A DNA stretch of 64,000 bases, taken from positions 1 through 64,000 of the forward strand of contig NZ_JAFWFN010000047.1 in NCBI RefSeq assembly GCF_017515565.1, in the 5' to 3' direction. Under the pieces are notes generated by a model, which saw only the letters and a list, made by a program, of their open reading frames with translations, did no database searches and was not told the origin of the DNA. The stretch comes from Halomonas sp. (GTDB lineage: Bacteria > Pseudomonadota > Gammaproteobacteria > Pseudomonadales > Halomonadaceae). Below, in pieces: positions 1 through 64,000 of this stretch; within the stretch, counting starts at the first letter, position 1; each line of letters starts with the position of its first letter. The translations under genes and the position numbers were made by a program.

Positions 1-280
1 GATTTGCATGTTTTACACCATTTCCCTAGGTCACATCCATGGCAATGTCGTCTTTTGGCAGAGAAAGTCACTCTTCTAGAAATTATTACTAGTGCCAATC
101 CCCTAAGAAACCCAGTGCTTTTATTTCCTATTTTGCTCTGCTGAAGAAATTTGTTTCCGATAAGAAACACGGTACCATAGGCAAAAATTGCCCTCTGCTG
201 TCGAGGCCTGCTGTCGCCAACGCGAACCACAAGCGCTAGTATGATCTCGTCCAGACAACCGTTTCGTATAGGGAATCACC

Positions 281-670
281 ATGAGCAATCTTCCTACTAA
301 TCTTCGTTACGCTAAAAGTCACGAATGGGTGCTTGATCACCAAGACGGCACCGTGACGATTGGCATCACTGACCACGCTCAAGAAGCGCTGGGTGATGTG
401 GTTTTTGTGGAACTACCCGAGGTAGGCCAAGAACTCAGCAAAGGCAAAGAGTTTGGGGTTATTGAATCGGTTAAAGCCGCCTCCGACCTTTACTCACCGG
501 TCGATGGCGAAGTTATCGAGATCAACGACGCCCTTGAAGATGCGCCAGAAACAGTCAACGACGCTCCCTATGAAGGCGGCTGGATGATGAAGGTGCGCTT
601 AACCGATCAAGCCCTTAACGACTTGTTAGACGCCGACGCCTACCAAGCGACAATTAACGCAGACGATTAA
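281..670 (+). CDS. gcvH: Glycine cleavage system H protein
   Basis: This 129-residue protein is the lipoyl carrier of the glycine cleavage system. It shuttles the aminomethyl group from P protein (GcvP) to T protein in the cytosol. The sequence has the family's opening (YAKSHEW, residues 10-16) and the lipoylation motif ESVKAASD, with the lipoyl lysine at K65. The length is normal for the family. The ATG is preceded by GGGAA with five bases between. gcvP follows 101 bases downstream across a hairpin. gcvT is not in the window and would have to lie upstream or elsewhere. I saw no glycine riboswitch in the 280 bases upstream. Identification is secure. Confidence 0.97.
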   Translation: MSNLPTNLRYAKSHEWVLDHQDGTVTIGITDHAQEALGDVVFVELPEVGQELSKGKEFGVIESVKAASDLYSPVDGEVIEINDALEDAPETVNDAPYEGGWMMKVRLTDQALNDLLDADAYQATINADD

Positions 671-677
671 TCACCAT

Positions 678-709
678 TAAGCCTGCTCATTAAGGCTAGG
701 GCAGGCTTA
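678..709 (+). promoter_or_regulatory. Hairpin between gcvH and gcvP
   Basis: A perfect 9-bp stem (TAAGCCTGC at 678-686, GCAGGCTTA at 701-709) encloses a 14-base loop and begins seven bases after the gcvH stop. No T-run follows, so it is not a convincing intrinsic terminator. It could stabilise the gcvH mRNA 3' end or attenuate read-through into gcvP. Confidence 0.45.
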
Positions 710-771
710 TTACTGAATAGCCCTTGTCGAATACCCTTGCTCGGTTTTCTCATAACGTCCGGAAGCTACCC

Positions 772-3666
772 ATGTCTTTTGAATCACGCCGCTTGGCCGA
801 ACTGGCCGACCACGATGCTTTTATCAAACGTCATAACGGGCCCAGCCCCGACGATGTCGCTAGCATGTTAGAAGCGCTTAATATGCAGCGCATGGAAGAC
901 CTTATTGAGCAAACCGTGCCCAGCGATATTCGCCTTGGTCGCGAACTTGCACTGGATGATCCTCGCAGTGAAGCAGAAGCCCTAGAGTATCTAAGCCAGC
1001 TAGCACGCCAAAATCGAGTGGCTAAAAGCTATATTGGCCAAGGCTATTACGGCACACACATGCCCGCGGTTATTCAGCGTAATGTGTTGGAAAATCCAGG
1101 CTGGTATACCGCCTACACCCCCTACCAGCCGGAAATTTCCCAAGGCCGTTTGGAAGGCCTGCTTAACTTCCAGCAAGTTATTATGGATTTAACCGGCATG
1201 GAGCTTGCGAACGCCTCCCTGCTGGATGAAGCTACCGCCGCCGCCGAAGCCATGGCGCTGTGTAAGCGAAGCAACAAAAAGAGCAAGTCCAACGCCTTTT
1301 TTGTGGCAGACGACCTGTTTCCACAAACGCTGGACGTCGTTAAAACCCGTGCCGAGTTCTTTGGCTTTGAGCTAATCAGTGGGCCAGCCGCCTCACTAGC
1401 CGAACACGACGTTTTCGGTGCGTTAGTTCAATACCCCTCTGCCAGCGGAGAAATTAGCGACCTGGGCCCCATGCTAAAAGCTGCCCAAGCGCGCGGCATT
1501 ATGACCTGTGTGGCCACCGACCTACTGAGCTTAGTGCTGCTTAAAGAGCCGGGTGCAATGGGTGCCGATATTGTGGTGGGTAGCTCCCAACGCTTTGGCG
1601 TTCCCATGGGCTTTGGTGGCCCCCACGCTGCTTTTTTTGCTACATCAGACAAGCTAAAACGCTCGATTCCTGGTCGGATTATCGGCGTATCGAAAGATAG
1701 CCGGGGCAACACAGCGCTGCGCATGGCGATGCAAACCCGCGAACAGCACATCCGTCGCGAGAAAGCGACGTCCAACATCTGTACCGCCCAAGCGCTGCTG
1801 GCCAACATTGCTGGCTTCTACGCGACATACCACGGTGCAGAAGGGTTACGCAAAATTGCTGGCCGCGTACATCGTTTAACCACCCTGTTGGCAGAAGGCC
1901 TCAAGCAGGCAGGCATTGCGCTTGCTCACGACAGCTGGTTCGATACGCTGCGCTTAACCCAAGTAGATGCGGGCAAAATCCATGGCCGCGCCATGACCCA
2001 CGACATCAACCTGCACTACTTCGCTAACGGCGATGTTGGAATTAGCCTGGATGAGACGACAACTGCCCACGATGTAGCAGCACTGTTTGATGTATTGCTC
2101 GGCGATGAGCATAGCCTTTCCGTTGCAGCGCTAGACGAGAAGGTGGTGAGCGAGGGCATCAGCGGTATTCCGGCCGCGTATCAGCGCGAAAGTAACTTCT
2201 TAGAGCACCCGACTTTCAAACGTTATCGCAGTGAAACAGAGATGTTGCGCTACCTAAAGCGTCTTGAGAATAAGGACCTCTCGCTGGCTCACGCCATGAT
2301 TCCGCTGGGTTCATGCACCATGAAGCTAAATGCTACCAGCGAGATGATTCCTGTCTCCTGGCCTGCGTTTGCGCATCTGCACCCATTTGCCCCCCGTGAC
2401 CAGGTAGCGGGCTATCATCAAATGATTGATGAACTTGCCGCCTTCCTGGTGGAAGTGACTGGTTACGACCACATCTCCATGCAACCAAACTCAGGCGCAC
2501 AAGGCGAATACGCGGGCCTGCTCGCCATCCGTCGCTACCAAGCTGCCCAAGGCGAAGCTCACCGCGATGTGTGTTTGATTCCAAGCTCCGCCCACGGCAC
2601 TAACCCTGCCTCTGCGGCCATGCTTAGCATGGAAGTCGTCGTGGTCGAGTGCGATCAAAACGGCAACATCGACCTCGCTGACTTAACCAGCAAAGCCGAG
2701 CAGCACAGCGAGCGCCTCTCTGCGGTGATGATTACCTACCCCTCGACCCACGGGGTGTTTGAATCTCACGTGCGCAGCGTATGCGAAGTAGTCCACAAGC
2801 ACGGCGGCCAGGTATACGTTGACGGCGCCAACATGAACGCCCAGGTTGGCCTTACCCGGCCCGGCGATTTTGGTGGCGATGTATCGCACCTCAACCTGCA
2901 CAAAACGTTCTGTATTCCCCACGGTGGCGGTGGCCCCGGTATGGGCCCCATTGGCGTGAAAGCACACCTAGCGCCTTTTGTATCTAACCATGTGGTGACG
3001 CCCATTAATGGGGTCAACCCGGAAAGCGGCGCCGTCTCTGCCGCGGCGTTTGGCAGCGCTTCCATCCTGCCAATCTCTTGGGCCTACATTAAAATGATGG
3101 GCGCCCGTGGCCTGCGGGAAGCGACTGAGCTTGCCATTCTTAATGCCAACTATATTGCCAAGCGGTTGGAAGAGGCCTATCCGATTCTCTACCGCGGTCA
3201 AAATGGCACGGTGGCGCACGAATGTATTATCGACATCCGCCCCCTTAAGAGCGCCTCAGGCATAAGCGAAGAGGATATCGCCAAACGCCTAATGGATTAC
3301 GGCTTCCACGCGCCCACCATGTCGTTCCCGGTACCGGGCACGCTGATGATCGAGCCAACCGAGTCTGAGTCACTCTACGAAATTGATCGTTTCTGCGATG
3401 CCATGATCGCTATTCGTGAGGAGATCGCCGCGGTAGAGCGAGGCGATTGGCCGCTGGATAATAACCCGCTGGTGAATGCTCCACACACACAGGCAGATGT
3501 GATGGACAGTAACTGGCAGCGGCCCTACGAGCGTCAGCTCGGCGCCTTCCCCACGCAGGCGGTAGCCGCATCTAAATACTGGCCCTCAGTTAACCGCGTA
3601 GACAACGTGTTTGGTGACCGACAGTTAATCTGCTCGTGCCCCAGCATTGACGAGTATCGTCAGTAA
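772..3666 (+). CDS. gcvP: Glycine dehydrogenase (decarboxylating), P protein
   Basis: P protein decarboxylates glycine with pyridoxal phosphate and passes the aminomethyl group to the lipoyl arm of GcvH. From the ATG at 772 it is 964 residues, close to the single-chain form of Escherichia coli. The frame can be opened 48 bases earlier from a TTG, but the ATG at 772 has GGAAG seven bases upstream and gives the usual N-terminus ([11 protein letters not shown]). The PLP lysine is K711 in HLNLHKTFC, followed by the glycine-rich [10 protein letters not shown]. The C-terminal half carries the typical SAAPFGSA-like segment (here SAAAFGSAS). It is the last gene of a gcvH-gcvP unit and is followed by a strong terminator shared with a convergent lysR. 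Confidence 0.97.
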
Positions 3667-3722
3667 TATCATGGCGATTTTAAAACCTAAGATGTAAAGC
3701 TTGAGATGTAAAACGTGAGCTT

Positions 3723-3766
3723 AACGCCTCTGGCCCCGCTACTCCGGCGCCAGGGGCGTTTTTTCT
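3723..3766 (+). terminator. Intrinsic terminator after gcvP
   Basis: A 12-bp stem (AACGCCTCTGGC at 3723-3734 with GCCAGGGGCGTT at 3749-3760, one G-U pair) is followed by six T residues. It lies between the convergent gcvP and LysR genes and overlaps the last codons of the LysR gene. Confidence 0.85.
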
Positions 3767-4641
3767 TGCATCCGCTGATGGTGAAAACCGTTCAGCAATT
3801 TTTCATACCGCTTGGGTAGCACCGAGTCTTGGCGGCGCAGCAGGTAAAGTACTTCGCTGATGGCTTGCGGCAACGCTAATGCCTTCACCTGACGCTGCCA
3901 TGGGGACGTCTCAAGCACTAAGCGGGAGACAACGGTAAAGCCCAACCCTCGCGCCACAGCATCCAGCACCATACTTACTTCATTGGTAAACCCCTGGTGG
4001 CGGAAGTGCGTCATCGAGCGAAACTCATCAGGGTAATTAGCCTTTAGTAACGCATTGGCGTGGTTAATGCCGTCGTAGTAATTGAGAAAGCCTATCCCCA
4101 TCAAATCAGAAAGGGTGCTACCCGCAAAATCAGCGGGCACCACCAAACAAAGCGGCTCTTTATGCCAAAGGGTACAGGTGAGGTCCGGGTGGTTGACTTG
4201 CTCGGTAACGATACCTATGTCATAGCGCCCTTCTAACAGGTCATTAACAATTTCATGGTTAAACGCGAAACTATAGTTAACGGTCAAATTAGGGTGCATC
4301 TGCTGCTGACCGAGAATGTAAGGGTAAAACATCAGCCCAACACTCCCAGGCGATGCAATACGGCAATCACCACTATCTAATGAGTCGTCATCTAGACCGT
4401 GGCGAAACTGCTCATGTTCAGCAAACAGCTTTAGCGCATAGTCGTAGACGCGTCGGCCCGTCTCGGTGAGCGTAAAACTCCTGCCCTTACGCTCCAGCAG
4501 CGTTTTATTAAGGTAAATTTCCAGCTTGCGAATATGCTGGCTAACCCCTGGTTGAGTCATTTCCAAACGGCGCGCCGTCCGTGTGAAACTTCCGGTTTCC
4601 ACCAACGTAATAAATGTCCGAAAATACACGGCATTAAACAT
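3739..4641 (-). CDS. LysR-family transcriptional regulator
   Basis: This is a 300-residue regulator with an N-terminal winged helix-turn-helix. The motif FTRTARRLEMTQPGVSQHI near residues 19-37 is typical LysR DNA-binding sequence. It is followed by a linker helix and a periplasmic-binding-protein-like effector domain to the C-terminus. The start at 4641 gives the standard family length. An ATG at 4689 and a TTG at 4701 are in frame but give an unusual N-terminal extension; none of these starts has a good ribosome-binding site. The gene is convergent with gcvP and divergent from ppnN, so it may regulate itself and ppnN, but the inducer and targets cannot be read from the sequence. Confidence 0.9.
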   Translation of the reverse strand: MFNAVYFRTFITLVETGSFTRTARRLEMTQPGVSQHIRKLEIYLNKTLLERKGRSFTLTETGRRVYDYALKLFAEHEQFRHGLDDDSLDSGDCRIASPGSVGLMFYPYILGQQQMHPNLTVNYSFAFNHEIVNDLLEGRYDIGIVTEQVNHPDLTCTLWHKEPLCLVVPADFAGSTLSDLMGIGFLNYYDGINHANALLKANYPDEFRSMTHFRHQGFTNEVSMVLDAVARGLGFTVVSRLVLETSPWQRQVKALALPQAISEVLYLLRRQDSVLPKRYEKLLNGFHHQRMQEKTPLAPE

Positions 4642-4801
4642 AAAGAAGCGCCATCTTATTGAGTCATCGTCTGCTCTTAACGTGACCATAGAGTAGCACA
4701 ACTCGGCTACCTACTGGGCGCATCACCAGCGCTACTGAACCGGCTGTAACAGCGTGATAGTATGCAGATTGTGATCACCAACATCAGGGAAAGACATCAT
4801 A

Positions 4802-6184
4802 ATGACGCAACTGCCAGTGCCCCGCGACACGATCTCCAGCATCATCTCTCCCGAAGGGAGTCTTGAAGTTCTCTCTCAGCATGAAGTGAATCGTCTTAAA
4901 AGCACCTCTAAAAGCGGTTTGCACGATTTGCTCCGGCGCTGCGCTCTGGCGGTGCTTAACTGCGGCAGTCCCACCGATGATAGCTTGGCCATTTTAGAAG
5001 CTTACAAAGACTTCGATATTGAAGTGCTACAGCAAGACCGAGGCATTCGGCTGAAATTAACCAACGCGCCCGCCGAAGCCTTTGTAGATGGCCGTATGAT
5101 CCGCGGTATTCGTGAACATTTATCGTCAGTGATTCGCGATATTGTCTACGTCTACAATGAAATCCAGCACCACAAACGCTTTGATCTTAATACTGGCGAA
5201 GGCACCACTAACGCGGTGTTTCACATTTTGCGCAAGGCTGGCACGTTAAAGCCCGGCCGTGACCCTAGCCTTGTGGTGTGCTGGGGTGGCCACTCCATTT
5301 CCAGGGAAGAGTACGAGTACTCTAAAGACGTGGGCTACCACTTAGGGCTTCGCGATTTAGACATCTGCACCGGCTGTGGCCCTGGCGCCATGAAGGGCCC
5401 TATGAAAGGTGCCAACGTAGCTCACGCCAAGCAGCGCCGGAAAGATGGCCGTTATTTGGGCATTTCAGAGCCGGGCATTATTGCCGCGGAAGCACCCAAT
5501 CCCATCGTTAATGAACTCGTTGTGATGCCGGATATCGAGAAGCGGCTGGAAGCCTTCGTGCGCCTTGGTCATGGCATTATTGTTTTTCCCGGTGGCGTAG
5601 GCACCGCAGAAGAGATTCTGTATTTGCTCGGCATTTTGCTTCACCCCACCAACGCTGACACCCCCTTCCCGCTTATTTTCACTGGCCCCGCCAATTCAGC
5701 GGCCTACTTTCAGAAAATCGACGAGTTTTTGGTTTACACCCTGGGTGAAGACATCCGCCGCTACTACACCATTATTACCGGTGACCCCACGGCGGTGGCA
5801 CGTAAAATGCGTGACGGAATCGATGAAATTGCCGATTTCCGCCGTAAGCACCAAGATGCGTTTTACTACAACTGGCGTTTGACCATCGCCAGGGAGTTTC
5901 AGGCGCCCTTTACCCCTACCCACGAAGCGATGCGCGAGCTAGCCCTGCACCGCCAGCAGCCAACTCATGAGCTAGCTGCCAATTTACGTCGGGCGTTCTC
6001 GGGCATTGTGGCAGGCAATGTTAAAGAAGACGGCATTCGCGCCATTGAGGCCCACGGCCCCTTTGAGCTAACCGCCGAGCCTGAGCTAATGCAGCGATTA
6101 GATGAGTTGCTCACCTCGTTTGTAGCCCAAGGCCGAATGAAGCTAGATGGTCAGCCTTACACGCCCTGCTATGTACTTAAATAG
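4802..6184 (+). CDS. ppnN: Pyrimidine/purine nucleotide 5'-monophosphate nucleosidase, LOG family
   Basis: This 460-residue protein matches PpnN (formerly YgdH), which cleaves nucleoside monophosphates to base and ribose 5-phosphate. In E. coli the enzyme is activated by (p)ppGpp. The Rossmann-like LOG domain is in the middle, with the signature PGGVGTAEE starting at residue 263 and an upstream nucleotide-binding segment (CTGCGPGAMKGPMKG). N- and C-terminal extensions, which distinguish PpnN from the small cytokinin-type LOG proteins, are both present. It stands alone between a divergent lysR and a permease gene. Function is by family; regulation here is not visible. Confidence 0.92.
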   Translation: MTQLPVPRDTISSIISPEGSLEVLSQHEVNRLKSTSKSGLHDLLRRCALAVLNCGSPTDDSLAILEAYKDFDIEVLQQDRGIRLKLTNAPAEAFVDGRMIRGIREHLSSVIRDIVYVYNEIQHHKRFDLNTGEGTTNAVFHILRKAGTLKPGRDPSLVVCWGGHSISREEYEYSKDVGYHLGLRDLDICTGCGPGAMKGPMKGANVAHAKQRRKDGRYLGISEPGIIAAEAPNPIVNELVVMPDIEKRLEAFVRLGHGIIVFPGGVGTAEEILYLLGILLHPTNADTPFPLIFTGPANSAAYFQKIDEFLVYTLGEDIRRYYTIITGDPTAVARKMRDGIDEIADFRRKHQDAFYYNWRLTIAREFQAPFTPTHEAMRELALHRQQPTHELAANLRRAFSGIVAGNVKEDGIRAIEAHGPFELTAEPELMQRLDELLTSFVAQGRMKLDGQPYTPCYVLK

Positions 6185-6275
6185 CCCTACTTAAATAAAC
6201 AGCTGCGCAACGTATAGCGTATAAACACCGGCAGGCTTGCGCCGAGGCTCCGCCTGCCTCTAAAGGAATGCACAC

Positions 6276-7001
6276 GTGATTATTGCTCTGCTAACGCTGC
6301 TCGCGGCAGGGGTTATTAAGGGCGCTATTGGCTCTGGCGTGCCTGTCATCGTCATTCCCGTCCTGACGATGCTCTATGATGTAAAGTTGGCCATTGCAGT
6401 ACTAGTAGCGCCTAACCTGTTCAGTAACGCGTTGCAGGTATGGCAGTACCGCCGCCATCTTTTACCGCTGAGATTCTTAGCCGCGTTTTCAATCGCCGGT
6501 GGGCTGGGCATTATAATCGGCACCTGGGGGCTGGTAGTGCTTTCGCCCACCCTACTCTCGCTTGGGGTCGCAGGCGCTATTGTGATGTATTTGGCCATTA
6601 AGCTGGCTAGGCGTAAAATGGTAATGCCTTTTTCACTGGCTAGGCGCATCGTTTTGCCGGTGGGGCTACTAGCCGGGGTATTACAAGGCGCTGCGGGCAT
6701 GTCAGCGCCTGCATCAGTTACCTTTCTCAACGCCATGCGGTTAGAACGCCAAGTGTTCATCGGCTCTATTTCCGTTTTCTTCGTGGCGATCACCTGCGTG
6801 CAAATACCCGCCCTATTAAGCGCGGGTATTTTAACCTTAGAACGCAGCTTATATAGCTTGGCTGCGCTACTGGTCATACTAGTGGCAATGCCCTTAGGGG
6901 CTCAGCTTGGTAAACGCCTGCCTCATCACTTATTCGATAATTTAATTATGCTGCTATTGGCAGGCATTGCGTTAAAAATCATCGTGGATGCCACGCTGTG
7001 A
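6276..7001 (+). CDS. TauE/SafE-family membrane permease
   Basis: A 241-residue, very hydrophobic protein with about seven or eight predicted membrane spans. The glycine-rich first helix (AAGVIKGAIGSGVPVIVIP) and the mid-protein repeat of that pattern (GVLQGAAGMSAP, near residue 138) are typical of the TauE/SafE (formerly DUF81) family. These permeases carry sulfite, sulfonates or other organic anions. The substrate is unknown. The nearest neighbours do not suggest one. ATG preceded by AAAGGAATG-type spacing. Confidence 0.8.
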   Translation: MIIALLTLLAAGVIKGAIGSGVPVIVIPVLTMLYDVKLAIAVLVAPNLFSNALQVWQYRRHLLPLRFLAAFSIAGGLGIIIGTWGLVVLSPTLLSLGVAGAIVMYLAIKLARRKMVMPFSLARRIVLPVGLLAGVLQGAAGMSAPASVTFLNAMRLERQVFIGSISVFFVAITCVQIPALLSAGILTLERSLYSLAALLVILVAMPLGAQLGKRLPHHLFDNLIMLLLAGIALKIIVDATL

Positions 7002-7117
7002 GATAAAACTGCCTATGGGCAGAGGCGAAACACGCCAAGCAGAGTCGCCGTTAACCCGCTACACTAATTAACGTCATGAGCAGTACCGAGTGCTCACCAT
7101 GGAAAAGGAGAACCAGC

Positions 7118-7321
7118 ATGGAAATGATTGACCAGCTAAGGGACGGCAAAACCAAGGCGTTTGCCAAGCACTGCTTTGAGAGCAACACCCCAGAAGAACT
7201 TAATGCCGCAGCCGAAGGGCCTGCCGACCAAGCGCAAATGGAGCACTGGGGAATCACCGAAGGCCAGTGGGAAGAAGCGGTTGCCACCGCATTGGCAGAT
7301 CATAAAGCCCAAAGCAGTTGA
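7118..7321 (+). CDS. Small acidic protein of unknown function
   Basis: A 67-residue soluble acidic protein (starts MEMIDQLRDGKTKAF). The ATG at 7118 has GGAG seven bases upstream; an earlier in-frame ATG at 7076 has no such site. The gene is followed within 20 bases by a strong terminator, which supports it being expressed as a single unit. I recognise no domain. No signal peptide or membrane segment is visible. Confidence 0.7.
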   Translation: MEMIDQLRDGKTKAFAKHCFESNTPEELNAAAEGPADQAQMEHWGITEGQWEEAVATALADHKAQSS

Positions 7322-7336
7322 TAGACGTACGCCCAG

Positions 7337-7362
7337 AGCCCTGCTATCAGCAGGGCTTTTTC
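7337..7362 (+). terminator. Intrinsic terminator after the 67-residue ORF
   Basis: An 8-bp perfect stem AGCCCTGC/GCAGGGCT (7337-7344, 7350-7357) with a five-base loop is followed by a run of T residues. Confidence 0.9.
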
Positions 7363-7664
7363 TATTCTCCATTCGCCTCTGCCCACCGAGCTATCTACGC
7401 ATCTAGCGTACTCTCCCAGTGTATTAGCCTGACGTCACCCTAATCTACTGTTAAGCCTTATGCGCTGCTTGGCTGCACAGTCTCCCGTGCTAAGTAATAG
7501 CAACACAGATCTATTCCACACCAAGATAACAATTAATTAAAATTTATTTTTTGCTAATATGATGGCGCGTTCATCTGGTAGTGTATTAAACACAATAAGC
7601 GCGCTGTAAGCCTAATGCGGCAATATTGCTAAGCCTACGGCTTTATTCATCAAGAGGCTGTCAA
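7363..7664 (+). other. Intergenic region, AT-rich, probable promoter
   Basis: About 300 bases with no gene that I can support. The stretch 7525-7565 is strongly AT-rich and contains TAATAT at 7555-7560, a plausible -10 element for the downstream secreted-protein gene. I could not find a convincing -35 at the right spacing. Confidence 0.35.
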
Positions 7665-9062
7665 ATGTCATTTCTTATTAAACATACCTGTGTCGGTATG
7701 GCCACTTTTAGCCTACTGGTTGCTGGCCCAAGTTTCGCAAGTACCGAGCGCCTTGAGACCGAACTTACCGCCCTATTCGCCGATGGCGAACTGAGTATTG
7801 GTGATGTTTCTAAAGCAATGCTGCGTGAGCGCTTTACCGCCGAGGACATTGTGTATGACTCTCCTGAAGGAGAACGCCTTAAGATAGAACGCTATATCGT
7901 CATCGGTAACTACGACAACCCTGACGAAGTTCGCGTGGAAGGCATAAGGGTCGAAGATAGCCTCACAGAGCTACTGCTATTGAGTATGGATAGCGCGGTC
8001 TTTGGCGAGCCAGGCATGGCGGTTTTCAATGATGAGGCAATGCGGCAAACGCCATTGAATATAGCAAGCCTCAGCATTGATAATTTCATCCTGGATCTTG
8101 ATTCTGAGCTGGCAAGCGACATGCTATATGAGCTGGACATTCGCCAAGCTCCCGGGCGTCTAGAAATTGCTGAAGTGCGCGGCAAAGCAATCTCAGCGGA
8201 TGCACTAGGCATGCTTGAATTTAGCGGTGTTGCTATGCATGGAGAGGACTTAGGAGACCTAGGCAGTGGCTCGTTCATTATCGACCGAATGCGCTTTGAA
8301 GACCTTCGCGGAATGCAAGGTGAGCAGGAAGAGCACTTGGGTGCCATGTTGCTGGAAAACATGGCTATCGAGAGCGATGTTCTTGTTGCCACATTAGACC
8401 GCCTTAGGGTCGATAGTGATTTCAAGGACGGTGAAGGCGGTGTTTGGATAGAAACACTTGAGCTTGATCTTAATCGTATGATTGCCCTTGCCCCTCCCTC
8501 TGAACGTACCGAAATACGTATGATCAGCAATGTGTTGACCGATGGCAGTGGCAAGCTTGTTCTTGATGCTCACTTTGAAGGCCACTGGGACGAGCGGGAG
8601 AGTCACAGCGTGCTGGGCGGAGATAGCCGTATAACGATACGTGATGCAATGGGCCTGAGCTTTAATTATGACTTGCCTGTCGTGCTACCCAAGGATGTGA
8701 CACCCATGGATGCTTTGCGGGATACTCGCCTGCTTGATGCCGCTACACTGCTGGGGGGTGATCTTGCATTAACGCTGAACGATGAAGGCCTCCTCAGCCG
8801 ACTTGTTACATTAGGCGCGACGATGGAAGGCATTTCAGAGGCACAACTTATTGAACAAGCTCGGACGCAGGCCAAAGGCTTTGGCATGATGTTCGGCCCT
8901 GAAGCTCAGTCCGTCATGATGGGTATGGTCGAATTGCTTGAAGGCAGTGCTAGCCAACTTATGCTGAACATCACACTGCCTGCTGAAAGTAACTTACAGA
9001 CCTACGTTGAAGATCCACTGGGGCTGCCCGGTCAGCTCTCACTTCAAGTGGAAACACGCTGA
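7665..9062 (+). CDS. Secreted/periplasmic protein of unknown function
   Basis: From the ATG at 7665 (AGAGG seven bases upstream) the product is 465 residues. The first 26 residues form a signal peptide: basic start, a hydrophobic core (VGMATFSLLVAG) and a likely cleavage after FAS. The mature protein is acidic and leucine-rich, with repeated short segments of the kind IxxLxLD and no cysteine pairs that I could pair. This composition fits an acidic periplasmic protein of a halophile, but I recognise no family. It is the last core gene before the integrated element. Confidence 0.7.
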   Translation: MSFLIKHTCVGMATFSLLVAGPSFASTERLETELTALFADGELSIGDVSKAMLRERFTAEDIVYDSPEGERLKIERYIVIGNYDNPDEVRVEGIRVEDSLTELLLLSMDSAVFGEPGMAVFNDEAMRQTPLNIASLSIDNFILDLDSELASDMLYELDIRQAPGRLEIAEVRGKAISADALGMLEFSGVAMHGEDLGDLGSGSFIIDRMRFEDLRGMQGEQEEHLGAMLLENMAIESDVLVATLDRLRVDSDFKDGEGGVWIETLELDLNRMIALAPPSERTEIRMISNVLTDGSGKLVLDAHFEGHWDERESHSVLGGDSRITIRDAMGLSFNYDLPVVLPKDVTPMDALRDTRLLDAATLLGGDLALTLNDEGLLSRLVTLGATMEGISEAQLIEQARTQAKGFGMMFGPEAQSVMMGMVELLEGSASQLMLNITLPAESNLQTYVEDPLGLPGQLSLQVETR

Positions 9063-9161
9063 AGCACGTCTTACTGAGTCATACTCCTCGCCCAAAAGGC
9101 GAGGAGTTGAATGCCATACCAAACGCCCGCATCAAAGACATCAACCCATCATTGGCGCAAA

Positions 9162-9195
9162 AAAACGGCCACCGCGTAAGCTAAGTGACCGTTTT
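9162..9195 (-). terminator. Original terminator of the disrupted tRNA-Pro locus
   Basis: An 11-bp stem with one mismatch (AAAACGGCCAC at 9162-9172, GTGACCGTTTT at 9185-9195) with A residues to the left, i.e. T residues on the minus strand. It lies directly 3' of the truncated tRNA copy. A similar but not identical hairpin follows the complete tRNA at 35068-35105. Confidence 0.75.
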
Positions 9196-9204
9196 ATAAA
9201 TCTC

Positions 9205-9252
9205 TTTGGTCGGAGTGACAGGATTCGAACCTGCGACCTTTGCAACCCCATT
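9205..9252. repeat. Left attachment site: 48-bp direct repeat, truncated tRNA-Pro
   Basis: These 48 bases are identical to 35116-35163 and comprise the CCA end, acceptor 3' strand, T-arm and anticodon-arm 3' part of the tRNA-Pro gene. After 9252 the sequence diverges from the tRNA, so only the 3' part is present here. The repeat marks the left boundary of the integrated element. Confidence 0.93.
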
Positions 9253-9380
9253 CCGTTTGCCCCGTATTTAAGCAGAAACTAACAGAAACAACAAAGTACC
9301 ATAAAGCATTGAAATTAAATGGATAAAATATAAATTAGAGTTTGCTTGTTGTTTCCCGCTGTACCCCGTTATATCCTCCA

Positions 9381-9403
9381 AGTGTCACCTATTTGTCACC
9401 TAG
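9381..9403 (+). repeat. Putative arm-type integrase/excisionase site, left
   Basis: Two tandem TGTCACCT units 11 bases apart (start to start), embedded in a 23-base segment that recurs with one mismatch at 35030-35052 just inside the other end of the element. Position between the att core and the integrase start (9418) fits an arm-type recombinase or excisionase binding site; the function is inferred. Confidence 0.65.
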
Positions 9404-9417
9404 AAATTGAGGCCATC

Positions 9418-10761
9418 ATGGCAGGCACCGAAACCCGAGTGAAACTAACCGCCAAAAGCGTGGAGAAGCTGGCAAAAGATATACCGCCGGGGGATGTTTG
9501 GGACACTGACTTGGCCGGTTTCCATGTGCGCCCTGGTAAGCGTGGCCTGACATTCCGGCTCTACTACCGCACCAAGACCGGCAAGCGCCGCTTGATGACG
9601 CTAGGGACATACGGAACACTGACGCTCACTCAAGCACGCACAAATGCTACCGAAGCCTTAGCTATCGTCGCGCAAGGTGGCGACCCGCGCGCCGTGCTGG
9701 AGGAGGCCAAGGCCGAGGAGCAGCGCCAGCAAGATCAAACGCTTGGGGCTTACCTAGATGGTCCGTACACCGCCTATCAAAATCGCAAGAAGGACGGCAA
9801 AGGCACGTTGCGCAGAATCCAAAAGGATTTTGCTGATTGGCTCGATAAACCCATGAGCAGCCTCACTCGTGCGGAGGTTGAACGCTGGCAAGCTCGGCAA
9901 GAAGCAAAAGAAAAGCCTCTCGCCTTTGGTAGTCTCAAGCGTTCTTTCGACGCCATGCATGCTATGTTGATGCACGCCACCGAGCGCAAGGTAATACCGG
10001 CCAACCCATTGATGGGCGTCAAGCTGCAAAAGCCAGCGATGAACGACGACGATATGGCCGAGCAAGCGTCACAACGTCGTTATCTAGAGCATGATGAAGC
10101 CGAGGCACTATTTACTGGCCTAGACGCATACCAAGAGCAAAAGCGAGAGCAGCGTCGCCGTAGTCGAGCCCATGGAAAATCATACCTGCCCGACCTCAAC
10201 GGATTAGCTTATGTGGATCACGTCAAACCGTGGATTTTGACCATGTATTACACCGGCTTTCGACCCGGAGATATAACCGGCCTTCGCTGGGAACACGTCA
10301 ATCTGACTTTTGGCACTATCCGCAAGGTAATAGAGAAAACGGCACACCACCATCCAGAGCCAATGACCTTCCCTTTATCTTCAGCCGCCCTTAATACATT
10401 GGCCGCCTGGCACAGGCAGATGGTCGAACCAAAGACAGGCTTGGTATTCCCCTCGCAACGTAATGGACAACGCATGGATAGAACGGCCATGCAAAAGCCG
10501 TGGGCAAATGTGCGTAGGCTCGCCCAACTGCCTGATGACTTGTTGCTCTACAGCTTACGACATAACTTCGCCAGTCAATTAGTAATGGCAGGTATCGACT
10601 TGCTCACAGTTTCCAAACTAATGGCGCACTCGGATATTCAAACCACAATACAACACTATGCTCATTTGAGACCTGACCATACCCGCGATGCTGTAGAAGC
10701 ATTCGTCAACCAAAGTCCAAATCAACAAAATAGCGCTACCCCTGTAGCAGTACTTGGATAA
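9418..10761 (+). CDS. Tyrosine-recombinase integrase of the element
   Basis: A 447-residue site-specific recombinase of the P4/CP4-57 type. The N-terminal part (residues 8-90) is the DUF4102-like arm-binding domain (KRGLTFRLYYRT, LGTYGTLTLTQAR). It is followed by a SAM-like core-binding domain and a C-terminal catalytic domain. Catalytic residues that can be placed are R282 (TGFRPGD), R381 (LRHNFAS), H404 (AHSDIQ) and nucleophile Y414 (QHYAHL); the usual first box II histidine is a tyrosine, as in many relatives. The ATG at 9418 has GAGG five bases upstream; the frame opens earlier at 9346 but without homology. It reads inward from the truncated tRNA copy. Confidence 0.95.
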   Translation: MAGTETRVKLTAKSVEKLAKDIPPGDVWDTDLAGFHVRPGKRGLTFRLYYRTKTGKRRLMTLGTYGTLTLTQARTNATEALAIVAQGGDPRAVLEEAKAEEQRQQDQTLGAYLDGPYTAYQNRKKDGKGTLRRIQKDFADWLDKPMSSLTRAEVERWQARQEAKEKPLAFGSLKRSFDAMHAMLMHATERKVIPANPLMGVKLQKPAMNDDDMAEQASQRRYLEHDEAEALFTGLDAYQEQKREQRRRSRAHGKSYLPDLNGLAYVDHVKPWILTMYYTGFRPGDITGLRWEHVNLTFGTIRKVIEKTAHHHPEPMTFPLSSAALNTLAAWHRQMVEPKTGLVFPSQRNGQRMDRTAMQKPWANVRRLAQLPDDLLLYSLRHNFASQLVMAGIDLLTVSKLMAHSDIQTTIQHYAHLRPDHTRDAVEAFVNQSPNQQNSATPVAVLG

Positions 10762-10863
10762 AGACTTAAGCGTGCCGTAAATTCATTTATATCTCTGCCA
10801 ACATAAACTTTACCCTGATCCAGAGGATACTCGTTGGCAGCTATAGATTTACGTATCGCTTGC

Positions 10864-11283
10864 TTAAAAGCCATCCAAATTATCATGAAGTCTATTAAGA
10901 TGAGATAGACGTCGCTGTCCCTCAAACCTCTTCCTCGTAACCATGTTAGCTGCAAGCTCACGAGAGGCACGCTCACCTTTTGACGTCAGGCCATACCCCC
11001 CCTTATCATCAAAAAATTCTGCGAAATCATACTCCAACAGAGATTTAATTAACTCAGATGTTTCTTCTGGCGAAATACCAAGCTTACTGGCAACACCTTG
11101 AATAGGCATAATTCCATCGGAAAGAAAAATAGACATAATCAATATGGAGTTTAGCGACAAATTTTCAAAGCCAGAATACTTCGAATCTAACCCAGCCACC
11201 TCTTGAAGCAGCCACCGCTTAGGATCATAAGCAGGATCCTCCGGGAAAATTTCTTTTGCCACATTCTCTTTTAATTTATACAT
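10864..11283 (-). CDS. Winged-helix protein downstream of brxL
   Basis: A 139-residue protein whose middle (roughly residues 45-110) looks like a winged helix-turn-helix. It reads LNSILIMSIFL, then a helix pair around GVASKLGISPEET, then a wing ending YGLTSKGERASREL. This resembles MarR/archaeal-type wHTH domains. It has its own AAGG site seven bases before the ATG and is separated from brxL by 70 AT-rich bases. It could be a regulator of the BREX operon or an unrelated cargo gene; BrxR-type regulators usually lie upstream, so its role is open. Base composition is clearly more AT-rich than brxL. Confidence 0.6.
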   Translation of the reverse strand: MYKLKENVAKEIFPEDPAYDPKRWLLQEVAGLDSKYSGFENLSLNSILIMSIFLSDGIMPIQGVASKLGISPEETSELIKSLLEYDFAEFFDDKGGYGLTSKGERASRELAANMVTRKRFEGQRRLSHLNRLHDNLDGF

Positions 11284-11353
11284 TTCGATACCTTAAAATT
11301 TAAGTAAAAAAAACGCACGCCTAGATGGCTGTACAAAGTGACAAAACCTAAAA

Positions 11354-13444
11354 TCAAACTCTATAAATATCTACATGCGTCTCAAGGCAACGCCTCATCG
11401 AGAGATCATAAGCACCTACGCCAAACCAAAGATCCGGTTTCTGGTAGAAATCGAGGCCACGGCCGATCTTAATCACCCAGCCGTTGTCTATGCGGATCTC
11501 ACGATCATGCAGATTTTCATTAATCAGGATCTTTAGCTCAATATCCAACTCCAGAAGACTCTGTTTAAGTTCCTCGAACCTATCATTAAGGGCCTTGATA
11601 TCAGAATCCTGATCATAACTAGTCGTTAATACTATCTTGCGCACTGTCGGTGACTTTATCACAGCCTCACAGAAACGTATGAAATTATGAACCTGGTGGT
11701 TGAGCCGAATGTAGGGATCTTCGATTTTCACCACCTTAGCGCCACGCAGATAGGGCTCTATCAAGGACTCGTAGCTATAGCCGGTGTCTCCATAGTGAAT
11801 AGTGAAGTGCTCTTCCTGAGGCTCAGGCCTGGAATCTGGCTCGTTAGGTAGCTCTAAGTGCTTAGGAGGCACACCTACTTCTGCCTCAGCAGAAGAACTG
11901 GCCTGCGGTCCGCCTTCAACCTCCTCGCCCTCCTCTCCTGCATGAATGTTGCGCCGGCTAGGCTCCTGGGTTGCCGTTGCAGTCCTAGATTCTGGACAGT
12001 AGACCACTACCTCTGCCCCTGAGGCAGAAAAATAGGAAAGGTTGATACGCGAGAACTCATCGTCGGTTTTTCGCTTGTTCATCTGCTCCTTAATCCGGCG
12101 ACGAGCCTCCACTGCATAGGCCACGTATTCTTCAAACTCCTCATCACTGGGCTTGCCATGAGGATGCAGGATCTTCAGGAACGCGCACAGCGTTTTCTTG
12201 ATGCCCTTCTCATCGCGACCCTCCACGGCATCGCCCAGTTTCACCCGACTGGAAACCTCCTCGTAACGGTTGGTCTGCTTGAACTGGTAGTGAAAGGCCT
12301 CGGCTAGGTAGTCGGTGATGAAGCCGTAGTTGCTAGTCAGGAACTCGCTGCTGTTTTTGGGCATTTCCCAGCCTGGTAAGTAGCAGGCAAAACGATCCTG
12401 CACCGCCAGGTCGAACTCCTTGGGCAACGGCTGGAAGAGGTCATAAACTTCGGAATTGACTATCTGCTCCACCGAAAGATCCAGGTTGCCAACATAGGCC
12501 ATGGAGGCCTGAGCAATCACCTCGACTCCGCGGGAGAAGCGGCCGTTGGCCATGAAATCCTTCATAATTTGGATGGTATCGGGATCCTTGATCTTGATCC
12601 CCCCCACCTCATCAAAGGCTACCGTATCCCAGTACCCTACCAAGCCGATCTTGCGACGCTGCACATTGTAAAACAGCGTCGCTTTGGTCGCTTGCCCCCC
12701 ACTGATCAGCGTCGAGTAGGGGGAGAACTCGCTGTAGAAGTACGACTTGCCGGTTCCCCGCGGGCCCAGTTCGATGAAATTGAAGTTGGGCTCAATCAGC
12801 GGCGCTAGGCGGGCGATGAAGTGAAACTTCACCCGCTTGGAAAGCTTGTTGGGTTCCAGTCCAACCGAGCGCAGGATCACATCCAGCCAATCATCACGAC
12901 TGAAGGCCTCACGACCCTCACAATATCGATCGAAATCAAAGCGACTAAGCTGGATCGGGCGCAAATCCTCAACGTAAAAAGCGTAGTCGTCGTCTTCAAT
13001 CTCATTGTAAGCAATGGTCACTTCGGCCCATAACCCACCCTGCAAAAGTCGCTCGTTGTCTCGGTAGAACTTTTCGCTAATAGCCACTCGACGGGAGTCA
13101 AAGTTTTCAAGTGCCGCCCAGTGGCGTCGATCTTTCTCAATGTAGTTGACGTGGACCTTGTCGATAAAGCGGTGCTTGCCTTTGGTAGCCACTCGAGACT
13201 GAGCGGCGTTGGCCTCGTTGGGCCGCACGTAATTGTCGTTGAGAGTGTCCAGTACGGCCTCCATGCCGGCCTGAATCTCCTCGGGCTCATCACTGGCACA
13301 GTAGCGCGCCAGCAGAAATTCGAGCACGAAGGTAGGCACGTTTGTGCCCTTTTTGATGCGATGCAGGAGATCCTTGCGCACCACCTTACCATCGAAGAAC
13401 GAGGTCAACTGTTGGTCGAGCTTATCCTGTTCAAACTGGCTCAT
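11354..13444 (-). CDS. brxL: BREX ATPase BrxL with C-terminal MIT_C-like domain
   Basis: A 696-residue AAA+ protein of the BrxL family, the late-acting DNA-binding motor of type 1 BREX. Residues 1-205 form the N-terminal domain. The Walker A motif is GPRGTGKS at 227-234 and Walker B is AFDEVGG around 276-282. The usual BrxL core runs to about residue 480. A low-complexity acidic linker follows. The last 141 residues (556-696) look like the phospholipase-D-like C-terminal domain of MIT proteins (motifs DPYIRL, LHDREI, GRGLDFYQ). I find no Lon-type Ser-Lys protease domain. The gene starts three bases after pglZ through the junction TAAACCATG, the same nine bases as at brxC/pglX. Family is secure; the C-terminal assignment is from motif memory. 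Confidence 0.9.
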   Translation of the reverse strand: MSQFEQDKLDQQLTSFFDGKVVRKDLLHRIKKGTNVPTFVLEFLLARYCASDEPEEIQAGMEAVLDTLNDNYVRPNEANAAQSRVATKGKHRFIDKVHVNYIEKDRRHWAALENFDSRRVAISEKFYRDNERLLQGGLWAEVTIAYNEIEDDDYAFYVEDLRPIQLSRFDFDRYCEGREAFSRDDWLDVILRSVGLEPNKLSKRVKFHFIARLAPLIEPNFNFIELGPRGTGKSYFYSEFSPYSTLISGGQATKATLFYNVQRRKIGLVGYWDTVAFDEVGGIKIKDPDTIQIMKDFMANGRFSRGVEVIAQASMAYVGNLDLSVEQIVNSEVYDLFQPLPKEFDLAVQDRFACYLPGWEMPKNSSEFLTSNYGFITDYLAEAFHYQFKQTNRYEEVSSRVKLGDAVEGRDEKGIKKTLCAFLKILHPHGKPSDEEFEEYVAYAVEARRRIKEQMNKRKTDDEFSRINLSYFSASGAEVVVYCPESRTATATQEPSRRNIHAGEEGEEVEGGPQASSSAEAEVGVPPKHLELPNEPDSRPEPQEEHFTIHYGDTGYSYESLIEPYLRGAKVVKIEDPYIRLNHQVHNFIRFCEAVIKSPTVRKIVLTTSYDQDSDIKALNDRFEELKQSLLELDIELKILINENLHDREIRIDNGWVIKIGRGLDFYQKPDLWFGVGAYDLSMRRCLETHVDIYRV

Positions 13445-13447
13445 GGT

Positions 13448-15979
13448 TTACACCGCATAGTCCGTTTCGAGGTCGATCTTGCTATAAATCGTATGGGTTC
13501 GAGGATCAAGGGCTTTTACACTGAACTTGCCCTCGAAATCCATCTGCATCTTAAGGGTCGTCTTAACCGACTCGCCCGCATGTAGCAACAAAGTCCCAGT
13601 AGCGGCGTTCACCGGGCCACCTATGCGAGCCTCACCGACAACATTACCCTTCTTGTCCTGCGCCTCCAGCAGAATCTCGTAGCTGCCCTCAATTGAGAAC
13701 ATGTCCGCAGTTTGCACAGCCACGTCAATGACCGGCACTCGGGTAGTAATGCGAGTGGCTCCATTCTTGTAACCAATCACCACGCTTGCTCGGGTCACAC
13801 TCGGCTGCTCGCGCCCCTTAATCTGCAGCCTAATCACAGGCAGCACACATTCCTGAAGCGAAAGCCCACCGTGGAAGTAGTCGAGACCGGCACGGTAAGG
13901 CACCAAGCTCAACGGTGCTGCTAGTCGCAAGGCATTACCACGCACACCAAGTCGCTGGGCTTCCATCACCAAATGGTGGTTATCGGCAGAGCCATCACCT
14001 AAGGCACAGCGATCATGCACCACCAGCCAGTCACCATGGGGCTTTGTAGCGATATCACCGGCATCGGCATGTGTATTCATCACAAAGCCATGGTCGGTAG
14101 CAATGACCACCTCATCGAAGCCTAGATCGATAAGACGATGCACCGCCATACGGATCCTCTTAAGCGCATTGGTAATCTCGGTAGGTGCCGTCTCTGGGTG
14201 ATTCTCGAAATGGCTATCGATCTCTACTGAGCGTAGCACCAGCAGATCGGTCTCCTCAGCGACTTCAGGTGCCTTATTACGCACAAAGTCCTCAAGTCGC
14301 ATTTCGGCAAAGCGTTGCCCATAGCGGCGACGGAAAGCCTCCATGCGCTGTGTCACGCTACCCACCGGCCGCTCTTCCAGAAGGGGGATCAATCCACTAT
14401 CACTCTTCTCGACGGTCAGCTGGTCGGCAGCCCCTGGAAGCAGGCTGGCCATCCCCACTGGGGTAATACTTGGCAGCTGCGCCAACGCCAGCTGCATCTC
14501 GATCACACCATCCTCGGCCAGCTGCTTCTCGAGCGCGACGCCAAGTTCATAGCGCAGAGCATCCACCATGAAGTACGCCACCCGATGGCCGTTCTGCTTG
14601 AGCCCTGGCGCGACCAGACGATCAAATACTTGGCCATTGGCCAGCATCCTAGGCAACGGCCAACCAGCCTTGCCGACCAAGCGCATGAAGATCATCTGAG
14701 CGGCATCGGTCAACTTGTCATAATGCTTGCGGGCACGCTGCATTAAGCCACTCATCTCACGTAGGGTATCCTGCCATTCATACTCGCTGACTGCCTGCTC
14801 AAACTCGCGGTGCAGACGATCCATCTCCCGCAACCTGCCCACATAGAACTGGACAAGCGACTCAAGGCTCTCAGTATGGTCTGACAGCTGCTGTTCAAGA
14901 TCCTCACAGCACTGAGCTAGCGCTGCCGCAGACTCCACCAGATACCACTTGGCACGGCTTTCACCCTTGGCAGACCAGACCGAGCGCTCATGCTGGCCTA
15001 AGATGTACCAAACCCTATCCAGATCATGTTGTTCGAAAGCAGCCACCGCCTGAAACAGGAAGGCCTGCTCCTCGAACGGGAAAGTATCGCGGACTCCCAG
15101 ATGACTGAGTCCCTCACAGTAGCGGGGCAGCTCCAGATCCTGCTCAATGGCCTCGGCCTTCTCGATATAGAGGTCCTGGGTACGCCGGTCGTTTCGCAGC
15201 GCCTCACACAGGGCCTCGATGATCGGTCGAGCGCTAGCCGGCGCCCGGGGCATATCGACCAGCGAATCGGGCAGTCTCTCGAGCAGGTCGAAGGCAAACT
15301 CACTGAAAAGCACGAAGCACCACAGCTCTTCGCTGATAGAGGGCCAGGTCTTGCCCCGGGTACGCAGCGTCAAGCCCAACGAGCGCTGGAAAAGCTCTCG
15401 CGCCTCGCTCACCCAGGCATTACTGCTCTTCAGAGCTTCCCGCTGGCTAGTGCTGGGCGCCAGCAGGCAGAGCAGTATGTCGCGACTGGACTCCGCCCCA
15501 AGCTGTGCACGCAAGTTCGGCCAGCCGACTCCACCACCTACGGCGTCGATAACTGCAAACTCTGGGCTCGAATTCGAATCATTGGCAAAAAGCTGTCGAA
15601 TCTCATCGCCATGCTCTGGCTTGGCCTTTAAGCACAGGGTCTGGTAACTGTCACCATCCCCATCGGGAAAGACCGTGCCGCAAGCGGCAAAAGGGGCAAA
15701 GGGGTCGATTTGTTTGTGCTCATCATCCAGCGGAGCAGCGACCGGTACATACACCAACAACCCTTCCAGCTCACCCCGCCCAAGGGCCTGAAGCCCACGC
15801 AGAGCTTGCTCTCGGCTCTCGATGCTACTCTCAGTGGCATCCACCACTTCTTGCCTCTCCGTAGCCAGCCCCTGGCATAGGCGTCGATAGCGTCGCTCGG
15901 GATCATAGACCACCACGACCGAGTGCTGGCGCAAGCGCTCCGTCAATACCTGCTCTTGAATGTAGGCCTCAATACTCAT
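13448..15979 (-). CDS. pglZ: BREX phosphatase-fold protein PglZ
   Basis: An 843-residue PglZ, the alkaline-phosphatase-superfamily component of all BREX systems. The hallmark metal-site motifs are present: FMVDALRYELG near residue 470 and ATDHGFVMN near 627. The start is taken at the ATG at 15979, with AGGAG nine bases upstream and the family-typical N-terminus (MSIEAYIQEQVL). The frame opens earlier. An ATG at 16108 overlaps the stop of the preceding ATPase gene in the ATGA pattern seen elsewhere in the operon, but the resulting 43 extra residues do not look like PglZ. It is essential for both phage defence and methylation in the type 1 systems studied; its exact activity here is unknown. 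Confidence 0.92.
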   Translation of the reverse strand: MSIEAYIQEQVLTERLRQHSVVVVYDPERRYRRLCQGLATERQEVVDATESSIESREQALRGLQALGRGELEGLLVYVPVAAPLDDEHKQIDPFAPFAACGTVFPDGDGDSYQTLCLKAKPEHGDEIRQLFANDSNSSPEFAVIDAVGGGVGWPNLRAQLGAESSRDILLCLLAPSTSQREALKSSNAWVSEARELFQRSLGLTLRTRGKTWPSISEELWCFVLFSEFAFDLLERLPDSLVDMPRAPASARPIIEALCEALRNDRRTQDLYIEKAEAIEQDLELPRYCEGLSHLGVRDTFPFEEQAFLFQAVAAFEQHDLDRVWYILGQHERSVWSAKGESRAKWYLVESAAALAQCCEDLEQQLSDHTESLESLVQFYVGRLREMDRLHREFEQAVSEYEWQDTLREMSGLMQRARKHYDKLTDAAQMIFMRLVGKAGWPLPRMLANGQVFDRLVAPGLKQNGHRVAYFMVDALRYELGVALEKQLAEDGVIEMQLALAQLPSITPVGMASLLPGAADQLTVEKSDSGLIPLLEERPVGSVTQRMEAFRRRYGQRFAEMRLEDFVRNKAPEVAEETDLLVLRSVEIDSHFENHPETAPTEITNALKRIRMAVHRLIDLGFDEVVIATDHGFVMNTHADAGDIATKPHGDWLVVHDRCALGDGSADNHHLVMEAQRLGVRGNALRLAAPLSLVPYRAGLDYFHGGLSLQECVLPVIRLQIKGREQPSVTRASVVIGYKNGATRITTRVPVIDVAVQTADMFSIEGSYEILLEAQDKKGNVVGEARIGGPVNAATGTLLLHAGESVKTTLKMQMDFEGKFSVKALDPRTHTIYSKIDLETDYAV

Positions 15980-16104
15980 TTGGATCACACTCCTATTCCC
16001 TGGCGTATCGCCTACCGAACCTATTGCCTGGCAACATATTTGAGAAGGTTTGTTGTCGCTCATAAACTGACCACAAACCGCTTTATGGCTTATATAAGCT
16101 CGCT

Positions 16105-17580
16105 TCATAAACCACAAAGCCTATGACTTACTGGTTTCAAACCGCCCTTGCGTCTAAGTCCATAACCGACCCTGTAGACATCTGGCAGATTAATCCGGCC
16201 ATCCTTTAGTCGCTCCATCAGCCCTAGTGAAACCAAGTCATCGAGCACACCGTCGGGTCCCTCATGGATATGCAGAGGGGGTAATCGAACGCTTTCGGCA
16301 TTGATACCCTGCTTTAGAGCAGCTAAAGAGCCTGCTGCTTTCCACTTTTGCAGGATATCGTCCATCTCGACTGGTACCGAAACGCCTCTAAGCGGTACGA
16401 GCAGAGTGCGTATCCAAGGGTAATCTTCCTCGATTTCATGCACGCGGATTCTCGAGGCCTCCTGCACGCCGCGTTTGATGCTTTCAAAATGCAGTGCCGT
16501 CTCCTGCTGTGCATGAGGGGAGTCTTCGGCCGCCTCACGCAAGGCGGCAAGGAAGCTGCGCGGACTGACTTCACTTCGTGAGTCCGCAAGATGGTTAGGT
16601 AGCCAAGAGTAAGGCAGCCCGCGTCGTTTGTCGCGCCCCATCCAAGGGCCCGTGATGGCATGAAACACCTGGCGTTGTATGCTTTCCTCAGCGCGCATTT
16701 TCTCCGGCACATGCCAGGCTTCATCGTCTTTCTGCCAAGTGATACCCGGCACGCACTCAATAACCCCTTCACGAAACTGCTCGCCACCCTTTTTAGCATT
16801 GGCAAGATATTGCCAGAGCAAGCCGTACAGGTCTCGGCGCAGCCACTCCAGCGTCACCTTTTGTGCCATCACCTTTGAGGCATCGGGGAAGCTGGTAACC
16901 GCCGCGTCCTCGAGTTGGTCGGGGCGAACGAAAACCTTGAGGCGTAGCGCTTGATAAGGCCGAAACTCGAGGACCATTCTCAGCAGCCCGCGCAGCAAGG
17001 CGTTCATCTTGTGCCAGTCGTCGGCACTGCGATCCAACGCATCAAACAGCACCAGGTGCATCTTCCCCTGCTGTTGAAGAGATTGATCGCATTCGTAAAG
17101 ATACTTTTCCAGCTGCTCTGGATGGCTGGCGAGCCACTCGATGCGCGCTCCCCAGCCGCTGAGAGCAACGAACTCAGCCGGTGCCTGCTCCCCCATCACC
17201 TGCTGAAAGATCACAGTCTGCCAGATACGTCGAGGATCACGGCCATCATCTAGCAGCTTGCTTAACGTGTCCTTGCTAGGAAATCCCCCCCCAGACGGAC
17301 GCTCGCTGAAACCGATGGTGACCACACACTCGGCTGGCATCCCTGCCGTCCTGCCAAGCAAGCCACGAAGCTTGTCGCTCTGTAGCGTGGCACACCAGAA
17401 GCTCTTGCCAGAACCACGAATGCCTTGAACCAGCATATTATTGGGGTTAAGCGCCTTGGCATGCACGGCGGGCAGGTAGAGGTGCTCGGCCAGCGGTTTT
17501 TCACCATGCAACGAAGTATCGGCCGGCAGCGCCGAGCGTATCGTCTCACGCAAAGACTGGGGAAAACGGTAAGCGCTCAT
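16105..17580 (-). CDS. P-loop ATPase inserted in the BREX operon
   Basis: A 491-residue predicted cytosolic ATPase. Walker A is GIRGSGKS at 53-60 and a Walker B-like LVLFDALDR lies at about 176-184, followed by a sensor-like arginine-rich region (KVFVRPDQLED). The C-terminal third reads like a small helical or winged-helix domain (LVSLGLMERLKDGRI). It resembles AAA/STAND-type ATPases found next to KGGVGR-type ParA proteins; I cannot name a narrower family. Its ATG overlaps the stop of the preceding ParA-like gene by four bases (ATGA, 17577-17580), so translation is coupled. It is not part of any standard BREX set known to me. Confidence 0.8.
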   Translation of the reverse strand: MSAYRFPQSLRETIRSALPADTSLHGEKPLAEHLYLPAVHAKALNPNNMLVQGIRGSGKSFWCATLQSDKLRGLLGRTAGMPAECVVTIGFSERPSGGGFPSKDTLSKLLDDGRDPRRIWQTVIFQQVMGEQAPAEFVALSGWGARIEWLASHPEQLEKYLYECDQSLQQQGKMHLVLFDALDRSADDWHKMNALLRGLLRMVLEFRPYQALRLKVFVRPDQLEDAAVTSFPDASKVMAQKVTLEWLRRDLYGLLWQYLANAKKGGEQFREGVIECVPGITWQKDDEAWHVPEKMRAEESIQRQVFHAITGPWMGRDKRRGLPYSWLPNHLADSRSEVSPRSFLAALREAAEDSPHAQQETALHFESIKRGVQEASRIRVHEIEEDYPWIRTLLVPLRGVSVPVEMDDILQKWKAAGSLAALKQGINAESVRLPPLHIHEGPDGVLDDLVSLGLMERLKDGRINLPDVYRVGYGLRRKGGLKPVSHRLCGL

Positions 17581-18887
17581 GATCTCTCCTCAACGGCAGT
17601 AGCCAGCAACCATTGGTCAAGTGACTCCATAAAACGACCAAGGGATTCCTGAGCCGTACGCGCATCAATTCCACCCTGTGCAGGGTCAAACTCCTGAAGC
17701 GCACGATGCCAGAAGATCGGCCAAGGAACATGTGGAGCGGCCTCATCGTGCAGATCGAAGGAGAATGCCTCCAGGTCTTCGGGTTCGGCTTGATCGTAGA
17801 GCTGGTCACGGAAAACATCCCAGGCATGTTCCCGAAACCGGCGCAGGTACTCATCTCGCCCCGTTTCGGGCACCAGGCTGGCCACCATCTGCAAGCGATG
17901 ACGAAACGCCTCCACGTTGGGGTGGCGATTCCAGTGTTCAAATAGCATCCGGTAGCCAGCCCAAGTCTGGCCTGAGTCGATGCCAAACAGCAGGGTATCG
18001 GCATCCATACGAGTGACTAGTACCGCCGCGATATCATGCAAACCTGCACGGCTATCCAGAATGACCACATCCGGAGCGTGGCGCTGCTCCAGTGACTCCA
18101 CCAAGCGGTTGAGACGCTCTGCCCAGGACATCGGCTGGCTGCCGCTGAATTCGGCATAGCAGCGCGCCAGCTTGGGAAGATACCCACCCGTCAATTGGCC
18201 ATAGGCTGGCACCACCATCACCTCGCCCGCGAGATCCTGCGCTAGCGGGCTGATGCCGACAAGCTCAGGCTCGATGAATGCCGCCTGACCCACGCCATCT
18301 TCCACAAACCAGTCCACAATCCCGAAGTCCGGGCGGTGTTGTTCTGATAGCAGGGTGCTGCTGACACCTGGCGATTCCAAGTCGAGATCGAACACCAGCA
18401 CTCTCTTGCCCTGCTCGGCCAAGTGCCACGCCCAATTGACCAAAGCGGTGGAACGCCCAACGCCGCCCTTGATGCCATAGAAAGTCACGCGAGGATTAGT
18501 GGTGGTTCGCGCCAGCGAGCCGCGCATCCAGTCCTGACCGATCACCTGGCGGTCCAGCAGGAAAAGCCCTTCGCGCTCTGGCTCATCGCCGAGTGGTCGT
18601 CTTTCCGCCAGGATGACGTCGGGCTCAGCCAACTCATCCTCGAACAGCAACGCGCGCTGCGAAGGAAATCCGTAGCGACCCAGCGAGTCAGTTAGCGCCT
18701 GGCGATAGCCATCCAGTGCAGCCGTATCGAGCTCGTCGCGGCGTCCACTCAGCACCGGGCGAATGCGCCCGCGCAAGTCGCGCACCAAGGTGATCTTGGT
18801 GGGAATCTCGCGTCGCCAGCGCAGCGAGACCTCGACCGCACGTTGCAAAGCGTCGTGAAAGAGCACCGTTGCCTTTTGATTATTCAT
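17577..18887 (-). CDS. ParA/MinD-like ATPase with KGGVGR motif
   Basis: A 436-residue protein with an N-terminal domain of about 130 residues of unknown type. It then has a SIMIBI (ParA/MinD-class) P-loop: KGGVGRSTA at 140-148, where canonical ParA has KGGVGKT. A DxD-like VFDLDLESPG follows, and a later DVVILDSRAG is the Walker B-like strand. The lysine before the GG is the deviant signature lysine, while arginine replaces the second lysine of the P-loop, as in the annotated KGGVGR-variant group. The ATG at 18887 overlaps the TGA of the HEPN-like gene by one base; a TTG at 18923 is possible but less likely. Such ATPases usually work as nucleotide-dependent dimers; a role within BREX is inference. 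Confidence 0.82.
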   Translation of the reverse strand: MNNQKATVLFHDALQRAVEVSLRWRREIPTKITLVRDLRGRIRPVLSGRRDELDTAALDGYRQALTDSLGRYGFPSQRALLFEDELAEPDVILAERRPLGDEPEREGLFLLDRQVIGQDWMRGSLARTTTNPRVTFYGIKGGVGRSTALVNWAWHLAEQGKRVLVFDLDLESPGVSSTLLSEQHRPDFGIVDWFVEDGVGQAAFIEPELVGISPLAQDLAGEVMVVPAYGQLTGGYLPKLARCYAEFSGSQPMSWAERLNRLVESLEQRHAPDVVILDSRAGLHDIAAVLVTRMDADTLLFGIDSGQTWAGYRMLFEHWNRHPNVEAFRHRLQMVASLVPETGRDEYLRRFREHAWDVFRDQLYDQAEPEDLEAFSFDLHDEAAPHVPWPIFWHRALQEFDPAQGGIDARTAQESLGRFMESLDQWLLATAVEERS

Positions 18888-19306
18888 CACAGCACCCCAT
18901 CGAGCATGGCCTCTTGCAGGCAAGTACGCGCCCGTCTTGCTCCCAGTTGGTGACGCGATACGCTGGCTGGCTCGATATCGGCGCGCGAAGCGTAGCGGTC
19001 GCTGATATTCCAGCCGTCGAAAGGTGCCGGTACTCGACTCAGGATAGCGGCATAGTGCGCCCCACCGCGGTCACTCGCAAACGTCTGAAACTCGTCCCAC
19101 AGTCTATTAATATGCACCTGATGACGTCGCTCCTCAGGCGCACCGCTCGGTCTCAGCGTCATTCCCAGCCCCAGCATCACCGCCTTGAGTGAGCACTCCG
19201 CTGAAAGCCCCAACAGATGGTCGGCATTGGCCAGGCGCTGCGCAGTAAGTAGCAGTTCACCATCCTCCCAGTGGCGCTCGGCGGCATCGGCAAAATCTGG
19301 ATTCAT
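18887..19306 (-). CDS. HEPN-like small protein in the BREX operon
   Basis: A 139-residue, mostly helical protein. The segment HWEDGELLLTAQRLANADHL, followed by LGLSAECSLKAVMLGLG, matches the general pattern of HEPN domains (helix with H-x-D and a second helix with A-E-x-x-L-K). An R-x4-H arrangement occurs in ERRHQVH around residues 80-86, but its placement does not prove the HEPN RNase site. Its ATG overlaps the pglX stop by four bases (ATGA, 19303-19306), so it is translationally coupled to pglX, and the next gene overlaps its stop. It may be a partner or toxin-like effector of the adjacent ATPases; this is inferred only from context. Confidence 0.65.
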   Translation of the reverse strand: MNPDFADAAERHWEDGELLLTAQRLANADHLLGLSAECSLKAVMLGLGMTLRPSGAPEERRHQVHINRLWDEFQTFASDRGGAHYAAILSRVPAPFDGWNISDRYASRADIEPASVSRHQLGARRARTCLQEAMLDGVL

Positions 19307-22300
19307 GCACCACTCCCTGTGTTTTTCTTACGGCCGCGAGTCTTCTTGGAGACCTGCTCGGGTTCGGCGTAGAGGTGCTCAAGGTCGTGGGCAATGGCAA
19401 GCGACTTATCGGTAATGCACTTCTCGCGCACCCGCTCCGGCCAGTAGGCCATGGCCAGGTGGGCCCAGTCATAATCACCCTGTTCCAGCTTATCCCAGGT
19501 TTCCTTGAGCACCTTCTGCCAAGGTTTGTGGCGGACCAGAGCCCAGAGCGGCGCTGCAGTGATCTGTACACCGTCGTCGTGGTTGGGTTTATAGCCAGGG
19601 GCGAGTTCAAGCAGCATATCGCGAAGGTCGGCCAGCTCGTTACGGAAGTCGCTGAGTTCTTCCAAGCGTTTCTCATCGTCATGGCTTCGGTTGGCACCCG
19701 CGGAGCGTAAATTGGCCAATTCGGCTTCAATTTGCGTCAACTTGCCATTTGGTCCGTCCAAGAAATCGTTGACCGCGGTAAACAGGGTCTGGTCGGTAAG
19801 ATCCGGGTAGTAGAGCCACAGCGTGTAGCTGCCGGAGGCCGTCGCCAGCGGCCAATAGATCGGCGCCTTGCGCCGGCTCTTTGAGTATTGCTGCAAGTGA
19901 TACTTGAAGAAGTCGCGGCGCAGCCAGTAGCGCAGGTCCTCGCCTACATCAACATCAACAGTCTGAAGCACATCGGCCATCAGCCGCGGCAGGTCATGCT
20001 CATGACCGGAATCATCGACAAGAATGCCAGCATGGCGATGATAGGGTTCAGCACTATCGGGAAGCATGCCGGGGCTGTTGGTCGGCAGCGGTTCGAAAGG
20101 GTCTGGTTCAGGCGGCGCCTCCCGCTCGCCAGTGGCTAGGCGCCAGTCAAAACGACCCATTGCCACACCAACTGAGTACGTAAGAAAGAGAATACACTGG
20201 TCGCCTAGTTGTAACTCGCCTTCTTCAACATCCTCTTCGTCATCAACTATAGAACAAAAAATTTTATCTAAATCAACAAACTCCCGCAAACCGACTCCGT
20301 AAGACTCTGCTACAATTTCATCAATCGAGTGCTGCCAATCCTGGATGCGCCATGCATTAGGAGATTCAACAAAAGGTGTAACGAAGAAACTTGATCGCTC
20401 ATCAATCTTATATTTTTTTACAGCCTCTTTAACCAAAGCTTCTACCAAGTTTTTAATTTTCCCTTTACCTTCAGCATTAAGATCAGGAAAAGGCAGATTC
20501 ATTATACTCGTAGGATGCCATTGCCTGGAGTCGGTTACGATTCTTGCCATAGCTGAAAAAGGCATTGACCCGAACACACCTAAACCAATGTAAGGATTTT
20601 CCTTAATCTGTACCGAAGGTCCCTTCATATCAAAGACACACCCCTTAGGAAGTGCTCTTGAAAAGAACCCCTTAACAGTTACTTGAGTATATGTAACCCC
20701 TTCTTTAAAAAAAATATCTTCATTTTTTACTGTTCGCGACGCTGACCCATAGCACGCCCGTGCATTTTCTTTTATCTCAGCTCCGTCATTAAACCAATTA
20801 ACACGAAGTGATAAGTCAGACACCCATTTCTCGGATTCGCCACCTTTAGCGTAAGCCACCCATGGGTCACTAACACCATTTCTTTTGCAAACCTCCCATG
20901 CACACCTAAGAAATCTAAAATTATCACCTGTTGCTATACCCTGATATACATGGCCATGGGATGGGGAAAAGCTATTAACACGTTTAAATAATCTCAGAAA
21001 ACTATCACTCACCCAGTAACAAATAGGAAAAGAGGGCAATGAAGAAAATTCTGAAACATTTCTCAGCCAAATATTTTTATCTAACGCATCCCCTGAATTA
21101 ACTGCAGAAACCGCATCTGATATCCATCTAGATTTATCTTTATCTGCAACCGCCCTAATGAATATTGACCTATCACTTTCATTGTAAGACTCACCTGAAA
21201 CTACATACATCATAGTCTCAACCATAGCAGAATCTAACACACCAAACCCTAAATCACATGCTGCCAGCAAGGAGAATTTATTAGCAAATAGTCTCTCCCT
21301 CCATTTGGCAAACGAACTAAGGAGAAAGCCTGTTTTATTCGTTATCGCTCCAATTTTTCCATTATCAGATAAAAGCTCACAACCACGCTGAAGAAACGCA
21401 GCATAGATATCATTTTTTGATACAGGGTAACCAGAAGAAAGATATGACTTGGTACTCTTGGATGACTCTCCAAACGGTGGATTCATCACTACTACATCAA
21501 AGGTTTCCCGGCAGAGATCGATCATCCGCAGCCCTTGCAGCGCATCCTGAGCGAAAAGACGGCTCTGGTAGGTAGCGCTGGTCTCATCGGAGAATTCCAC
21601 CAGGGCATGACGGAGGCGCTTTTCAGCCTTCTGCCAGGTCTCTTGCTCCTCTTCGGCAAAGAGATCAATGCCCTTGCCCACATAGACCTGGCGAATTAGC
21701 GCAGGCAGCTCCTTCTCTGCGCGTAGAAGAATGCCAAGCTCGGGCAAGCCCTTGAGCATCTGCAAGGTCTTCTCGAACAGCTCGGCGTCCTGGCTATCCA
21801 ACCGGGCCATAAAGGCCACGCGCAGTTCCTTCTCCGCGGGCGGGGCCACTGCAGCAATTACATTGCCCTGCCCTACATCAGGGCGCTGTTGGGCCTTCAC
21901 ATCGGCCTCGTGCCAGGCCCGTTGTGCACGCAGCCACAGTGCCAGCGAGGCGATCTGAGCGGCACGGGGGTCAATATCCACCCCGTAGATGTTGTGTTCG
22001 ATAATCAGCCGCGGCACATCACGCAGGAAGGCTTTTTCGCCGGAGTAAGTGTGGCAGAGAGGCTCGAAGCCGTCCTCCGGCTGTGTGGACACATCCAGCG
22101 TGCCGGGGCCGTACTGCTTCTCCCACTGCCAGGCATCACGGTAGATCTGCAGGAAGAGATCAAAGGCATAGAGGCCGAAGTGCATCGAACCGCAGGCCGG
22201 ATCCAACAGTTTAAGGGTACGCGGGTCACGCAGCTTGATGCTGGCTTCGGGTTGCTCGTCAGGCTTCACCAGCAGGTACTGACAGCTGTCACGTAGCGGC

Positions 22301-23085
22301 GTGGTGCCGCCGGTGGCATTAAACCACTGGCGACCCAGGGTGTTGTCGACCAGGAACTCCACCACATAGCGCGGGGTAAAGAACTGATTACGCACCGCCA
22401 ACTCGCGACTGTTGCGCGGGGCCTGGCTGGCCTTGCGCATCGCTTTTCGCTCTTCCTGGCTATTGAAGTACTGATAGATCCAGCCGATGGTCTCGTCCAG
22501 TGCCCACAGCGGCCCGATCTCATGATCGTTGAGCAGCTCGAGCAGCGCATTTAGGGCCGTCTCACGTGGGAAGAGCCGCCCCTGAGGAGCGAAGCGGTCG
22601 AACAGCGCCGGCAGGTCGATGGCGAACTCATCAAACAGGCTGAACAAGAAGGTCTGGTAGGCCTCGCCGGTCTCACCCAGCGCGGTTCCCGCCAGGTGGC
22701 GATAGAGCTCGAAGGCCTGGGACTGAGTGCCCTGACTCACCGCCGGCAGCAGCAAGCCACGCGCCTCCATCATCAGCAGCGCCGCCAGGCGGTTGAGCAC
22801 AGTAAAGGCCTGCTCGCGGATGATGCGGTCAATGGCTGCCTGGCGCTGGCTCTTGCCATCACCTGCTAAAGCTAAGTAATGTGCCAGGGTCTCCCGCAGA
22901 AGGGTTGCGGTATGGCGTTCTCGGTCACTTAGATGGGTCAGTCGCTCAAGTTCAGTCACTTCACCCGTCTTAGGGTCGAGGCCATAGTCCTGCTGTAGCT
23001 GTAACGTGAACTCCTCGGTCAGCCGCTTACGGCAATCATTGACAAGATCTCTAAGACGACCACGCGTCGCTTGATCAAAGGCCAT
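19303..23085 (-). CDS. pglX: BREX adenine-specific DNA methyltransferase PglX
   Basis: A 1260-residue N6-adenine methyltransferase that marks host DNA in BREX. Motif I (DPACGSMHFG) lies near residue 294 and motif IV is NPPF at 535-538. The N-terminal 290 residues and the C-terminal region after about 960 are the conserved PglX parts. The region between about residue 540 and 955, the expected target-recognition part, is encoded by strongly AT-rich DNA unlike its flanks. It starts three bases after brxC. No frameshift is seen, so the gene looks intact. The modified site cannot be read from the sequence. Confidence 0.95.
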   Translation of the reverse strand: MAFDQATRGRLRDLVNDCRKRLTEEFTLQLQQDYGLDPKTGEVTELERLTHLSDRERHTATLLRETLAHYLALAGDGKSQRQAAIDRIIREQAFTVLNRLAALLMMEARGLLLPAVSQGTQSQAFELYRHLAGTALGETGEAYQTFLFSLFDEFAIDLPALFDRFAPQGRLFPRETALNALLELLNDHEIGPLWALDETIGWIYQYFNSQEERKAMRKASQAPRNSRELAVRNQFFTPRYVVEFLVDNTLGRQWFNATGGTTPLRDSCQYLLVKPDEQPEASIKLRDPRTLKLLDPACGSMHFGLYAFDLFLQIYRDAWQWEKQYGPGTLDVSTQPEDGFEPLCHTYSGEKAFLRDVPRLIIEHNIYGVDIDPRAAQIASLALWLRAQRAWHEADVKAQQRPDVGQGNVIAAVAPPAEKELRVAFMARLDSQDAELFEKTLQMLKGLPELGILLRAEKELPALIRQVYVGKGIDLFAEEEQETWQKAEKRLRHALVEFSDETSATYQSRLFAQDALQGLRMIDLCRETFDVVVMNPPFGESSKSTKSYLSSGYPVSKNDIYAAFLQRGCELLSDNGKIGAITNKTGFLLSSFAKWRERLFANKFSLLAACDLGFGVLDSAMVETMMYVVSGESYNESDRSIFIRAVADKDKSRWISDAVSAVNSGDALDKNIWLRNVSEFSSLPSFPICYWVSDSFLRLFKRVNSFSPSHGHVYQGIATGDNFRFLRCAWEVCKRNGVSDPWVAYAKGGESEKWVSDLSLRVNWFNDGAEIKENARACYGSASRTVKNEDIFFKEGVTYTQVTVKGFFSRALPKGCVFDMKGPSVQIKENPYIGLGVFGSMPFSAMARIVTDSRQWHPTSIMNLPFPDLNAEGKGKIKNLVEALVKEAVKKYKIDERSSFFVTPFVESPNAWRIQDWQHSIDEIVAESYGVGLREFVDLDKIFCSIVDDEEDVEEGELQLGDQCILFLTYSVGVAMGRFDWRLATGEREAPPEPDPFEPLPTNSPGMLPDSAEPYHRHAGILVDDSGHEHDLPRLMADVLQTVDVDVGEDLRYWLRRDFFKYHLQQYSKSRRKAPIYWPLATASGSYTLWLYYPDLTDQTLFTAVNDFLDGPNGKLTQIEAELANLRSAGANRSHDDEKRLEELSDFRNELADLRDMLLELAPGYKPNHDDGVQITAAPLWALVRHKPWQKVLKETWDKLEQGDYDWAHLAMAYWPERVREKCITDKSLAIAHDLEHLYAEPEQVSKKTRGRKKNTGSGA

Positions 23086-23088
23086 GGT

Positions 23089-26000
23089 TTACTCCTTGCC
23101 GCTGTGTGCTGGGGCCTCGCCAAGGGCTAGGTCGAGTTCGAAGGCATGGGCGTATTCTAGCTCGCCACGCAGTTTCTGTAGCTCGCGAATCATCGCGTCG
23201 AGCTCTTTTAGTGAAGTGATACGTGGGCGTGCTTTGAAATGGCGGCTAAGCACTTTCTTTTTTTCCTGGCTTCCCTCAGAGGTTTCCTCCTCAAGCTCTT
23301 TCTGCTCCTCAAGGATACGCTCCTGCTGGCGCTCTCGGCCTACCCGCTCAATCCGCTCCTTGAGAGCGGCAACCTCGCCCTGCAGCTCATAGTCGCGATT
23401 GACCAGGGCGCGCAGGCCTTGAATATCGGGTTTCACTTCTAATAGCAGCTCGTCCAGGCGCCCCAGCAACTCCTGCTGCTCCTGGTTGGTCAGCTCGGGC
23501 CACTCTGGCACCCGCTTTAGTTCCTGCTCGGCCTGGCGCAAGCGCTGTTGCTGAGCCTTCTGCATTCGCTCTGTGGCAGCACCCGCCTTGCCACGCACCT
23601 CTGTCAGCCGGGTATTGAAGTCCGAACTGCTGCGATAGGCTTCTTCGGTCGCTAAGCGGACATTGAGATCCTGCAGCACTTCAGACAGCTCAGTCTTGAG
23701 CTCGCCGGGAATACCGCTGGAGGGCAGCCCCTCAATCATCTGTGAAAGTGAGCGCAACTCCTTGAGAGTGGCCTCGAGCCCTTGTTCCAGTGCCTTCTTG
23801 ACATCGCCAGCCCAGACGAGATTATTGAATAGCGACGACTCCTCACGCCCCAGCCGCTGGGGGGCATCGGAGCCGTCAGTGAGCTGAATATCGGCCAAGT
23901 CACGGCTCATCGCCTCCAGGCGATCGTCCCCCACCATCCCAAGCATCTGCAGCCGGCCAGCCAGAGAGGCATACCGCTGCTGTAGTTCAGGGAAAAGTTT
24001 GGTGGCGGCCTTGCTGATGGCGTCCTCGAGCGGCACCACCATATCGCCACTAAGCTCGGTAAGACGGCTCGACGCCAGCGCCAGCATCGCCATGGAGGGG
24101 CGGTCCTCACGCAGGGAGATGCCGACGTTTTTGAAAGTATTATTGGTCTTGAGGGCTTCGATGGCTTGCTGACCGTTGACCGTGACCTCGCGGCCGGAGA
24201 CCTTAAACTTGATCACCCCGCCGAGCAGCATGGACGCCACCAGATAGCGAAGAGTGTCCTGAGACCAGCCATAAGGGGCATCGCTGAAGCGGTTGGCCAG
24301 ACTTTTGCCCTCCACCACGCCAACACGGTCAATATAATCACGAATACTGACCAGCGCACGGTGGTCGACATTGATGCTGGTTTGGCCACCCTGCTGAGTC
24401 ACCAGGCCCAACGGATCAAGCTTCGAGGTGATGCCGCTCAAGTTGCCAACCTTCAGAAAGCGCTCCGCCAGATCGCTCTGCACCCGCTCTGGCGCTTCAC
24501 CATAGCGGCTGAACACCTGGCCAGCAACGGCCGCGAGCTGCTTGCGCGCCGCTTCGCCCAGATCAGCAGCCAGGCTGTCCACAGCGTTGGCCTGACCACG
24601 AAAGATAAACGACCCACCCTGTAGACTGCGCTTGAGTAAACGCTGTAAGTCTGCATTCAAACGTCGAGCCCGATCCACCTGGGCACGGCAGTAATCGCGC
24701 ACCTCCTGGTCGGGGTCATTGCGGAACTTGAGATCGACTTCCTGACAGCGGTAGATATCAGCGGTGAGATCATCAATCTCAGGCGATTTGCGGCCCACCA
24801 GGTAGATCATGTTCTCGTTGGTCTTCACACGAGAAGCGTCCTGCAGACGGGAACGGGCCGCCTCATAGTCAGTGGGCTCCACCAGCTCGACCACAGTCTG
24901 GATCGGATGCCGGTCACCGGCCAGTAGTATGGGTAGTCCCTCAGGCCCCTGGGTCTTAAGACCACTTTGTACCGAGAGTGACCCATGCAGCTGAACGCTG
25001 GGCAGCGGCGAAAACACCTCTTCCAGTGACTTGTTGAGAATTCGCTTGAGTTCGTTGCCGCGCAGTGGAATCTGGCTGCGCTCCTGCTCGATATCGTTGA
25101 GCTTTTCGCTGAAGAAGCACAGGAAACCATCCTGCTCGCCGAAGGGCACGATGGGGTCGGAGATCATCGCCTCGATGGCGGCATTAACCTCTTCCACCTG
25201 GCTACCGTTGGTCGCATCGGAGTGGATCAGGCTGGCCACGTTTCGCCGCGTGATTGGTAGGTTACCGAGTATCTGCAACACCGCCACCGTCTTGGCCACC
25301 CGCTGGTGAATTTCGTCATCTCGATAGCGAATCTTGGTGACGGTGTTAACCGCCTTGTGCCAGTTGGAGAAACCGCGCTCGATATCCTTTTCCAGGGCAT
25401 CGTAGAGCGTTACCGTATTGGCCAACCAGCCAACCGGCTGCTGGGCCACCGGCACTCGCTTGCCCTCGCCTTCGATCAGAATGTCTTGGATCACCTTGAT
25501 GGCAGAGCGCAGGCCGATGCCACCGGTCGAGCGCGCTAGAGCACCCAGCAGGTGGAGCAGGATATCGAAGTGGGCAGGCAGGAAGGGATAGAGATCAATG
25601 AAAGTCTGGCGGTCGAAGTCTGCCCCGTAGGCGCGGGCATCCTCGAGCTTGGTGTTGTGGCGCAGGGCCTGGCCATGCTGATCGAACAGCTCGCCCAGCT
25701 GCTTGGCTCCCTCGGGAGACTTGCCCAGCAGGCGGGTGTAGCAGATCTCTTTGATGTCATCCGCTTCTAGGTCGATGCCGATGGGGAAGCGGTCTTTGAG
25801 CTTGAACAGCTCCGGAGAGTTCAGCGAAGCGCGGGGGTCATCCTCGGTTAGAGTCTGCTGACCTGTGCCAATCAGCCACACCTTACCGTTGCCCTGAGCC
25901 TTGATGTTCTTGGCCAGGCCGTCGAGGTTCAGGATCAGCTGCTGGCGGGCACCCACGTACTGGCCGACCTCATCCACGATGAAGATCACATACTCCTTGC

Positions 26001-26763
26001 CGGAGTGCTCACGCACAATATCGAGCATCTCCTGTACGCGATCATTCTCGAAGCGGATCACCTCACTGGTCGCCGTGCTGAACGAACCAGGGGAGGTGAA
26101 AAGCGTTGGATAGAGGTCGTGGGCGATCTCCGGGATTAGGCTGTCGACCACCAGTTCATCGTTGCGGTAGTCGCTCCAGGCCTCACCGCCAGTCTTTTCC
26201 CCGAACAGCCGCAGGAACTCATCAAAGCGGCTTTCCTGCTTCAGGCGACGCTCCAGGGCGGCCACTTTGAGATTGCGGGAGTACCCAGCCCACTGTAGCA
26301 CCTTGTAGTAGAGGACACTGGAGACCTCCTCCATGGTGGCCCCACTGACCTGCTCGGTGGCCAGATCCAGCATCAGTACGGCAGCGGGAAAGCGCTTGGA
26401 AACGGTGCTAAGCAGCTGCCGGGTGGTGGTATTCTTCAGGCGATCTTGCAGATGCTGACGGAAAGGAGTGCCATCGATGGTCACGCTGTCGTCGAAGGCC
26501 AGACCCAGGTACTTGGTAAAGGAACTCTTACCCGAGCCATAGAAGCCCGAGACCCATACCCCGACCTCGTTCTCGCCACCGGCCTCCATAGCGGCCTGCA
26601 TCTTGGTTAGCAGTTGATTGAACTGCTCATCGATGGCATCGGTGACCACGTACTCAGCGATCTCCTTGCGTAAACGTTCCTCCTGGGAAACGCCATAAGC
26701 GATTACTTTCTCGATGCTGCGATAGATATCGCGACTTGTATCGAATAGCTGCTTGATTTCCAT
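23089..26763 (-). CDS. brxC: BREX large ATPase BrxC (PglY-like)
   Basis: A 1224-residue P-loop ATPase, the largest BREX protein and part of its core complex. Walker A is GFYGSGKSS at 73-81 and a Walker B-like VIFIVDEVGQ lies near residue 260. The C-terminal third is coiled-coil rich (about residues 1040-1190, many E/Q/R/L heptads). The start ATG at 26763 follows brxB by 15 bases. Length and motifs match the type 1/5/6 BrxC family. Confidence 0.95.
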   Translation of the reverse strand: MEIKQLFDTSRDIYRSIEKVIAYGVSQEERLRKEIAEYVVTDAIDEQFNQLLTKMQAAMEAGGENEVGVWVSGFYGSGKSSFTKYLGLAFDDSVTIDGTPFRQHLQDRLKNTTTRQLLSTVSKRFPAAVLMLDLATEQVSGATMEEVSSVLYYKVLQWAGYSRNLKVAALERRLKQESRFDEFLRLFGEKTGGEAWSDYRNDELVVDSLIPEIAHDLYPTLFTSPGSFSTATSEVIRFENDRVQEMLDIVREHSGKEYVIFIVDEVGQYVGARQQLILNLDGLAKNIKAQGNGKVWLIGTGQQTLTEDDPRASLNSPELFKLKDRFPIGIDLEADDIKEICYTRLLGKSPEGAKQLGELFDQHGQALRHNTKLEDARAYGADFDRQTFIDLYPFLPAHFDILLHLLGALARSTGGIGLRSAIKVIQDILIEGEGKRVPVAQQPVGWLANTVTLYDALEKDIERGFSNWHKAVNTVTKIRYRDDEIHQRVAKTVAVLQILGNLPITRRNVASLIHSDATNGSQVEEVNAAIEAMISDPIVPFGEQDGFLCFFSEKLNDIEQERSQIPLRGNELKRILNKSLEEVFSPLPSVQLHGSLSVQSGLKTQGPEGLPILLAGDRHPIQTVVELVEPTDYEAARSRLQDASRVKTNENMIYLVGRKSPEIDDLTADIYRCQEVDLKFRNDPDQEVRDYCRAQVDRARRLNADLQRLLKRSLQGGSFIFRGQANAVDSLAADLGEAARKQLAAVAGQVFSRYGEAPERVQSDLAERFLKVGNLSGITSKLDPLGLVTQQGGQTSINVDHRALVSIRDYIDRVGVVEGKSLANRFSDAPYGWSQDTLRYLVASMLLGGVIKFKVSGREVTVNGQQAIEALKTNNTFKNVGISLREDRPSMAMLALASSRLTELSGDMVVPLEDAISKAATKLFPELQQRYASLAGRLQMLGMVGDDRLEAMSRDLADIQLTDGSDAPQRLGREESSLFNNLVWAGDVKKALEQGLEATLKELRSLSQMIEGLPSSGIPGELKTELSEVLQDLNVRLATEEAYRSSSDFNTRLTEVRGKAGAATERMQKAQQQRLRQAEQELKRVPEWPELTNQEQQELLGRLDELLLEVKPDIQGLRALVNRDYELQGEVAALKERIERVGRERQQERILEEQKELEEETSEGSQEKKKVLSRHFKARPRITSLKELDAMIRELQKLRGELEYAHAFELDLALGEAPAHSGKE

Positions 26764-26778
26764 TTGTTAATTTATTCC

Positions 26779-27351
26779 TTAACCGCCGACGTGAACCGAG
26801 CGATAGTTGCCATCCACGGGGTAGAAGCCGAGAAATTTGAGGCGCGTCTTGCCAGTGCGCACGCCTGGGTAAAGAAACACCGTCGGAACGTGGAAGCGCC
26901 CCTGCAACTGCCCCTCGATGACACCGATGCGCATATAAGGATGTAGCGCTTCGAGATCGGTCACCAGTAGAATGCTACGAGCGTTCCCTTCCAGCTCTGA
27001 TAGTCTGGCTTCCAGGCGCTTCTGTAGCGCGCCGTTAGCTATGGTATTGGCCAGCGAGGCGTTAGTTTTTTTCCAGTCGTGGGGATTGCGCTTATCAGCA
27101 GCGAGCCAGATATTGCGCATCTTGGCCTGAGTAAGTATCTCCTCGACCACATCGGCGATGGAGAAGGTATGCACATCCCACCCCTCGTTGCGCAGTCGGC
27201 TCTGCCAGGCCGGTAGATGGCGTTTAACTGCTAAGATCTGTTCGGGCCGAAACACCAAGTAGAAAATCGGCTCGAAGCTGGCATGACCGAATTCACGACC
27301 ATGACGCACCCGCTCCATTAGCTCGTTGAAATCAGTATCTAGCGAGGACAT
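26779..27351 (-). CDS. brxB: BREX protein BrxB (DUF1788)
   Basis: A 190-residue DUF1788 protein. The C-terminal half shows the family features: a hydrophobic strand ILLVTDLEALHPYMRIG, the helix with GQLQGRF, and VFLYPGVRTG with the final GFYPVDGNYRSVH. The ATG at 27351 is preferred over the adjacent TTG at 27354. It overlaps the end of brxA by 20 bases. BrxB is a core BREX component needed for defence; its biochemical role is not settled. Confidence 0.9.
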   Translation of the reverse strand: MSSLDTDFNELMERVRHGREFGHASFEPIFYLVFRPEQILAVKRHLPAWQSRLRNEGWDVHTFSIADVVEEILTQAKMRNIWLAADKRNPHDWKKTNASLANTIANGALQKRLEARLSELEGNARSILLVTDLEALHPYMRIGVIEGQLQGRFHVPTVFLYPGVRTGKTRLKFLGFYPVDGNYRSVHVGG

Positions 27352-28117
27352 CAATTACCTCCTCCATTTTTTTGTACTGCCAGCTGATTTGGGTAACGTC
27401 CCCGGCGGTCTGCATGATTAGATGGCCTTCGAGCGACAGCCGCTTGAACTGCTCGCGAACATCTGATCGCTCCAGGCCGAAGAGCTGCCAATCAAGGTGA
27501 CTAAGCACTTGGTTATCGCCCAGTCCCTGGAACTTGAGGTCATACGCCACGTAAGTCGCGACCCGCGTTGACAAGCGAACGGAGTAGAGCCGACGAGATC
27601 CGCTACGCTTTTTCTCAATCAAGCCGAAGTCGGCACAGGCACTAAGCAGGTAGCCCGTCATGCGCCTGACAGTGCCTTCGGCCCAGGGCTTCTGGGTCTT
27701 TCCTTCGCGAACAGCGTTTTCGATAAACTCCAGCGCATCCTCGCGGCTCAAACTATCGCGCCCTGAGGTGTAGAGTGACCAAAACACCTCTCTTATGAAG
27801 TCGGCAAGAATGCTATTGGCACGGGCGGTGTGCAGCAACATTACCTGCAGGCGCTCGTCGCGTTCGAGCTGAGGCAGCAGCCGCTTCAGGGCTTCTACCA
27901 CCCCGGGGCGGCGAAGGTAACGAGGAGCGAAGCACTCGCGGACGATATTATCCAAGCGGCGAGCGGAGATCAGCGGGAACTGGCCCGACTCAAGTGCTTT
28001 GGCAAACAGCTGAGGGGATCGCATGCCAGGTTCATAGAGTTCGAACAGGCGATGGGTCTCTTCCGCCAGGCCGAGACCGGCCTGCAGCTGAGTGGTATAG
28101 AGATGCGCTTGGCTCAC
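27332..28117 (-). CDS. brxA: BREX protein BrxA (DUF1819)
   Basis: A 261-residue DUF1819 protein, a small helical, DNA-binding BREX component. The start is placed at the GTG at 28117, which overlaps the brxE stop by four bases (GTGA), giving MSQAHLYTTQ. A further GTG at 28144 is in frame but lies inside brxE. Family features include FWSLYTSGRDSLSREDAL and the C-terminal DWQLFGLERSDV region. Confidence 0.88.
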   Translation of the reverse strand: MSQAHLYTTQLQAGLGLAEETHRLFELYEPGMRSPQLFAKALESGQFPLISARRLDNIVRECFAPRYLRRPGVVEALKRLLPQLERDERLQVMLLHTARANSILADFIREVFWSLYTSGRDSLSREDALEFIENAVREGKTQKPWAEGTVRRMTGYLLSACADFGLIEKKRSGSRRLYSVRLSTRVATYVAYDLKFQGLGDNQVLSHLDWQLFGLERSDVREQFKRLSLEGHLIMQTAGDVTQISWQYKKMEEVIDVLARY

Positions 28118-28611
28118 TGTGCCTCCCGCAGGTAGGGATAACACTGAACACCGCGTCGATGCGCATCAAGATAGAGGCCCGCCATGGTGGCCAGCGGTGT
28201 TTTAAGCGAGCCGTTGAACTCGCCGACAAGCATAGGGCCTGCCTCAGCCTGCTGATTGTTGGATAGCGCCTCGAGACGTGCCAGCGCACTCTCTGCGGAG
28301 TCAGTGTGGGCAAATAGCGCCTCACCTCGTTCACGGTCGGCGATCAGCTGCGCCGCCCCTTGCTCGTAATGCTCGGGCATGTGAAAGAGGTGAAGGGTCC
28401 GCCCTACCCCGATGTGATCGTCATGGATACGCCGCGCAGCCTCCAGCACTCCCTGATACTGGGCCTGGTGAGCAGAGCGTCCAAAAACGGGCGTCAGAAA
28501 GGCCAGGGCCGACGAGCCGAAGAAGTGGGAACCCCACCAAGCGGGAGACTGCTCTCCCAAGTAGCCTACGAGCACGCGTAGCTCGGCCAGAGTGATTGCA
28601 TTCTCGATCAT
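28114..28611 (-). CDS. brxE: BrxE-like protein, first gene of the BREX operon
   Basis: A 165-residue protein. The N-terminal half carries a conserved-looking block (LRVLVGYLGE, WWGSHFF, LTPVFGRS) followed by AARRIHDDHIGVGRTLHLF, which I recognise as the BrxE pattern of type 6 BREX. The ATG at 28611 has AGGG five bases upstream. It opens the operon and overlaps brxA. brxE is not part of the canonical type 1 set, which makes this operon a mixture. The identification is from memory of the family pattern and should be checked by profile search. Confidence 0.75.
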   Translation of the reverse strand: MIENAITLAELRVLVGYLGEQSPAWWGSHFFGSSALAFLTPVFGRSAHQAQYQGVLEAARRIHDDHIGVGRTLHLFHMPEHYEQGAAQLIADRERGEALFAHTDSAESALARLEALSNNQQAEAGPMLVGEFNGSLKTPLATMAGLYLDAHRRGVQCYPYLREAQ

Positions 28612-28647
28612 GTTGACCCTATCTTTCGTATATACAAGAACGCTAAT

Positions 28648-28674
28648 GACGAATTAAATTTCGTCCCGCGAAAT
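28648..28674 (-). promoter_or_regulatory. Overlapping palindromes upstream of brxE
   Basis: Two inverted repeats share sequence: GACGAA-N6-TTCGTC (28648-28665) and ATTTCG-N5-CGAAAT (28658-28674). They lie 37-63 bases upstream of the brxE ATG in an AT-rich stretch. This is the expected place for an operator or for a small RNA hairpin controlling the operon. A possible TTGACC -35 element reads further upstream on the minus strand, but the -10 is unclear. Confidence 0.4.
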
Positions 28675-28841
28675 AATATTCGCCATGTTACGTCATGCAG
28701 ATAGGGCGTGCGAGGGTAAGGTCAACCACTGAGGCCATCCTATTATGAGAATTGGCCATAGACAGAAGGCGAATAAGTACCTGGTTAATGACTGATGCTT
28801 ATGCAGACTTGTAGTGCATTAGCTATTACGGCCAGCCCTTA

Positions 28842-29150
28842 CTAGAGGTCGTTCGAAATTGGATTATTAGTATTGTCACCAACATCGCACGCGCTCATTG
28901 CCATGGACAACGACAGACGGTTTGCCAGTTCCTCTGCAGTTGGGGAACGGCTAAGCTGGCATTTTAATTCTTCACCGAAGCGCTGATTCGCAACGCATAA
29001 CCAATCGGCTGCGTGCTGGCGCTGAAATGGTGACAATGTTATTGCGTTCTTGGGATCGACTCCGGCAACCATTAGGCCGGGGAAACCGTATTTTGCTTCC
29101 AGCTCGTTGAGCTCTTGAAATTGATCAGGGGTATAATTGGGGTTGGTCAT
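28842..29150 (-). CDS. Unknown 102-residue protein of the element
   Basis: A 102-residue soluble protein starting MTNPNYTPDQFQEL. Its ATG overlaps the stop of the small-terminase-like gene by four bases (ATGA, 29147-29150), so the two form a pair. No domain recognised. About 230 bases separate it from brxE, and that gap carries the BREX promoter region. Confidence 0.65.
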   Translation of the reverse strand: MTNPNYTPDQFQELNELEAKYGFPGLMVAGVDPKNAITLSPFQRQHAADWLCVANQRFGEELKCQLSRSPTAEELANRLSLSMAMSACDVGDNTNNPISNDL

Positions 29151-29881
29151 TGGGCGTTACGCTCCCTATAGTTCTGTTCATGAATGTCTTTTACTTGCTG
29201 CTGGCGCTCTGTGAGCCACGTTGACTCCTGAGCAGTTTGCGCCTCGTATTCCGCTGATAACTGCTCCAGCTCCTCATCTGTTACGCCACCTTCAGGCTCC
29301 GGGGGTTCCAACATGGCCAGCTCTGCCCGCACGCGCTGTTGAACTGATAGCGGCACAGCCAGCCCTTCACGCTCGAAAAGCTCAGCGCACTTAATAGCGT
29401 TCATTCCTTCAGCATCCGCTTTATCAAGCAGTGTTGAAGTCTCGGTGGCAATATAGGCAGGCAGTACAGCTAGGCGTTCTTTCTGGTCAACTAAAGCGCT
29501 GATTCGCCCCATTGAGCGATCAATCAGCCGTTCAAAGTCAGGGCGGTCTCGCTTACTTGCCTTACCATCACTACCAGTACGAATCTCGGTAAGAATTAAG
29601 TCAGTGGAGACCAATTGGTCGTATTCACAGCGAGCATCCCATCGCACTTTTTCTTGTAATGCCGAGTGAAGGCGAGCCTCTTCCAGCTCAATCAAAGCTT
29701 CAATACGCTCAGGGGATGTAGCATCTGGGATCACCCGCTCGGTGATTTCCGCCGGGTGGTATCGGGCATATGCACCATGCTTGCGCGCACGTTGATTGCC
29801 AGGCCCAGCAGGAATCAAATTTGCTAGGCTGGCCGGGTGCTCACCACGGCCGTTTTGCTTCACCCGACGCTTCTTAGCCAA
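29147..29881 (-). CDS. Small-terminase-like protein of a phage satellite
   Basis: A 244-residue, charged, helical protein. The N-terminal basic segment with GNQRARKHGAYARY and the long helical middle (SMGRISALVDQKERL) resemble small-terminase-like proteins encoded by prophages and by P4-like or PICI satellites. The start is a TTG at 29881 with AGAGGG about six bases upstream; no ATG lies near. If it is a TerS, it could redirect packaging of a helper phage to the element. No large terminase or capsid gene is present. The match is by sequence pattern only; other phage-derived DNA-binding proteins are possible. Confidence 0.5.
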   Translation of the reverse strand: MAKKRRVKQNGRGEHPASLANLIPAGPGNQRARKHGAYARYHPAEITERVIPDATSPERIEALIELEEARLHSALQEKVRWDARCEYDQLVSTDLILTEIRTGSDGKASKRDRPDFERLIDRSMGRISALVDQKERLAVLPAYIATETSTLLDKADAEGMNAIKCAELFEREGLAVPLSVQQRVRAELAMLEPPEPEGGVTDEELEQLSAEYEAQTAQESTWLTERQQQVKDIHEQNYRERNAQ

Positions 29882-30062
29882 AACAAACCCTCTTAAGTAA
29901 CAATCTGTAACATGCTATGTGGCATCACTTTCATCGTCAACGAATTAATATTTTTTCTCATAATAATCAATATATTACTTTAAATTTAATATCGAATTGA
30001 CGGCATATTAGATATCACTATGCCTCTCACGTACCGAGGGCATCGGATCAAAAACACCATCA

Positions 30063-30230
30063 CTAACTTGCGTCGAGTGCTACTTGTAGATCCTCTTGGG
30101 AAAGCGCAGCAAGCTCGCTGATTTTTTCAGCAATCGCGCGTGCTACTCCGCATTCACCGGCCAGTAAATAACCTGCAAGTTCATGGATAGCTTCCATACG
30201 GGATTGTTGCAGTTCAATAACTTCGCTCAT
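30063..30230 (-). CDS. Small unknown ORF, 55 residues
   Basis: A short frame from ATG at 30230 to TAG at 30063 encodes MSEVIELQQSRMEAIHELAG and onward, a plausible two-helix acidic protein. AGGA lies about ten bases before the ATG. It is in the same direction as the neighbouring element genes. No family recognised; small proteins of this sort are common in satellite modules. Confidence 0.5.
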   Translation of the reverse strand: MSEVIELQQSRMEAIHELAGYLLAGECGVARAIAEKISELAALSQEDLQVALDAS

Positions 30231-30588
30231 GGGGTATTTTTCCTATGTTAGCGGGAGATACGTTTCTAGTTTCGCGTTTTTCAAGAAGGGTTATTCAAGA
30301 CTCTCATCCATGGTTACTGATGGCCTATTCATTAGCCTTACCGTCATTGATGCCGAGACTCGGAAAGGGCAAAACAACCTCAACGGAGTGAACACGCTGG
30401 TAGCAGCTGTAGATTGGGATGCTTCGCGATGCTACCTCACCTAATTTTACGAGAGGGTTTGGTTGCTCTGGTTGGTTAGTTCTCCCCTGTTATTTCTTAG
30501 GTATCTGTCATATTTCTAAGATGCCTATTTCATGACGGTAGAAAACAGACTCACCAGACCAACCAAAGCCACTTTCAAGCATTGAATG
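30231..30588. repeat. Non-coding region with large inverted repeat, possible replication origin or operator
   Basis: This 358-base gap lies downstream of the primase-like gene. The 17-base arm at 30456-30472 (GGTTTGGTTGCTCTGGT) and 30553-30570 form an inverted repeat with about two mismatches. Inside it, TAGGTATCT (30498-30506) and AGATGCCTA (30519-30527) form a second hairpin. TATTTCTTAG/TATTTCTAAG recur exactly 20 bases apart (30491, 30511). This clustering of direct and inverted repeats next to a replication gene is typical of origins of small elements, but a terminator or regulator site is also possible. Confidence 0.4.
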
Positions 30589-33393
30589 TTAAACGACCTC
30601 AATTACCCACGCGGCAACCCCTCCCCGACCATTGCGTTTGCGTAGTCGCTTACCATTTACAATCCGGCCGGCTCGATTCTTGAACACGCTACCCACACCT
30701 TGTGTGGTTAAGTGTTTGGCATTTTTGAATTCCGTAATAGCCTCTGCAAGGGCCTGCTCTGCATCAGGCAAGTAGAACTCTCGAAGCTGAGGATCATAGT
30801 AGTTGTCATGGATCCTCTTCACATCTCTAGCTCCAAATGGGTCGCTACCAAAAACATCAGCCAGCGAGCACAGCAGCGCGTCTAACTGTTCCTGCTCAGG
30901 GTCAGCCGCTTGGGCAGCATCCACCGCTTCCATCGGGTCGGTGTACTCCCACAGCAAGTCAAATTGACGGGCTACCCATGCCACCGGCTGCCTTACCATC
31001 AAGTCCCATTCTTCAAAGCTCGCCATCTTCCCCGGTGCTGGCGCATTACCAGACGCCAGCCAGCCACGAATAACGGTTAGGGCATCGGCTATCATGCGTT
31101 GGCGGTGGTGCTGGCAGTAGGCTTCGGGATCCAGGTCGAATTGACGGGCAAAGGGTCTATCCGTTTCCGGGTCTATCCGGCACTTGAGAACGCGGCGCGG
31201 TAAATCCCCGGCCAATGTCAGGTTGTTACCTGTCAGCAGCCACAGCGCCTTATTAGGCACATTGGCATGGCCAGTTCTGCCTAGTATGCGGTCGCTGTAA
31301 TGCTGGGAAGTCAAAGCGCCAGCCAGGGCGGCGCTATCAAATACGCCAATGACGTTATCCCAGATAACAGCACGGGCACCGGTCATCAGTATGGTCATAA
31401 TACGCTTGCGGATTTCTTCATCATCGCGGGCATGGGTATGCGGCCATATTGTGGGCACCTCTCCCAGCGCCAGCACAGCCACGCACTTGGCTAGCAGGGT
31501 CTTACCGCTGCCTTGGGTGGGGGCATCAAAACCAACGGCTGGCGCGGTGGGCAGAACGGGACGCACGGCGGCTGTCAGCAGCGCAGCAAGCAAAACGCCC
31601 TTATCCACGGGGCCTACTAGCGGGAAGTCAGCAAACGGCAGCATCAGGCGTTCTAGCGCTGTTTCAACCTGCTCTCTGGTCGGGTGCATGGGCACCGGGT
31701 GGATTTCGTCGCCTTCCGCTTCCAGTAGCAGGCCGGTAGCTTCATCAAAGCCAGGACGGTTCAGCAGCGAGCCATCAAGGCGCAAGGTAGGCGCGGTGAT
31801 AATCGCGCTAAGGCTTTTGAGTTGGCGGCGCTCTCCCAGGGATAGCAGGGCCTTGGCTACGCTTACCGGGGGATCCTCTAGCACTTCCGCGTGATCCCCG
31901 TTATTCAGCTTATGCCAGCGCCAAAACTGCGTAGCACCACCTAGCCAGTGCTTTAGCGCGTGTTCATCCAGTGGGTAAACACGACCATCGGTAGCGGTCA
32001 CCAGTGGGCCGCCAAAGTCGTATATGTCAGGCGCGCGGCGCATAATACCAAGCACCTGCTCTACCGCTTCCACAGTACGCCCTTTGACTAGCTCCACGCG
32101 CGCTGGCGGCCTGCTCATCTTGTACGTTTTGCCACCATGCGCGAACGAATACAGACGCGGGCGAGCACCCATCAGGTACAGCTTTCCTACTCTCTTACCG
32201 CCTTGGTAGTCTGGTTCGATGGGGTCAAGCGTCAAGCTGTTGTGGTAGCGGTCGGGGTTATCTAGCACATCCCCAACGGTTAGCGCTTGTTGGCTGCCGT
32301 TATCCGCCACCAGCATGATGGTGAAATCCCCGGCCAATACGCTATTGCTCAGGGCGCGCTTTAACGTTTCCCGGCTCTGTTCTAGCGTTTCGTCGCTGGC
32401 TTCACTGCCTACCATTTCGCTGGCGCGGGTTTCGATATAGTCAGCCTGCACCATATCGGCTTCAGGCTTGGCGGCAAGCATCGCAACTACCCTGTTCTTT
32501 TCTGCGGCGGCCAATGTGATGGGATCCGGGTCGGGAATTACCGCTTGGGTATCCAGTAAAGCCACCGTGCCACCGACTGGAATAGGGTCGCCGCGTTGCT
32601 GTGCTAGTGGCGGGATACATTCAGCACCAGCGGCAAAATCCAGCCGGTTAGCTTGCCATACGCTCGCATCCAGCAGGGTACGCTTCAGGCGTTGGCCAGC
32701 GGTGCCCACGTCTACCCAACCATGGTCAGCAGCCCAAAGGTAGGTTTGCAGTGCCTTACCAGCCCGCTCTATGTCTCTGGCATCTAGCACCAGCCAGTAC
32801 AGCCGTTGACCACGCAGGCCGGTTAAATCATCGCCGGTTGCCGTGTTCACAATATGGCTTGACGATGAAGGCCACCATAGCGCGGCAACGTCAGTCAACG
32901 CAGGCAAGGCGGCATGAAGGCAAGCCAGCAGGTCATCACGGGAAAGCGATTCTGCACCTTCGCCCGGGTCATAGTCCGCCATCATGAAGCCAGCGCCAGC
33001 AGCCCATGAAAAATGCTCTTTGCTACGTGGGATAGGGTCATCAGGCCGGCCCGCTTCCAGCCAGCGGCGCTTAGATACCAGCCCCGTATTCAACCGCTCA
33101 GGGCGGCCATAGGCCAGTGCTTGGTTAGTCTTGAGCGATTGCAGCAAACGGGCAAAGGTCGCCAGACTATCCACGCTTTCAACGGCGGCGCTGCCTTGTG
33201 ACATATCCCCGCCGGGATCCTTCACCAACTCACCATCATCAGCCAGCCGGTAACGCTTGGTTAAGCGCTCTGGTTTTGTTGACGTGATAATGGTCAGGGC
33301 GGCGGTAACAGTGCTATTCTTTTCTTGTGAAGTATTACTTTGAGCCTCGTCAGTGGTTACAGCCACAGCGGGGCTATTTTCTGCGTTATTCAT
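30589..33393 (-). CDS. Primase/helicase-like ATPase of the element
   Basis: A 934-residue protein. The C-terminal half has a helicase-type ATPase: APTQGSGKTLLAK (Walker A, near residue 628) and a Walker B-like RAVIWDNVIG. The N-terminal part (MADYDPG and RLYWLVLDAR motifs) could be a primase-like domain. The layout resembles replication proteins of P4-like satellites and conjugative or phage elements. The ATG at 33393 is preceded by AGAGG eight bases upstream. An earlier in-frame start at 33435 is unlikely. It probably replicates the element after excision; this is inferred. Confidence 0.75.
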   Translation of the reverse strand: MNNAENSPAVAVTTDEAQSNTSQEKNSTVTAALTIITSTKPERLTKRYRLADDGELVKDPGGDMSQGSAAVESVDSLATFARLLQSLKTNQALAYGRPERLNTGLVSKRRWLEAGRPDDPIPRSKEHFSWAAGAGFMMADYDPGEGAESLSRDDLLACLHAALPALTDVAALWWPSSSSHIVNTATGDDLTGLRGQRLYWLVLDARDIERAGKALQTYLWAADHGWVDVGTAGQRLKRTLLDASVWQANRLDFAAGAECIPPLAQQRGDPIPVGGTVALLDTQAVIPDPDPITLAAAEKNRVVAMLAAKPEADMVQADYIETRASEMVGSEASDETLEQSRETLKRALSNSVLAGDFTIMLVADNGSQQALTVGDVLDNPDRYHNSLTLDPIEPDYQGGKRVGKLYLMGARPRLYSFAHGGKTYKMSRPPARVELVKGRTVEAVEQVLGIMRRAPDIYDFGGPLVTATDGRVYPLDEHALKHWLGGATQFWRWHKLNNGDHAEVLEDPPVSVAKALLSLGERRQLKSLSAIITAPTLRLDGSLLNRPGFDEATGLLLEAEGDEIHPVPMHPTREQVETALERLMLPFADFPLVGPVDKGVLLAALLTAAVRPVLPTAPAVGFDAPTQGSGKTLLAKCVAVLALGEVPTIWPHTHARDDEEIRKRIMTILMTGARAVIWDNVIGVFDSAALAGALTSQHYSDRILGRTGHANVPNKALWLLTGNNLTLAGDLPRRVLKCRIDPETDRPFARQFDLDPEAYCQHHRQRMIADALTVIRGWLASGNAPAPGKMASFEEWDLMVRQPVAWVARQFDLLWEYTDPMEAVDAAQAADPEQEQLDALLCSLADVFGSDPFGARDVKRIHDNYYDPQLREFYLPDAEQALAEAITEFKNAKHLTTQGVGSVFKNRAGRIVNGKRLRKRNGRGGVAAWVIEVV

Positions 33394-33534
33394 CAATATG
33401 ACCTCTCTTGATACCCTGCAGGTCGTAAACTTCAAGCTCAGTGATATTGCTCATACACTCATGGCAGGCAAATGCCTTACCGAGCTGCGTCCAGCAAGAA
33501 AAATAAAAGTGGTATAAGAAAGAGAAGTTTAAAG

Positions 33535-33720
33535 TCACTGGCTGCCCCCTTTACTTTTACTCTGAGCTTTACGGATCAGCCGACGCGCATTGCGGTTTGT
33601 GACTTTAGTAAGATCAGCAGCACGCAAAATATCTTGGCTCGGGGTGTCAGCGATGACTTGGGAACGCTTTATATTGAATTGCCGAATTTTTAGTTGAGCA
33701 AACTCTATGGAATAACTCAT
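33535..33720 (-). CDS. Small basic unknown protein
   Basis: A 61-residue basic protein (MSYSIEFAQLKIRQF at the start, RLIRKAQSKSKGGSQ at the end). Its ATG overlaps the stop of the AlpA-like gene by four bases (33717-33720), so it is probably translated with it. No domain recognised. Confidence 0.55.
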   Translation of the reverse strand: MSYSIEFAQLKIRQFNIKRSQVIADTPSQDILRAADLTKVTNRNARRLIRKAQSKSKGGSQ

Positions 33721-34025
33721 TCAGCTACCCCTTTCTCTAGTCCAACCTCAGCCGTGTTGCTGAAGTCCTTTCCGGCCTCTAACCATTCAAGTACGTCTTT
33801 TAGGCGATAACGTACAGTGCGGCCATGTTTAACAAAACGCGGAGCGGGGCGACCTAGCAAAATGCCAGTAGTGCGGGATTTTCTAGCAGTTGATGGTTGG
33901 GCATTGATAAGGCCAGGAAAAACGGCCTTTTCTGGCAGCTCAATCAGCGCAGGGTTGCAGCCTTCACGATAACGGATCAAGGCGCTAGTAGTCTGATCGA
34001 GAGGGGATTGTACGTAGGTGTTCAT
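33717..34025 (-). CDS. AlpA-like/excisionase-type DNA-binding protein
   Basis: A 102-residue protein. The C-terminal half (GRPAPRFVKHGRTVRYRLKD, then VLEWLEAG) fits the MerR/AlpA-type small winged helix with the typical basic R-x-V-R-Y-R wing and the following helix. AlpA-type proteins regulate integrase and act as excisionases in P4-like and PICI satellites. An N-terminal extension of about 50 residues is unusual. The arm-type repeats at both ends of the element are candidate binding sites. Family is by motif only. Confidence 0.65.
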   Translation of the reverse strand: MNTYVQSPLDQTTSALIRYREGCNPALIELPEKAVFPGLINAQPSTARKSRTTGILLGRPAPRFVKHGRTVRYRLKDVLEWLEAGKDFSNTAEVGLEKGVAE

Positions 34026-34138
34026 TAACGCGTCTTCCTGTAGTTACTGGTGACGCGTCGTATCATGGGGGTAAGTGCCTCTACCCCTACAAGTATCCCC
34101 CCTACCCTAATTCAGGGGGTACCCTAAGTGATGCACGT

Positions 34139-34813
34139 TTATTTTTCTTGGATAAGCCCTTCATCTCGAAGCTTTTGCCAAATATTTTCAAAAGACTTTT
34201 TCGTAAATAAGTCTTTACGAGAAAGGAGTTGTTTTTTCACGTCTGCCCTAAAACCGTCCTTTCCTGGCTCTCTATACGGCAGTTGAGTTGGCTCAACGCC
34301 CATTTCACAAAGCGTGGCGAGTATTGCATTGCCTTGCCTCGTTCTTTTCAGTAGACCTTTCTGATCGCTTACCTCCTCAGCTTTGGCTAGCGACTCGCTC
34401 TCTACAGGTATTGGTTGAATGTGCAGGGCTTCTGGAATTTTTGACCTACTAACTCTTGTCAAGAGCCAACGGTAAAGCTCTTGGCGTTCTACATAGAAAC
34501 GCACAAGGTCAATAGGATAGATCTTCCAGCTATCGTCTTCATCAGAAAGCATATTCCAGCCAAACATGCCACTAGCCAAGTCTCGATCAACCTCACCTTT
34601 TGCATTTCTTTTCGCTACCTCTACCCCACACGGCTTAAGCTCTCCTTTTTGTGCGGCAATAACAATTAGACGGTGCATCTTCCCTTGTTTTTCAAAGTGA
34701 TCATCTGGGTAGTTACGTCGCATTTCAAAGTCATCTGGATCAGCCCCGCAATAAATAAGTGAAGCCTCTTCGCTAGTAAAAATATCAACAAAGTTCCAAA
34801 TAGATAGCGTCAT
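34139..34813 (-). CDS. Unknown 224-residue protein of the element
   Basis: A 224-residue soluble protein starting MTLSIWNFVDIFTSEEASL. No domain recognised. The C-terminal segment (FTKKSFENIWQKLRDEGLI) reads like a helix-turn-helix or winged-helix end, so a DNA-binding role is possible. It is the first gene inside the right end of the element. Base composition is noticeably AT-rich. Confidence 0.6.
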   Translation of the reverse strand: MTLSIWNFVDIFTSEEASLIYCGADPDDFEMRRNYPDDHFEKQGKMHRLIVIAAQKGELKPCGVEVAKRNAKGEVDRDLASGMFGWNMLSDEDDSWKIYPIDLVRFYVERQELYRWLLTRVSRSKIPEALHIQPIPVESESLAKAEEVSDQKGLLKRTRQGNAILATLCEMGVEPTQLPYREPGKDGFRADVKKQLLSRKDLFTKKSFENIWQKLRDEGLIQEK

Positions 34814-35029
34814 ATATTACCAACCTCCAAAAAGTTAGCAGGCTGCGGTGCCTGCATCTCAGGTGACTCTCTTTAATCCATCAAGGGGGATGACGGTGCC
34901 GCGTTACAAAATCATCTAAACCAAGCTTCCCTTCATCTTATGAGAGGTAGCTCTTCGGTTGCTGGTGGAGCTGCGGCGCGGTGAGAAAAGCGATTGTTTG
35001 TTGCCAGTTGTCTCTTCCTGCTTCCGACG

Positions 35030-35052
35030 AGTGTCACCTATATGTCACCTAG
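35030..35052 (+). repeat. Putative arm-type integrase/excisionase site, right
   Basis: The pair of TGTCACCT units seen at 9381-9403 recurs here with a single mismatch in 23 bases, 64 bases from the right att core. Recurrence just inside both element ends argues for a recombination-directionality site. Confidence 0.65.
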
Positions 35053-35067
35053 CAACAGACCCAACGA

Positions 35068-35105
35068 AAAACGGCCACTTTAGCAATTAGCTAAGTGGCC
35101 GTTTT
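35068..35105 (-). terminator. Terminator of tRNA-Pro
   Basis: A 13-bp perfect stem (AAAACGGCCACTT at 35068-35080, AAGTGGCCGTTTT at 35093-35105), with further T residues on the minus strand. It lies 3' of the complete tRNA and belongs to the element side of the att core, so the element supplies its own terminator to the restored tRNA. Confidence 0.8.
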
Positions 35106-35115
35106 ATATAATCTT

Positions 35116-35163
35116 TTTGGTCGGAGTGACAGGATTCGAACCTGCGACCTTTGCAACCCCATT
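35116..35163. repeat. Right attachment site: 48-bp direct repeat within tRNA-Pro
   Basis: Identical to 9205-9252. It covers the tRNA 3' part from the anticodon loop to the CCA end and the three bases after it. The element is inserted into the 3' part of the tRNA gene, and the intact gene is kept at this end. Confidence 0.93.
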
Positions 35164-35194
35164 GCAACGCGCTACCAAGCTGCGCCACACTCCG
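35118..35194 (-). tRNA. tRNA-Pro (anticodon GGG), CCA encoded
   Basis: Read on the minus strand, the 77 bases form a complete cloverleaf. It has a 7-bp acceptor stem CGGAGTG/CACTCCG, D-arm GCGC/GCGC and anticodon stem TTGCA/TGCAA with loop ATGGGGT (anticodon GGG). The T-arm contains GGTTCGAATCC, then discriminator A and an encoded CCA. It decodes CCC proline codons. Its 3' part is the integration target of the element. Confidence 0.95.
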
Positions 35195-35311
35195 ATGCCT
35201 TTATTAGCAACGCTGGTAACTGCTTACGTTTGCCTCAAGACGGTGCGTATACTAGCTTTTTATGCGCCAAATGAAAAGCTCTTTTTGCGCTTTCTTTTCA
35301 ATCGCTTGCCG

Positions 35312-36127
35312 TTAAGCTTGGTCGGCTGCTTTTAGTAAGGAGGCCATGGCCTCGTAAACCTTGGGTGTTGTGACTAGCAACTGCTCAGGGTAAAGATCTT
35401 CTGGCACGCCCTCAGGCACCTCTGTTAAATGCCCCACCCGCGCGCCTGCTTCGCGGGCAATGACCCACCCCGCCACAAAATCCCAGGGCGATACGCTTTC
35501 GTAGTAAGCATCTAAACGTCCGCATGCCACATCGCATAAATCCAGCGCAGCAGCGCCATTGCGGCGTACATCCTGGCAATTGGCTAACACCGCCGCTAAG
35601 CGGGGTAAGAGTTTTTGACGGGCTTCTTTTTGATAAGGGAACCCGGTGGCTACTAACGCGCTGTCAAGCGATTCAGCGCCGCTGGGTTTAATCGGCTGCT
35701 GATTACAAAATGCCCCCATTCCCTCTGCAGCACTAAAGGTTTCGCCTAAGAAAGGCGCGTGTATAACGCCTACTTTACCCACCCCCTGCTCCATCCAACC
35801 AATAGAGACAGCCACGTGGCGCAGGCCTTTAGCAAAATTCACCGTGCCGTCGATAGGGTCAACCACCCATAGCTGCTCAGCGGGGGTATGCAGCGCACGT
35901 TCTGGGCTTAGCTCTTCGCTTAGCCGCGCTTCGCCGGGGAAGTGCTCCTCTAGGCGCTGGCTAATAAGCGTATCCACCGCAACATCCACGTCGGTAACCA
36001 GCTCAATGCCCGCTTTAAGCCGCTGGCTAAAGCCTTGCTGCTCACGGGCAGTAAGAATCATCTGCCCGGCCTCTTCGGCAATCTCAATTGCTAGCGCCAG
36101 CCGTGCCTCTAGAGTGTAAGCCGCCAT
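35312..36127 (-). CDS. Inositol monophosphatase family protein
   Basis: A 271-residue Mg-dependent phosphatase of the IMPase/SuhB/HisN superfamily. The metal-binding motif VVDPIDGTVNF (near residues 91-101), an upstream EE pair in LSEELS, and the C-terminal SPWDFVAGWVIAREAGA are all present. The ATG has AAGGAG five bases upstream. Substrate could be inositol phosphate, histidinol phosphate or PAP; the sequence does not decide. Confidence 0.85.
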   Translation of the reverse strand: MAAYTLEARLALAIEIAEEAGQMILTAREQQGFSQRLKAGIELVTDVDVAVDTLISQRLEEHFPGEARLSEELSPERALHTPAEQLWVVDPIDGTVNFAKGLRHVAVSIGWMEQGVGKVGVIHAPFLGETFSAAEGMGAFCNQQPIKPSGAESLDSALVATGFPYQKEARQKLLPRLAAVLANCQDVRRNGAAALDLCDVACGRLDAYYESVSPWDFVAGWVIAREAGARVGHLTEVPEGVPEDLYPEQLLVTTPKVYEAMASLLKAADQA

Positions 36128-36213
36128 GTCCGCTCCTTAGGGTTGTTTGTCATCCCTCAGCATAAGCGGTGGGCAATGGCATTACCATGACACCACGAAG
36201 CGCTATTAACGGC

Positions 36214-36675
36214 TTAGCGCAGTGCATCCACCAGCACATCGACCACTACCCGGGTCGCGGCTTCGATTAATACCACATCAGCGCCAACACGCTCCCATTC
36301 GTAACCCGGGTAACGAGGCAGCTCATTGGCAATAGGGCCATCAAAGCGCTTGGCAATCCCTGGTGGCAGTGGCTTTCCACGTTCTAAATTACGCTGAATA
36401 CCGGGCGGCAGCGATTCAGCGCGGGGGGCATCGTGTTGGCGTAGCAAACGCAACAGCTCACGCTCGTTTATGCGCGGCAGGTCTACGTGGCCCTCTTGAT
36501 GTGAATGACGTTGGCGGTTTTCATGGCGGCCGTTGTCGCTGCCACGGTGGCGCTCTGCCTGGGAAGCGTTATCTCGGGCGCCGTGGGCAGGCGCATGGGC
36601 GGGCTGGGCTACGGCCGCAGAGTGCCACAGCAGTGCGCTTACCAGTAAACTGGCGCCAATAATAATTGGTTTCAT
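36214..36675 (-). CDS. CigR/RcnB-like secreted protein
   Basis: A 153-residue exported protein with an N-terminal signal peptide (LLVSALLWHSAAVAQ) and a His-rich, charged linker. The conserved C-terminal part has the repeated LPPGI and a YPGYEW motif, followed by a hydrophobic end (VVVDVLVDAL). This is the pattern of the CigR family of inner-membrane/periplasmic proteins related to RcnB. Function in this organism is unknown. Confidence 0.75.
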   Translation of the reverse strand: MKPIIIGASLLVSALLWHSAAVAQPAHAPAHGARDNASQAERHRGSDNGRHENRQRHSHQEGHVDLPRINERELLRLLRQHDAPRAESLPPGIQRNLERGKPLPPGIAKRFDGPIANELPRYPGYEWERVGADVVLIEAATRVVVDVLVDALR

Positions 36676-36769
36676 AACTTACTCCTTGTTAGCAGGAGCG
36701 TTGAGTGTAGAGCGCAAATGCGCAGGCAGTGTGGAAGGTAAGGTATTTGGGGAGAAATGCTTTTAAGCC

Positions 36770-37153
36770 TTATGGGGGCGTTACGCGCTCGATAGCGCCC
36801 TGGGCATTAATTTGCGCCTGAACGCCCTGGCGTTGGGTATCTAACACCAGTGTAATGCTGCCCTCTTCAAAGTCGCCACGGAGGGCATCTGCCACTGCTG
36901 ATTGAGTAGGCTGGCCGTCACCGCCCACTTGGCAGGCGCCAAAGTTATAGGGCCGCAGTGCATCATCAAGGTTGTCTGTTGCCAGCACCTGGGTTTTAAA
37001 AGTGCTTAGCTCCTGCTGGCAGGCGCTAAAAGCTGAGCGGTCGAGATAAGTTAAAAGCACAGGGAGGCTTAAACCTGCCACTATAGCGACGATGGCAATA
37101 ACAATAAGAAGCTCAATAAGTGTAAAGCCGTTGTTTGTATGGAGATATTTCAT
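36770..37153 (-). CDS. Type IV pilin-like protein, downstream copy
   Basis: A 127-residue prepilin. A short leader ending in G precedes the methylated Phe of [18 protein letters not shown], the class III prepilin signal and N-terminal helix. The C-terminal part holds a Cys pair (FSACQQEL and FGACQVG) that likely forms the D-loop disulfide. An ATG at 37153 is chosen over a GTG at 37162. It lies downstream of a second pilin with a terminator between. Substrate of PilD encoded nearby. Confidence 0.85.
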   Translation of the reverse strand: MKYLHTNNGFTLIELLIVIAIVAIVAGLSLPVLLTYLDRSAFSACQQELSTFKTQVLATDNLDDALRPYNFGACQVGGDGQPTQSAVADALRGDFEEGSITLVLDTQRQGVQAQINAQGAIERVTPP

Positions 37154-37163
37154 ATCAGTCACT

Positions 37164-37197
37164 CAAAAAAATAGCTCCCTGCTTTGGGGAGCTATTT
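37164..37197 (-). terminator. Intrinsic terminator between the two pilin genes
   Basis: A perfect 11-bp stem (AAATAGCTCCC at 37169-37179, GGGAGCTATTT at 37187-37197) with a seven-base loop is followed on the minus strand by T residues. It ends transcription of the upstream pilin gene and would make the downstream pilin gene a read-through or separate unit. Confidence 0.85.
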
Positions 37198-37232
37198 AAC
37201 TTAATGTTTACTACATATAATTATCTTACAAA

Positions 37233-37625
37233 TTACTCACCACCACCAGCTACGATGCGGCCAGTATCAGTAACTGTCACAGTCGCATCCCGATTACTAG
37301 TAGTGATAATTATGTCATCTGGGTCTTCTTCAGATGGGCCAGCAAAACGTGTAGCGAGCTCATCATTATCGGCATTACCACAAGACTGAAATTCAAAATC
37401 ATCAATATCGTCATCATCATTAATAGCAGAAGCTACAGCAAATGAGCGAAATGAATTTAGCTCCGCGATGCAAGCACTTTGCTCTGAACGGTCTAAATAA
37501 TTACCATACTGAGGCACACCTACCGCTGCCAGAATACCGATAATCGCCACCACAATCAGCAGTTCGATCAGGGTAAAGCCCTGCTGCTTTAAGCGGCGGG
37601 GTTGGTTACGTAAATTTTTTTGCAT
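37233..37625 (-). CDS. pilA: Type IV major pilin-like protein
   Basis: A 130-residue prepilin with a 16-residue basic leader, cleavage G/F, and N-terminal helix [21 protein letters not shown] Cys pair (SACIAEL and QSCGNAD) fits the C-terminal disulfide. The gene is divergent from pilB across about 250 bases, the usual pilA-pilBCD arrangement of pseudomonads. Which of the two pilins is the major subunit is inferred from order and a strong terminator after this one. Confidence 0.88.
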
Positions 37626-37881
37626 CGTGTGAATCCCTTGCAGAGATGAATCATCGTTTTATGTGTGGCCGCTTGTTAGTCGAATTATCGCTAACGTTGC
37701 TTAGCCAAGTATTGCGTTACATTAGCTTACCGTAGCCGTATTGGCAACTAGGTACATCATACGCTAAGAACGGTTTTGCCACCCTTTTTGATGGCAATCA
37801 AGATTTACGTATATAAGCTCAGAAGTACCTAGAATTAAGCATCTATGGTAAAAAGAGCGCTACATTTGCCATGCCGCCGAG

Positions 37882-39645
37882 ATGCCCATGCGTCAACCCG
37901 CCCACGAATCTACTCTTAGCCATGCGGCCTTAAACGGCGGCCTGCGTGGTATTGCTGAACGGCTGGTAAAACACGGCTCATTAACCGATGCCCAGGCGGC
38001 TGTTGCTGAGTCCACCGCTGCCGAGCTGGATATTTCGCTACTGCAGCACGTGGTGGAAAGCGGGCTGGTGGATGCTGATGCCGCCGCCTTGGCCGCGGCC
38101 TGGGAGTACGGTCTGCCGGTGATTGACCTTGAATCGATCCGGATTAATGCACTGCCACCGGCCAATGATTACCCGGTTAAAATTCTCGAAAAGCTGGATA
38201 TTCTACCCCTGGCACGGCACGGCCACCGCTTAACCGTTGCGGTTCCTTATCCGGCGACCCTTACCCAGCTTGACGAACTGCAGTTTGCGACCGGCTTAAG
38301 TGTGGATGGCGTACTGGCCCCGGCGGATCAGCTAAAAACCACGCTTATTCAGTATCTAGCCCAAAACGAGCGGAGTATGCTCGATGAGCTGGAAAACGTT
38401 GACGACGCAGTCAGCGCGCTAAACGTTGTGCACAACGCCGACGGTGAAGAGATCGCGCTTGATAACGCCAATGAAAGCAGTGAAGACGCGCCGGTCGTAA
38501 AATTCGTCAACAAAATACTGTTGGATGCGATTAGCCGCGGGGCTTCGGATATCCACTTTGAGCCCTATGAAACGCTGTACAGGGTGCGTTTTCGTATTGA
38601 CGGCATGCTGATAGAGATAGCTCGCCCGCCCTTCGCGTTACGCCACCGCATTGCCGCGCGGCTAAAAATCATGTCGCGGCTCGATATTTCTGAACGCCGC
38701 CTCCCCCAGGATGGGGCGATAAAACTGCAGCTTTCCCGTACACGCTCAATTGATTTTCGAGTTAACTCGCTGCCCACCGTCTACGGCGAAAAAGTGGTGC
38801 TGCGTATTCTAGACCCGGCGTCGGCCCAGCTAGGCATTGATCAGCTCGGCTTTAACCCAGTACAGCAGGCGGCGTATGAAAGCGCGCTTAAAAAGCCCCA
38901 AGGGATGATTTTGGTTACCGGCCCCACCGGTAGCGGTAAAACCGTAACGCTATATACCGGCATTAATATACTCAATCAAATTGAGCGCAATATTTGTACC
39001 GCCGAAGACCCTGTGGAAATCAAGGTATCGGGGATTAACCAAGTCAACGTGCTGCCCAAAATTGGCTTAAACTTTGCCAGCGCCTTGCGGGCATTTTTAC
39101 GCCAGGATCCGGATGTGGTGATGGTAGGGGAAATACGCGATCTCGAAACTGCTGAAATAGCGGTAAAGGCGGCGCAAACAGGCCACTTGGTGCTCTCAAC
39201 CGTGCACACTAACTCGGCAGCGGAAACCCTTACCCGCCTGGCTAATATGGGCGTTGCCTCCTACAACATTGCCAGTTCAGTCAGTTTGATTATCGCTCAG
39301 CGCTTAGCCCGCAGGCTTTGCAACTTGTGTAAAACCCCAGCAGAAATTCCTGCTGAAGCGCTGCGTAAGGCAGGGTTTAGTCAGCTAGATATTCGCAACG
39401 CCACTATTTATCAGGCCAAAGGCTGTAAGCAGTGTACTCAGGGCTATAAAGGACGAATCGGTGTTTATGAGGTACTGCCGGTTTCTGATGACATGCGCCA
39501 ACTTATTATGCGCGATGGTAATTCCATCGAAATTGACCAATTAGCCCGCAAAGAGGGCCATACAAGCCTTCACCAAAGCTGCTTAAGCCGTGTTTTGGAT
39601 GGCAGCACCAGCCTTGAAGAAGTTAACCGAATTAGTAAGGAGTAA
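37882..39645 (+). CDS. pilB: Type IV pilus assembly ATPase PilB
   Basis: A 587-residue secretion ATPase that powers pilus extension. N-terminal MshEN-like domains precede the catalytic core with Walker A GPTGSGKTVTLYTG, Asp box DPVEI and Walker B-like LRQDPDVVMVGEIRD. The His box and a CxxC...CxxC zinc site near the C-terminus (LCNLCKTP, CKQCTQGY) are present. First gene of pilB-pilC-pilD; pilC follows after 8 bases. Two in-frame ATGs open the frame; the first is taken. Confidence 0.95.
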   Translation: MPMRQPAHESTLSHAALNGGLRGIAERLVKHGSLTDAQAAVAESTAAELDISLLQHVVESGLVDADAAALAAAWEYGLPVIDLESIRINALPPANDYPVKILEKLDILPLARHGHRLTVAVPYPATLTQLDELQFATGLSVDGVLAPADQLKTTLIQYLAQNERSMLDELENVDDAVSALNVVHNADGEEIALDNANESSEDAPVVKFVNKILLDAISRGASDIHFEPYETLYRVRFRIDGMLIEIARPPFALRHRIAARLKIMSRLDISERRLPQDGAIKLQLSRTRSIDFRVNSLPTVYGEKVVLRILDPASAQLGIDQLGFNPVQQAAYESALKKPQGMILVTGPTGSGKTVTLYTGINILNQIERNICTAEDPVEIKVSGINQVNVLPKIGLNFASALRAFLRQDPDVVMVGEIRDLETAEIAVKAAQTGHLVLSTVHTNSAAETLTRLANMGVASYNIASSVSLIIAQRLARRLCNLCKTPAEIPAEALRKAGFSQLDIRNATIYQAKGCKQCTQGYKGRIGVYEVLPVSDDMRQLIMRDGNSIEIDQLARKEGHTSLHQSCLSRVLDGSTSLEEVNRISKE

Positions 39646-39653
39646 GCGGCGAC

Positions 39654-40883
39654 ATGGCTAAAGCAAAAGCACGCCAGGCAAAGCGGTCTCCACTCTACCG
39701 CTGGAAATGGGCAGGCACAGGCCCACAGGATAGACCGATGCGCGGGGAGCTCATTGGCCGCACAAAAATTGATATTGTTGAGCAACTGGCGAAACAACGT
39801 ATTACCGCCACTAAAATCCAAAAACGCAGCAGCTTTAGTGGGCGCGGCAACGTTACCAATGTCGATATTATGGTCTTTGCCCGACAGATGGCCACTATGG
39901 TGCGTGCAGGCATTCCCATTCTACAAGCGCTTCAGGCTGTGTCTGAAAGCCTTAAAAAGCCTGCTATGGTGGCGCTTACCCAGCAAATTATGGAAGACGT
40001 TTCCTCGGGTGATAGCCTTTCAAGCGCCATGGCCAAACACCCTAAACAGTTTGACCGGTTGTTTGTAAACCTCGTGGATGCAGGCGAACAAGCAGGCGCA
40101 CTGGACCAAATGCTGGAGCGTATCGCAAGCTATAAAGAGAAAGTGGAATCGCTTAAAAACCGGGTTAAAAAAGCCCTTTGGTACCCCACCGCCGTCATGG
40201 CGATTGGTGTCGCGGTTACCATGCTGCTGCTGATTAAAGTCGTGCCTGAATTTGAGAGCATGTTCCAGGGGTTTGGCGCCGAGCTACCCGCGCTTACCCA
40301 GTTTACGGTGAACTTATCCGAATTAGCTCAGCGGTATTGGCTCTATGCACTGGGCTTGTTAGTGGGTGGCGTTATGCTTCTTAAAGCCGCAGCAAGGCGC
40401 TCATACCGCTTAGCTTACCGGCTAGATGGCCTAATGCTTCGCCTGCCTGTAATAGGCGATATTATGCACAAGTCTGCTGTTTCCCGGTTCACCCGCACCC
40501 TGGCCACGACGTTTGCCTCCGGCGTGCCACTGGTGGAGGGGCTTGAAACCGCCGCAGGGGCTGCCGACAACCGCGTGTATAGCAAAGCGATTAACGAAGT
40601 ACGCCAGGATGTTACTACCGGCCAGCAGCTCCATTTTGCCATGCGTATGACCAACCGATTCCCTGCCCTAGCGGTTCAGATGGTCAGCATCGGGGAAGAG
40701 GCAGGCTCTTTAGATGCCATGCTTAACCGTGTTGCCGACTACTACGAAGAAGAAGTCGAAAATAAAGTGGATGCGCTAACCTCGCTCATGGAGCCAGTGA
40801 TTATTGTTGTGCTGGGTACGTTAGTGGGCGGCGTAGTCGTATCAATGTATCTGCCTATTTTTGAGATCGGCACCGCCCTTTAA
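39654..40883 (+). CDS. pilC: Type IV pilus inner-membrane platform protein PilC
   Basis: A 409-residue T2SSF-fold membrane protein. It has two T2SSF domains, with three membrane helices near residues 178-200, 221-245 and 378-400, and the conserved MVRAGIPILQAL. It anchors PilB at the inner membrane. It starts eight bases after pilB. Confidence 0.95.
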   Translation: MAKAKARQAKRSPLYRWKWAGTGPQDRPMRGELIGRTKIDIVEQLAKQRITATKIQKRSSFSGRGNVTNVDIMVFARQMATMVRAGIPILQALQAVSESLKKPAMVALTQQIMEDVSSGDSLSSAMAKHPKQFDRLFVNLVDAGEQAGALDQMLERIASYKEKVESLKNRVKKALWYPTAVMAIGVAVTMLLLIKVVPEFESMFQGFGAELPALTQFTVNLSELAQRYWLYALGLLVGGVMLLKAAARRSYRLAYRLDGLMLRLPVIGDIMHKSAVSRFTRTLATTFASGVPLVEGLETAAGAADNRVYSKAINEVRQDVTTGQQLHFAMRMTNRFPALAVQMVSIGEEAGSLDAMLNRVADYYEEEVENKVDALTSLMEPVIIVVLGTLVGGVVVSMYLPIFEIGTAL

Positions 40884-40935
40884 GTGCACGTCTCGCTTTT
40901 ATCAGCTATTTACCGGTTAAATCATTAGGAGCTTT

Positions 40936-41781
40936 ATGGGCTTTCCGCCAGCACTCTTGTATCTCTTCGCGCTACTTATCGGGCTTTGCTTTGGCAGTTT
41001 TTTAAATGTTGTGATCACTCGCCTGCCGGTGATGCTGATGCGTAGCTGGCGCAATGAAGCCCGGGCCGCGCTTGAGCTTCCCGCAGAAACCTCGCCCCGA
41101 TTTAATCTCGCAACACCGGGGTCGATGTGCCCACGCTGCGAGCACCCCATTACATGGCACGACAACCTCCCTTTGCTCGGCTGGTTAAAACGACGCGGCA
41201 AGTGCGCCCACTGCCAAACCCCCATTAGTGCGCAGTATCCGCTGGTAGAACTTATGGGTGGGCTATTAGCAGTGGCCGTCGTAGCGCTTTACGGCGCAAC
41301 GGCAAGCGCTCTGTTTATCTATGCGGCCTGCTTAACGCTTCTTGCTCTAGCCGTGATCGATTTTCGCACGTATCTACTGCCGGATATTTTAACCCTGCCA
41401 CTGCTCTGGGCTGGCTTGCTCTATCAACTGCTCTTCCAGCCTATTATGTTGCCCAGTGCCGTTATTGGTGCCATGGCAGGCTACCTAATACTGTGGAGCT
41501 TTTACTGGCTGTTTAAGCTTATTACCGGCAAAGAGGGCATGGGATTTGGCGACTTCAAACTGCTAGCGGCGTTAGGTGCCTGGGTCGGCTGGCCCCTGCT
41601 GCCGTTACTACTGATATTATCGGCCGGTATTGGCGCTATTGTTGGCTTAGCGGCACAAGCTCGCTCCCCTCATTTACGCGGCCAGCCACTCCCTTTCGGC
41701 CCTTTTTTAGCCCTGGCGGGGTGGGCTTGCCTGCTAGTGGGCAATGAGCTGATGGCGCTCTACACATCGCTGCTTTATTAG
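40936..41781 (+). CDS. pilD: Prepilin peptidase/N-methyltransferase PilD
   Basis: A 281-residue integral membrane enzyme that cleaves the leader and methylates the new N-terminus of pilins, including the two encoded nearby. The cytosolic zinc-binding loop has two CxxC pairs (CPRCEHP and CAHCQTP). The catalytic aspartates lie in AVIDFRTYLLPD and GKEGMGFGDFK. About eight membrane spans are visible. Confidence 0.95.
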   Translation: MGFPPALLYLFALLIGLCFGSFLNVVITRLPVMLMRSWRNEARAALELPAETSPRFNLATPGSMCPRCEHPITWHDNLPLLGWLKRRGKCAHCQTPISAQYPLVELMGGLLAVAVVALYGATASALFIYAACLTLLALAVIDFRTYLLPDILTLPLLWAGLLYQLLFQPIMLPSAVIGAMAGYLILWSFYWLFKLITGKEGMGFGDFKLLAALGAWVGWPLLPLLLILSAGIGAIVGLAAQARSPHLRGQPLPFGPFLALAGWACLLVGNELMALYTSLLY

Positions 41782-41851
41782 CGCTTAAGCCATTAGCGTT
41801 TAAGCTATTGGCACAGCTACTTGAAAAGCTACTTGAAAAACTATTTAAAAA
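41777..41851 (+). repeat. Short imperfect tandem repeats between pilD and coaE
   Basis: Two tandem 15-mers (ATTAGCGCTTAAGCC, ATTAGCGTTTAAGCT at 41777-41806) are followed by three 12-mers (GCTACTTGAAAA twice at 41816-41839, then ACTATTTAAAAA). They begin at the pilD stop. Probably slipped-strand duplications. Confidence 0.7.
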
Positions 41852-41943
41852 AACTAGCTAAACAGCTATCTCGTCACTGTTGCTGTGGCTAGTTTATTAT
41901 CTATGCTCATTACTATTTGCAGCGCCAATACTAGGGAGCAACC

Positions 41944-42495
41944 ATGATCGTTGGATTAACAGGCGGTATCGGCTCGGGTAAGTCTACCGTTGCTCGGGCG
42001 TTTGGCGCGCTGGGAATAGGTTGGGTGGATGCCGACGATGTCGCAAGAGAAGTGGTGATGCCCGGCGAACCGGCACTTGCTGCTATTGCCGAACGTTTCG
42101 GCGATAACGTGCTGCAAGCTGACGGCACTCTGAACCGGGCAGCCCTGCGCAGCATTGTGTTTGAAGCCCCAGCCGAGCGCCAGTGGCTAGAGTCGGTGAC
42201 CCACCCCCGCGTGCGTGAGCGTATTCTTGTGCACCTTGAGCGCTTGCAGCGTCACTCGCCCTATGTCTTGCTTGTCTCGCCGCTACTGTTTGAGTCAGGC
42301 CAAGACAGGCTAGTAAACCGCACCATCGTGGTGGATGTACCCGTTGACGTACAGCTTTCTCGAACCCTTGAACGAGATGGCGTGAGTGAGGCTCAGGTGC
42401 ATGCTATTCTCGCCGCCCAGCTACCCCGTGAAGCGCGCCTCGCTAAGGCCGATGACATTATTGATAACAGCGGGGATCATGCTTCGATGATGTAA
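41944..42495 (+). CDS. coaE: Dephospho-CoA kinase, apparently truncated at the C-terminus
   Basis: A 183-residue kinase that adds the final phosphate of coenzyme A. The P-loop is LTGGIGSGKST near residue 5, and the CoA-binding/lid features follow. The usual length is about 200 residues. The frame stops at TAA (42493-42495), but the next 14 codons in the same frame read QVKQLDQHYRNEHQ and then TAG at 42538. This is just what the last helix of CoaE looks like, so an in-frame stop appears to remove it. The core and active site are intact. Confidence 0.9.
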   Translation: MIVGLTGGIGSGKSTVARAFGALGIGWVDADDVAREVVMPGEPALAAIAERFGDNVLQADGTLNRAALRSIVFEAPAERQWLESVTHPRVRERILVHLERLQRHSPYVLLVSPLLFESGQDRLVNRTIVVDVPVDVQLSRTLERDGVSEAQVHAILAAQLPREARLAKADDIIDNSGDHASMM

Positions 42496-42555
42496 CAGGT
42501 AAAACAGCTTGATCAGCATTACCGAAACGAACACCAGTAGTTCAAGGAGAGCTTT

Positions 42556-42789
42556 ATGCCAACGCCCGCCAACGATGCACCGCTTGAGGTCGCCTGCCCG
42601 CAGTGCAACAAACGTGTCACCTGGAGCTCCGAGAGCATCTATCGCCCTTTTTGCAGCAAGCGCTGCCAGTTGCTTGACTTAGGCGCCTGGGCTGAGGAGT
42701 CCCACCGTATTTCGGGCGAATCCGCCATGGATGAAGCCGATCTAGACACACTGCTCGCCCAAGCGGATAAAGACGCCCCGCTCTCCTAG
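42556..42789 (+). CDS. yacG: DNA gyrase inhibitor YacG
   Basis: A 77-residue zinc protein with CxxC (CPQCNK) and CSKRC, matching YacG, a small protein that binds gyrase B. The acidic C-terminal tail is typical. ATG has AAGGAG six bases upstream. Confidence 0.92.
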
Positions 42790-42805
42790 CTCAGAGTTTG
42801 CTGCC

Positions 42806-43678
42806 ATGACCGATAATGCCCTGCCTGTTTATCACTTACTTCATGAGCTTGATGCTCGTTTCGATGACTTGATGGACACTATTGATCAGGCAGCAACATA
42901 TTATGAGCAGCAGCAGGCGGCTACATGGCACTTTCAGCCATTCCAGGGGAACACGTCCTGGCTGCGCCAAGCGCTGCTCGATATGTGGCATCAGCAAGGC
43001 CAAGATGGGCGCGAGACGCGAAATTACATTGCGCTCATCGCAGCGGATGACACCTTACTGGCAAAATTTAATGCGGTTAACCGTGCTAAAGCGCAGATCA
43101 GCGAACTGCTGCAACGTATTAAACAGGCGCACCCGAACACCCTTAGCCAAGCAAAACACCGCTTACCCCAGCGCCACCCTGACGTTGACAACGTGCTGCG
43201 TCAGGGCGGTTTAGCTCGGCTGCACCTTAAGCAGTGCTGGCGGCACATTCCCATAGCCCCAGCGCCGGTATCACGGGTGCGCTTTGCTTGGTATAGCAGC
43301 GGACGCTCAATAAAAAAATTAACCGTACAAGAAGCTGAGCAAAAACTCCTACAGTTGGATACCGACGCCGCTCATGTCCGCATTCAGCTGCGCAAGTTGG
43401 CTGGTATTCCGAGCGGCGAGCCACTCGCCCAGGTGCAGTCTCAGGCCCCCTTAATGCGGGCCAACCTATTTTTCACCGAGCCTTTAGAAGATGGCCACAC
43501 AAGGCGTGCAATGAACGTCGCCCTACCGCTTATTGTGCCTAGCCATAATCAGCAACTTCCCCACATTAAAATGCCACCGCTTAAGCCACCCACCCAGCGC
43601 ACCAGGGCTAAGCGACGCGATGAAAAATTAGAGCATGAAGCCTTTTTACCCAGCTTGCGTATTTACCGCTACCGCTAG
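42806..43678 (+). CDS. tus: DNA replication terminus site-binding (Tus-family) protein
   Basis: A 290-residue basic protein related to Tus, which binds Ter sites and stops replication forks in one direction. Matches to Tus are clear in the second half: the RLHLKQCWRHI and RVRFAWYSSGRSIKKL region, MRANLFFTE, a conserved LPLIVPSH, and the ending LPSLRIYRYR. The C-terminus overlaps the last bases of a convergent gene. It follows yacG by 16 bases. Tus is best known from enterics, so its presence in the pil/coaE region is noteworthy. Ter sites were not found by eye. Confidence 0.82.
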   Translation: MTDNALPVYHLLHELDARFDDLMDTIDQAATYYEQQQAATWHFQPFQGNTSWLRQALLDMWHQQGQDGRETRNYIALIAADDTLLAKFNAVNRAKAQISELLQRIKQAHPNTLSQAKHRLPQRHPDVDNVLRQGGLARLHLKQCWRHIPIAPAPVSRVRFAWYSSGRSIKKLTVQEAEQKLLQLDTDAAHVRIQLRKLAGIPSGEPLAQVQSQAPLMRANLFFTEPLEDGHTRRAMNVALPLIVPSHNQQLPHIKMPPLKPPTQRTRAKRRDEKLEHEAFLPSLRIYRYR

Positions 43679-44010
43679 CCCTTCAGGGCAGGCACTGTTT
43701 GCAGCTCCCACCGCTCATAGGTGAGTAGCGTCTGGATCAGTTCGCTTAGCTCACGCTCCGATAGATCATATTCACTGATCAATGCCTTAAAGCGTTCGTT
43801 AAACACCTGATCGCGCTTTTCGGTGAGTGCTGCTTGGTCGTCAGCCTCAAGATCTGCCAACGACCTCACGGGTGGCCCTGTAGGGATACCCATACTGTTA
43901 TTAGGGTCATCCAACTGACGCAATGCTTGCGCAAAAGCATCATCTAGCTCGCGGAATTTACGTAGCTTTTCACGCTCGTCCAGCTGTTTTTCAACCTTGT
44001 GATATTTCAT
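43675..44010 (-). CDS. Unknown 111-residue protein
   Basis: A helical, charged 111-residue protein (starts MKYHKVEKQLDEREKLR). Convergent with tus, with overlapping stop codons (43675-43678). No domain recognised. Confidence 0.6.
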   Translation of the reverse strand: MKYHKVEKQLDEREKLRKFRELDDAFAQALRQLDDPNNSMGIPTGPPVRSLADLEADDQAALTEKRDQVFNERFKALISEYDLSERELSELIQTLLTYERWELQTVPALKG

Positions 44011-44315
44011 TGGTATTTCATTTTCACCTTACATGAAAGGGTCGATACGTCTATTCAACAGGCTTTTATGACAAAAACTGTGCACAAACGCGTAAACCGA
44101 TTGAGCAAACTTGCCTTTGCTACTTCTTAGAAGCATAAAGAGGGTATTGGCGCATTAGCATTAACTTAAGGTCCTTCATAGACTCGCAACGCTAGTACAC
44201 AGGAAGAGTGCTCTATTGATTGCTTGTCTGCTTATTACGATCACTCAGCACCGAGAAGGTGCGTTACAGGCTAACAAACCCCCACCTGTAAATTACACGC
44301 AAAGGAGGCCAGATA
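44011..44315. other. Intergenic region between divergent genes
   Basis: About 300 bases separating the divergent 111-residue gene and the AraC gene. No RNA gene or repeat seen. Presumably holds both promoters, but I could not place them with confidence. Confidence 0.4.
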
Positions 44316-45149
44316 ATGTTCAACGCAATGACACGAGCTGAGATCTGGCTGCAGGATACACTCGATAAAACACTGGGAATCGAAGACCTCGCTAACCACC
44401 TTGGTTACTCGTCGTCTCAAATACGGCGCCAGTTCCGCCAATGCTTTGATGTATCGCCTAGCGCTTACCGGGAAAAAAGACGTCTTGAGCGCGCGGCTGT
44501 TTTACTCTCGCTCACTCCACAGAATATAGCGCAAATTGCATTACGCTGCGGCTATCTCAACCACTCCTCTTTTTCGCGAGCCTTTCATCGCCGTTACCAG
44601 CTCACACCGCGCAATTATCGTCATGCACTCAGCGGTATTCGTCACTTGTCACTTTCCGAGCGACATTTTAAAACCACTATTGTGAGGAGCCAACCCAGAC
44701 AAACTGTTCTCATGCGCCTTTACAGTGCGCCAGAGCAAATTCACGGGTTAGGGGTTACCAAGTACCATGCTAATCAACTGGAGTGCTTCCAGACTCATTT
44801 AGAACCCGCCACCCCGGCTATCTCGCTTCCAGACATATTGTCTGAGAAGGTAGAGGCACTTGAAGATGAACCCAGCGTTCACCAGATACGAACCGATATT
44901 GGGCTTTATCTGGAGAGTAGCACCCAAGCTAATCACTTGGCCTTACCCGTCGCTTATCGTCGAGTCGCTATGCCATCCCACCACTATGCCAAGACATGTT
45001 TTGAGGATTTTTCAGAGTTATCGCAAGCAATGACATCAACTCTGATACAGCTAATGAGGGATCAGAAGCAGTTTCATGTCAGTGGGGAAGCACCTAGGGT
45101 ACTGTGGCATCCAAATCATTTAGAGCTTCAAACACCGCTATTATCCTAG
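44316..45149 (+). CDS. AraC-family regulator with GyrI-like C-terminal domain
   Basis: A 277-residue transcriptional regulator. Unusually for AraC proteins the two helix-turn-helix motifs are at the N-terminus (residues 20-105: LGIEDLANHLGYSSSQI and IAQIALRCGYLNHSSFSRAF). The C-terminal 150 residues look like the GyrI/Rob effector-binding domain, as in Rob- and BmrR-type sensors. ATG has GGAGG eight bases upstream. Effector and targets unknown. Confidence 0.85.
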   Translation: MFNAMTRAEIWLQDTLDKTLGIEDLANHLGYSSSQIRRQFRQCFDVSPSAYREKRRLERAAVLLSLTPQNIAQIALRCGYLNHSSFSRAFHRRYQLTPRNYRHALSGIRHLSLSERHFKTTIVRSQPRQTVLMRLYSAPEQIHGLGVTKYHANQLECFQTHLEPATPAISLPDILSEKVEALEDEPSVHQIRTDIGLYLESSTQANHLALPVAYRRVAMPSHHYAKTCFEDFSELSQAMTSTLIQLMRDQKQFHVSGEAPRVLWHPNHLELQTPLLS

Positions 45150-45172
45150 CAAGCGCAGCCTATCTATTAAAT

Positions 45173-45194
45173 ACGACGTTAAATTTAACGTCGT
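45173..45194. repeat. Perfect 22-bp palindrome
   Basis: The half-site ACGACGTTAAA is followed immediately by its exact complement, with no spacer. It lies 24 bases after the AraC stop and close to the mvaT terminator. It could be an operator or a symmetric terminator stem; without a T-run the latter is weak. Confidence 0.6.
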
Positions 45195-45201
45195 TCAAAA
45201 C

Positions 45202-45234
45202 AAAACCGGCACTTCTGTTAAGAAATGCCGGCTT
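45202..45234 (-). terminator. Terminator of mvaT
   Basis: Stem CCGGCA/TGCCGG (45206-45211, 45226-45231), extended by TTCT/AGAA on the loop side across one mismatch, with T residues (on the minus strand) at 45202-45205. Located 8 bases after the mvaT stop. Confidence 0.8.
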
Positions 45235-45241
45235 AAACTGC

Positions 45242-45613
45242 TTAGTCTTCCATGCGTACCAGCCAAGACTCAACGGCTTCATCGCCATGCTCGTCTTTCC
45301 AGTTGCGCAGGCCTTTATGGTTACCGCCACGGGTCTCAATCACTTCACCGTTATGCGGGTTTTTATAAATCTTCAGACGACGCTTACGACGAGATGACGC
45401 GGCAGGCGCTTTAGCACTGCGCTGATCTGATGCTGGATCTAACAGAGCAATCACATCGGCAGGACGCTTACCAAACTCATTCATCAATGCCTCAAGCTTA
45501 GCTTTAAACTCCAGCTCGCTTTTTAAGCGTTGATCACCTTCCAGGCGTTGAAGGTCTTCCTGCAGTTGTTTCAGCTGCTGCTCTTTCTGGATATATTCAT
45601 TTAAAAGTGACAT
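45242..45613 (-). CDS. mvaT: H-NS family nucleoid protein, MvaT type
   Basis: A 123-residue xenogeneic silencer of the MvaT/MvaU type. The N-terminal coiled coil starts MSLLNEYIQKEQQLKQLQ, the same pattern as Pseudomonas MvaT. The DNA-binding C-terminus has YKNPHNGEVIETRGGNHKGL and ends with a helix containing ESWLV. It would bind AT-rich DNA such as parts of the nearby integrated element. It follows rpsA, the position that ihfB occupies in many gammaproteobacteria. Confidence 0.9.
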   Translation of the reverse strand: MSLLNEYIQKEQQLKQLQEDLQRLEGDQRLKSELEFKAKLEALMNEFGKRPADVIALLDPASDQRSAKAPAASSRRKRRLKIYKNPHNGEVIETRGGNHKGLRNWKDEHGDEAVESWLVRMED

Positions 45614-45886
45614 AGGAGTTCCTTTGTAGCCAGGGTTTAACGTAGCGTAAATTTAACCGCATAAGGCATAGAGTGGGCAAGCTCAATACCCGTTAATTCA
45701 GGATGCGGACACATTATTGCCGTAAAAGTGCTAATTGACAACTAGTCTAGATGATTTTGTGATATTTACTAATCAATTTTACGGACTTACGTAAAACTTA
45801 AAAGTTCAGCGCTTTAAAATTAACAAGCAACAAACAGTTACTACAGGCGCAATGAACTACCGTTACTCAACACTGCATAAGCCATA
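45614..45886 (-). promoter_or_regulatory. Upstream region of mvaT
   Basis: An AT-rich gap between the rpsA terminator and the mvaT ATG (AGGA six bases upstream). Presumably holds the mvaT promoter. No clear -35/-10 pair could be fixed. Confidence 0.4.
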
Positions 45887-45919
45887 AAAAAAAGCGCCGC
45901 CCTAATGGGCGGCGCTTTT
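45887..45919 (-). terminator. Terminator of the gyrA-rpsA gene cluster
   Basis: A 9-bp GC stem (GCGCCGCCC at 45894-45902, GGGCGGCGC at 45907-45915), flanked by A residues on the left (T-run on the minus strand), 20 bases after the rpsA stop. Confidence 0.92.
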
Positions 45920-45938
45920 ATAGGCAAGAACTAATAAA

Positions 45939-47618
45939 TTAGTCTTGACCCATCTGCTGCTTGATAAGATCACCGATAGTGGTCGGACCGCCTGCTGATT
46001 CGGGCTCTTGATCACGCAGTTTCTTCAGGTTCTGACGAGTATCGTCTTGCTCTTTCGCCTTAATCGACAGATTGATCTGACGACTCTTACGATCGACGTT
46101 AACAATACGCGCTTCAACGCTGTCGCCTTCGTTCAGTACGTTGCGTGCATCTTCCACGCGGTCTGCACTGATCTCGGACGCTTTCAGAATAGCGATAACA
46201 TCGGTCGCTAGCTCAACGTGAGCTTCTTTAGCGTCAACTTCAACGATACGGCCAGTCACAATGCTGCCCTTGTCGTTAACAGACAGGTATTCAGCAACCG
46301 GATCAGAATCCATTTGCTTAATACCTAAAGAAATACGCTCGCGCTCTGGATCGATAGAAAGGATGACGGCTTCAGCTTCGTCGCCTTTCTTGAAGTTGCG
46401 TACTGCTTCTTCGCCAGTTTCTGTCCAAGAGATATCGGACAGGTGAACCAGACCATCGATACCGCCTTCAAGGCCGATAAAGATACCAAAGTCAGTGATT
46501 GACTTGATGGTACCCGAAACGCGGTCGCCCTTGTTGTATTCAGCGTTGAAGGTTTCCCATGGGTTAGCAGTGCACTGCTTAATACCCAGAGAAATACGAC
46601 GACGCTCTTCATCGATATCCAGAACCATAACGTCGACATCGTCGCCCACTTGGACAACTTTAGACGGATGGATGTTCTTGTTAGTCCAGTCCATTTCAGA
46701 AACGTGAACCAGACCTTCAACGCCTTCTTCCAGCTCAGCAAAGCAGCCGTAATCGGTCAGATTAGTGACCACGGCTTGAACTTTGGTGTTCTCCGGATAG
46801 CGCTGTTTGATGTTGACCCACGGATCTTCGCCAAGCTGCTTCAGACCTAGTGAAACGCGGTTACGCTCACGATCAAATTTCAGCACTTTAACGTTGATCT
46901 CGTCGCCAACAGCAACGATTTCAGACGGATGCTTGATGCGCTTCCACGCCATATCGGTGATGTGCAACAGGCCATCAACACCGCCTAGGTCAACGAAGGC
47001 ACCGTAGTCAGTCAGGTTCTTAACGATACCTTTAATCTGCTGACCTTCCTGCAGAGTTGCCAGCAGCGCTTCGCGCTCGGCACTGTTCTCTGCTTCAAGC
47101 ACGGCACGACGCGATACAACTACGTTGTTGCGCTTCGGATCAAGCTTGATGACTTTAAAGTCCAGCTCTTTGTTTTCCAGGTGCGCAGTGTCGCGAACCG
47201 GGCGAACGTCAACCAGAGAACCCGGCAAGAAGGCACGAATAGAATCAACTTCGACGGTGAAGCCGCCTTTGACTTTACCGTTGATCACGCCTTTGATGAC
47301 TTCGTCTTTCTCGAAGGCTGCTTCCAGAACCTTCCAAGCTTCTGCGCGCTTGGCTTTCTCACGGGACAGACGCGTTTCACCGAAGCCATCTTCAACGGCT
47401 TCCAATGCAACGTGAACGTCGTCACCGATAGCGATGTTTAGCTCACCGTTTTCATCGCGGAATTGTGACGCTGGAATCTGACCTTCAGATTTTAGACCAG
47501 CGTTGACGGTAACCCAGTCACCATCGATGTCGACAACCTGAGCCGCGACAATAGCGCCTGGCTCCATATTGATGTCGTTAAGGGACTGTTCAAACAGTTC
47601 AGCAAAGCTTTCGCTCAT
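45939..47618 (-). CDS. rpsA: 30S ribosomal protein S1
   Basis: A 559-residue protein with six S1 RNA-binding domains, the standard gammaproteobacterial form. It binds mRNA on the 30S subunit. Repeated signatures ([47 protein letters not shown]) mark domains 3-5. Downstream of cmk by about 180 bases, the usual order. Confidence 0.98.
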
Positions 47619-47801
47619 GGTTTTCCTACGTGATCAACGTTGTTGAGGCATAAATGCCTTCTCCGCACCACCAGCGAGTACGGGCCTAATGTCATTCTGC
47701 TTTTGGAGGTGTTAGCGCTGGTTAGACCTGACCGGGCTCACTGATATGTAATATCGCCCTGCCACGTCGTGACACCTTTCCAAAAACGCCGCAAGGGAGA
47801 A

Positions 47802-48491
47802 TCAAATGCCGTTTGCCATGCCACGCTGGGCAAGCAAAACGGTCAACCGTTCAACCACTTCCGGTATGCTCAGGCGTGTGGTATCAAGCGTAATGGCATC
47901 ATCTGCCGGCTTGAGAGGGGCCACACTGCGCTGCGTGTCGCGTGCATCGCGTGCCTGAATCTCCTTTAAAAGACTCGAAAGACTAGCATCCACCCCGGCT
48001 TCCTGCAACTGTTGATACCGCCGATGGGCTCGTTCTTCCGCGCTTGCCGTTAGAAAAATCTTTAGCGGCGCCTCGGGAAACACCACGGTTCCCATGTCCC
48101 GACCGTCTGCCACTAACCCTGGCGACTGACAGAAGTCGCGCTGGCGCTGGAAGAGCGCCTCACGCACAAAGGGCAACACCGCCACTTGAGAAGCCCGCTC
48201 ACCCGCCTGCTCAGTGCGAATAGCACGGGTAACGTCTTCTCCTTCCAGCAGCGTGCGGGGTTGGCCCTCTTCTACAGGAAAAGCAACGTCTAACTGCACC
48301 GCAAGCTTGGCAAGCGCTGCCTCATCATCCAGGGCAACGCCGTGCTTCACTGCCGCCTGGGCAGTAAGCCGGTAGAGCGCACCGCTGTCGAGCAAGTGCC
48401 ACCCCAAGCGCTCGGCCATGAGGCTACTAATAGTACCCTTGCCCGCCCCACCGGGGCCATCAATGGTCAGCACGGGCACATTAAGCGTCAT
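47802..48491 (-). CDS. cmk: Cytidylate kinase
   Basis: A 229-residue kinase converting CMP/dCMP to the diphosphates. P-loop [10 protein letters not shown] near residue 9 and the CMP-binding [12 protein letters not shown] are present. The ATG at 48491 lies within the last codons of the upstream tyrA-aroA gene (11-base overlap). Confidence 0.96.
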
Positions 48492-50772
48492 TACTGCCCT
48501 CCACACCAATATTCACACCAATGCGCTGCGCTAATGCGACAAAATCAGGGAACGAGGTCGCCACGTTGGCGCAATCATCAATAATGATCTCATCGCTAGC
48601 CCGTAGCGATGCGATGGCAAACGACATGGCGATACGGTGATCACCCAAACTGTCGATCCGTCCGCCGCCGTAGCTGGGCACTTGGTCATTACCGTTGCCT
48701 ACGATGTCGACCCCATCCTCTACAACGTGGTGCTCGACACCCAATACTGCTAAACCATCGGCCATCGCCTGAATGCGATCCGACTCTTTGACACGTAGCT
48801 CTTCAGCGCCCCGCAGGCGCGTAGTGCCCTGGGCGTTAGCAGCAGCGATAAACAGCGCCGGAAACTCATCAATGGCTAACGGTACTTGCTCGACCGGTAT
48901 GTCGATACCTTTTAAAGGCGCATAGCGAATGCGAATATCCGCAACGGGTTCCCCACCCACTTCGCGCTCATTTTCAAGCGACAGATTGGCGCCCATCAGC
49001 GTAAGAATATTAATCACGCCAATACGCGTTGGGTTTATCCCTACGTGCTCAAGGGTAATATCGGCTCCTGGCGTAATTGCGGCCGCTACCAAAAAGAACG
49101 TTGCTGACGAAATGTCCGACGGCACATCAATGGGGCTGGCAGTAAGCTTGCCACCGCCCTGCAACCAGCAGGTATCACCTTCACGGGAAACCGCGTAGCC
49201 AAAGCCATTAAGCATGCGCTCGGTATGGTCGCGGGTGGGTGCTGGCTCACGCACCTTGGTTTCACCCTCAGCGTATACACCCGCCAACAGCAGGCAGGAC
49301 TTCACCTGGGCACTGGCCATTGGCATGTCGTAGAAAATACCTTTAAGCGGCGCACCGCCTTTGATATTAAGCGGCGGGCGCCCACCCTCTGCCGTATCAA
49401 TAGTGGTGCCCATTAAGCGCAACGGGTCTGCCACACGCCCCATCGGACGCTTGGTTAGAGATTCATCGCCTGTCAGTTCGCTATCAAATGCCTGACCTGC
49501 CAGCAAGCCTGCGAACAAGCGCATAGCCGTACCGGAGTTACCCACATAAATCGGGCCTGAAGGGGCTTTAAGTCCATGCATGCCAACCCCATGAATGGTG
49601 ACCCGCCCTTGGTGCGGCCCTTCGATCGCCACGCCCATCTCACGAAACGCTTGAAGGGTCGCCAAGCTGTCTTCACCTTCTAAAAAGCCCTTAACCTCGG
49701 TCACACCTTCGGCTAATGCACCAAGCATAATAGAGCGGTGAGACATGGATTTATCGCCCGGCACGCGCAAGCGGCCTTGCGCTTGGCCACCGGGACTCAC
49801 CCGATAGGTAACCTTACCCTGTGGTTGCATGTGATATTCCGCCTGATAACTAGTTTTATTAAGTAAGGTGTCAAAGTAGTGTCGCGCATGGCTAGCGCGA
49901 TCAAAAGTGGCAATCAGCGCATCGCTGTCGCCACGTTCAACGGCCTGCCTTAGTCGCGCTAAGCCCGCTTCAAAATCATCTAACGAGGACAACACCGCGT
50001 CACGGTTAGCAATAAATATGTCCCGCCACATGACCGGGTCGCTGCCAGCAATGCGGGTAAAGTCGCGAAAACCACCCGCTGCATAGCGAAAAATATCTAG
50101 CCGCTCATCTTGGCGGGCCAAAGTGTCTACCAAGGAAAAGGCCAGCAAATGCGGCAAATGGCTGGTGCGCGCCAGCACCTGATCGTGTCGCTCAACGCTC
50201 ATCTGCAGAACTTGTGCGCCACAGGCTTGCCATAAAGCCTCTACCCGCGCTAATGCGTCGGCATTAACATCAGGCTCAGGGGTAAGAATCACTTTATGGT
50301 TGACGTAAAGCGATGAGTTAGCCGCCGCGACGCCGCTTTTTTCAGAGCCTGCTATAGGGTGCCCTAGCACCATATTGCTCGGCACACAGCCAAATACCCG
50401 CTCAGCACATTCACGGATGGTTGCTTTAGTGCTGCCAACATCGGTGATCGTCACGTTATTCGCCGCCGCAGAGAGCCCTTCTGACAGCGTCTGCATAACG
50501 CTCTCCATGGCAAGCACCGGTACGGCCAACACCACCATGGAAACGCCATCAAGGAGCTTGGCAAGCTGCGTGCCTCCAGCGTCAATCAGCCCCATCTCCA
50601 CCCCGAGAGCGACTTCGCTTGCGTTAGGGTCACAGGCAACAATCTGGCCGTTAAATCCTGAGGAACGAAGCGCCGCCGCCAAAGAGCCACCGATTAGGCC
50701 AAGCCCGACGATCAGTAGCCGAGGTTCATGACATATCACCTGATGGTTACTATTTGGTACCCGCTTTGTCAC
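48481..50772 (-). CDS. tyrA-aroA: Bifunctional prephenate dehydrogenase/EPSP synthase
   Basis: A 763-residue fusion. Residues about 15-300 are a TyrA-type prephenate dehydrogenase ([17 protein letters not shown]-binding). Residues about 310-763 are AroA, making EPSP in the shikimate pathway ([24 protein letters not shown]). This fusion is known in Pseudomonas and relatives. GTG at 50772 overlaps the pheA stop by four bases (GTGA). Confidence 0.95.
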
Positions 50773-51860
50773 AGCACGCCCTGGGGGTAAGAGCCCAGCA
50801 CCCGTAGCTCAGAGGCGCGCAGCTTAACTTCATCCAGCACGGCAGCCACTTGAGGTTCGTCACGATGGCCCTTGAAATCGATGAAGAACACGTAGTTCCA
50901 GGCACCTGTACGTGAAGGCCGCGTTTCAATACGCGTTAAATCAATTTTGTGGCGGTGGAAGGGCTCTAGTAAATCGTGCAAGGCCCCCGGCTGGTTGCGC
51001 ATGGCAACGACAATCGACGTTTTGTCCTCACCGGACATCGGCACATCTTGATTGCCAATGATCAAGAAACGCGTCGAGTTATCAGGACGGTCTTCAATCT
51101 TGTCGGCAATACGCTCAAGCCCGTAGAGCTTAGCGGCCATGTCACCGGCAATCGCGGCGCTATGCCATTCGGTTTTCACCAGCTTGGCGGCTTCTGCATT
51201 TGACGACACCGGCACCCGTTCAGCGTGGGGATAATGGGCATCCAGCCACTTACGGCATTGGCCAAATGACTGCGGGTGAGAATAAATTCTGGAGACTTTA
51301 TCCTTGCGGGTCGTCTCGCTGATCAATAGGTGGTGGTGAATACGCAGCACCACTTCACCGCAAATCTTGATCGAGGAATCCATAAACGTATCGAGGGTAT
51401 GGTTAACAACACCCTCGGTTGAATTTTCAACCGGCACCACGCCGTAGTTAACAGCGCCCGCTTCTACTTCACGGAAGACTTCGTCAATAGCCGCCATTGG
51501 AAGGCTAACCGCACTTTCGCCAAAGTGCTTTAACGCTGCTTGCTGCGTAAAGGTGCCCTCAGGGCCGAGGTAGGCAACTTTGACAGGCTGCTCAAGGGCA
51601 AGACACGCCGACATGATTTCACGAAATAGCCGCGCCATTTCCTCAGCATCAAGCGGGCCTGAATTAAGCGCCATAATACGGCGTAATACCTGCGCTTCTC
51701 GCTCAGGGCGATAAAACACGGCATCTTTATCTTCGGCTAGCTTAACGTGGGCTACTTGCTGAGCACAGCTCGCCCGCTCGCTAATCAAGCGCAATATATC
51801 GCCATCTAACTGGTCGATACGTTGACGTAATTCGTCCAAAACAATCGGCGTATCGGACAT
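50769..51860 (-). CDS. pheA: Bifunctional chorismate mutase/prephenate dehydratase
   Basis: A 363-residue P-protein of phenylalanine synthesis. AroQ-type chorismate mutase (residues 5-85, LDELRQRIDQLD), prephenate dehydratase (from about 93, VAYLGPEGTFTQQA) and a C-terminal ACT domain (NQPGALHDLL, RIETRPSR), which senses phenylalanine. Confidence 0.96.
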   Translation of the reverse strand: MSDTPIVLDELRQRIDQLDGDILRLISERASCAQQVAHVKLAEDKDAVFYRPEREAQVLRRIMALNSGPLDAEEMARLFREIMSACLALEQPVKVAYLGPEGTFTQQAALKHFGESAVSLPMAAIDEVFREVEAGAVNYGVVPVENSTEGVVNHTLDTFMDSSIKICGEVVLRIHHHLLISETTRKDKVSRIYSHPQSFGQCRKWLDAHYPHAERVPVSSNAEAAKLVKTEWHSAAIAGDMAAKLYGLERIADKIEDRPDNSTRFLIIGNQDVPMSGEDKTSIVVAMRNQPGALHDLLEPFHRHKIDLTRIETRPSRTGAWNYVFFIDFKGHRDEPQVAAVLDEVKLRASELRVLGSYPQGVL

Positions 51861-51865
51861 GATGG

Positions 51866-52969
51866 TTAGCCCCTTCGTTGTTCAAAATCCGCCATAAAGG
51901 CGATTAACGCATCAACTGCTTCTTCAGGCACGGCGTTGTATAAACTGGCACGCATGCCGCCTACGCTACGGTGGCCTTTCAGATTAAGCAGTCCCGCCTC
52001 GTCCGCTTCTTGTAAAAACGCTTTATCTAGCGCGGCATCTGCCAACACAAAGGGCACGTTCATGCGAGAGCGATTAGGACGAGCAATGGGGTTGCTATAA
52101 AACGCGCTGGCATCAATCGCTGCGTAAAGCTTGTCCGCTTTGCGCTGATTAAGGGCATCCATTGCGTTAAGGCCACCCATATCATCTTTAAGCCACTGGA
52201 ATACTAGCCCCGACAAGTACCAAGCATAGGTTGGCGGCGTATTGACCATAGAGCCCGCTTCTGCAAGCAACTGATAATCAAATAGCGAAGGCGCGCCGGG
52301 CACCGCTTTACCTAATAAATCATCGCGCACGATGACCAGCGTCAACCCCGCAGGGCCAATATTCTTTTGGGCACCCGCATAGATAACGCCGAAATCAGCC
52401 ACGTTAATCGGGCCAGAAAGAATGTTCGACGACATATCGCACACAAGCGGTAGCACCGAACCATCGGCACGATGGGCAACAGGCGTATAATCGAACTCTA
52501 ACCCGCCGATTGTTTCGTTCGACGTATAGTGCAGATAGGCCGCGTCACTGCTTAAGGCTAGCGTATCTAGAGCAGGCACTGCTGTATTGCCATTCGCTTC
52601 GCTGCTACCCGCTAAATGGCAGCGGTAGCCTAAATGCTTTGCTTCGCTAAGTGCTTTTTTACCCCAAATACCGGTCTGGATAAAATTGGCACTGCCACCC
52701 GCGCTTAACAAGTTCATGGGTAGCATGGCGAACTGCATACTGGCGCCGCCTTGCAGAAACAGCACTTTGTAGTTACTGGGAATATTCAGTAACGCTCGCA
52801 GGTCGGCTTCTGCGCGCTCGGCAATGGCCACGAATTCATCGCTACGATGACTCATTTCCATTACCGACAGGCCGCGCCCGTGATAATCCAGCAGTTCGTT
52901 GCGTGCGCGCTCAAGTACGGCAGCAGGCAGGGCCGCAGGCCCTGCACAAAAGTTATAATGACGTGTCAT
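51866..52969 (-). CDS. serC: Phosphoserine aminotransferase
   Basis: A 367-residue PLP enzyme for serine and vitamin B6 synthesis. PLP lysine in [13 protein letters not shown]-terminus [14 protein letters not shown] at 52969 overlaps the end of gyrA by 17 bases; an earlier start at 52993 is less likely. Confidence 0.96.
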
Positions 52970-55658
52970 CGGTTCCCGGTTCCTGTGCGCCATCTTCAGC
53001 TATGTTTGACTCACCCTCTTCAAGCGCTTCAAAGTCGCTTTCCGCGGGTTCATCAACACGAACGGTTTTCACCAGCTTCTCTTCTTTGCCTAAACGAATC
53101 AGCATCACACCCTGCGTGTTACGCGAAGTCGTGGAGACTTCTTCGACGCGGGTACGCACCAACGTGCCACGGTCGGTAATCAGCATCATTTCATCGCTGT
53201 CGTACACCTGCATAGCAGCCACTAACGAACCATTACGTTCGCTGGTTTGCATTGCGATAACGCCTTGCCCCCCACGGCCACGCAGCGGGAACTCTTCTAA
53301 GCGTGTGCGCTTGCCGTAGCCATTCTCACTGGCGGTCATAATGTAAATCTGACCTTCCGACTGGATCTGCTCCTGCGGCTCTACCTGCTGCTCCACATCG
53401 GCCTCTGCATCCGCTTCAGCGTCAATCTGCTGACTCTTGGGAATAATCAAGCCGATCACTTCGGCATTCTTCGCTAAGCGCATGCCACGCACGCCGCGCG
53501 CGGTGCGGCCCATAGCCCGCACGTTGCCTTCCTCAAAGCGGATTGCCTTACCGTTTGAGGAGAGCAGCATGGCGTGGTCGGCGCCGGAAGTAATGGCGGC
53601 CCCCACCAAGCGATCACTCTCTTCCAGGTCAATGGCAATCAAACCGACGCTACGCGGACGGGAGAACTGCTCAAGACTGGTACGTTTAACGGTACCGTTT
53701 GCCGTGGCAAAGAAAATGTAGTGCTCTGGGTCGTAATCGCGCACCGGCAGAATCGCGTTAACCGCCTCGCCCTCTTCCAAGGGCAGCATATTAACCAGCG
53801 GTTTACCCCGTGAACCTCGGCTAGCGTTGGGCATTTCATAGACTTTCAGCCAGTACACTTTGCCACGATTTGAGAACAGCAACACGGTATCGTGAGTAGA
53901 CGCCACCAGCAGGTGCTCGATGACATCCTCATCTTTCATGGCAGTGGCTGACTTGCCACGGCCACCCCGGCGCTGAGCTTGGTAGTCTGACAACGGCTGG
54001 GTCTTGGCGTAGCCAGAGCGGGAGACGGTTACCACCATATCCTCTTCGGCGATCAGATCTTCAATAGAAAGATCCAAGTGGCTAGCCTGAATTTCTGTAC
54101 GGCGGTCATCACCAAACTGGTCACGCACCGCGTGCAGCTCTTCACGGATAACTTCCATTAGCCGCTCTGGCGAGGCCAAAATTGCCGTGAATTCAGCAAT
54201 TTTCTCCAGAATCGTCAGGTACTCACTCAGCAGCTTTTCAGTTTCAAGGCCGGTTAAGCGGTGCAGGCGAAGCTCAAGGATCGCCTGCGCCTGAGCAGGC
54301 GACAAGCGGTACTCGGTAGCTGACGGGTTAAGGCCAAAGCCTTCATCGAGATCTTCGGGCTTACAAGAGGTAGCACCAGCGCGTTCCAACATGGCGGTAA
54401 CCTGACCCGGGGGCCAAATTTTAGCCAGCAGCTTTTCGCGGGCTTCTGCCGCGTTGGGCGACGCCTTAATCAGCTCAATAACTTCATCAATGTTAGAGAT
54501 GGCAACGGCCAAGCCTTCTAACAAATGGCCACGCTCACGGGCTTTCTTCAGCTCATACAGCGTGCGGCGGGTAACCACTTCACGGCGATGACGAATAAAC
54601 GCTTCGAGCATCTCTTTAAGATTGAGCGTGCGCGGCTGGCCGTTTTCCAGCGCCACCATATTGATACCAAACACGTTTTGCAGCTGTGTTTGAGCAAACA
54701 GGTTATTAACCACGACCTCGCCAGACTCGCCGCGCTTAACTTCAATCACCACACGCAGGCCATCTTTATCCGACTCATCGCGCAGCTCGGCAATGCCCTC
54801 AATCTTTTTCTCTTTCACCAGCTCGGCGATTTTTTCAATCAACCGCGCTTTGTTCACCTGATACGGCAGCTCAGAGATAATGATGTGGTCACGACCACTC
54901 TTATCATGATGCTCAATGGTATGACAGGCACGCACGTAAATGCGCCCTCGCCCTGTGCGGTAAGCATCTAAAATGCCCGCACGGCCATTAATAATGCCGC
55001 CGGTGGGGAAATCCGGCCCAGGAATGTACTGCATTAAGTCATCAACGGTGAGCGTATAATCGTCGATTAACGCCAGGCACCCATCGATCACCTCCCGCAT
55101 GTTATGCGGCGGGATATTGGTGGCCATGCCCACCGCGATGCCCGATGACCCATTAATCAGCAGATTGGGCACTTTCGTCGGCATGACGGCGGGAATACGT
55201 TCGGTGCCGTCGTAGTTGTCTACCCAATCGACCGTATCTTTTTCCAGATCGGCCAGAAGCTCGTGGGCGAGGCGCGCCATGCGCACCTCGGTGTAACGCA
55301 TAGCGGCGGCGCTGTCCCCATCGATGGAACCAAAGTTACCTTGGCCATCGACCAGCACGTGGCGCATGGAGAAGTGCTGGGCCATACGTACGATGGTGTC
55401 ATAAACCGCACTGTCACCGTGCGGGTGGTATTTACCGATGACATCGCCGACGACACGCGCCGACTTCTTGTACGGTTTATTCCAGTCATTGCCCAGTTCA
55501 TGCATGGCAAAAAGCACACGCCGGTGAACAGGCTTGAGGCCGTCGCGCACGTCGGGGAGCGCACGACCGATAATGACACTCATCGCATAGTCGAGGTACG
55601 ACTGTTTGAGCTCGTCTTCAATATTGACGGGCAAGATTTCTCTGGCGATGTCACCCAT
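52953..55658 (-). CDS. gyrA: DNA gyrase subunit A
   Basis: A 901-residue subunit of gyrase. Numbering matches E. coli through the quinolone region: S83 and D87 ([10 protein letters not shown]) are wild type, and the catalytic tyrosine is Y122 (MRYTEVRM). The C-terminal beta-pinwheel has the GyrA box. First gene of the gyrA-serC-pheA-tyrA/aroA-cmk-rpsA series. Confidence 0.98.
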
Positions 55659-55808
55659 GAAAGTCAGATCCTTTGCACTGCATTGGCACTGCGAGAGTTG
55701 AAAGCGCTTAAAAATGCCGCCCCCGATAAAACCACAGGGCGGCGCGCAGATACTCTGCCATCATACCACTGCATAAGCACCAAGGGCAGTCAGGGGCATC
55801 GCCTTCGA

Positions 55809-56246
55809 TTATTGCGCTGTAAACGCTTCTTTTGTAACCACGACACTTTCAAGCACGTCACGCACGTCGCCTTCAATGGCCGCGGCTTTATTGGCTTTCA
55901 TATCAAGTAGCACAAAGGTGAGATCCGCCTGGGCGACCAGCGCGCCATCTTTACGCAGGATGCGGTGGTGGCAAAGCGCACTGCGCTCACCTACTTCGAC
56001 AATACCCGTCAAAACATGAAGATCATCGTTCTGCACCGCCGCCGCGCGGTAATCAATATTCAAATTAACGACCACAAACGCATACCCTGATTGGTGAAGT
56101 TGCTTGATCAATCGGGGATGCTCATCAAAAAAGGCCCAGCGCCCCTCCTCCATGAACTCAAGGTAGCGCGCGTTATTTACGTGGCCATAGCCATCCAAGT
56201 GATAGCCGCGGACCCGCATACCTACCTGTGTAATTGACCCTGACAT
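55809..56246 (-). CDS. Acyl-CoA thioesterase, 4HBT family
   Basis: A 145-residue hotdog-fold protein. The segment YHLDGYGHVNNARYLEFMEEGRW carries the catalytic Asp/His region of YbgC/FadM-type thioesterases. Likely hydrolyses acyl-CoA; substrate unknown. Confidence 0.85.
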   Translation of the reverse strand: MSGSITQVGMRVRGYHLDGYGHVNNARYLEFMEEGRWAFFDEHPRLIKQLHQSGYAFVVVNLNIDYRAAAVQNDDLHVLTGIVEVGERSALCHHRILRKDGALVAQADLTFVLLDMKANKAAAIEGDVRDVLESVVVTKEAFTAQ

Positions 56247-56264
56247 AGTGTCTCCTTTTCGATG

Positions 56265-56304
56265 ACTGTTTTTAATAACTGCTTTTAATAACCGTTTTTC
56301 AATA
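56265..56304 (+). repeat. Three imperfect 13-mer tandem repeats
   Basis: ACTGTTTTTAATA, ACTGCTTTTAATA and ACCGTTTTTCAATA follow each other at 56265-56304 upstream of the thioesterase gene. Probably slippage products. Confidence 0.65.
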
Positions 56305-56449
56305 TCTGTGTGTGGTTGAGCGAGTTGGCAAAACAGCCCTAATCAAACACAAGTTTAAAACGTACGCAACAACACGACATTCCCCGAGGTGCTAGCAGGA
56401 AAGGTCTGCTTTCGACATAATGTGCCACCTTTTAAATAGGATTGGTGAC

Positions 56450-57388
56450 ATGTGGTTTAAGCACCTGCATTTATATCGCCTTCACGGCGCCCCTGAGCTA
56501 GACAGTTCAGCATTAGCAAGCGCACTCGATATCCATGCAGCCAAGCCTCTTGGAAATGCCGATGCACGGCGCCTTGGTTGGACAGCGCCCGCAGGCCGCT
56601 TAAGCGGCGGACAATTGCTGCATGAAATCCAGGGGCACCGGCTAATTTCAGCGCTGCGCCAGGAGCGATTACTGCCTGCTTCAGTGGTTAAAGAAGAAGT
56701 TGACGAAAAAGTCGCGGATATTGAGGCCAGCGAAGGCCGTAAAGTTACGCGCAAAGAAAAAACCGCATTAAAAGAGCAAGTTACGGAAGCGCTGCTGCCG
56801 CGTGCCTTTGTACGCAGCCAGAAAGTCGACGTGTGGTGGGATACCCGCCGCCACCTGATCGGCATTAATGCCAGCTCACGTACCCGCGCAGAAGATATCC
56901 TAGACTTACTCCGAGAAACCCTTGGCAGTTTAAAAGCTACGCCGATCTCATCGCAAACGCTGCCCATTCGTGCCATGACCACATGGCTTGGCGATCCTGC
57001 CAGCCGCCCATCGGATCTTCAACTGGGCGATCAGGTGGAGCTTAAAGCCAAAGGCGACGACGGCGTTTTACGGGCGCGCCAGGTAGACTTAGACAGCGAC
57101 GAGATTCAACAGCTACTCGAAAGTGGCCGCCAAGCAAGTAAACTCGCTATTAGCCTAGAGGGTCGCTTAAGCTTTGTACTCCACGACGATTTAGCACTTA
57201 AATCGCTGCGTTTTGGCGACACGCTAATCGAAGAGGCTGACCACGCCGATGATGGCGACGACGCCCTGGCACGCCTGGAAACCGACTTTATTTTAATGGC
57301 ACAGGCGCTATCCGACGACGTCACCCGCTTATTGGAGTGGCTCGGAGGTGAAACACAGCGGGAACCTGCCGCGCAGCAAGAAGCCTAA
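56450..57388 (+). CDS. rdgC: Recombination-associated protein RdgC
   Basis: A 312-residue RdgC, a ring-forming DNA-binding protein that limits RecA. Starts MWFKHLHLYRL, the family N-terminus, at ATG 56450; the frame opens earlier without homology. Length and the ending with acidic residues fit the family. Confidence 0.92.
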   Translation: MWFKHLHLYRLHGAPELDSSALASALDIHAAKPLGNADARRLGWTAPAGRLSGGQLLHEIQGHRLISALRQERLLPASVVKEEVDEKVADIEASEGRKVTRKEKTALKEQVTEALLPRAFVRSQKVDVWWDTRRHLIGINASSRTRAEDILDLLRETLGSLKATPISSQTLPIRAMTTWLGDPASRPSDLQLGDQVELKAKGDDGVLRARQVDLDSDEIQQLLESGRQASKLAISLEGRLSFVLHDDLALKSLRFGDTLIEEADHADDGDDALARLETDFILMAQALSDDVTRLLEWLGGETQREPAAQQEA

Positions 57389-57447
57389 TGGCTACTTTTG
57401 CTGGCGCTGAACATCGACTTACTTCTACTTAACGCCCAACGGATCGC

Positions 57448-58629
57448 ATGACTCAACACAATAACGCACCCAATGCTGACCCCGCCAATGACCCTTGGGC
57501 CGACATTCGGCCCTACATGGATCATGAGGTGAAAGACGTTCTTGCGCGCCTCTCCCACGACAGCGAGCTACTCGATGCGCTAACGCAATTCCGGTTACCG
57601 CGCCTAGCCAAATGGGCACCTCCTCTCGCACGCGGCCTGGCAAGCTATGCCGTGCGCCGCGAGGTGAAAGGCGTTACCACCGTGCGTGGCTTCCAAATGC
57701 GTATTGCCCATTATATGGAGCGCATGATTCGCACCACCACGGATGCGTTTGACGTCGCAGGTCTTGATAAACTCGACAATCACAGCGCCTATTTATTTAT
57801 CGGCAACCACCGTGACATTTCGCTGGATCCTGCGTTTGTCAATTACGCGCTCTATCAAGCCAATCGCGATACCGTGCGTATCGCGATTGGTGACAACCTG
57901 CTGAAAAAGCCTTATGTCACAGACCTTATGCGTCTAAACAAGAGCTTTATTGTGCCGCGCAGCGCCCGTGGCAAGCGCGCCATGCTGGCGGCCTATCAGC
58001 AGCTTTCCGCCTACATACGCCACTCCATCACGGTCGACCAGCACTCCATCTGGATGGCTCAGCGTGAAGGGCGTGCCAAAAACGGCATAGATCATACCGA
58101 CTCCGCTATTATCAAAATGCTCATCATGGCCAGACGCCACGCAGAGCGTGACATGGAATTTGGCGAAGCCATTGCCGAATTGAAGCTGGTGCCGGTCTCC
58201 ATAAGCTATGAGTACGATCCCTGCGATCTGCAAAAAGCCCAGGAGCTGCATGATGTGGCCACTCAGGGCAGCTACGCTAAAGGCGAATTTGAAGATATTC
58301 GCTCGATTGTGGCGGGAATTACCGGCTCCAAGGGGCGTGTCCAACTCAAATTTGGCAGTCCGGTCAGCGCCGATATGGCCACACCTGGGGAAGTTGCGGC
58401 AGAAATCGACCGACAGGTTATTGGCGGCTACCGCTTGTTCCCGAGCCACTATCTTGCCTTGGAAGCACTGGGTGAGGCGCCAGAACTGGTCGCCCGTAAA
58501 GCCATTACACGGCAAGACAGAGAGCGTTTTAAGGAGCGTTTAGCCAGCGTTCCTGAAGCGCTACGCCCCTACTGGCTCGAACAGTACGCCAACCCGGTAA
58601 AACATAAAGCGGGCCGTTTAACCCTTTAA
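57448..58629 (+). CDS. 1-acylglycerol-3-phosphate acyltransferase-like protein
   Basis: A 393-residue acyltransferase of the PlsC superfamily. Block I reads FIGNHRDISLD (NHxxxxD) near residue 123, and RSARGKRAM is the second block. Longer than PlsC, it belongs to a proteobacterial subgroup with N-terminal extension. Substrate assumed to be lysophosphatidate. Confidence 0.8.
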   Translation: MTQHNNAPNADPANDPWADIRPYMDHEVKDVLARLSHDSELLDALTQFRLPRLAKWAPPLARGLASYAVRREVKGVTTVRGFQMRIAHYMERMIRTTTDAFDVAGLDKLDNHSAYLFIGNHRDISLDPAFVNYALYQANRDTVRIAIGDNLLKKPYVTDLMRLNKSFIVPRSARGKRAMLAAYQQLSAYIRHSITVDQHSIWMAQREGRAKNGIDHTDSAIIKMLIMARRHAERDMEFGEAIAELKLVPVSISYEYDPCDLQKAQELHDVATQGSYAKGEFEDIRSIVAGITGSKGRVQLKFGSPVSADMATPGEVAAEIDRQVIGGYRLFPSHYLALEALGEAPELVARKAITRQDRERFKERLASVPEALRPYWLEQYANPVKHKAGRLTL

Positions 58630-58654
58630 ACGCTATTGAATATTTCCAACGCTA

Positions 58655-58681
58655 GCGGCCGAGCAGAACATGCTCGGCCGC
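58655..58681 (+). promoter_or_regulatory. GC-rich hairpin after the acyltransferase gene
   Basis: A perfect 11-bp stem GCGGCCGAGCA/TGCTCGGCCGC with a five-base loop, but with no T-run on the plus strand. Possibly a transcript-stabilising or weak terminator structure. Confidence 0.45.
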
Positions 58682-58757
58682 CGAAAAAGTGCTATGGTCA
58701 AGGCAATAATTGTTCCGCTTGGCAGTTTCACCAAGCGCGGTCTTAAGGAGAGTCCTA

Positions 58758-59039
58758 ATGTCCGCCTCAGAAATTCAAAAAACACGCATCATCAACGAGC
58801 TGCATGGCTTTATACGCAAACTGCTCCAAGACCCAAAAATTCTTGAACAGGCGCTGGCCATTGCTCGCCAGCAGCTGGCCGAAGGCAATAGCGCTTCGGC
58901 GATGGCACGTATCGCTAACGAGATATCCGACACCACCAGCGTGCACATTCCTGAAGACCCCGCAGAGCACTCCGACGCCGACAAGCTGTTTTTGAACGTG
59001 CTGCGCGAAGTGGTGCAAGAAGAGCAAGCGCTGTATTAG
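58758..59039 (+). CDS. Unknown 93-residue protein
   Basis: A 93-residue helical, acidic protein (MSASEIQKTRIINELHGFI). ATG at 58758 has AAGGAGAG upstream. No family recognised. Confidence 0.65.
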   Translation: MSASEIQKTRIINELHGFIRKLLQDPKILEQALAIARQQLAEGNSASAMARIANEISDTTSVHIPEDPAEHSDADKLFLNVLREVVQEEQALY

Positions 59040-59177
59040 CGTTAAGAATTCTTGTTAGTTTTTAGCAACCGCTATTGACGACAAACAGTTCTAGCGCACG
59101 ATTTTACGTTACCGGCGAAGTGCATTTATCCTTCGCCGTCTTTATTTGTTATGGCCTAACCGGAAGCATCATTCACC

Positions 59178-61214
59178 ATGTCCAACACTGCCCCGCGCAA
59201 CATTTTGGTGACCAGCGCGCTCCCCTATGCGAATGGAGCGATTCACCTCGGTCACCTGCTTGAGTACATCCAAACGGATATCTGGGTGCGTTTTCAAAAA
59301 AGTCGTGGCCAGCAGTGCTACTACGTTTGCGCCGATGATGCCCATGGCACCGCCATTATGCTGCGCGCTGAGCAGGAAGGCATCACCCCAGAGGCATTGA
59401 TCGCCCGCGTCTCCCAAGACCACCAAGAAGACTTTGCCCGCTTTGGCGTTGGGTTTGATAACTACCACTCCACCCATTCCGACGAAAACCGTTATTTTAG
59501 TGAACTGATCTACACAAGCCTGCGCGATAAAGGCCATATTGCCACTCGCGATATTGAGCAGATGTTTGACCCTCAAAAAGGCCTGTTCCTGGCGGATCGC
59601 TTTATTAAAGGCACCTGCCCCAAGTGCGGTGCAGATGATCAGTACGGCGATAACTGTGAAAAGTGTGGTGCGACCTACACCCCTGCAGATTTGATTAACC
59701 CAGTTTCAGCTATCTCAGGCGCAACCCCCGAGGTACGCAGCTCTACCCACTACTTCTTCAAGTTGCCTGATTTCGCCGAATTTCTTCAGCAGTGGATTAA
59801 CGACGGTCACGTTCAGCCACAAATTCGCAATAAGCTTATGGAGTGGTTCGAATCCGGGTTTAACGAGTGGGACATCTCCCGAGACGCGCCTTACTTTGGC
59901 TTTGAAATCCCCGACGCTCCAGGCAAATACTTCTATGTGTGGCTTGATGCCCCCATTGGTTACTTGGCTAGCTTTAAAAACCTTTGCGACCGCGAAGGAA
60001 TTGATTTCGATAGTTTCTGGCACAAAGACTCAAGCGCCGAGGTTTACCACTTCATTGGTAAAGACATTGTCTACTTCCACGCGCTGTTTTGGCCCGCCAT
60101 GCTCCATGGCGCCGACCTACGCACCCCTACGGCGGTTAATTGCCACGGCTTTTTAACCGTCGATGGTGCCAAGATGTCCAAGTCACGCGGCACTTTTATT
60201 AAAGCCGCTACTTATGCCGAGCACCTCAACCCAGAATACTTGCGCTACTACTTTGCAGCGAAGCTAACCTCGAAGGTCGACGATTTAGACCTCAATTTGG
60301 AAGATTTCGCCGCACGGGTTAACTCTGATCTGGTCGGCAAAGTGGTTAACATCGCCAGCCGCTGCGCAGGCTTTGTGAAAAAAATCGGTAACGGCACCTT
60401 GGCAGAACACTGTGCCGAGCCCCAGATGGTGGCGCGCTTTATTGCTGCCGGCGAAGATATTGCGGGCGATTTCGAAGCGCGGGAGTTTAGCCGAGCCATG
60501 CGCAAAATCATGGAATTGGCAGATGAGGCCAATACCTATATTGCTGAAAAAGAACCCTGGGCACTGGCAAAACAGGATGGCCGCGATAGCGAGGTGCTAG
60601 AGATCTGCTCCGTAGGCATCAACCTGTTCCGTCAGTTAATGGTCTACCTCGCTCCGGTAGTGCCTGTAATGGCTGAACAAGCCCGAGAGTTCCTCAAGCT
60701 TGACTCCCTGGACTGGGAAAGCCGTGGTGATGTGTTGATCAATCATCCGATCAATAAGTTTAAACCCCTAATGACGCGGGTTGAGCGTGACAAAATCGAC
60801 GCCATGATTGAGGGCTCCAAGGAGGATTTAGTGGAAGAACAGAAGCTGAAGAACACCCCCAAAGGCCCCTTGGCAGACGACCCTATTGCTGCAGAAATCA
60901 GCTTTGACGACTTTGCTAAAGTAGACCTGCGCATTGCTCGCATCGCGAAAGCGCAATACGTTGAAGGTGCGGATAAACTCCTGCAGCTAACCCTGGATTT
61001 GGGCGGCGAAACCCGCAATGTCTTTTCAGGCATTCGGTCAGCCTACTCGCCAGAAGCGCTTGAAGGCCGCTTAACCGTCATGGTCGCTAACTTAGCGCCA
61101 CGCAAGATGCGCTTTGGTGTGTCGGAAGGCATGGTACTGGCTTCTGCTAACAACGAGGGTATTTACCTGCTCTCCCCCGACTCTGGCGCAGAGCCAGGTC
61201 AGCGTGTAACGTAA
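59178..61214 (+). CDS. metG: Methionyl-tRNA synthetase
   Basis: A 678-residue enzyme with the class I HIGH-type motif HLGH ([10 protein letters not shown]), KMSKS (GAKMSKSRG), two CxxC zinc pairs (CPKCGAD, CEKCGAT) and the C-terminal EMAP-like tRNA-binding domain from about residue 575 ([11 protein letters not shown]). Dimeric form as in E. coli. Confidence 0.98.
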
Positions 61215-61233
61215 TTTAGCTAAGGTATCCGCT

Positions 61234-61265
61234 AAGGGCAGAGGCTGTACGCCTCTGCCCTTTTA
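61234..61265 (+). terminator. Terminator of metG
   Basis: A 10-bp GC stem GGGCAGAGGC/GCCTCTGCCC with A/T extension, five-base loop, followed by TTTT. Confidence 0.93.
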
Positions 61266-61316
61266 TTATTTAAGATAACAATAATAGTTTAACCTGACTT
61301 TCATCTGAGATGCTCC

Positions 61317-62918
61317 ATGGCTAATCGCTGTACCACTTCTCTACGCTTTCGCTTTTTGATTGCCCTTACCAGCGTTTTTCTACTGGCAGTAATAGTGCTT
61401 GGCCTGCTAACTCGGTTTGTATTTTTTCCAGCCCTCTATAAAGAAGAGCAGTCCATTATTATTAATGAAATGGACCGCCTTGAACGCAGCGTCACGGTTA
61501 ATCAACAGCAACTTCAAGCCCAGGCACGCGACTGGGCAACCTGGGACGACACCTACGAATTTGTCCAAGGCAACTACCCGCGCTACGCCGAGGTAAACTT
61601 CAGCCAGAGCATGTTTGAAGAGATGCGTTATAAGCTGATGGCCTTTTTTAACGCCGATGGCGAGGTTCACTTTCTTGGCGGCTTGAACCCTACTACAGGG
61701 CAGTATCAAACCTGTGAAACGGCTACCCAAACATGCAGCTGGATGATGCCTTATGTGGTCTCAATGCAGCGCTCCATTCAAGAAGGTAGCGACCAAAAGC
61801 ACAACGTACTTTATACCCACCCCGCGCCAACCATGGTGGCGTCCAGCCCAATTCTGCGCACTGACTCCAGCGGCCCGCCCACCGGCTGGCTGTTTAAAGT
61901 ACGCGCCATGAACAGTGACTGGCTGGGCGTACTAAGCGAGCTCACTGGTATGCCGCTCTCGCTTACTGTGCGCCCAATCGCATCGATACCCGCATCTCGC
62001 ACCACCTCTACTATTATGGGGAACACGGTGCTTGCCGAACGCTTTCTTACCACCTATCAGCCCGGTGCCATAATTGCGATCAGTAGCCGCCTAGAGCGCG
62101 ACCGTTACTTAGCGGGCTTACGCTCATTACGCTATGTGCTGTTATGGACGGGTGTAATGATGCTGTTGGTGATTGTCGCCGTTCTGGTGCTGTTGCAAAA
62201 AATGATATTAGCCCCGCTGCGCGCACTCACTCTTTTTACCGAACAACTTAGTCAGGAATCGTTACCTCAACACGGATTGACCCACCGCAGTGACGAAATA
62301 GGCCTCTTGGCGAGAGCCTTTGAGCGCCAATTTACCCGCCAGCGTCAGCTCAATGAAAAATTAAGTATTCTCTCCACCCACGACACTTTAACGGGATTGC
62401 CTAACCGTCGCCTTTTTGATCACGAGTTACAGCGCGCTGTAGAGCAAGCGATAGCCCATCACACCCCTGTTGCGGTGATGATGCTCGACATCGATCATTT
62501 TAAATTATTTAACGACCACTACGGCCATCCCAAGGGCGACCACTGCCTCGCTACCGTGAGCGCAAAACTTCAAGCGTTTGCCGAGAATAATGACGTTTTG
62601 ATTGCCCGAACCGGCGGCGAAGAGTTCTCTGTACTCGCAGAGATGCCCGCCGACCAGGCGCACCGGTTAGCCAACGCCATTAATGCGGAAATTGATGCGC
62701 TTAACTACCCCCACGCTTTTTCACCGGTTGCCCCCCACCTTACCTTTAGTATTGGTATAAGTACCTTGGAGATAGATGAGCACTTTACACCTTCGGCACT
62801 CATGAGCACCGCCGACCAAGCACTCTACCAAGCTAAAAAAGCCGGGCGGCATCAGGTGCGTCTTTATGCACCACCGCTAGCCAATGAAACAGTTTCTGCG
62901 CACAATACGCCGCCATGA
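61317..62918 (+). CDS. Membrane diguanylate cyclase with CHASE4 sensor domain
   Basis: A 533-residue protein with an N-terminal transmembrane helix (15-37), a periplasmic CHASE4 domain ([13 protein letters not shown] near residue 73) and a second membrane helix near 275-297. HAMP-like and GGDEF domains follow. The active-site motif is GGEEF at 433-437. The inhibitory RxxD site just upstream is missing: the position has E-N-N-D. It should make c-di-GMP in response to an unknown signal. The last codons overlap rsxA by four bases (ATGA). Confidence 0.92.
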
Positions 62919-63496
62919 GCGAACTCTTTATCATTTTGATTAGCACCGCGCTGGTCAACAATTTTGTACTGGTACAGTTTTTAGGGCTTTGCCCTTTCAT
63001 GGGCGTTTCCAATAAGCTGGAATCGGCCATGGGTATGTCGCTGGCCACCACCTTTGTACTTACGCTTGCCTCCGCTGCCAGCTACGTGGTGTATCACGGT
63101 TTACTGGTGCCTTTTGATATTACCTATCTGCGTACCATTAGCTTTATTGTAGTGATCGCTGCCGTCGTACAGTTCACCGAAATAATGGTGCGCCAGCTCA
63201 GCCCCCTGTTGCATCAGGTGTTGGGTATTTTTTTGCCGTTGATTACCACCAACTGTGCCGTACTCGGGGTAGCTCTACTGTCACTTAACCGCGAGCTAAG
63301 TTTTTTCCACACGACGCTCTATGGCCTAGGCGCAGCGCTGGGGTTCTCGCTGATCCTGGTACTGTTTGCCGCGATGCGCGAGCGCTTGGCCAGCGCAGAT
63401 GTACCCATGCCTTTTAAGGGGGCAGCCATCGCAATGATTACCGCGAGCCTTATGTCGCTAGCATTTCTTGGTTTTTCTGGCTTGGTGCAGGGGTAG
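62915..63496 (+). CDS. rsxA: Electron transport complex protein RsxA (RnfA)
   Basis: A 193-residue integral membrane subunit of the Rsx/Rnf ferredoxin-NAD oxidoreductase complex, with about six helices and the typical [14 protein letters not shown] near residue 15. Overlaps the cyclase gene by four bases; rsxB follows three bases after its stop. Confidence 0.95.
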
Positions 63497-63499
63497 CCC

Positions 63500-64000
63500 A
63501 TGGGCGATACATTTTCATGGTGGGGCATTGTCAGCGCAATCGGCGTGCTTACGGGGCTAGGTATTATCTTTGGAGCACTGCTGGGCATGGCCAGCGAACG
63601 CTTTAAAAGCGAAGAGAACCCGCTGGTTGAACAAATTAATGCGCTGCTGCCGCAAACCCAGTGCGGCCAGTGCGGCTACCCTGGCTGCCGCCCCTACGCC
63701 GAAGCCATCAACCAAGGCGATGCCCTCAACAAGTGCCCGCCCGGCGGCGACGCCACTATTCACGCATTGGCCGACCTATTAGGCCGAGAACCAGCGCCTT
63801 TAGATGGTGAAGCGGCCATCGACGATACCGTGGCGTTTATCCGCGAGGCGGAATGCATTGGCTGCACTAAGTGCATTCAGGCGTGCCCGGTTGATGCCAT
63901 TATTGGGGCCGCCAAACAGATGCATACCGTGATCGAGGATGAGTGCACCGGCTGTGACTTATGTGTAGCCCCCTGCCCCGTGGATTGCATTGATATGCTA
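63500..64000 (+). CDS. rsxB: Electron transport complex protein RsxB (RnfB), 5' part
   Basis: The gene starts at ATG 63500 and runs past the window edge. The visible part has an N-terminal membrane anchor, the Fe-S motif CGQCGYPGC and two ferredoxin-type clusters ([24 protein letters not shown]). It is the iron-sulfur subunit of the Rsx/Rnf complex. Confidence 0.95.

Follow-up and report, generated by a model that had tools for sequence, protein, structure and literature searches.

Does an operon that opens with brxE and closes with brxL belong to BREX type 1, to type 6, to a recombinant of the two, or to a lineage of its own? The locus that raises this question lies in the window, a 64,000-nucleotide stretch of contig NZ_JAFWFN010000047.1 from Halomonas sp., whose preliminary description had proposed either a new BREX subtype or a 1/6 recombinant. 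Our analysis favours, with a probability of about 0.7, a BREX phage-exclusion system of a distinct lineage that is broad across phyla though sparse.

Gene content of the operon

The complete operon, brxE-brxA-brxB-brxC-pglX-M28A-M28B-M28C-pglZ-brxL, occupies positions 11354-28611 of the minus strand, and all genes were found in the places first given for them, although we counted ten genes instead of the eleven claimed:

28114..28611, minus strand: brxE, first operon gene, 165 aa (NF033447 136 bits)
27332..28117, minus strand: brxA, GTG start (PADLOC 335 bits, Pfam BrxA 80.6)
26779..27351, minus strand: brxB (PADLOC 348 bits)
23089..26763, minus strand: brxC, large ATPase (PADLOC 1832 bits; NF033441 854, cut-off 400)
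19303..23085, minus strand: pglX, adenine methyltransferase, fused form (PADLOC 1443 bits; NF033452 (BREX-1) 737, cut-off 500)
18887..19306, minus strand: M28A, small HEPN-like protein, 139 aa (PADLOC PDC-M28A 154 bits)
17577..18887, minus strand: M28B, ParA/MinD-like ATPase (PDC-M28B 492 bits; NF047398 193, cut-off 90)
16105..17580, minus strand: M28C, P-loop ATPase, Sll1717/KAP-like (PDC-M28C 610 bits)
13448..15979, minus strand: pglZ (PADLOC 1188 bits)
11354..13444, minus strand: brxL, with a C-terminal MIT_C (PLD/HKD-like) domain at residues 555-695 (PADLOC 927 bits)

In the profile check, nine of the ten products matched PADLOC profiles. The tenth, BrxE, had no PADLOC match and was recognized by the NCBI family model NF033447 (136 bits, cut-off 40), while the type 6 equivalog NF033448 gave 18.7 bits against a cut-off of 80. 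The gene name on which the claim of novelty had been made to depend is thus right at the level of the family. Most junctions are as tight as described, with 4-nt overlaps at brxE-brxA, pglX-M28A and M28B-M28C, overlaps of 20 nt at brxA-brxB and 1 nt at M28A-M28B, and spacings of 15 nt (brxB-brxC) and 3 nt (brxC-pglX and pglZ-brxL). The M28C-pglZ junction is the exception: a longer pglZ frame begins at 16117, yet profile match and relatives alike place the start at the ATG at 15979, which leaves a gap of about 125 nt. The M28B frame opens at 18923, with an ATG at 18887, and contains the P-loop KGGVGR; the NPPF motif of PglX is at residue 535. Scans for sigma-70 promoters and terminators gave signals no better than those of shuffled sequences.

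With PglZ, a BrxC-type ATPase and a modification gene in one operon, the locus falls in the BREX superfamily, and the type 1 gene set (brxA, brxB, brxC, pglX, pglZ, brxL) is complete. The gene content agrees with brxE at the start, a type-1-like core and brxL at the end, and no brxD or brxHI was found in the operon by profile search, as had been stated. PglZ scored below the cut-off of every matching NCBIfam PglZ type model, including those for types 1A/1B (TIGR02687, 96.0 of 270.35 bits; NF033450, 89.6 of 400), and a PDB sequence search at E 0.001 returned one solved relative, 9nv3.

The operon resembles both types. It has the brxE-brxA-brxB-brxC-pglX-pglZ order of type 6 (Pseudanabaena galeata L030, Aulosira laxa L031, Azospirillum TSH58 L034), but type 6 ends in brxD-brxHI without brxL, whereas the present operon has brxL and neither of the other two. 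With type 1 (PglZ type A; Escherichia fergusonii pEFER L032, Synechocystis L033, Azotobacter L194) it shares the brxA-brxB-brxC-pglX-pglZ-brxL order and the insertion of extra genes among the core genes. The three annotated type 1 loci, however, have a WYL or CopG regulator and no brxE, and their PglZ belongs to another clade.

A proposed brxE-brxL lineage across phyla

Scanning for the PglZ clade returned 80 loci, which come from six phyla or more, and the search of genomes for the same gene order that the preliminary description had called for found it over many phyla. brxE lies upstream of pglZ in 55 of 56 testable distinct loci (28 of the 29 loci that reach upstream and 27 of the 28 genomes searched for the rest, on the same strand at a distance of 8.8-21 kb; 24 of the 80 loci were untestable), and one locus, L057, has pglZ-brxL without brxE. 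brxL follows pglZ in 70/70 testable loci, adjacent within 51 nt in 68 and past a short insert in two, and brxD was found at none of the 70. The lineage is not common and is sparse across phyla; within the class, the BrxE family occurs in three of 369 genomes, this one included.

In the PglZ tree, 38 rows lie on one side of a branch with SH-aLRT support of 98, and in the BrxC tree 33 rows lie on one side of a branch with support of 100, the window being included in both. Both groups are separate from the rows that represent types 1 and 6. When a distant type 2 outgroup is added, the PglZ group requires two changes, with Thioflavicoccus, Hymenobacter and Desulfobulbus placed nearer to types 1/6. 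The trees are quick and unrooted, include 35 of the 80 loci and have few references (type 6, three; type 1A, seven for PglZ and five for BrxC, of which four were assigned by best match alone; type 1B, three and two; type 5, none), so any position of type 6 with respect to the lineage is provisional.

On profiles of the lineage, type 6 scored above type 1A for brxB, brxC, pglX and pglZ (153-190 bits for type 6 PglZ) and far below Thioflavicoccus and Hymenobacter; these four genes are far from both types, with a weak lean to type 6. The brxA profile does not discriminate (10-21 bits for type 6, 3-16 for type 1A), and type 6 BrxE reached only 9-21 bits. No type 6 PglZ scored above the cut-off in 299 Pseudomonadota genomes, so the comparison with type 6 rests on three plasmid loci. 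A recombinant that took brxE from type 6 and the remainder from type 1 would account for the textbook signatures of both types in one gene content. Against this, the order recurs in nearly every testable locus across phyla, no core gene is close to either type and type 6 BrxE is very distant, which makes such an origin highly improbable.

It is possible, though rather doubtful, that the operon is better called type 1 in a wide sense, with brxE optional and no separate subtype warranted. The core is homologous throughout, PglX passes the NCBI BREX-1 model, and the available part of a 2026 survey groups types 1, 5 and 6 and argues that types 5 and 6 are subsets of type 1. Furthermore, an operon of Halobaculum also carries brxE and brxL yet groups with type 1A in the trees, scoring above types 1A and 6 for brxE, brxA, brxC and pglX on the lineage profiles; brxE plus brxL alone therefore does not define the clade. 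On the other hand, brxE is near-constant in the lineage and missing from three annotated loci of type 1A, and both PglZ and BrxC are specific to the clade. The proposal of a new subtype was borne out in so far as gene content and the PglZ and BrxC trees separate the operon from types 1 and 6, but the three extra genes do not define a subtype. We treat the distinct lineage as an apparently unnamed branch of BREX.

The invariant columns of BrxE include R12, E20, H63, D64, H74, P79, E83 and Y147 (20 aligned sequences), and no PDB sequence match was obtained with search thresholds of E 0.1 and 1. The same survey, in that part, repeats that only type 6 has BrxE and that the function of the protein is unknown. 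Its near-constant presence in a lineage that is phylogenetically broad and whose operons end as in type 1 provides a natural system for finding its role.

Exchanged, fused and split pglX

One part of pglX differs in composition from the rest:

20170..21469, minus strand: exchanged pglX middle (end of the methyltransferase domain plus target recognition region), 39.5% GC

The flanking parts have 59.7 and 58.4% GC, and no DNA alignment of the middle to the closest relatives was obtained. In 28 of 63 loci pglX is split into a methyltransferase (M) gene and a gene for a target-recognition protein (S); Salinicola halophilus (L046) is one such relative. Numbered along the PglX of the window, the M part stops at residue 628-633 in every one of the 28, and the S part starts at residue 635-642 in 25 of them and at residue 659 in the other three. 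The two genes overlap by 4 nt in 17 loci and by 1 nt in five, and a Shine-Dalgarno-like word is present in 18 of these 22. On the PglZ tree the fused/split state changes 12 times, at least nine of them forced; the middle is unaligned at the DNA level in 6/6 fused/split pairs, and the alternation falls within the exchanged middle. Strains of the L035/L123/L076 kind combine near-identical PglZ with differing pglX middles. By comparison, pglX is a single gene in 11/11 complete type 1A, 1B and 6 references, a further difference from type 1. A text find in the available parts of selected papers returned no description of a split pglX.

Frameshifts, pseudogenes or assembly errors could also separate M from S, and a few loci (L114, L119) are fragmentary and six of the 28 lack a tidy 1-nt or 4-nt overlap. 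The near-constant break point, the exact overlaps and the ribosome-binding-like words nevertheless make artefact or decay a very improbable source of the split. We infer instead that in many relatives S is an HsdS-like protein in its own right, produced by coupled translation, and that the two proteins work as one enzyme. The separate, overlapping methyltransferase and specificity-like genes resemble HsdM/HsdS of Type I restriction, and the C-terminal domain of PglX resembles Type I specificity subunits according to the part available of PMC11341690. Unlike in Type I restriction, the genes belong to a BREX operon, the fused form alternates with the split one, and the assembly of the two proteins into a single enzyme is putative. 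Because pglX is naturally split, the parallel between BREX and Type I restriction enzymes can be tested directly, e.g. by asking whether an S swap re-aims methylation.

The sequences give the lineage, its gene order, the module boundaries, the exchange of the pglX middle, the split, the cargo slot and the mobile element, and on them we base a conditional scheme. The middle and C-terminal part of PglX would read an asymmetric DNA motif, and PglX would mark host DNA with N6-methyladenine. BrxA, BrxB and BrxC would form a DNA-bound complex, of which BrxE, a near-constant small protein whose gene overlaps brxA, is probably a part. The PglZ nuclease and the BrxL ATPase-nuclease would come into play on phage DNA that lacks the mark, and the DNA-reading half of PglX would be swapped as a cassette. 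Taken as a whole, we lean slightly towards a distinct BREX type across many phyla, in which the methyltransferase occurs either as a single protein or as an M + S enzyme of two subunits, specificity is swapped as a cassette or as a separate HsdS-like subunit, and the complex always requires BrxE.

The pglX-pglZ slot and the mobile element

The three extra genes fill a slot whose ends are marked by a break in identity to relatives:

16033..19302, no strand assigned: cargo slot between pglX and pglZ

The sequence is alignable with Halomonas alimentaria and Salinicola up to the last base of pglX and again from 53 nt before the pglZ start, and in the closest relatives the slot is filled by GmrSD, or by GmrSD and Fic. 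The trio matches the PADLOC candidate PDC-M28, with M28A, M28B and M28C in order (154/492/610 bits). The ParA-like and P-loop ATPase assignments of the second and third genes held, by NF047398 and PDC-M28C, respectively, and M28C scored 67.6 on NF047389, just under the cut-off of 75. The label HEPN-like for M28A is weak: Pfam HEPN_AbiV gave 21.1 bits (cut-off 27.1), and among 18 M28A proteins at E 0.01 two matched Pfam HEPN and two HEPN_AbiV, all weakly. In a 36-row alignment of M28A, H65 is present in all rows and R104-Y105 in 97%, and neither an Rx4-6H motif nor an R at four to six positions ahead of H65 is conserved, so a canonical HEPN RNase site is unsupported.

The PDC-M28 module occupies the slot in only 1/80 lineage loci. 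A Thauera MAG (L052) carries it at this position, three BREX-2 operons enclose it, and elsewhere it stands alone; at 28/28 genome loci of the stand-alone module, several of them cut by contig ends, no BREX genes of types 1A, 2, 6 or the own lineage adjoin it. Some relatives have M28C fused to a metallophosphatase and a NACHT domain. M28C had no PDB sequence match (search thresholds E 0.1 and 1), was absent from viral contigs in one protein scan based on exact patterns and from phage records, and megablast with the Enterobacter trio found none in E. coli genomes.

The 4-nt overlap of M28A with pglX and the recurrence of the module in the Thauera slot and in BREX-2 would suit a working part of the host BREX, e.g. 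a loading or sensing complex. This is unlikely given the single occupied lineage locus, the 28 loci without adjoining BREX genes and the GmrSD, with or without Fic, in the slot of the nearest relatives. The trio was likewise rejected as a defining part of a subtype, being exchangeable and found with other hosts. We read PDC-M28 as a self-standing exchangeable module, here as cargo. All three window proteins match its models strongly; mostly it lies outside BREX in the loci examined, while here it is nested in a BREX operon. It would form an independent second-line defence that is expressed together with the BREX genes; its likeliest role is that of a guard, stepping in upon failure or inhibition of BREX.

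Defence genes among core genes are likewise described, in the available text of PMC12839542, for BREX loci in which PARIS, GmrSD/BrxU or other auxiliary effectors are nested. In its main text, ParA (as a whole word), KGGVGR and Sll1717 are absent; it does mention HEPN genes that stand alone close to BREX, so its supplement may list part of the trio. Together, slot and recurrent module illustrate how second-line defences plug into BREX operons of different types.

The operon itself lies within a larger insertion:

9205..35163, no strand assigned: mobile element, 25,959 bp, with 48-bp exact repeats of the tRNA-Pro 3' part at both ends
9346..10761, plus strand: tyrosine integrase of the element (Pfam Phage_integrase 87 bits; PHROG integrase)

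The empty site of the element was found in two loci (L213 and L214), and the BREX operon is, as judged from these boundaries, cargo of the tRNA-Pro element. A gene for a 139-aa protein is located at 10864-11283.

A lineage of BREX operons running from brxE to brxL

The analysis centred on two features:

28611 down to 11354, minus strand: ten-gene BREX operon, brxE-brxA-brxB-brxC-pglX-M28A-M28B-M28C-pglZ-brxL
9205-35163: 25,959-bp tRNA-Pro element carrying the operon, bounded at both ends by 48-bp exact repeats

PADLOC profiles named nine of the ten operon genes, the M28 trio among them as candidate PDC-M28, and NCBIfam assigned the first to the BrxE family. Its product passed the family model NF033447 (136 bits, cut-off 40) and failed the type 6 equivalog NF033448 (18.7 bits, cut-off 80), while PglZ stayed under the cut-off of every matching NCBI type-specific PglZ model, the best being BREX-6 with 172.6 of 400. 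BrxL comprises a BrxL N-terminal domain, an ATPase and a C-terminal MIT_C (PLD-like) domain, and we took it to be the variant named BrxL-HKD by Rakesh and Krishnan (PMC12839542), which accounts for 1030 of 2913 BrxL taxa by the count in the survey passages describing it. The gene junctions are tight except for about 125 nt between M28C and pglZ, a gap that follows from the pglZ start at 15979, placed by profile and relatives. A 139-aa gene on the same strand (10864-11283), 70 nt past brxL, matched no family of Pfam, PADLOC or PHROGs.

With tblastn, three near relatives of the window PglZ were found on plasmids, one of Thioflavicoccus mobilis and two of Hymenobacter, all with brxE ahead and brxL after; the copy in BRD67 is in fragments. 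Three PglZ sequences (window, Thioflavicoccus and H. monticola) were aligned to make the query for a scan of 84,980 species, in which 381 stretches matched the pattern, 108 encoded a relative and the best 80 were kept as loci L045-L124. Because the query was PglZ alone, gene order provided an independent test. A brxE gene was present in 28 of the 29 loci whose brxA start lies more than 400 nt from the locus edge, a count from which L035, itself found via BrxE, was excluded. For a second set of 29 loci (28 too short upstream, plus L048, which had no call), 27 of the 28 genomes searched (all except that of L122) carried a BrxE-family gene over the cut-off, on the same strand as pglZ and 8.8-21 kb upstream on contigs matched by coordinates. 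As L048 is common to both sets, brxE was found in 55 of 56 distinct testable loci, with the remaining 24 of the 80 outside the count; the sole miss, L057 from Rhodocyclus, is a pglZ-brxL pair with the other genes absent within reach. Downstream, brxL followed pglZ in 70/70 loci with more than 1.5 kb of sequence, at no more than 51 nt in 68 of them and at 0.7 kb (L077) and 1.7 kb (L072) in the others, and brxD occurred in none of the 70. Candidate brxHI genes in L094 and L122 were rejected, their helicase matches of just 26 and 30 bits being too weak to count.

The operon is thus a member of a lineage and not a one-off. This lineage is wide across phyla yet sparse: its hosts include Pseudomonadota, Thermodesulfobacteriota, Chloroflexota, Planctomycetota, Bacteroidota and Acidobacteriota, and a BrxE-family gene occurred in 3 of 369 genomes of the class, the window's own counted. 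At one contig end (L036, G196:C160), a BrxE-family gene is followed by brxA and then by a brxB whose best resemblance is to type 6.

Searches of the main text of open-access papers turned up no description of a BREX lineage with brxE and brxL, and no paper on PDC-M28 or KGGVGR. Three of these papers contain both BrxE and BREX, and BrxE is mentioned once in the main text of the survey (PMC12839542). In automatic annotation the operon probably passes as type 1, because PADLOC profiles already include close matches for its proteins and NCBI models label its PglX BREX-1 (737, cut-off 500).

Relation to BREX types 1 and 6

Trees were built from 35 of the 80 loci together with L035, the window, Thioflavicoccus and H. 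monticola, with rows lacking a long enough frame dropped. Among type 1A, 1B and 6 references, the lineage fell on one side of a branch for both PglZ (38 rows, SH-aLRT 98) and BrxC (33 rows, SH-aLRT 100). With two type 2 outgroup rows, the lineage group needed two changes in the PglZ tree, because Thioflavicoccus, Hymenobacter and Desulfobulbus, long branches flagged by the tree tool, fell toward types 1 and 6. Another BrxC branch (96) parts 1A, 1B and an archaeal Halobaculum plasmid operon from type 6 and the lineage, but this tree has no root, so a sister relation of type 6 to the lineage does not follow from the branch.

The preliminary description had offered a recombinant of types 1 and 6 as one origin of the operon. 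Such a mosaic would have genes near one type or the other. Profiles made from lineage members scored type 6 at 36-41 bits against 16-26 for type 1A in BrxB (Thioflavicoccus 211), 244-268 against 155-178 in BrxC (1376), 423-445 against 312-366 in PglX (866) and 153-190 against 101-109 in PglZ (812). The BrxA profile did not separate the two types, type 6 BrxE reached 9-21 bits, and type 6 lacks BrxL, hence no comparison for that protein. By these scores no gene is close to either type, and a recombinant origin is not supported.

The Halobaculum operon resembles the lineage in having brxE and brxL and carries two pglX genes. It falls with 1A in the trees, whereas several profile scores lie nearer the lineage, exceeding those of types 1A and 6 (brxE 52, brxA 59, brxC 290, pglX 506).

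A split methyltransferase with a variable middle

The most surprising feature of the lineage is its split methyltransferase. Of the 80 loci, 17 do not extend across the split site; in the other 63 the middle of pglX was readable, as one gene in 35 and two in 28 (L045, L046, L053, L085 and L117 are among the split loci), in contrast to a single gene in 11/11 complete type 1A, 1B and 6 references. The first part ended at window residue 628-633 in 28/28, and the second started at residue 635-642 in 25 loci and at 659 in the other three. The parts overlap by exactly 4 nt in 17 pairs and 1 nt in five, with a Shine-Dalgarno-like word shortly before the second in 18 of these 22. The first protein of L045 has a methyltransferase domain, and no Pfam family exceeded the cut-off in the five second-part proteins scanned. 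The cut corresponds to residues 606-616 of the type 1A PglX of pEFER, about 45 residues ahead of the methyltransferase/target-recognition boundary in the domain limits quoted for Salmonella PglX (methyltransferase 227-661, target recognition 662-849; PMC11341690) and E. coli BrxX (methyltransferase to 650; PMC11842806). The two parts may function as methyltransferase (M) and specificity-like (S) subunits. Two genes lie between M and S in Thioflavicoccus, and a 1.4-kb gap in L110. On a 57-row PglZ tree (24 split), the fused and split states need 12 changes, and well-supported branches force at least 9.

In six close fused/split pairs, two involving L035, DNA aligned at both ends of pglX, over the first 1.6 kb (in one pair 2.2 kb) and over 0.55-0.92 kb at the end, and the middle did not align in any. 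The window pglX gave the same picture against Halomonas alimentaria and Salinicola, where alignment ends at 21470, restarts at 20169 and continues to the pglX stop. By alignment alone, strong divergence without exchange is possible. The unaligned window middle has 39.5% GC between flanks of 59.7 and 58.4%, and the simplest reading is that the DNA-reading part of PglX would be swapped as a cassette.

The slot after pglX, the PDC-M28 trio and the mobile element

Both pglX and pglZ are visible in 71 lineage loci, and in 28 of these the two genes are more than 250 nt apart. Among representatives scanned from part of these slot genes, GmrSD-like nucleases formed clusters of 11 and 3, beside SoFic, HEC-07-like, OLD-type ATPase with DUF4276, AbiL-like, Schlafen/AlbA and RmrA-like proteins. 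The trio occupies the slot in the window and in L052, one of the 80. Between the window and its closest relatives, identity ends at the last pglX base (19303) and returns at 16032, 53 nt ahead of the pglZ start; the same slot holds GmrSD and Fic in H. alimentaria and GmrSD in Salinicola. L035, L076 and L123 have another slot, between brxC and pglX, which contains a gene of about 900 codons, a UvrD-like helicase in L076, the one scanned.

M28B conserves a KGGVGR P-loop (every position at least 97% of 35 rows) and M28C a GxxGxGK P-loop and an FDALD motif. In M28A, H65 was present in 36/36 rows and R104-Y105 in 97%, with no conserved Rx4-6H motif in these 36 rows. In the class, 11 of 369 genomes had an M28C match, and in the phylum 27 of 398, weak matches and the window's own counted. 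Within at most 10 kb on each side, none of 28 strong M28C loci showed a gene resembling the BREX references (types 1A, 2 and 6 and the lineage), several loci ending at contig edges. Twenty plasmid records carried M28C, and contexts were examined for 16 (all but H3, H4, H19 and H20). Three lie inside BREX-2 operons (Thiodictyon, Sphaerotilus and Streptomyces NBC_01334), at two different positions, eight are complete trios outside BREX-2, some adjoining integrases, and in five Streptomyces contexts M28C alone of the trio was recognised. Five genome loci (L168-L172) have a long C-terminal M28C extension, with calcineurin-like phosphoesterase (metallophosphatase) and NACHT domains in the three scanned (L168, L170 and L172).

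The repeats bounding the element, at 9205-9252 and 35116-35163, copy the 3' part of tRNA-Pro, and two genomes of the same genus, L213 (94% identity) and L214, have both flanks contiguous with one repeat, as an empty site. An integrase lies near one end, and toward the other a primase-like gene is accompanied by a terminase-like match that is weak (41 bits); the element is similar to a phage satellite or an integrative element. Other genus members have a further repeat copy on the contig of this tRNA, so the site has probably been used repeatedly. In six genomes (G777, G781, G784, G788, G796 and G800) the extra copies lie 9-87 kb from the tRNA, which suggests other elements at the same site.
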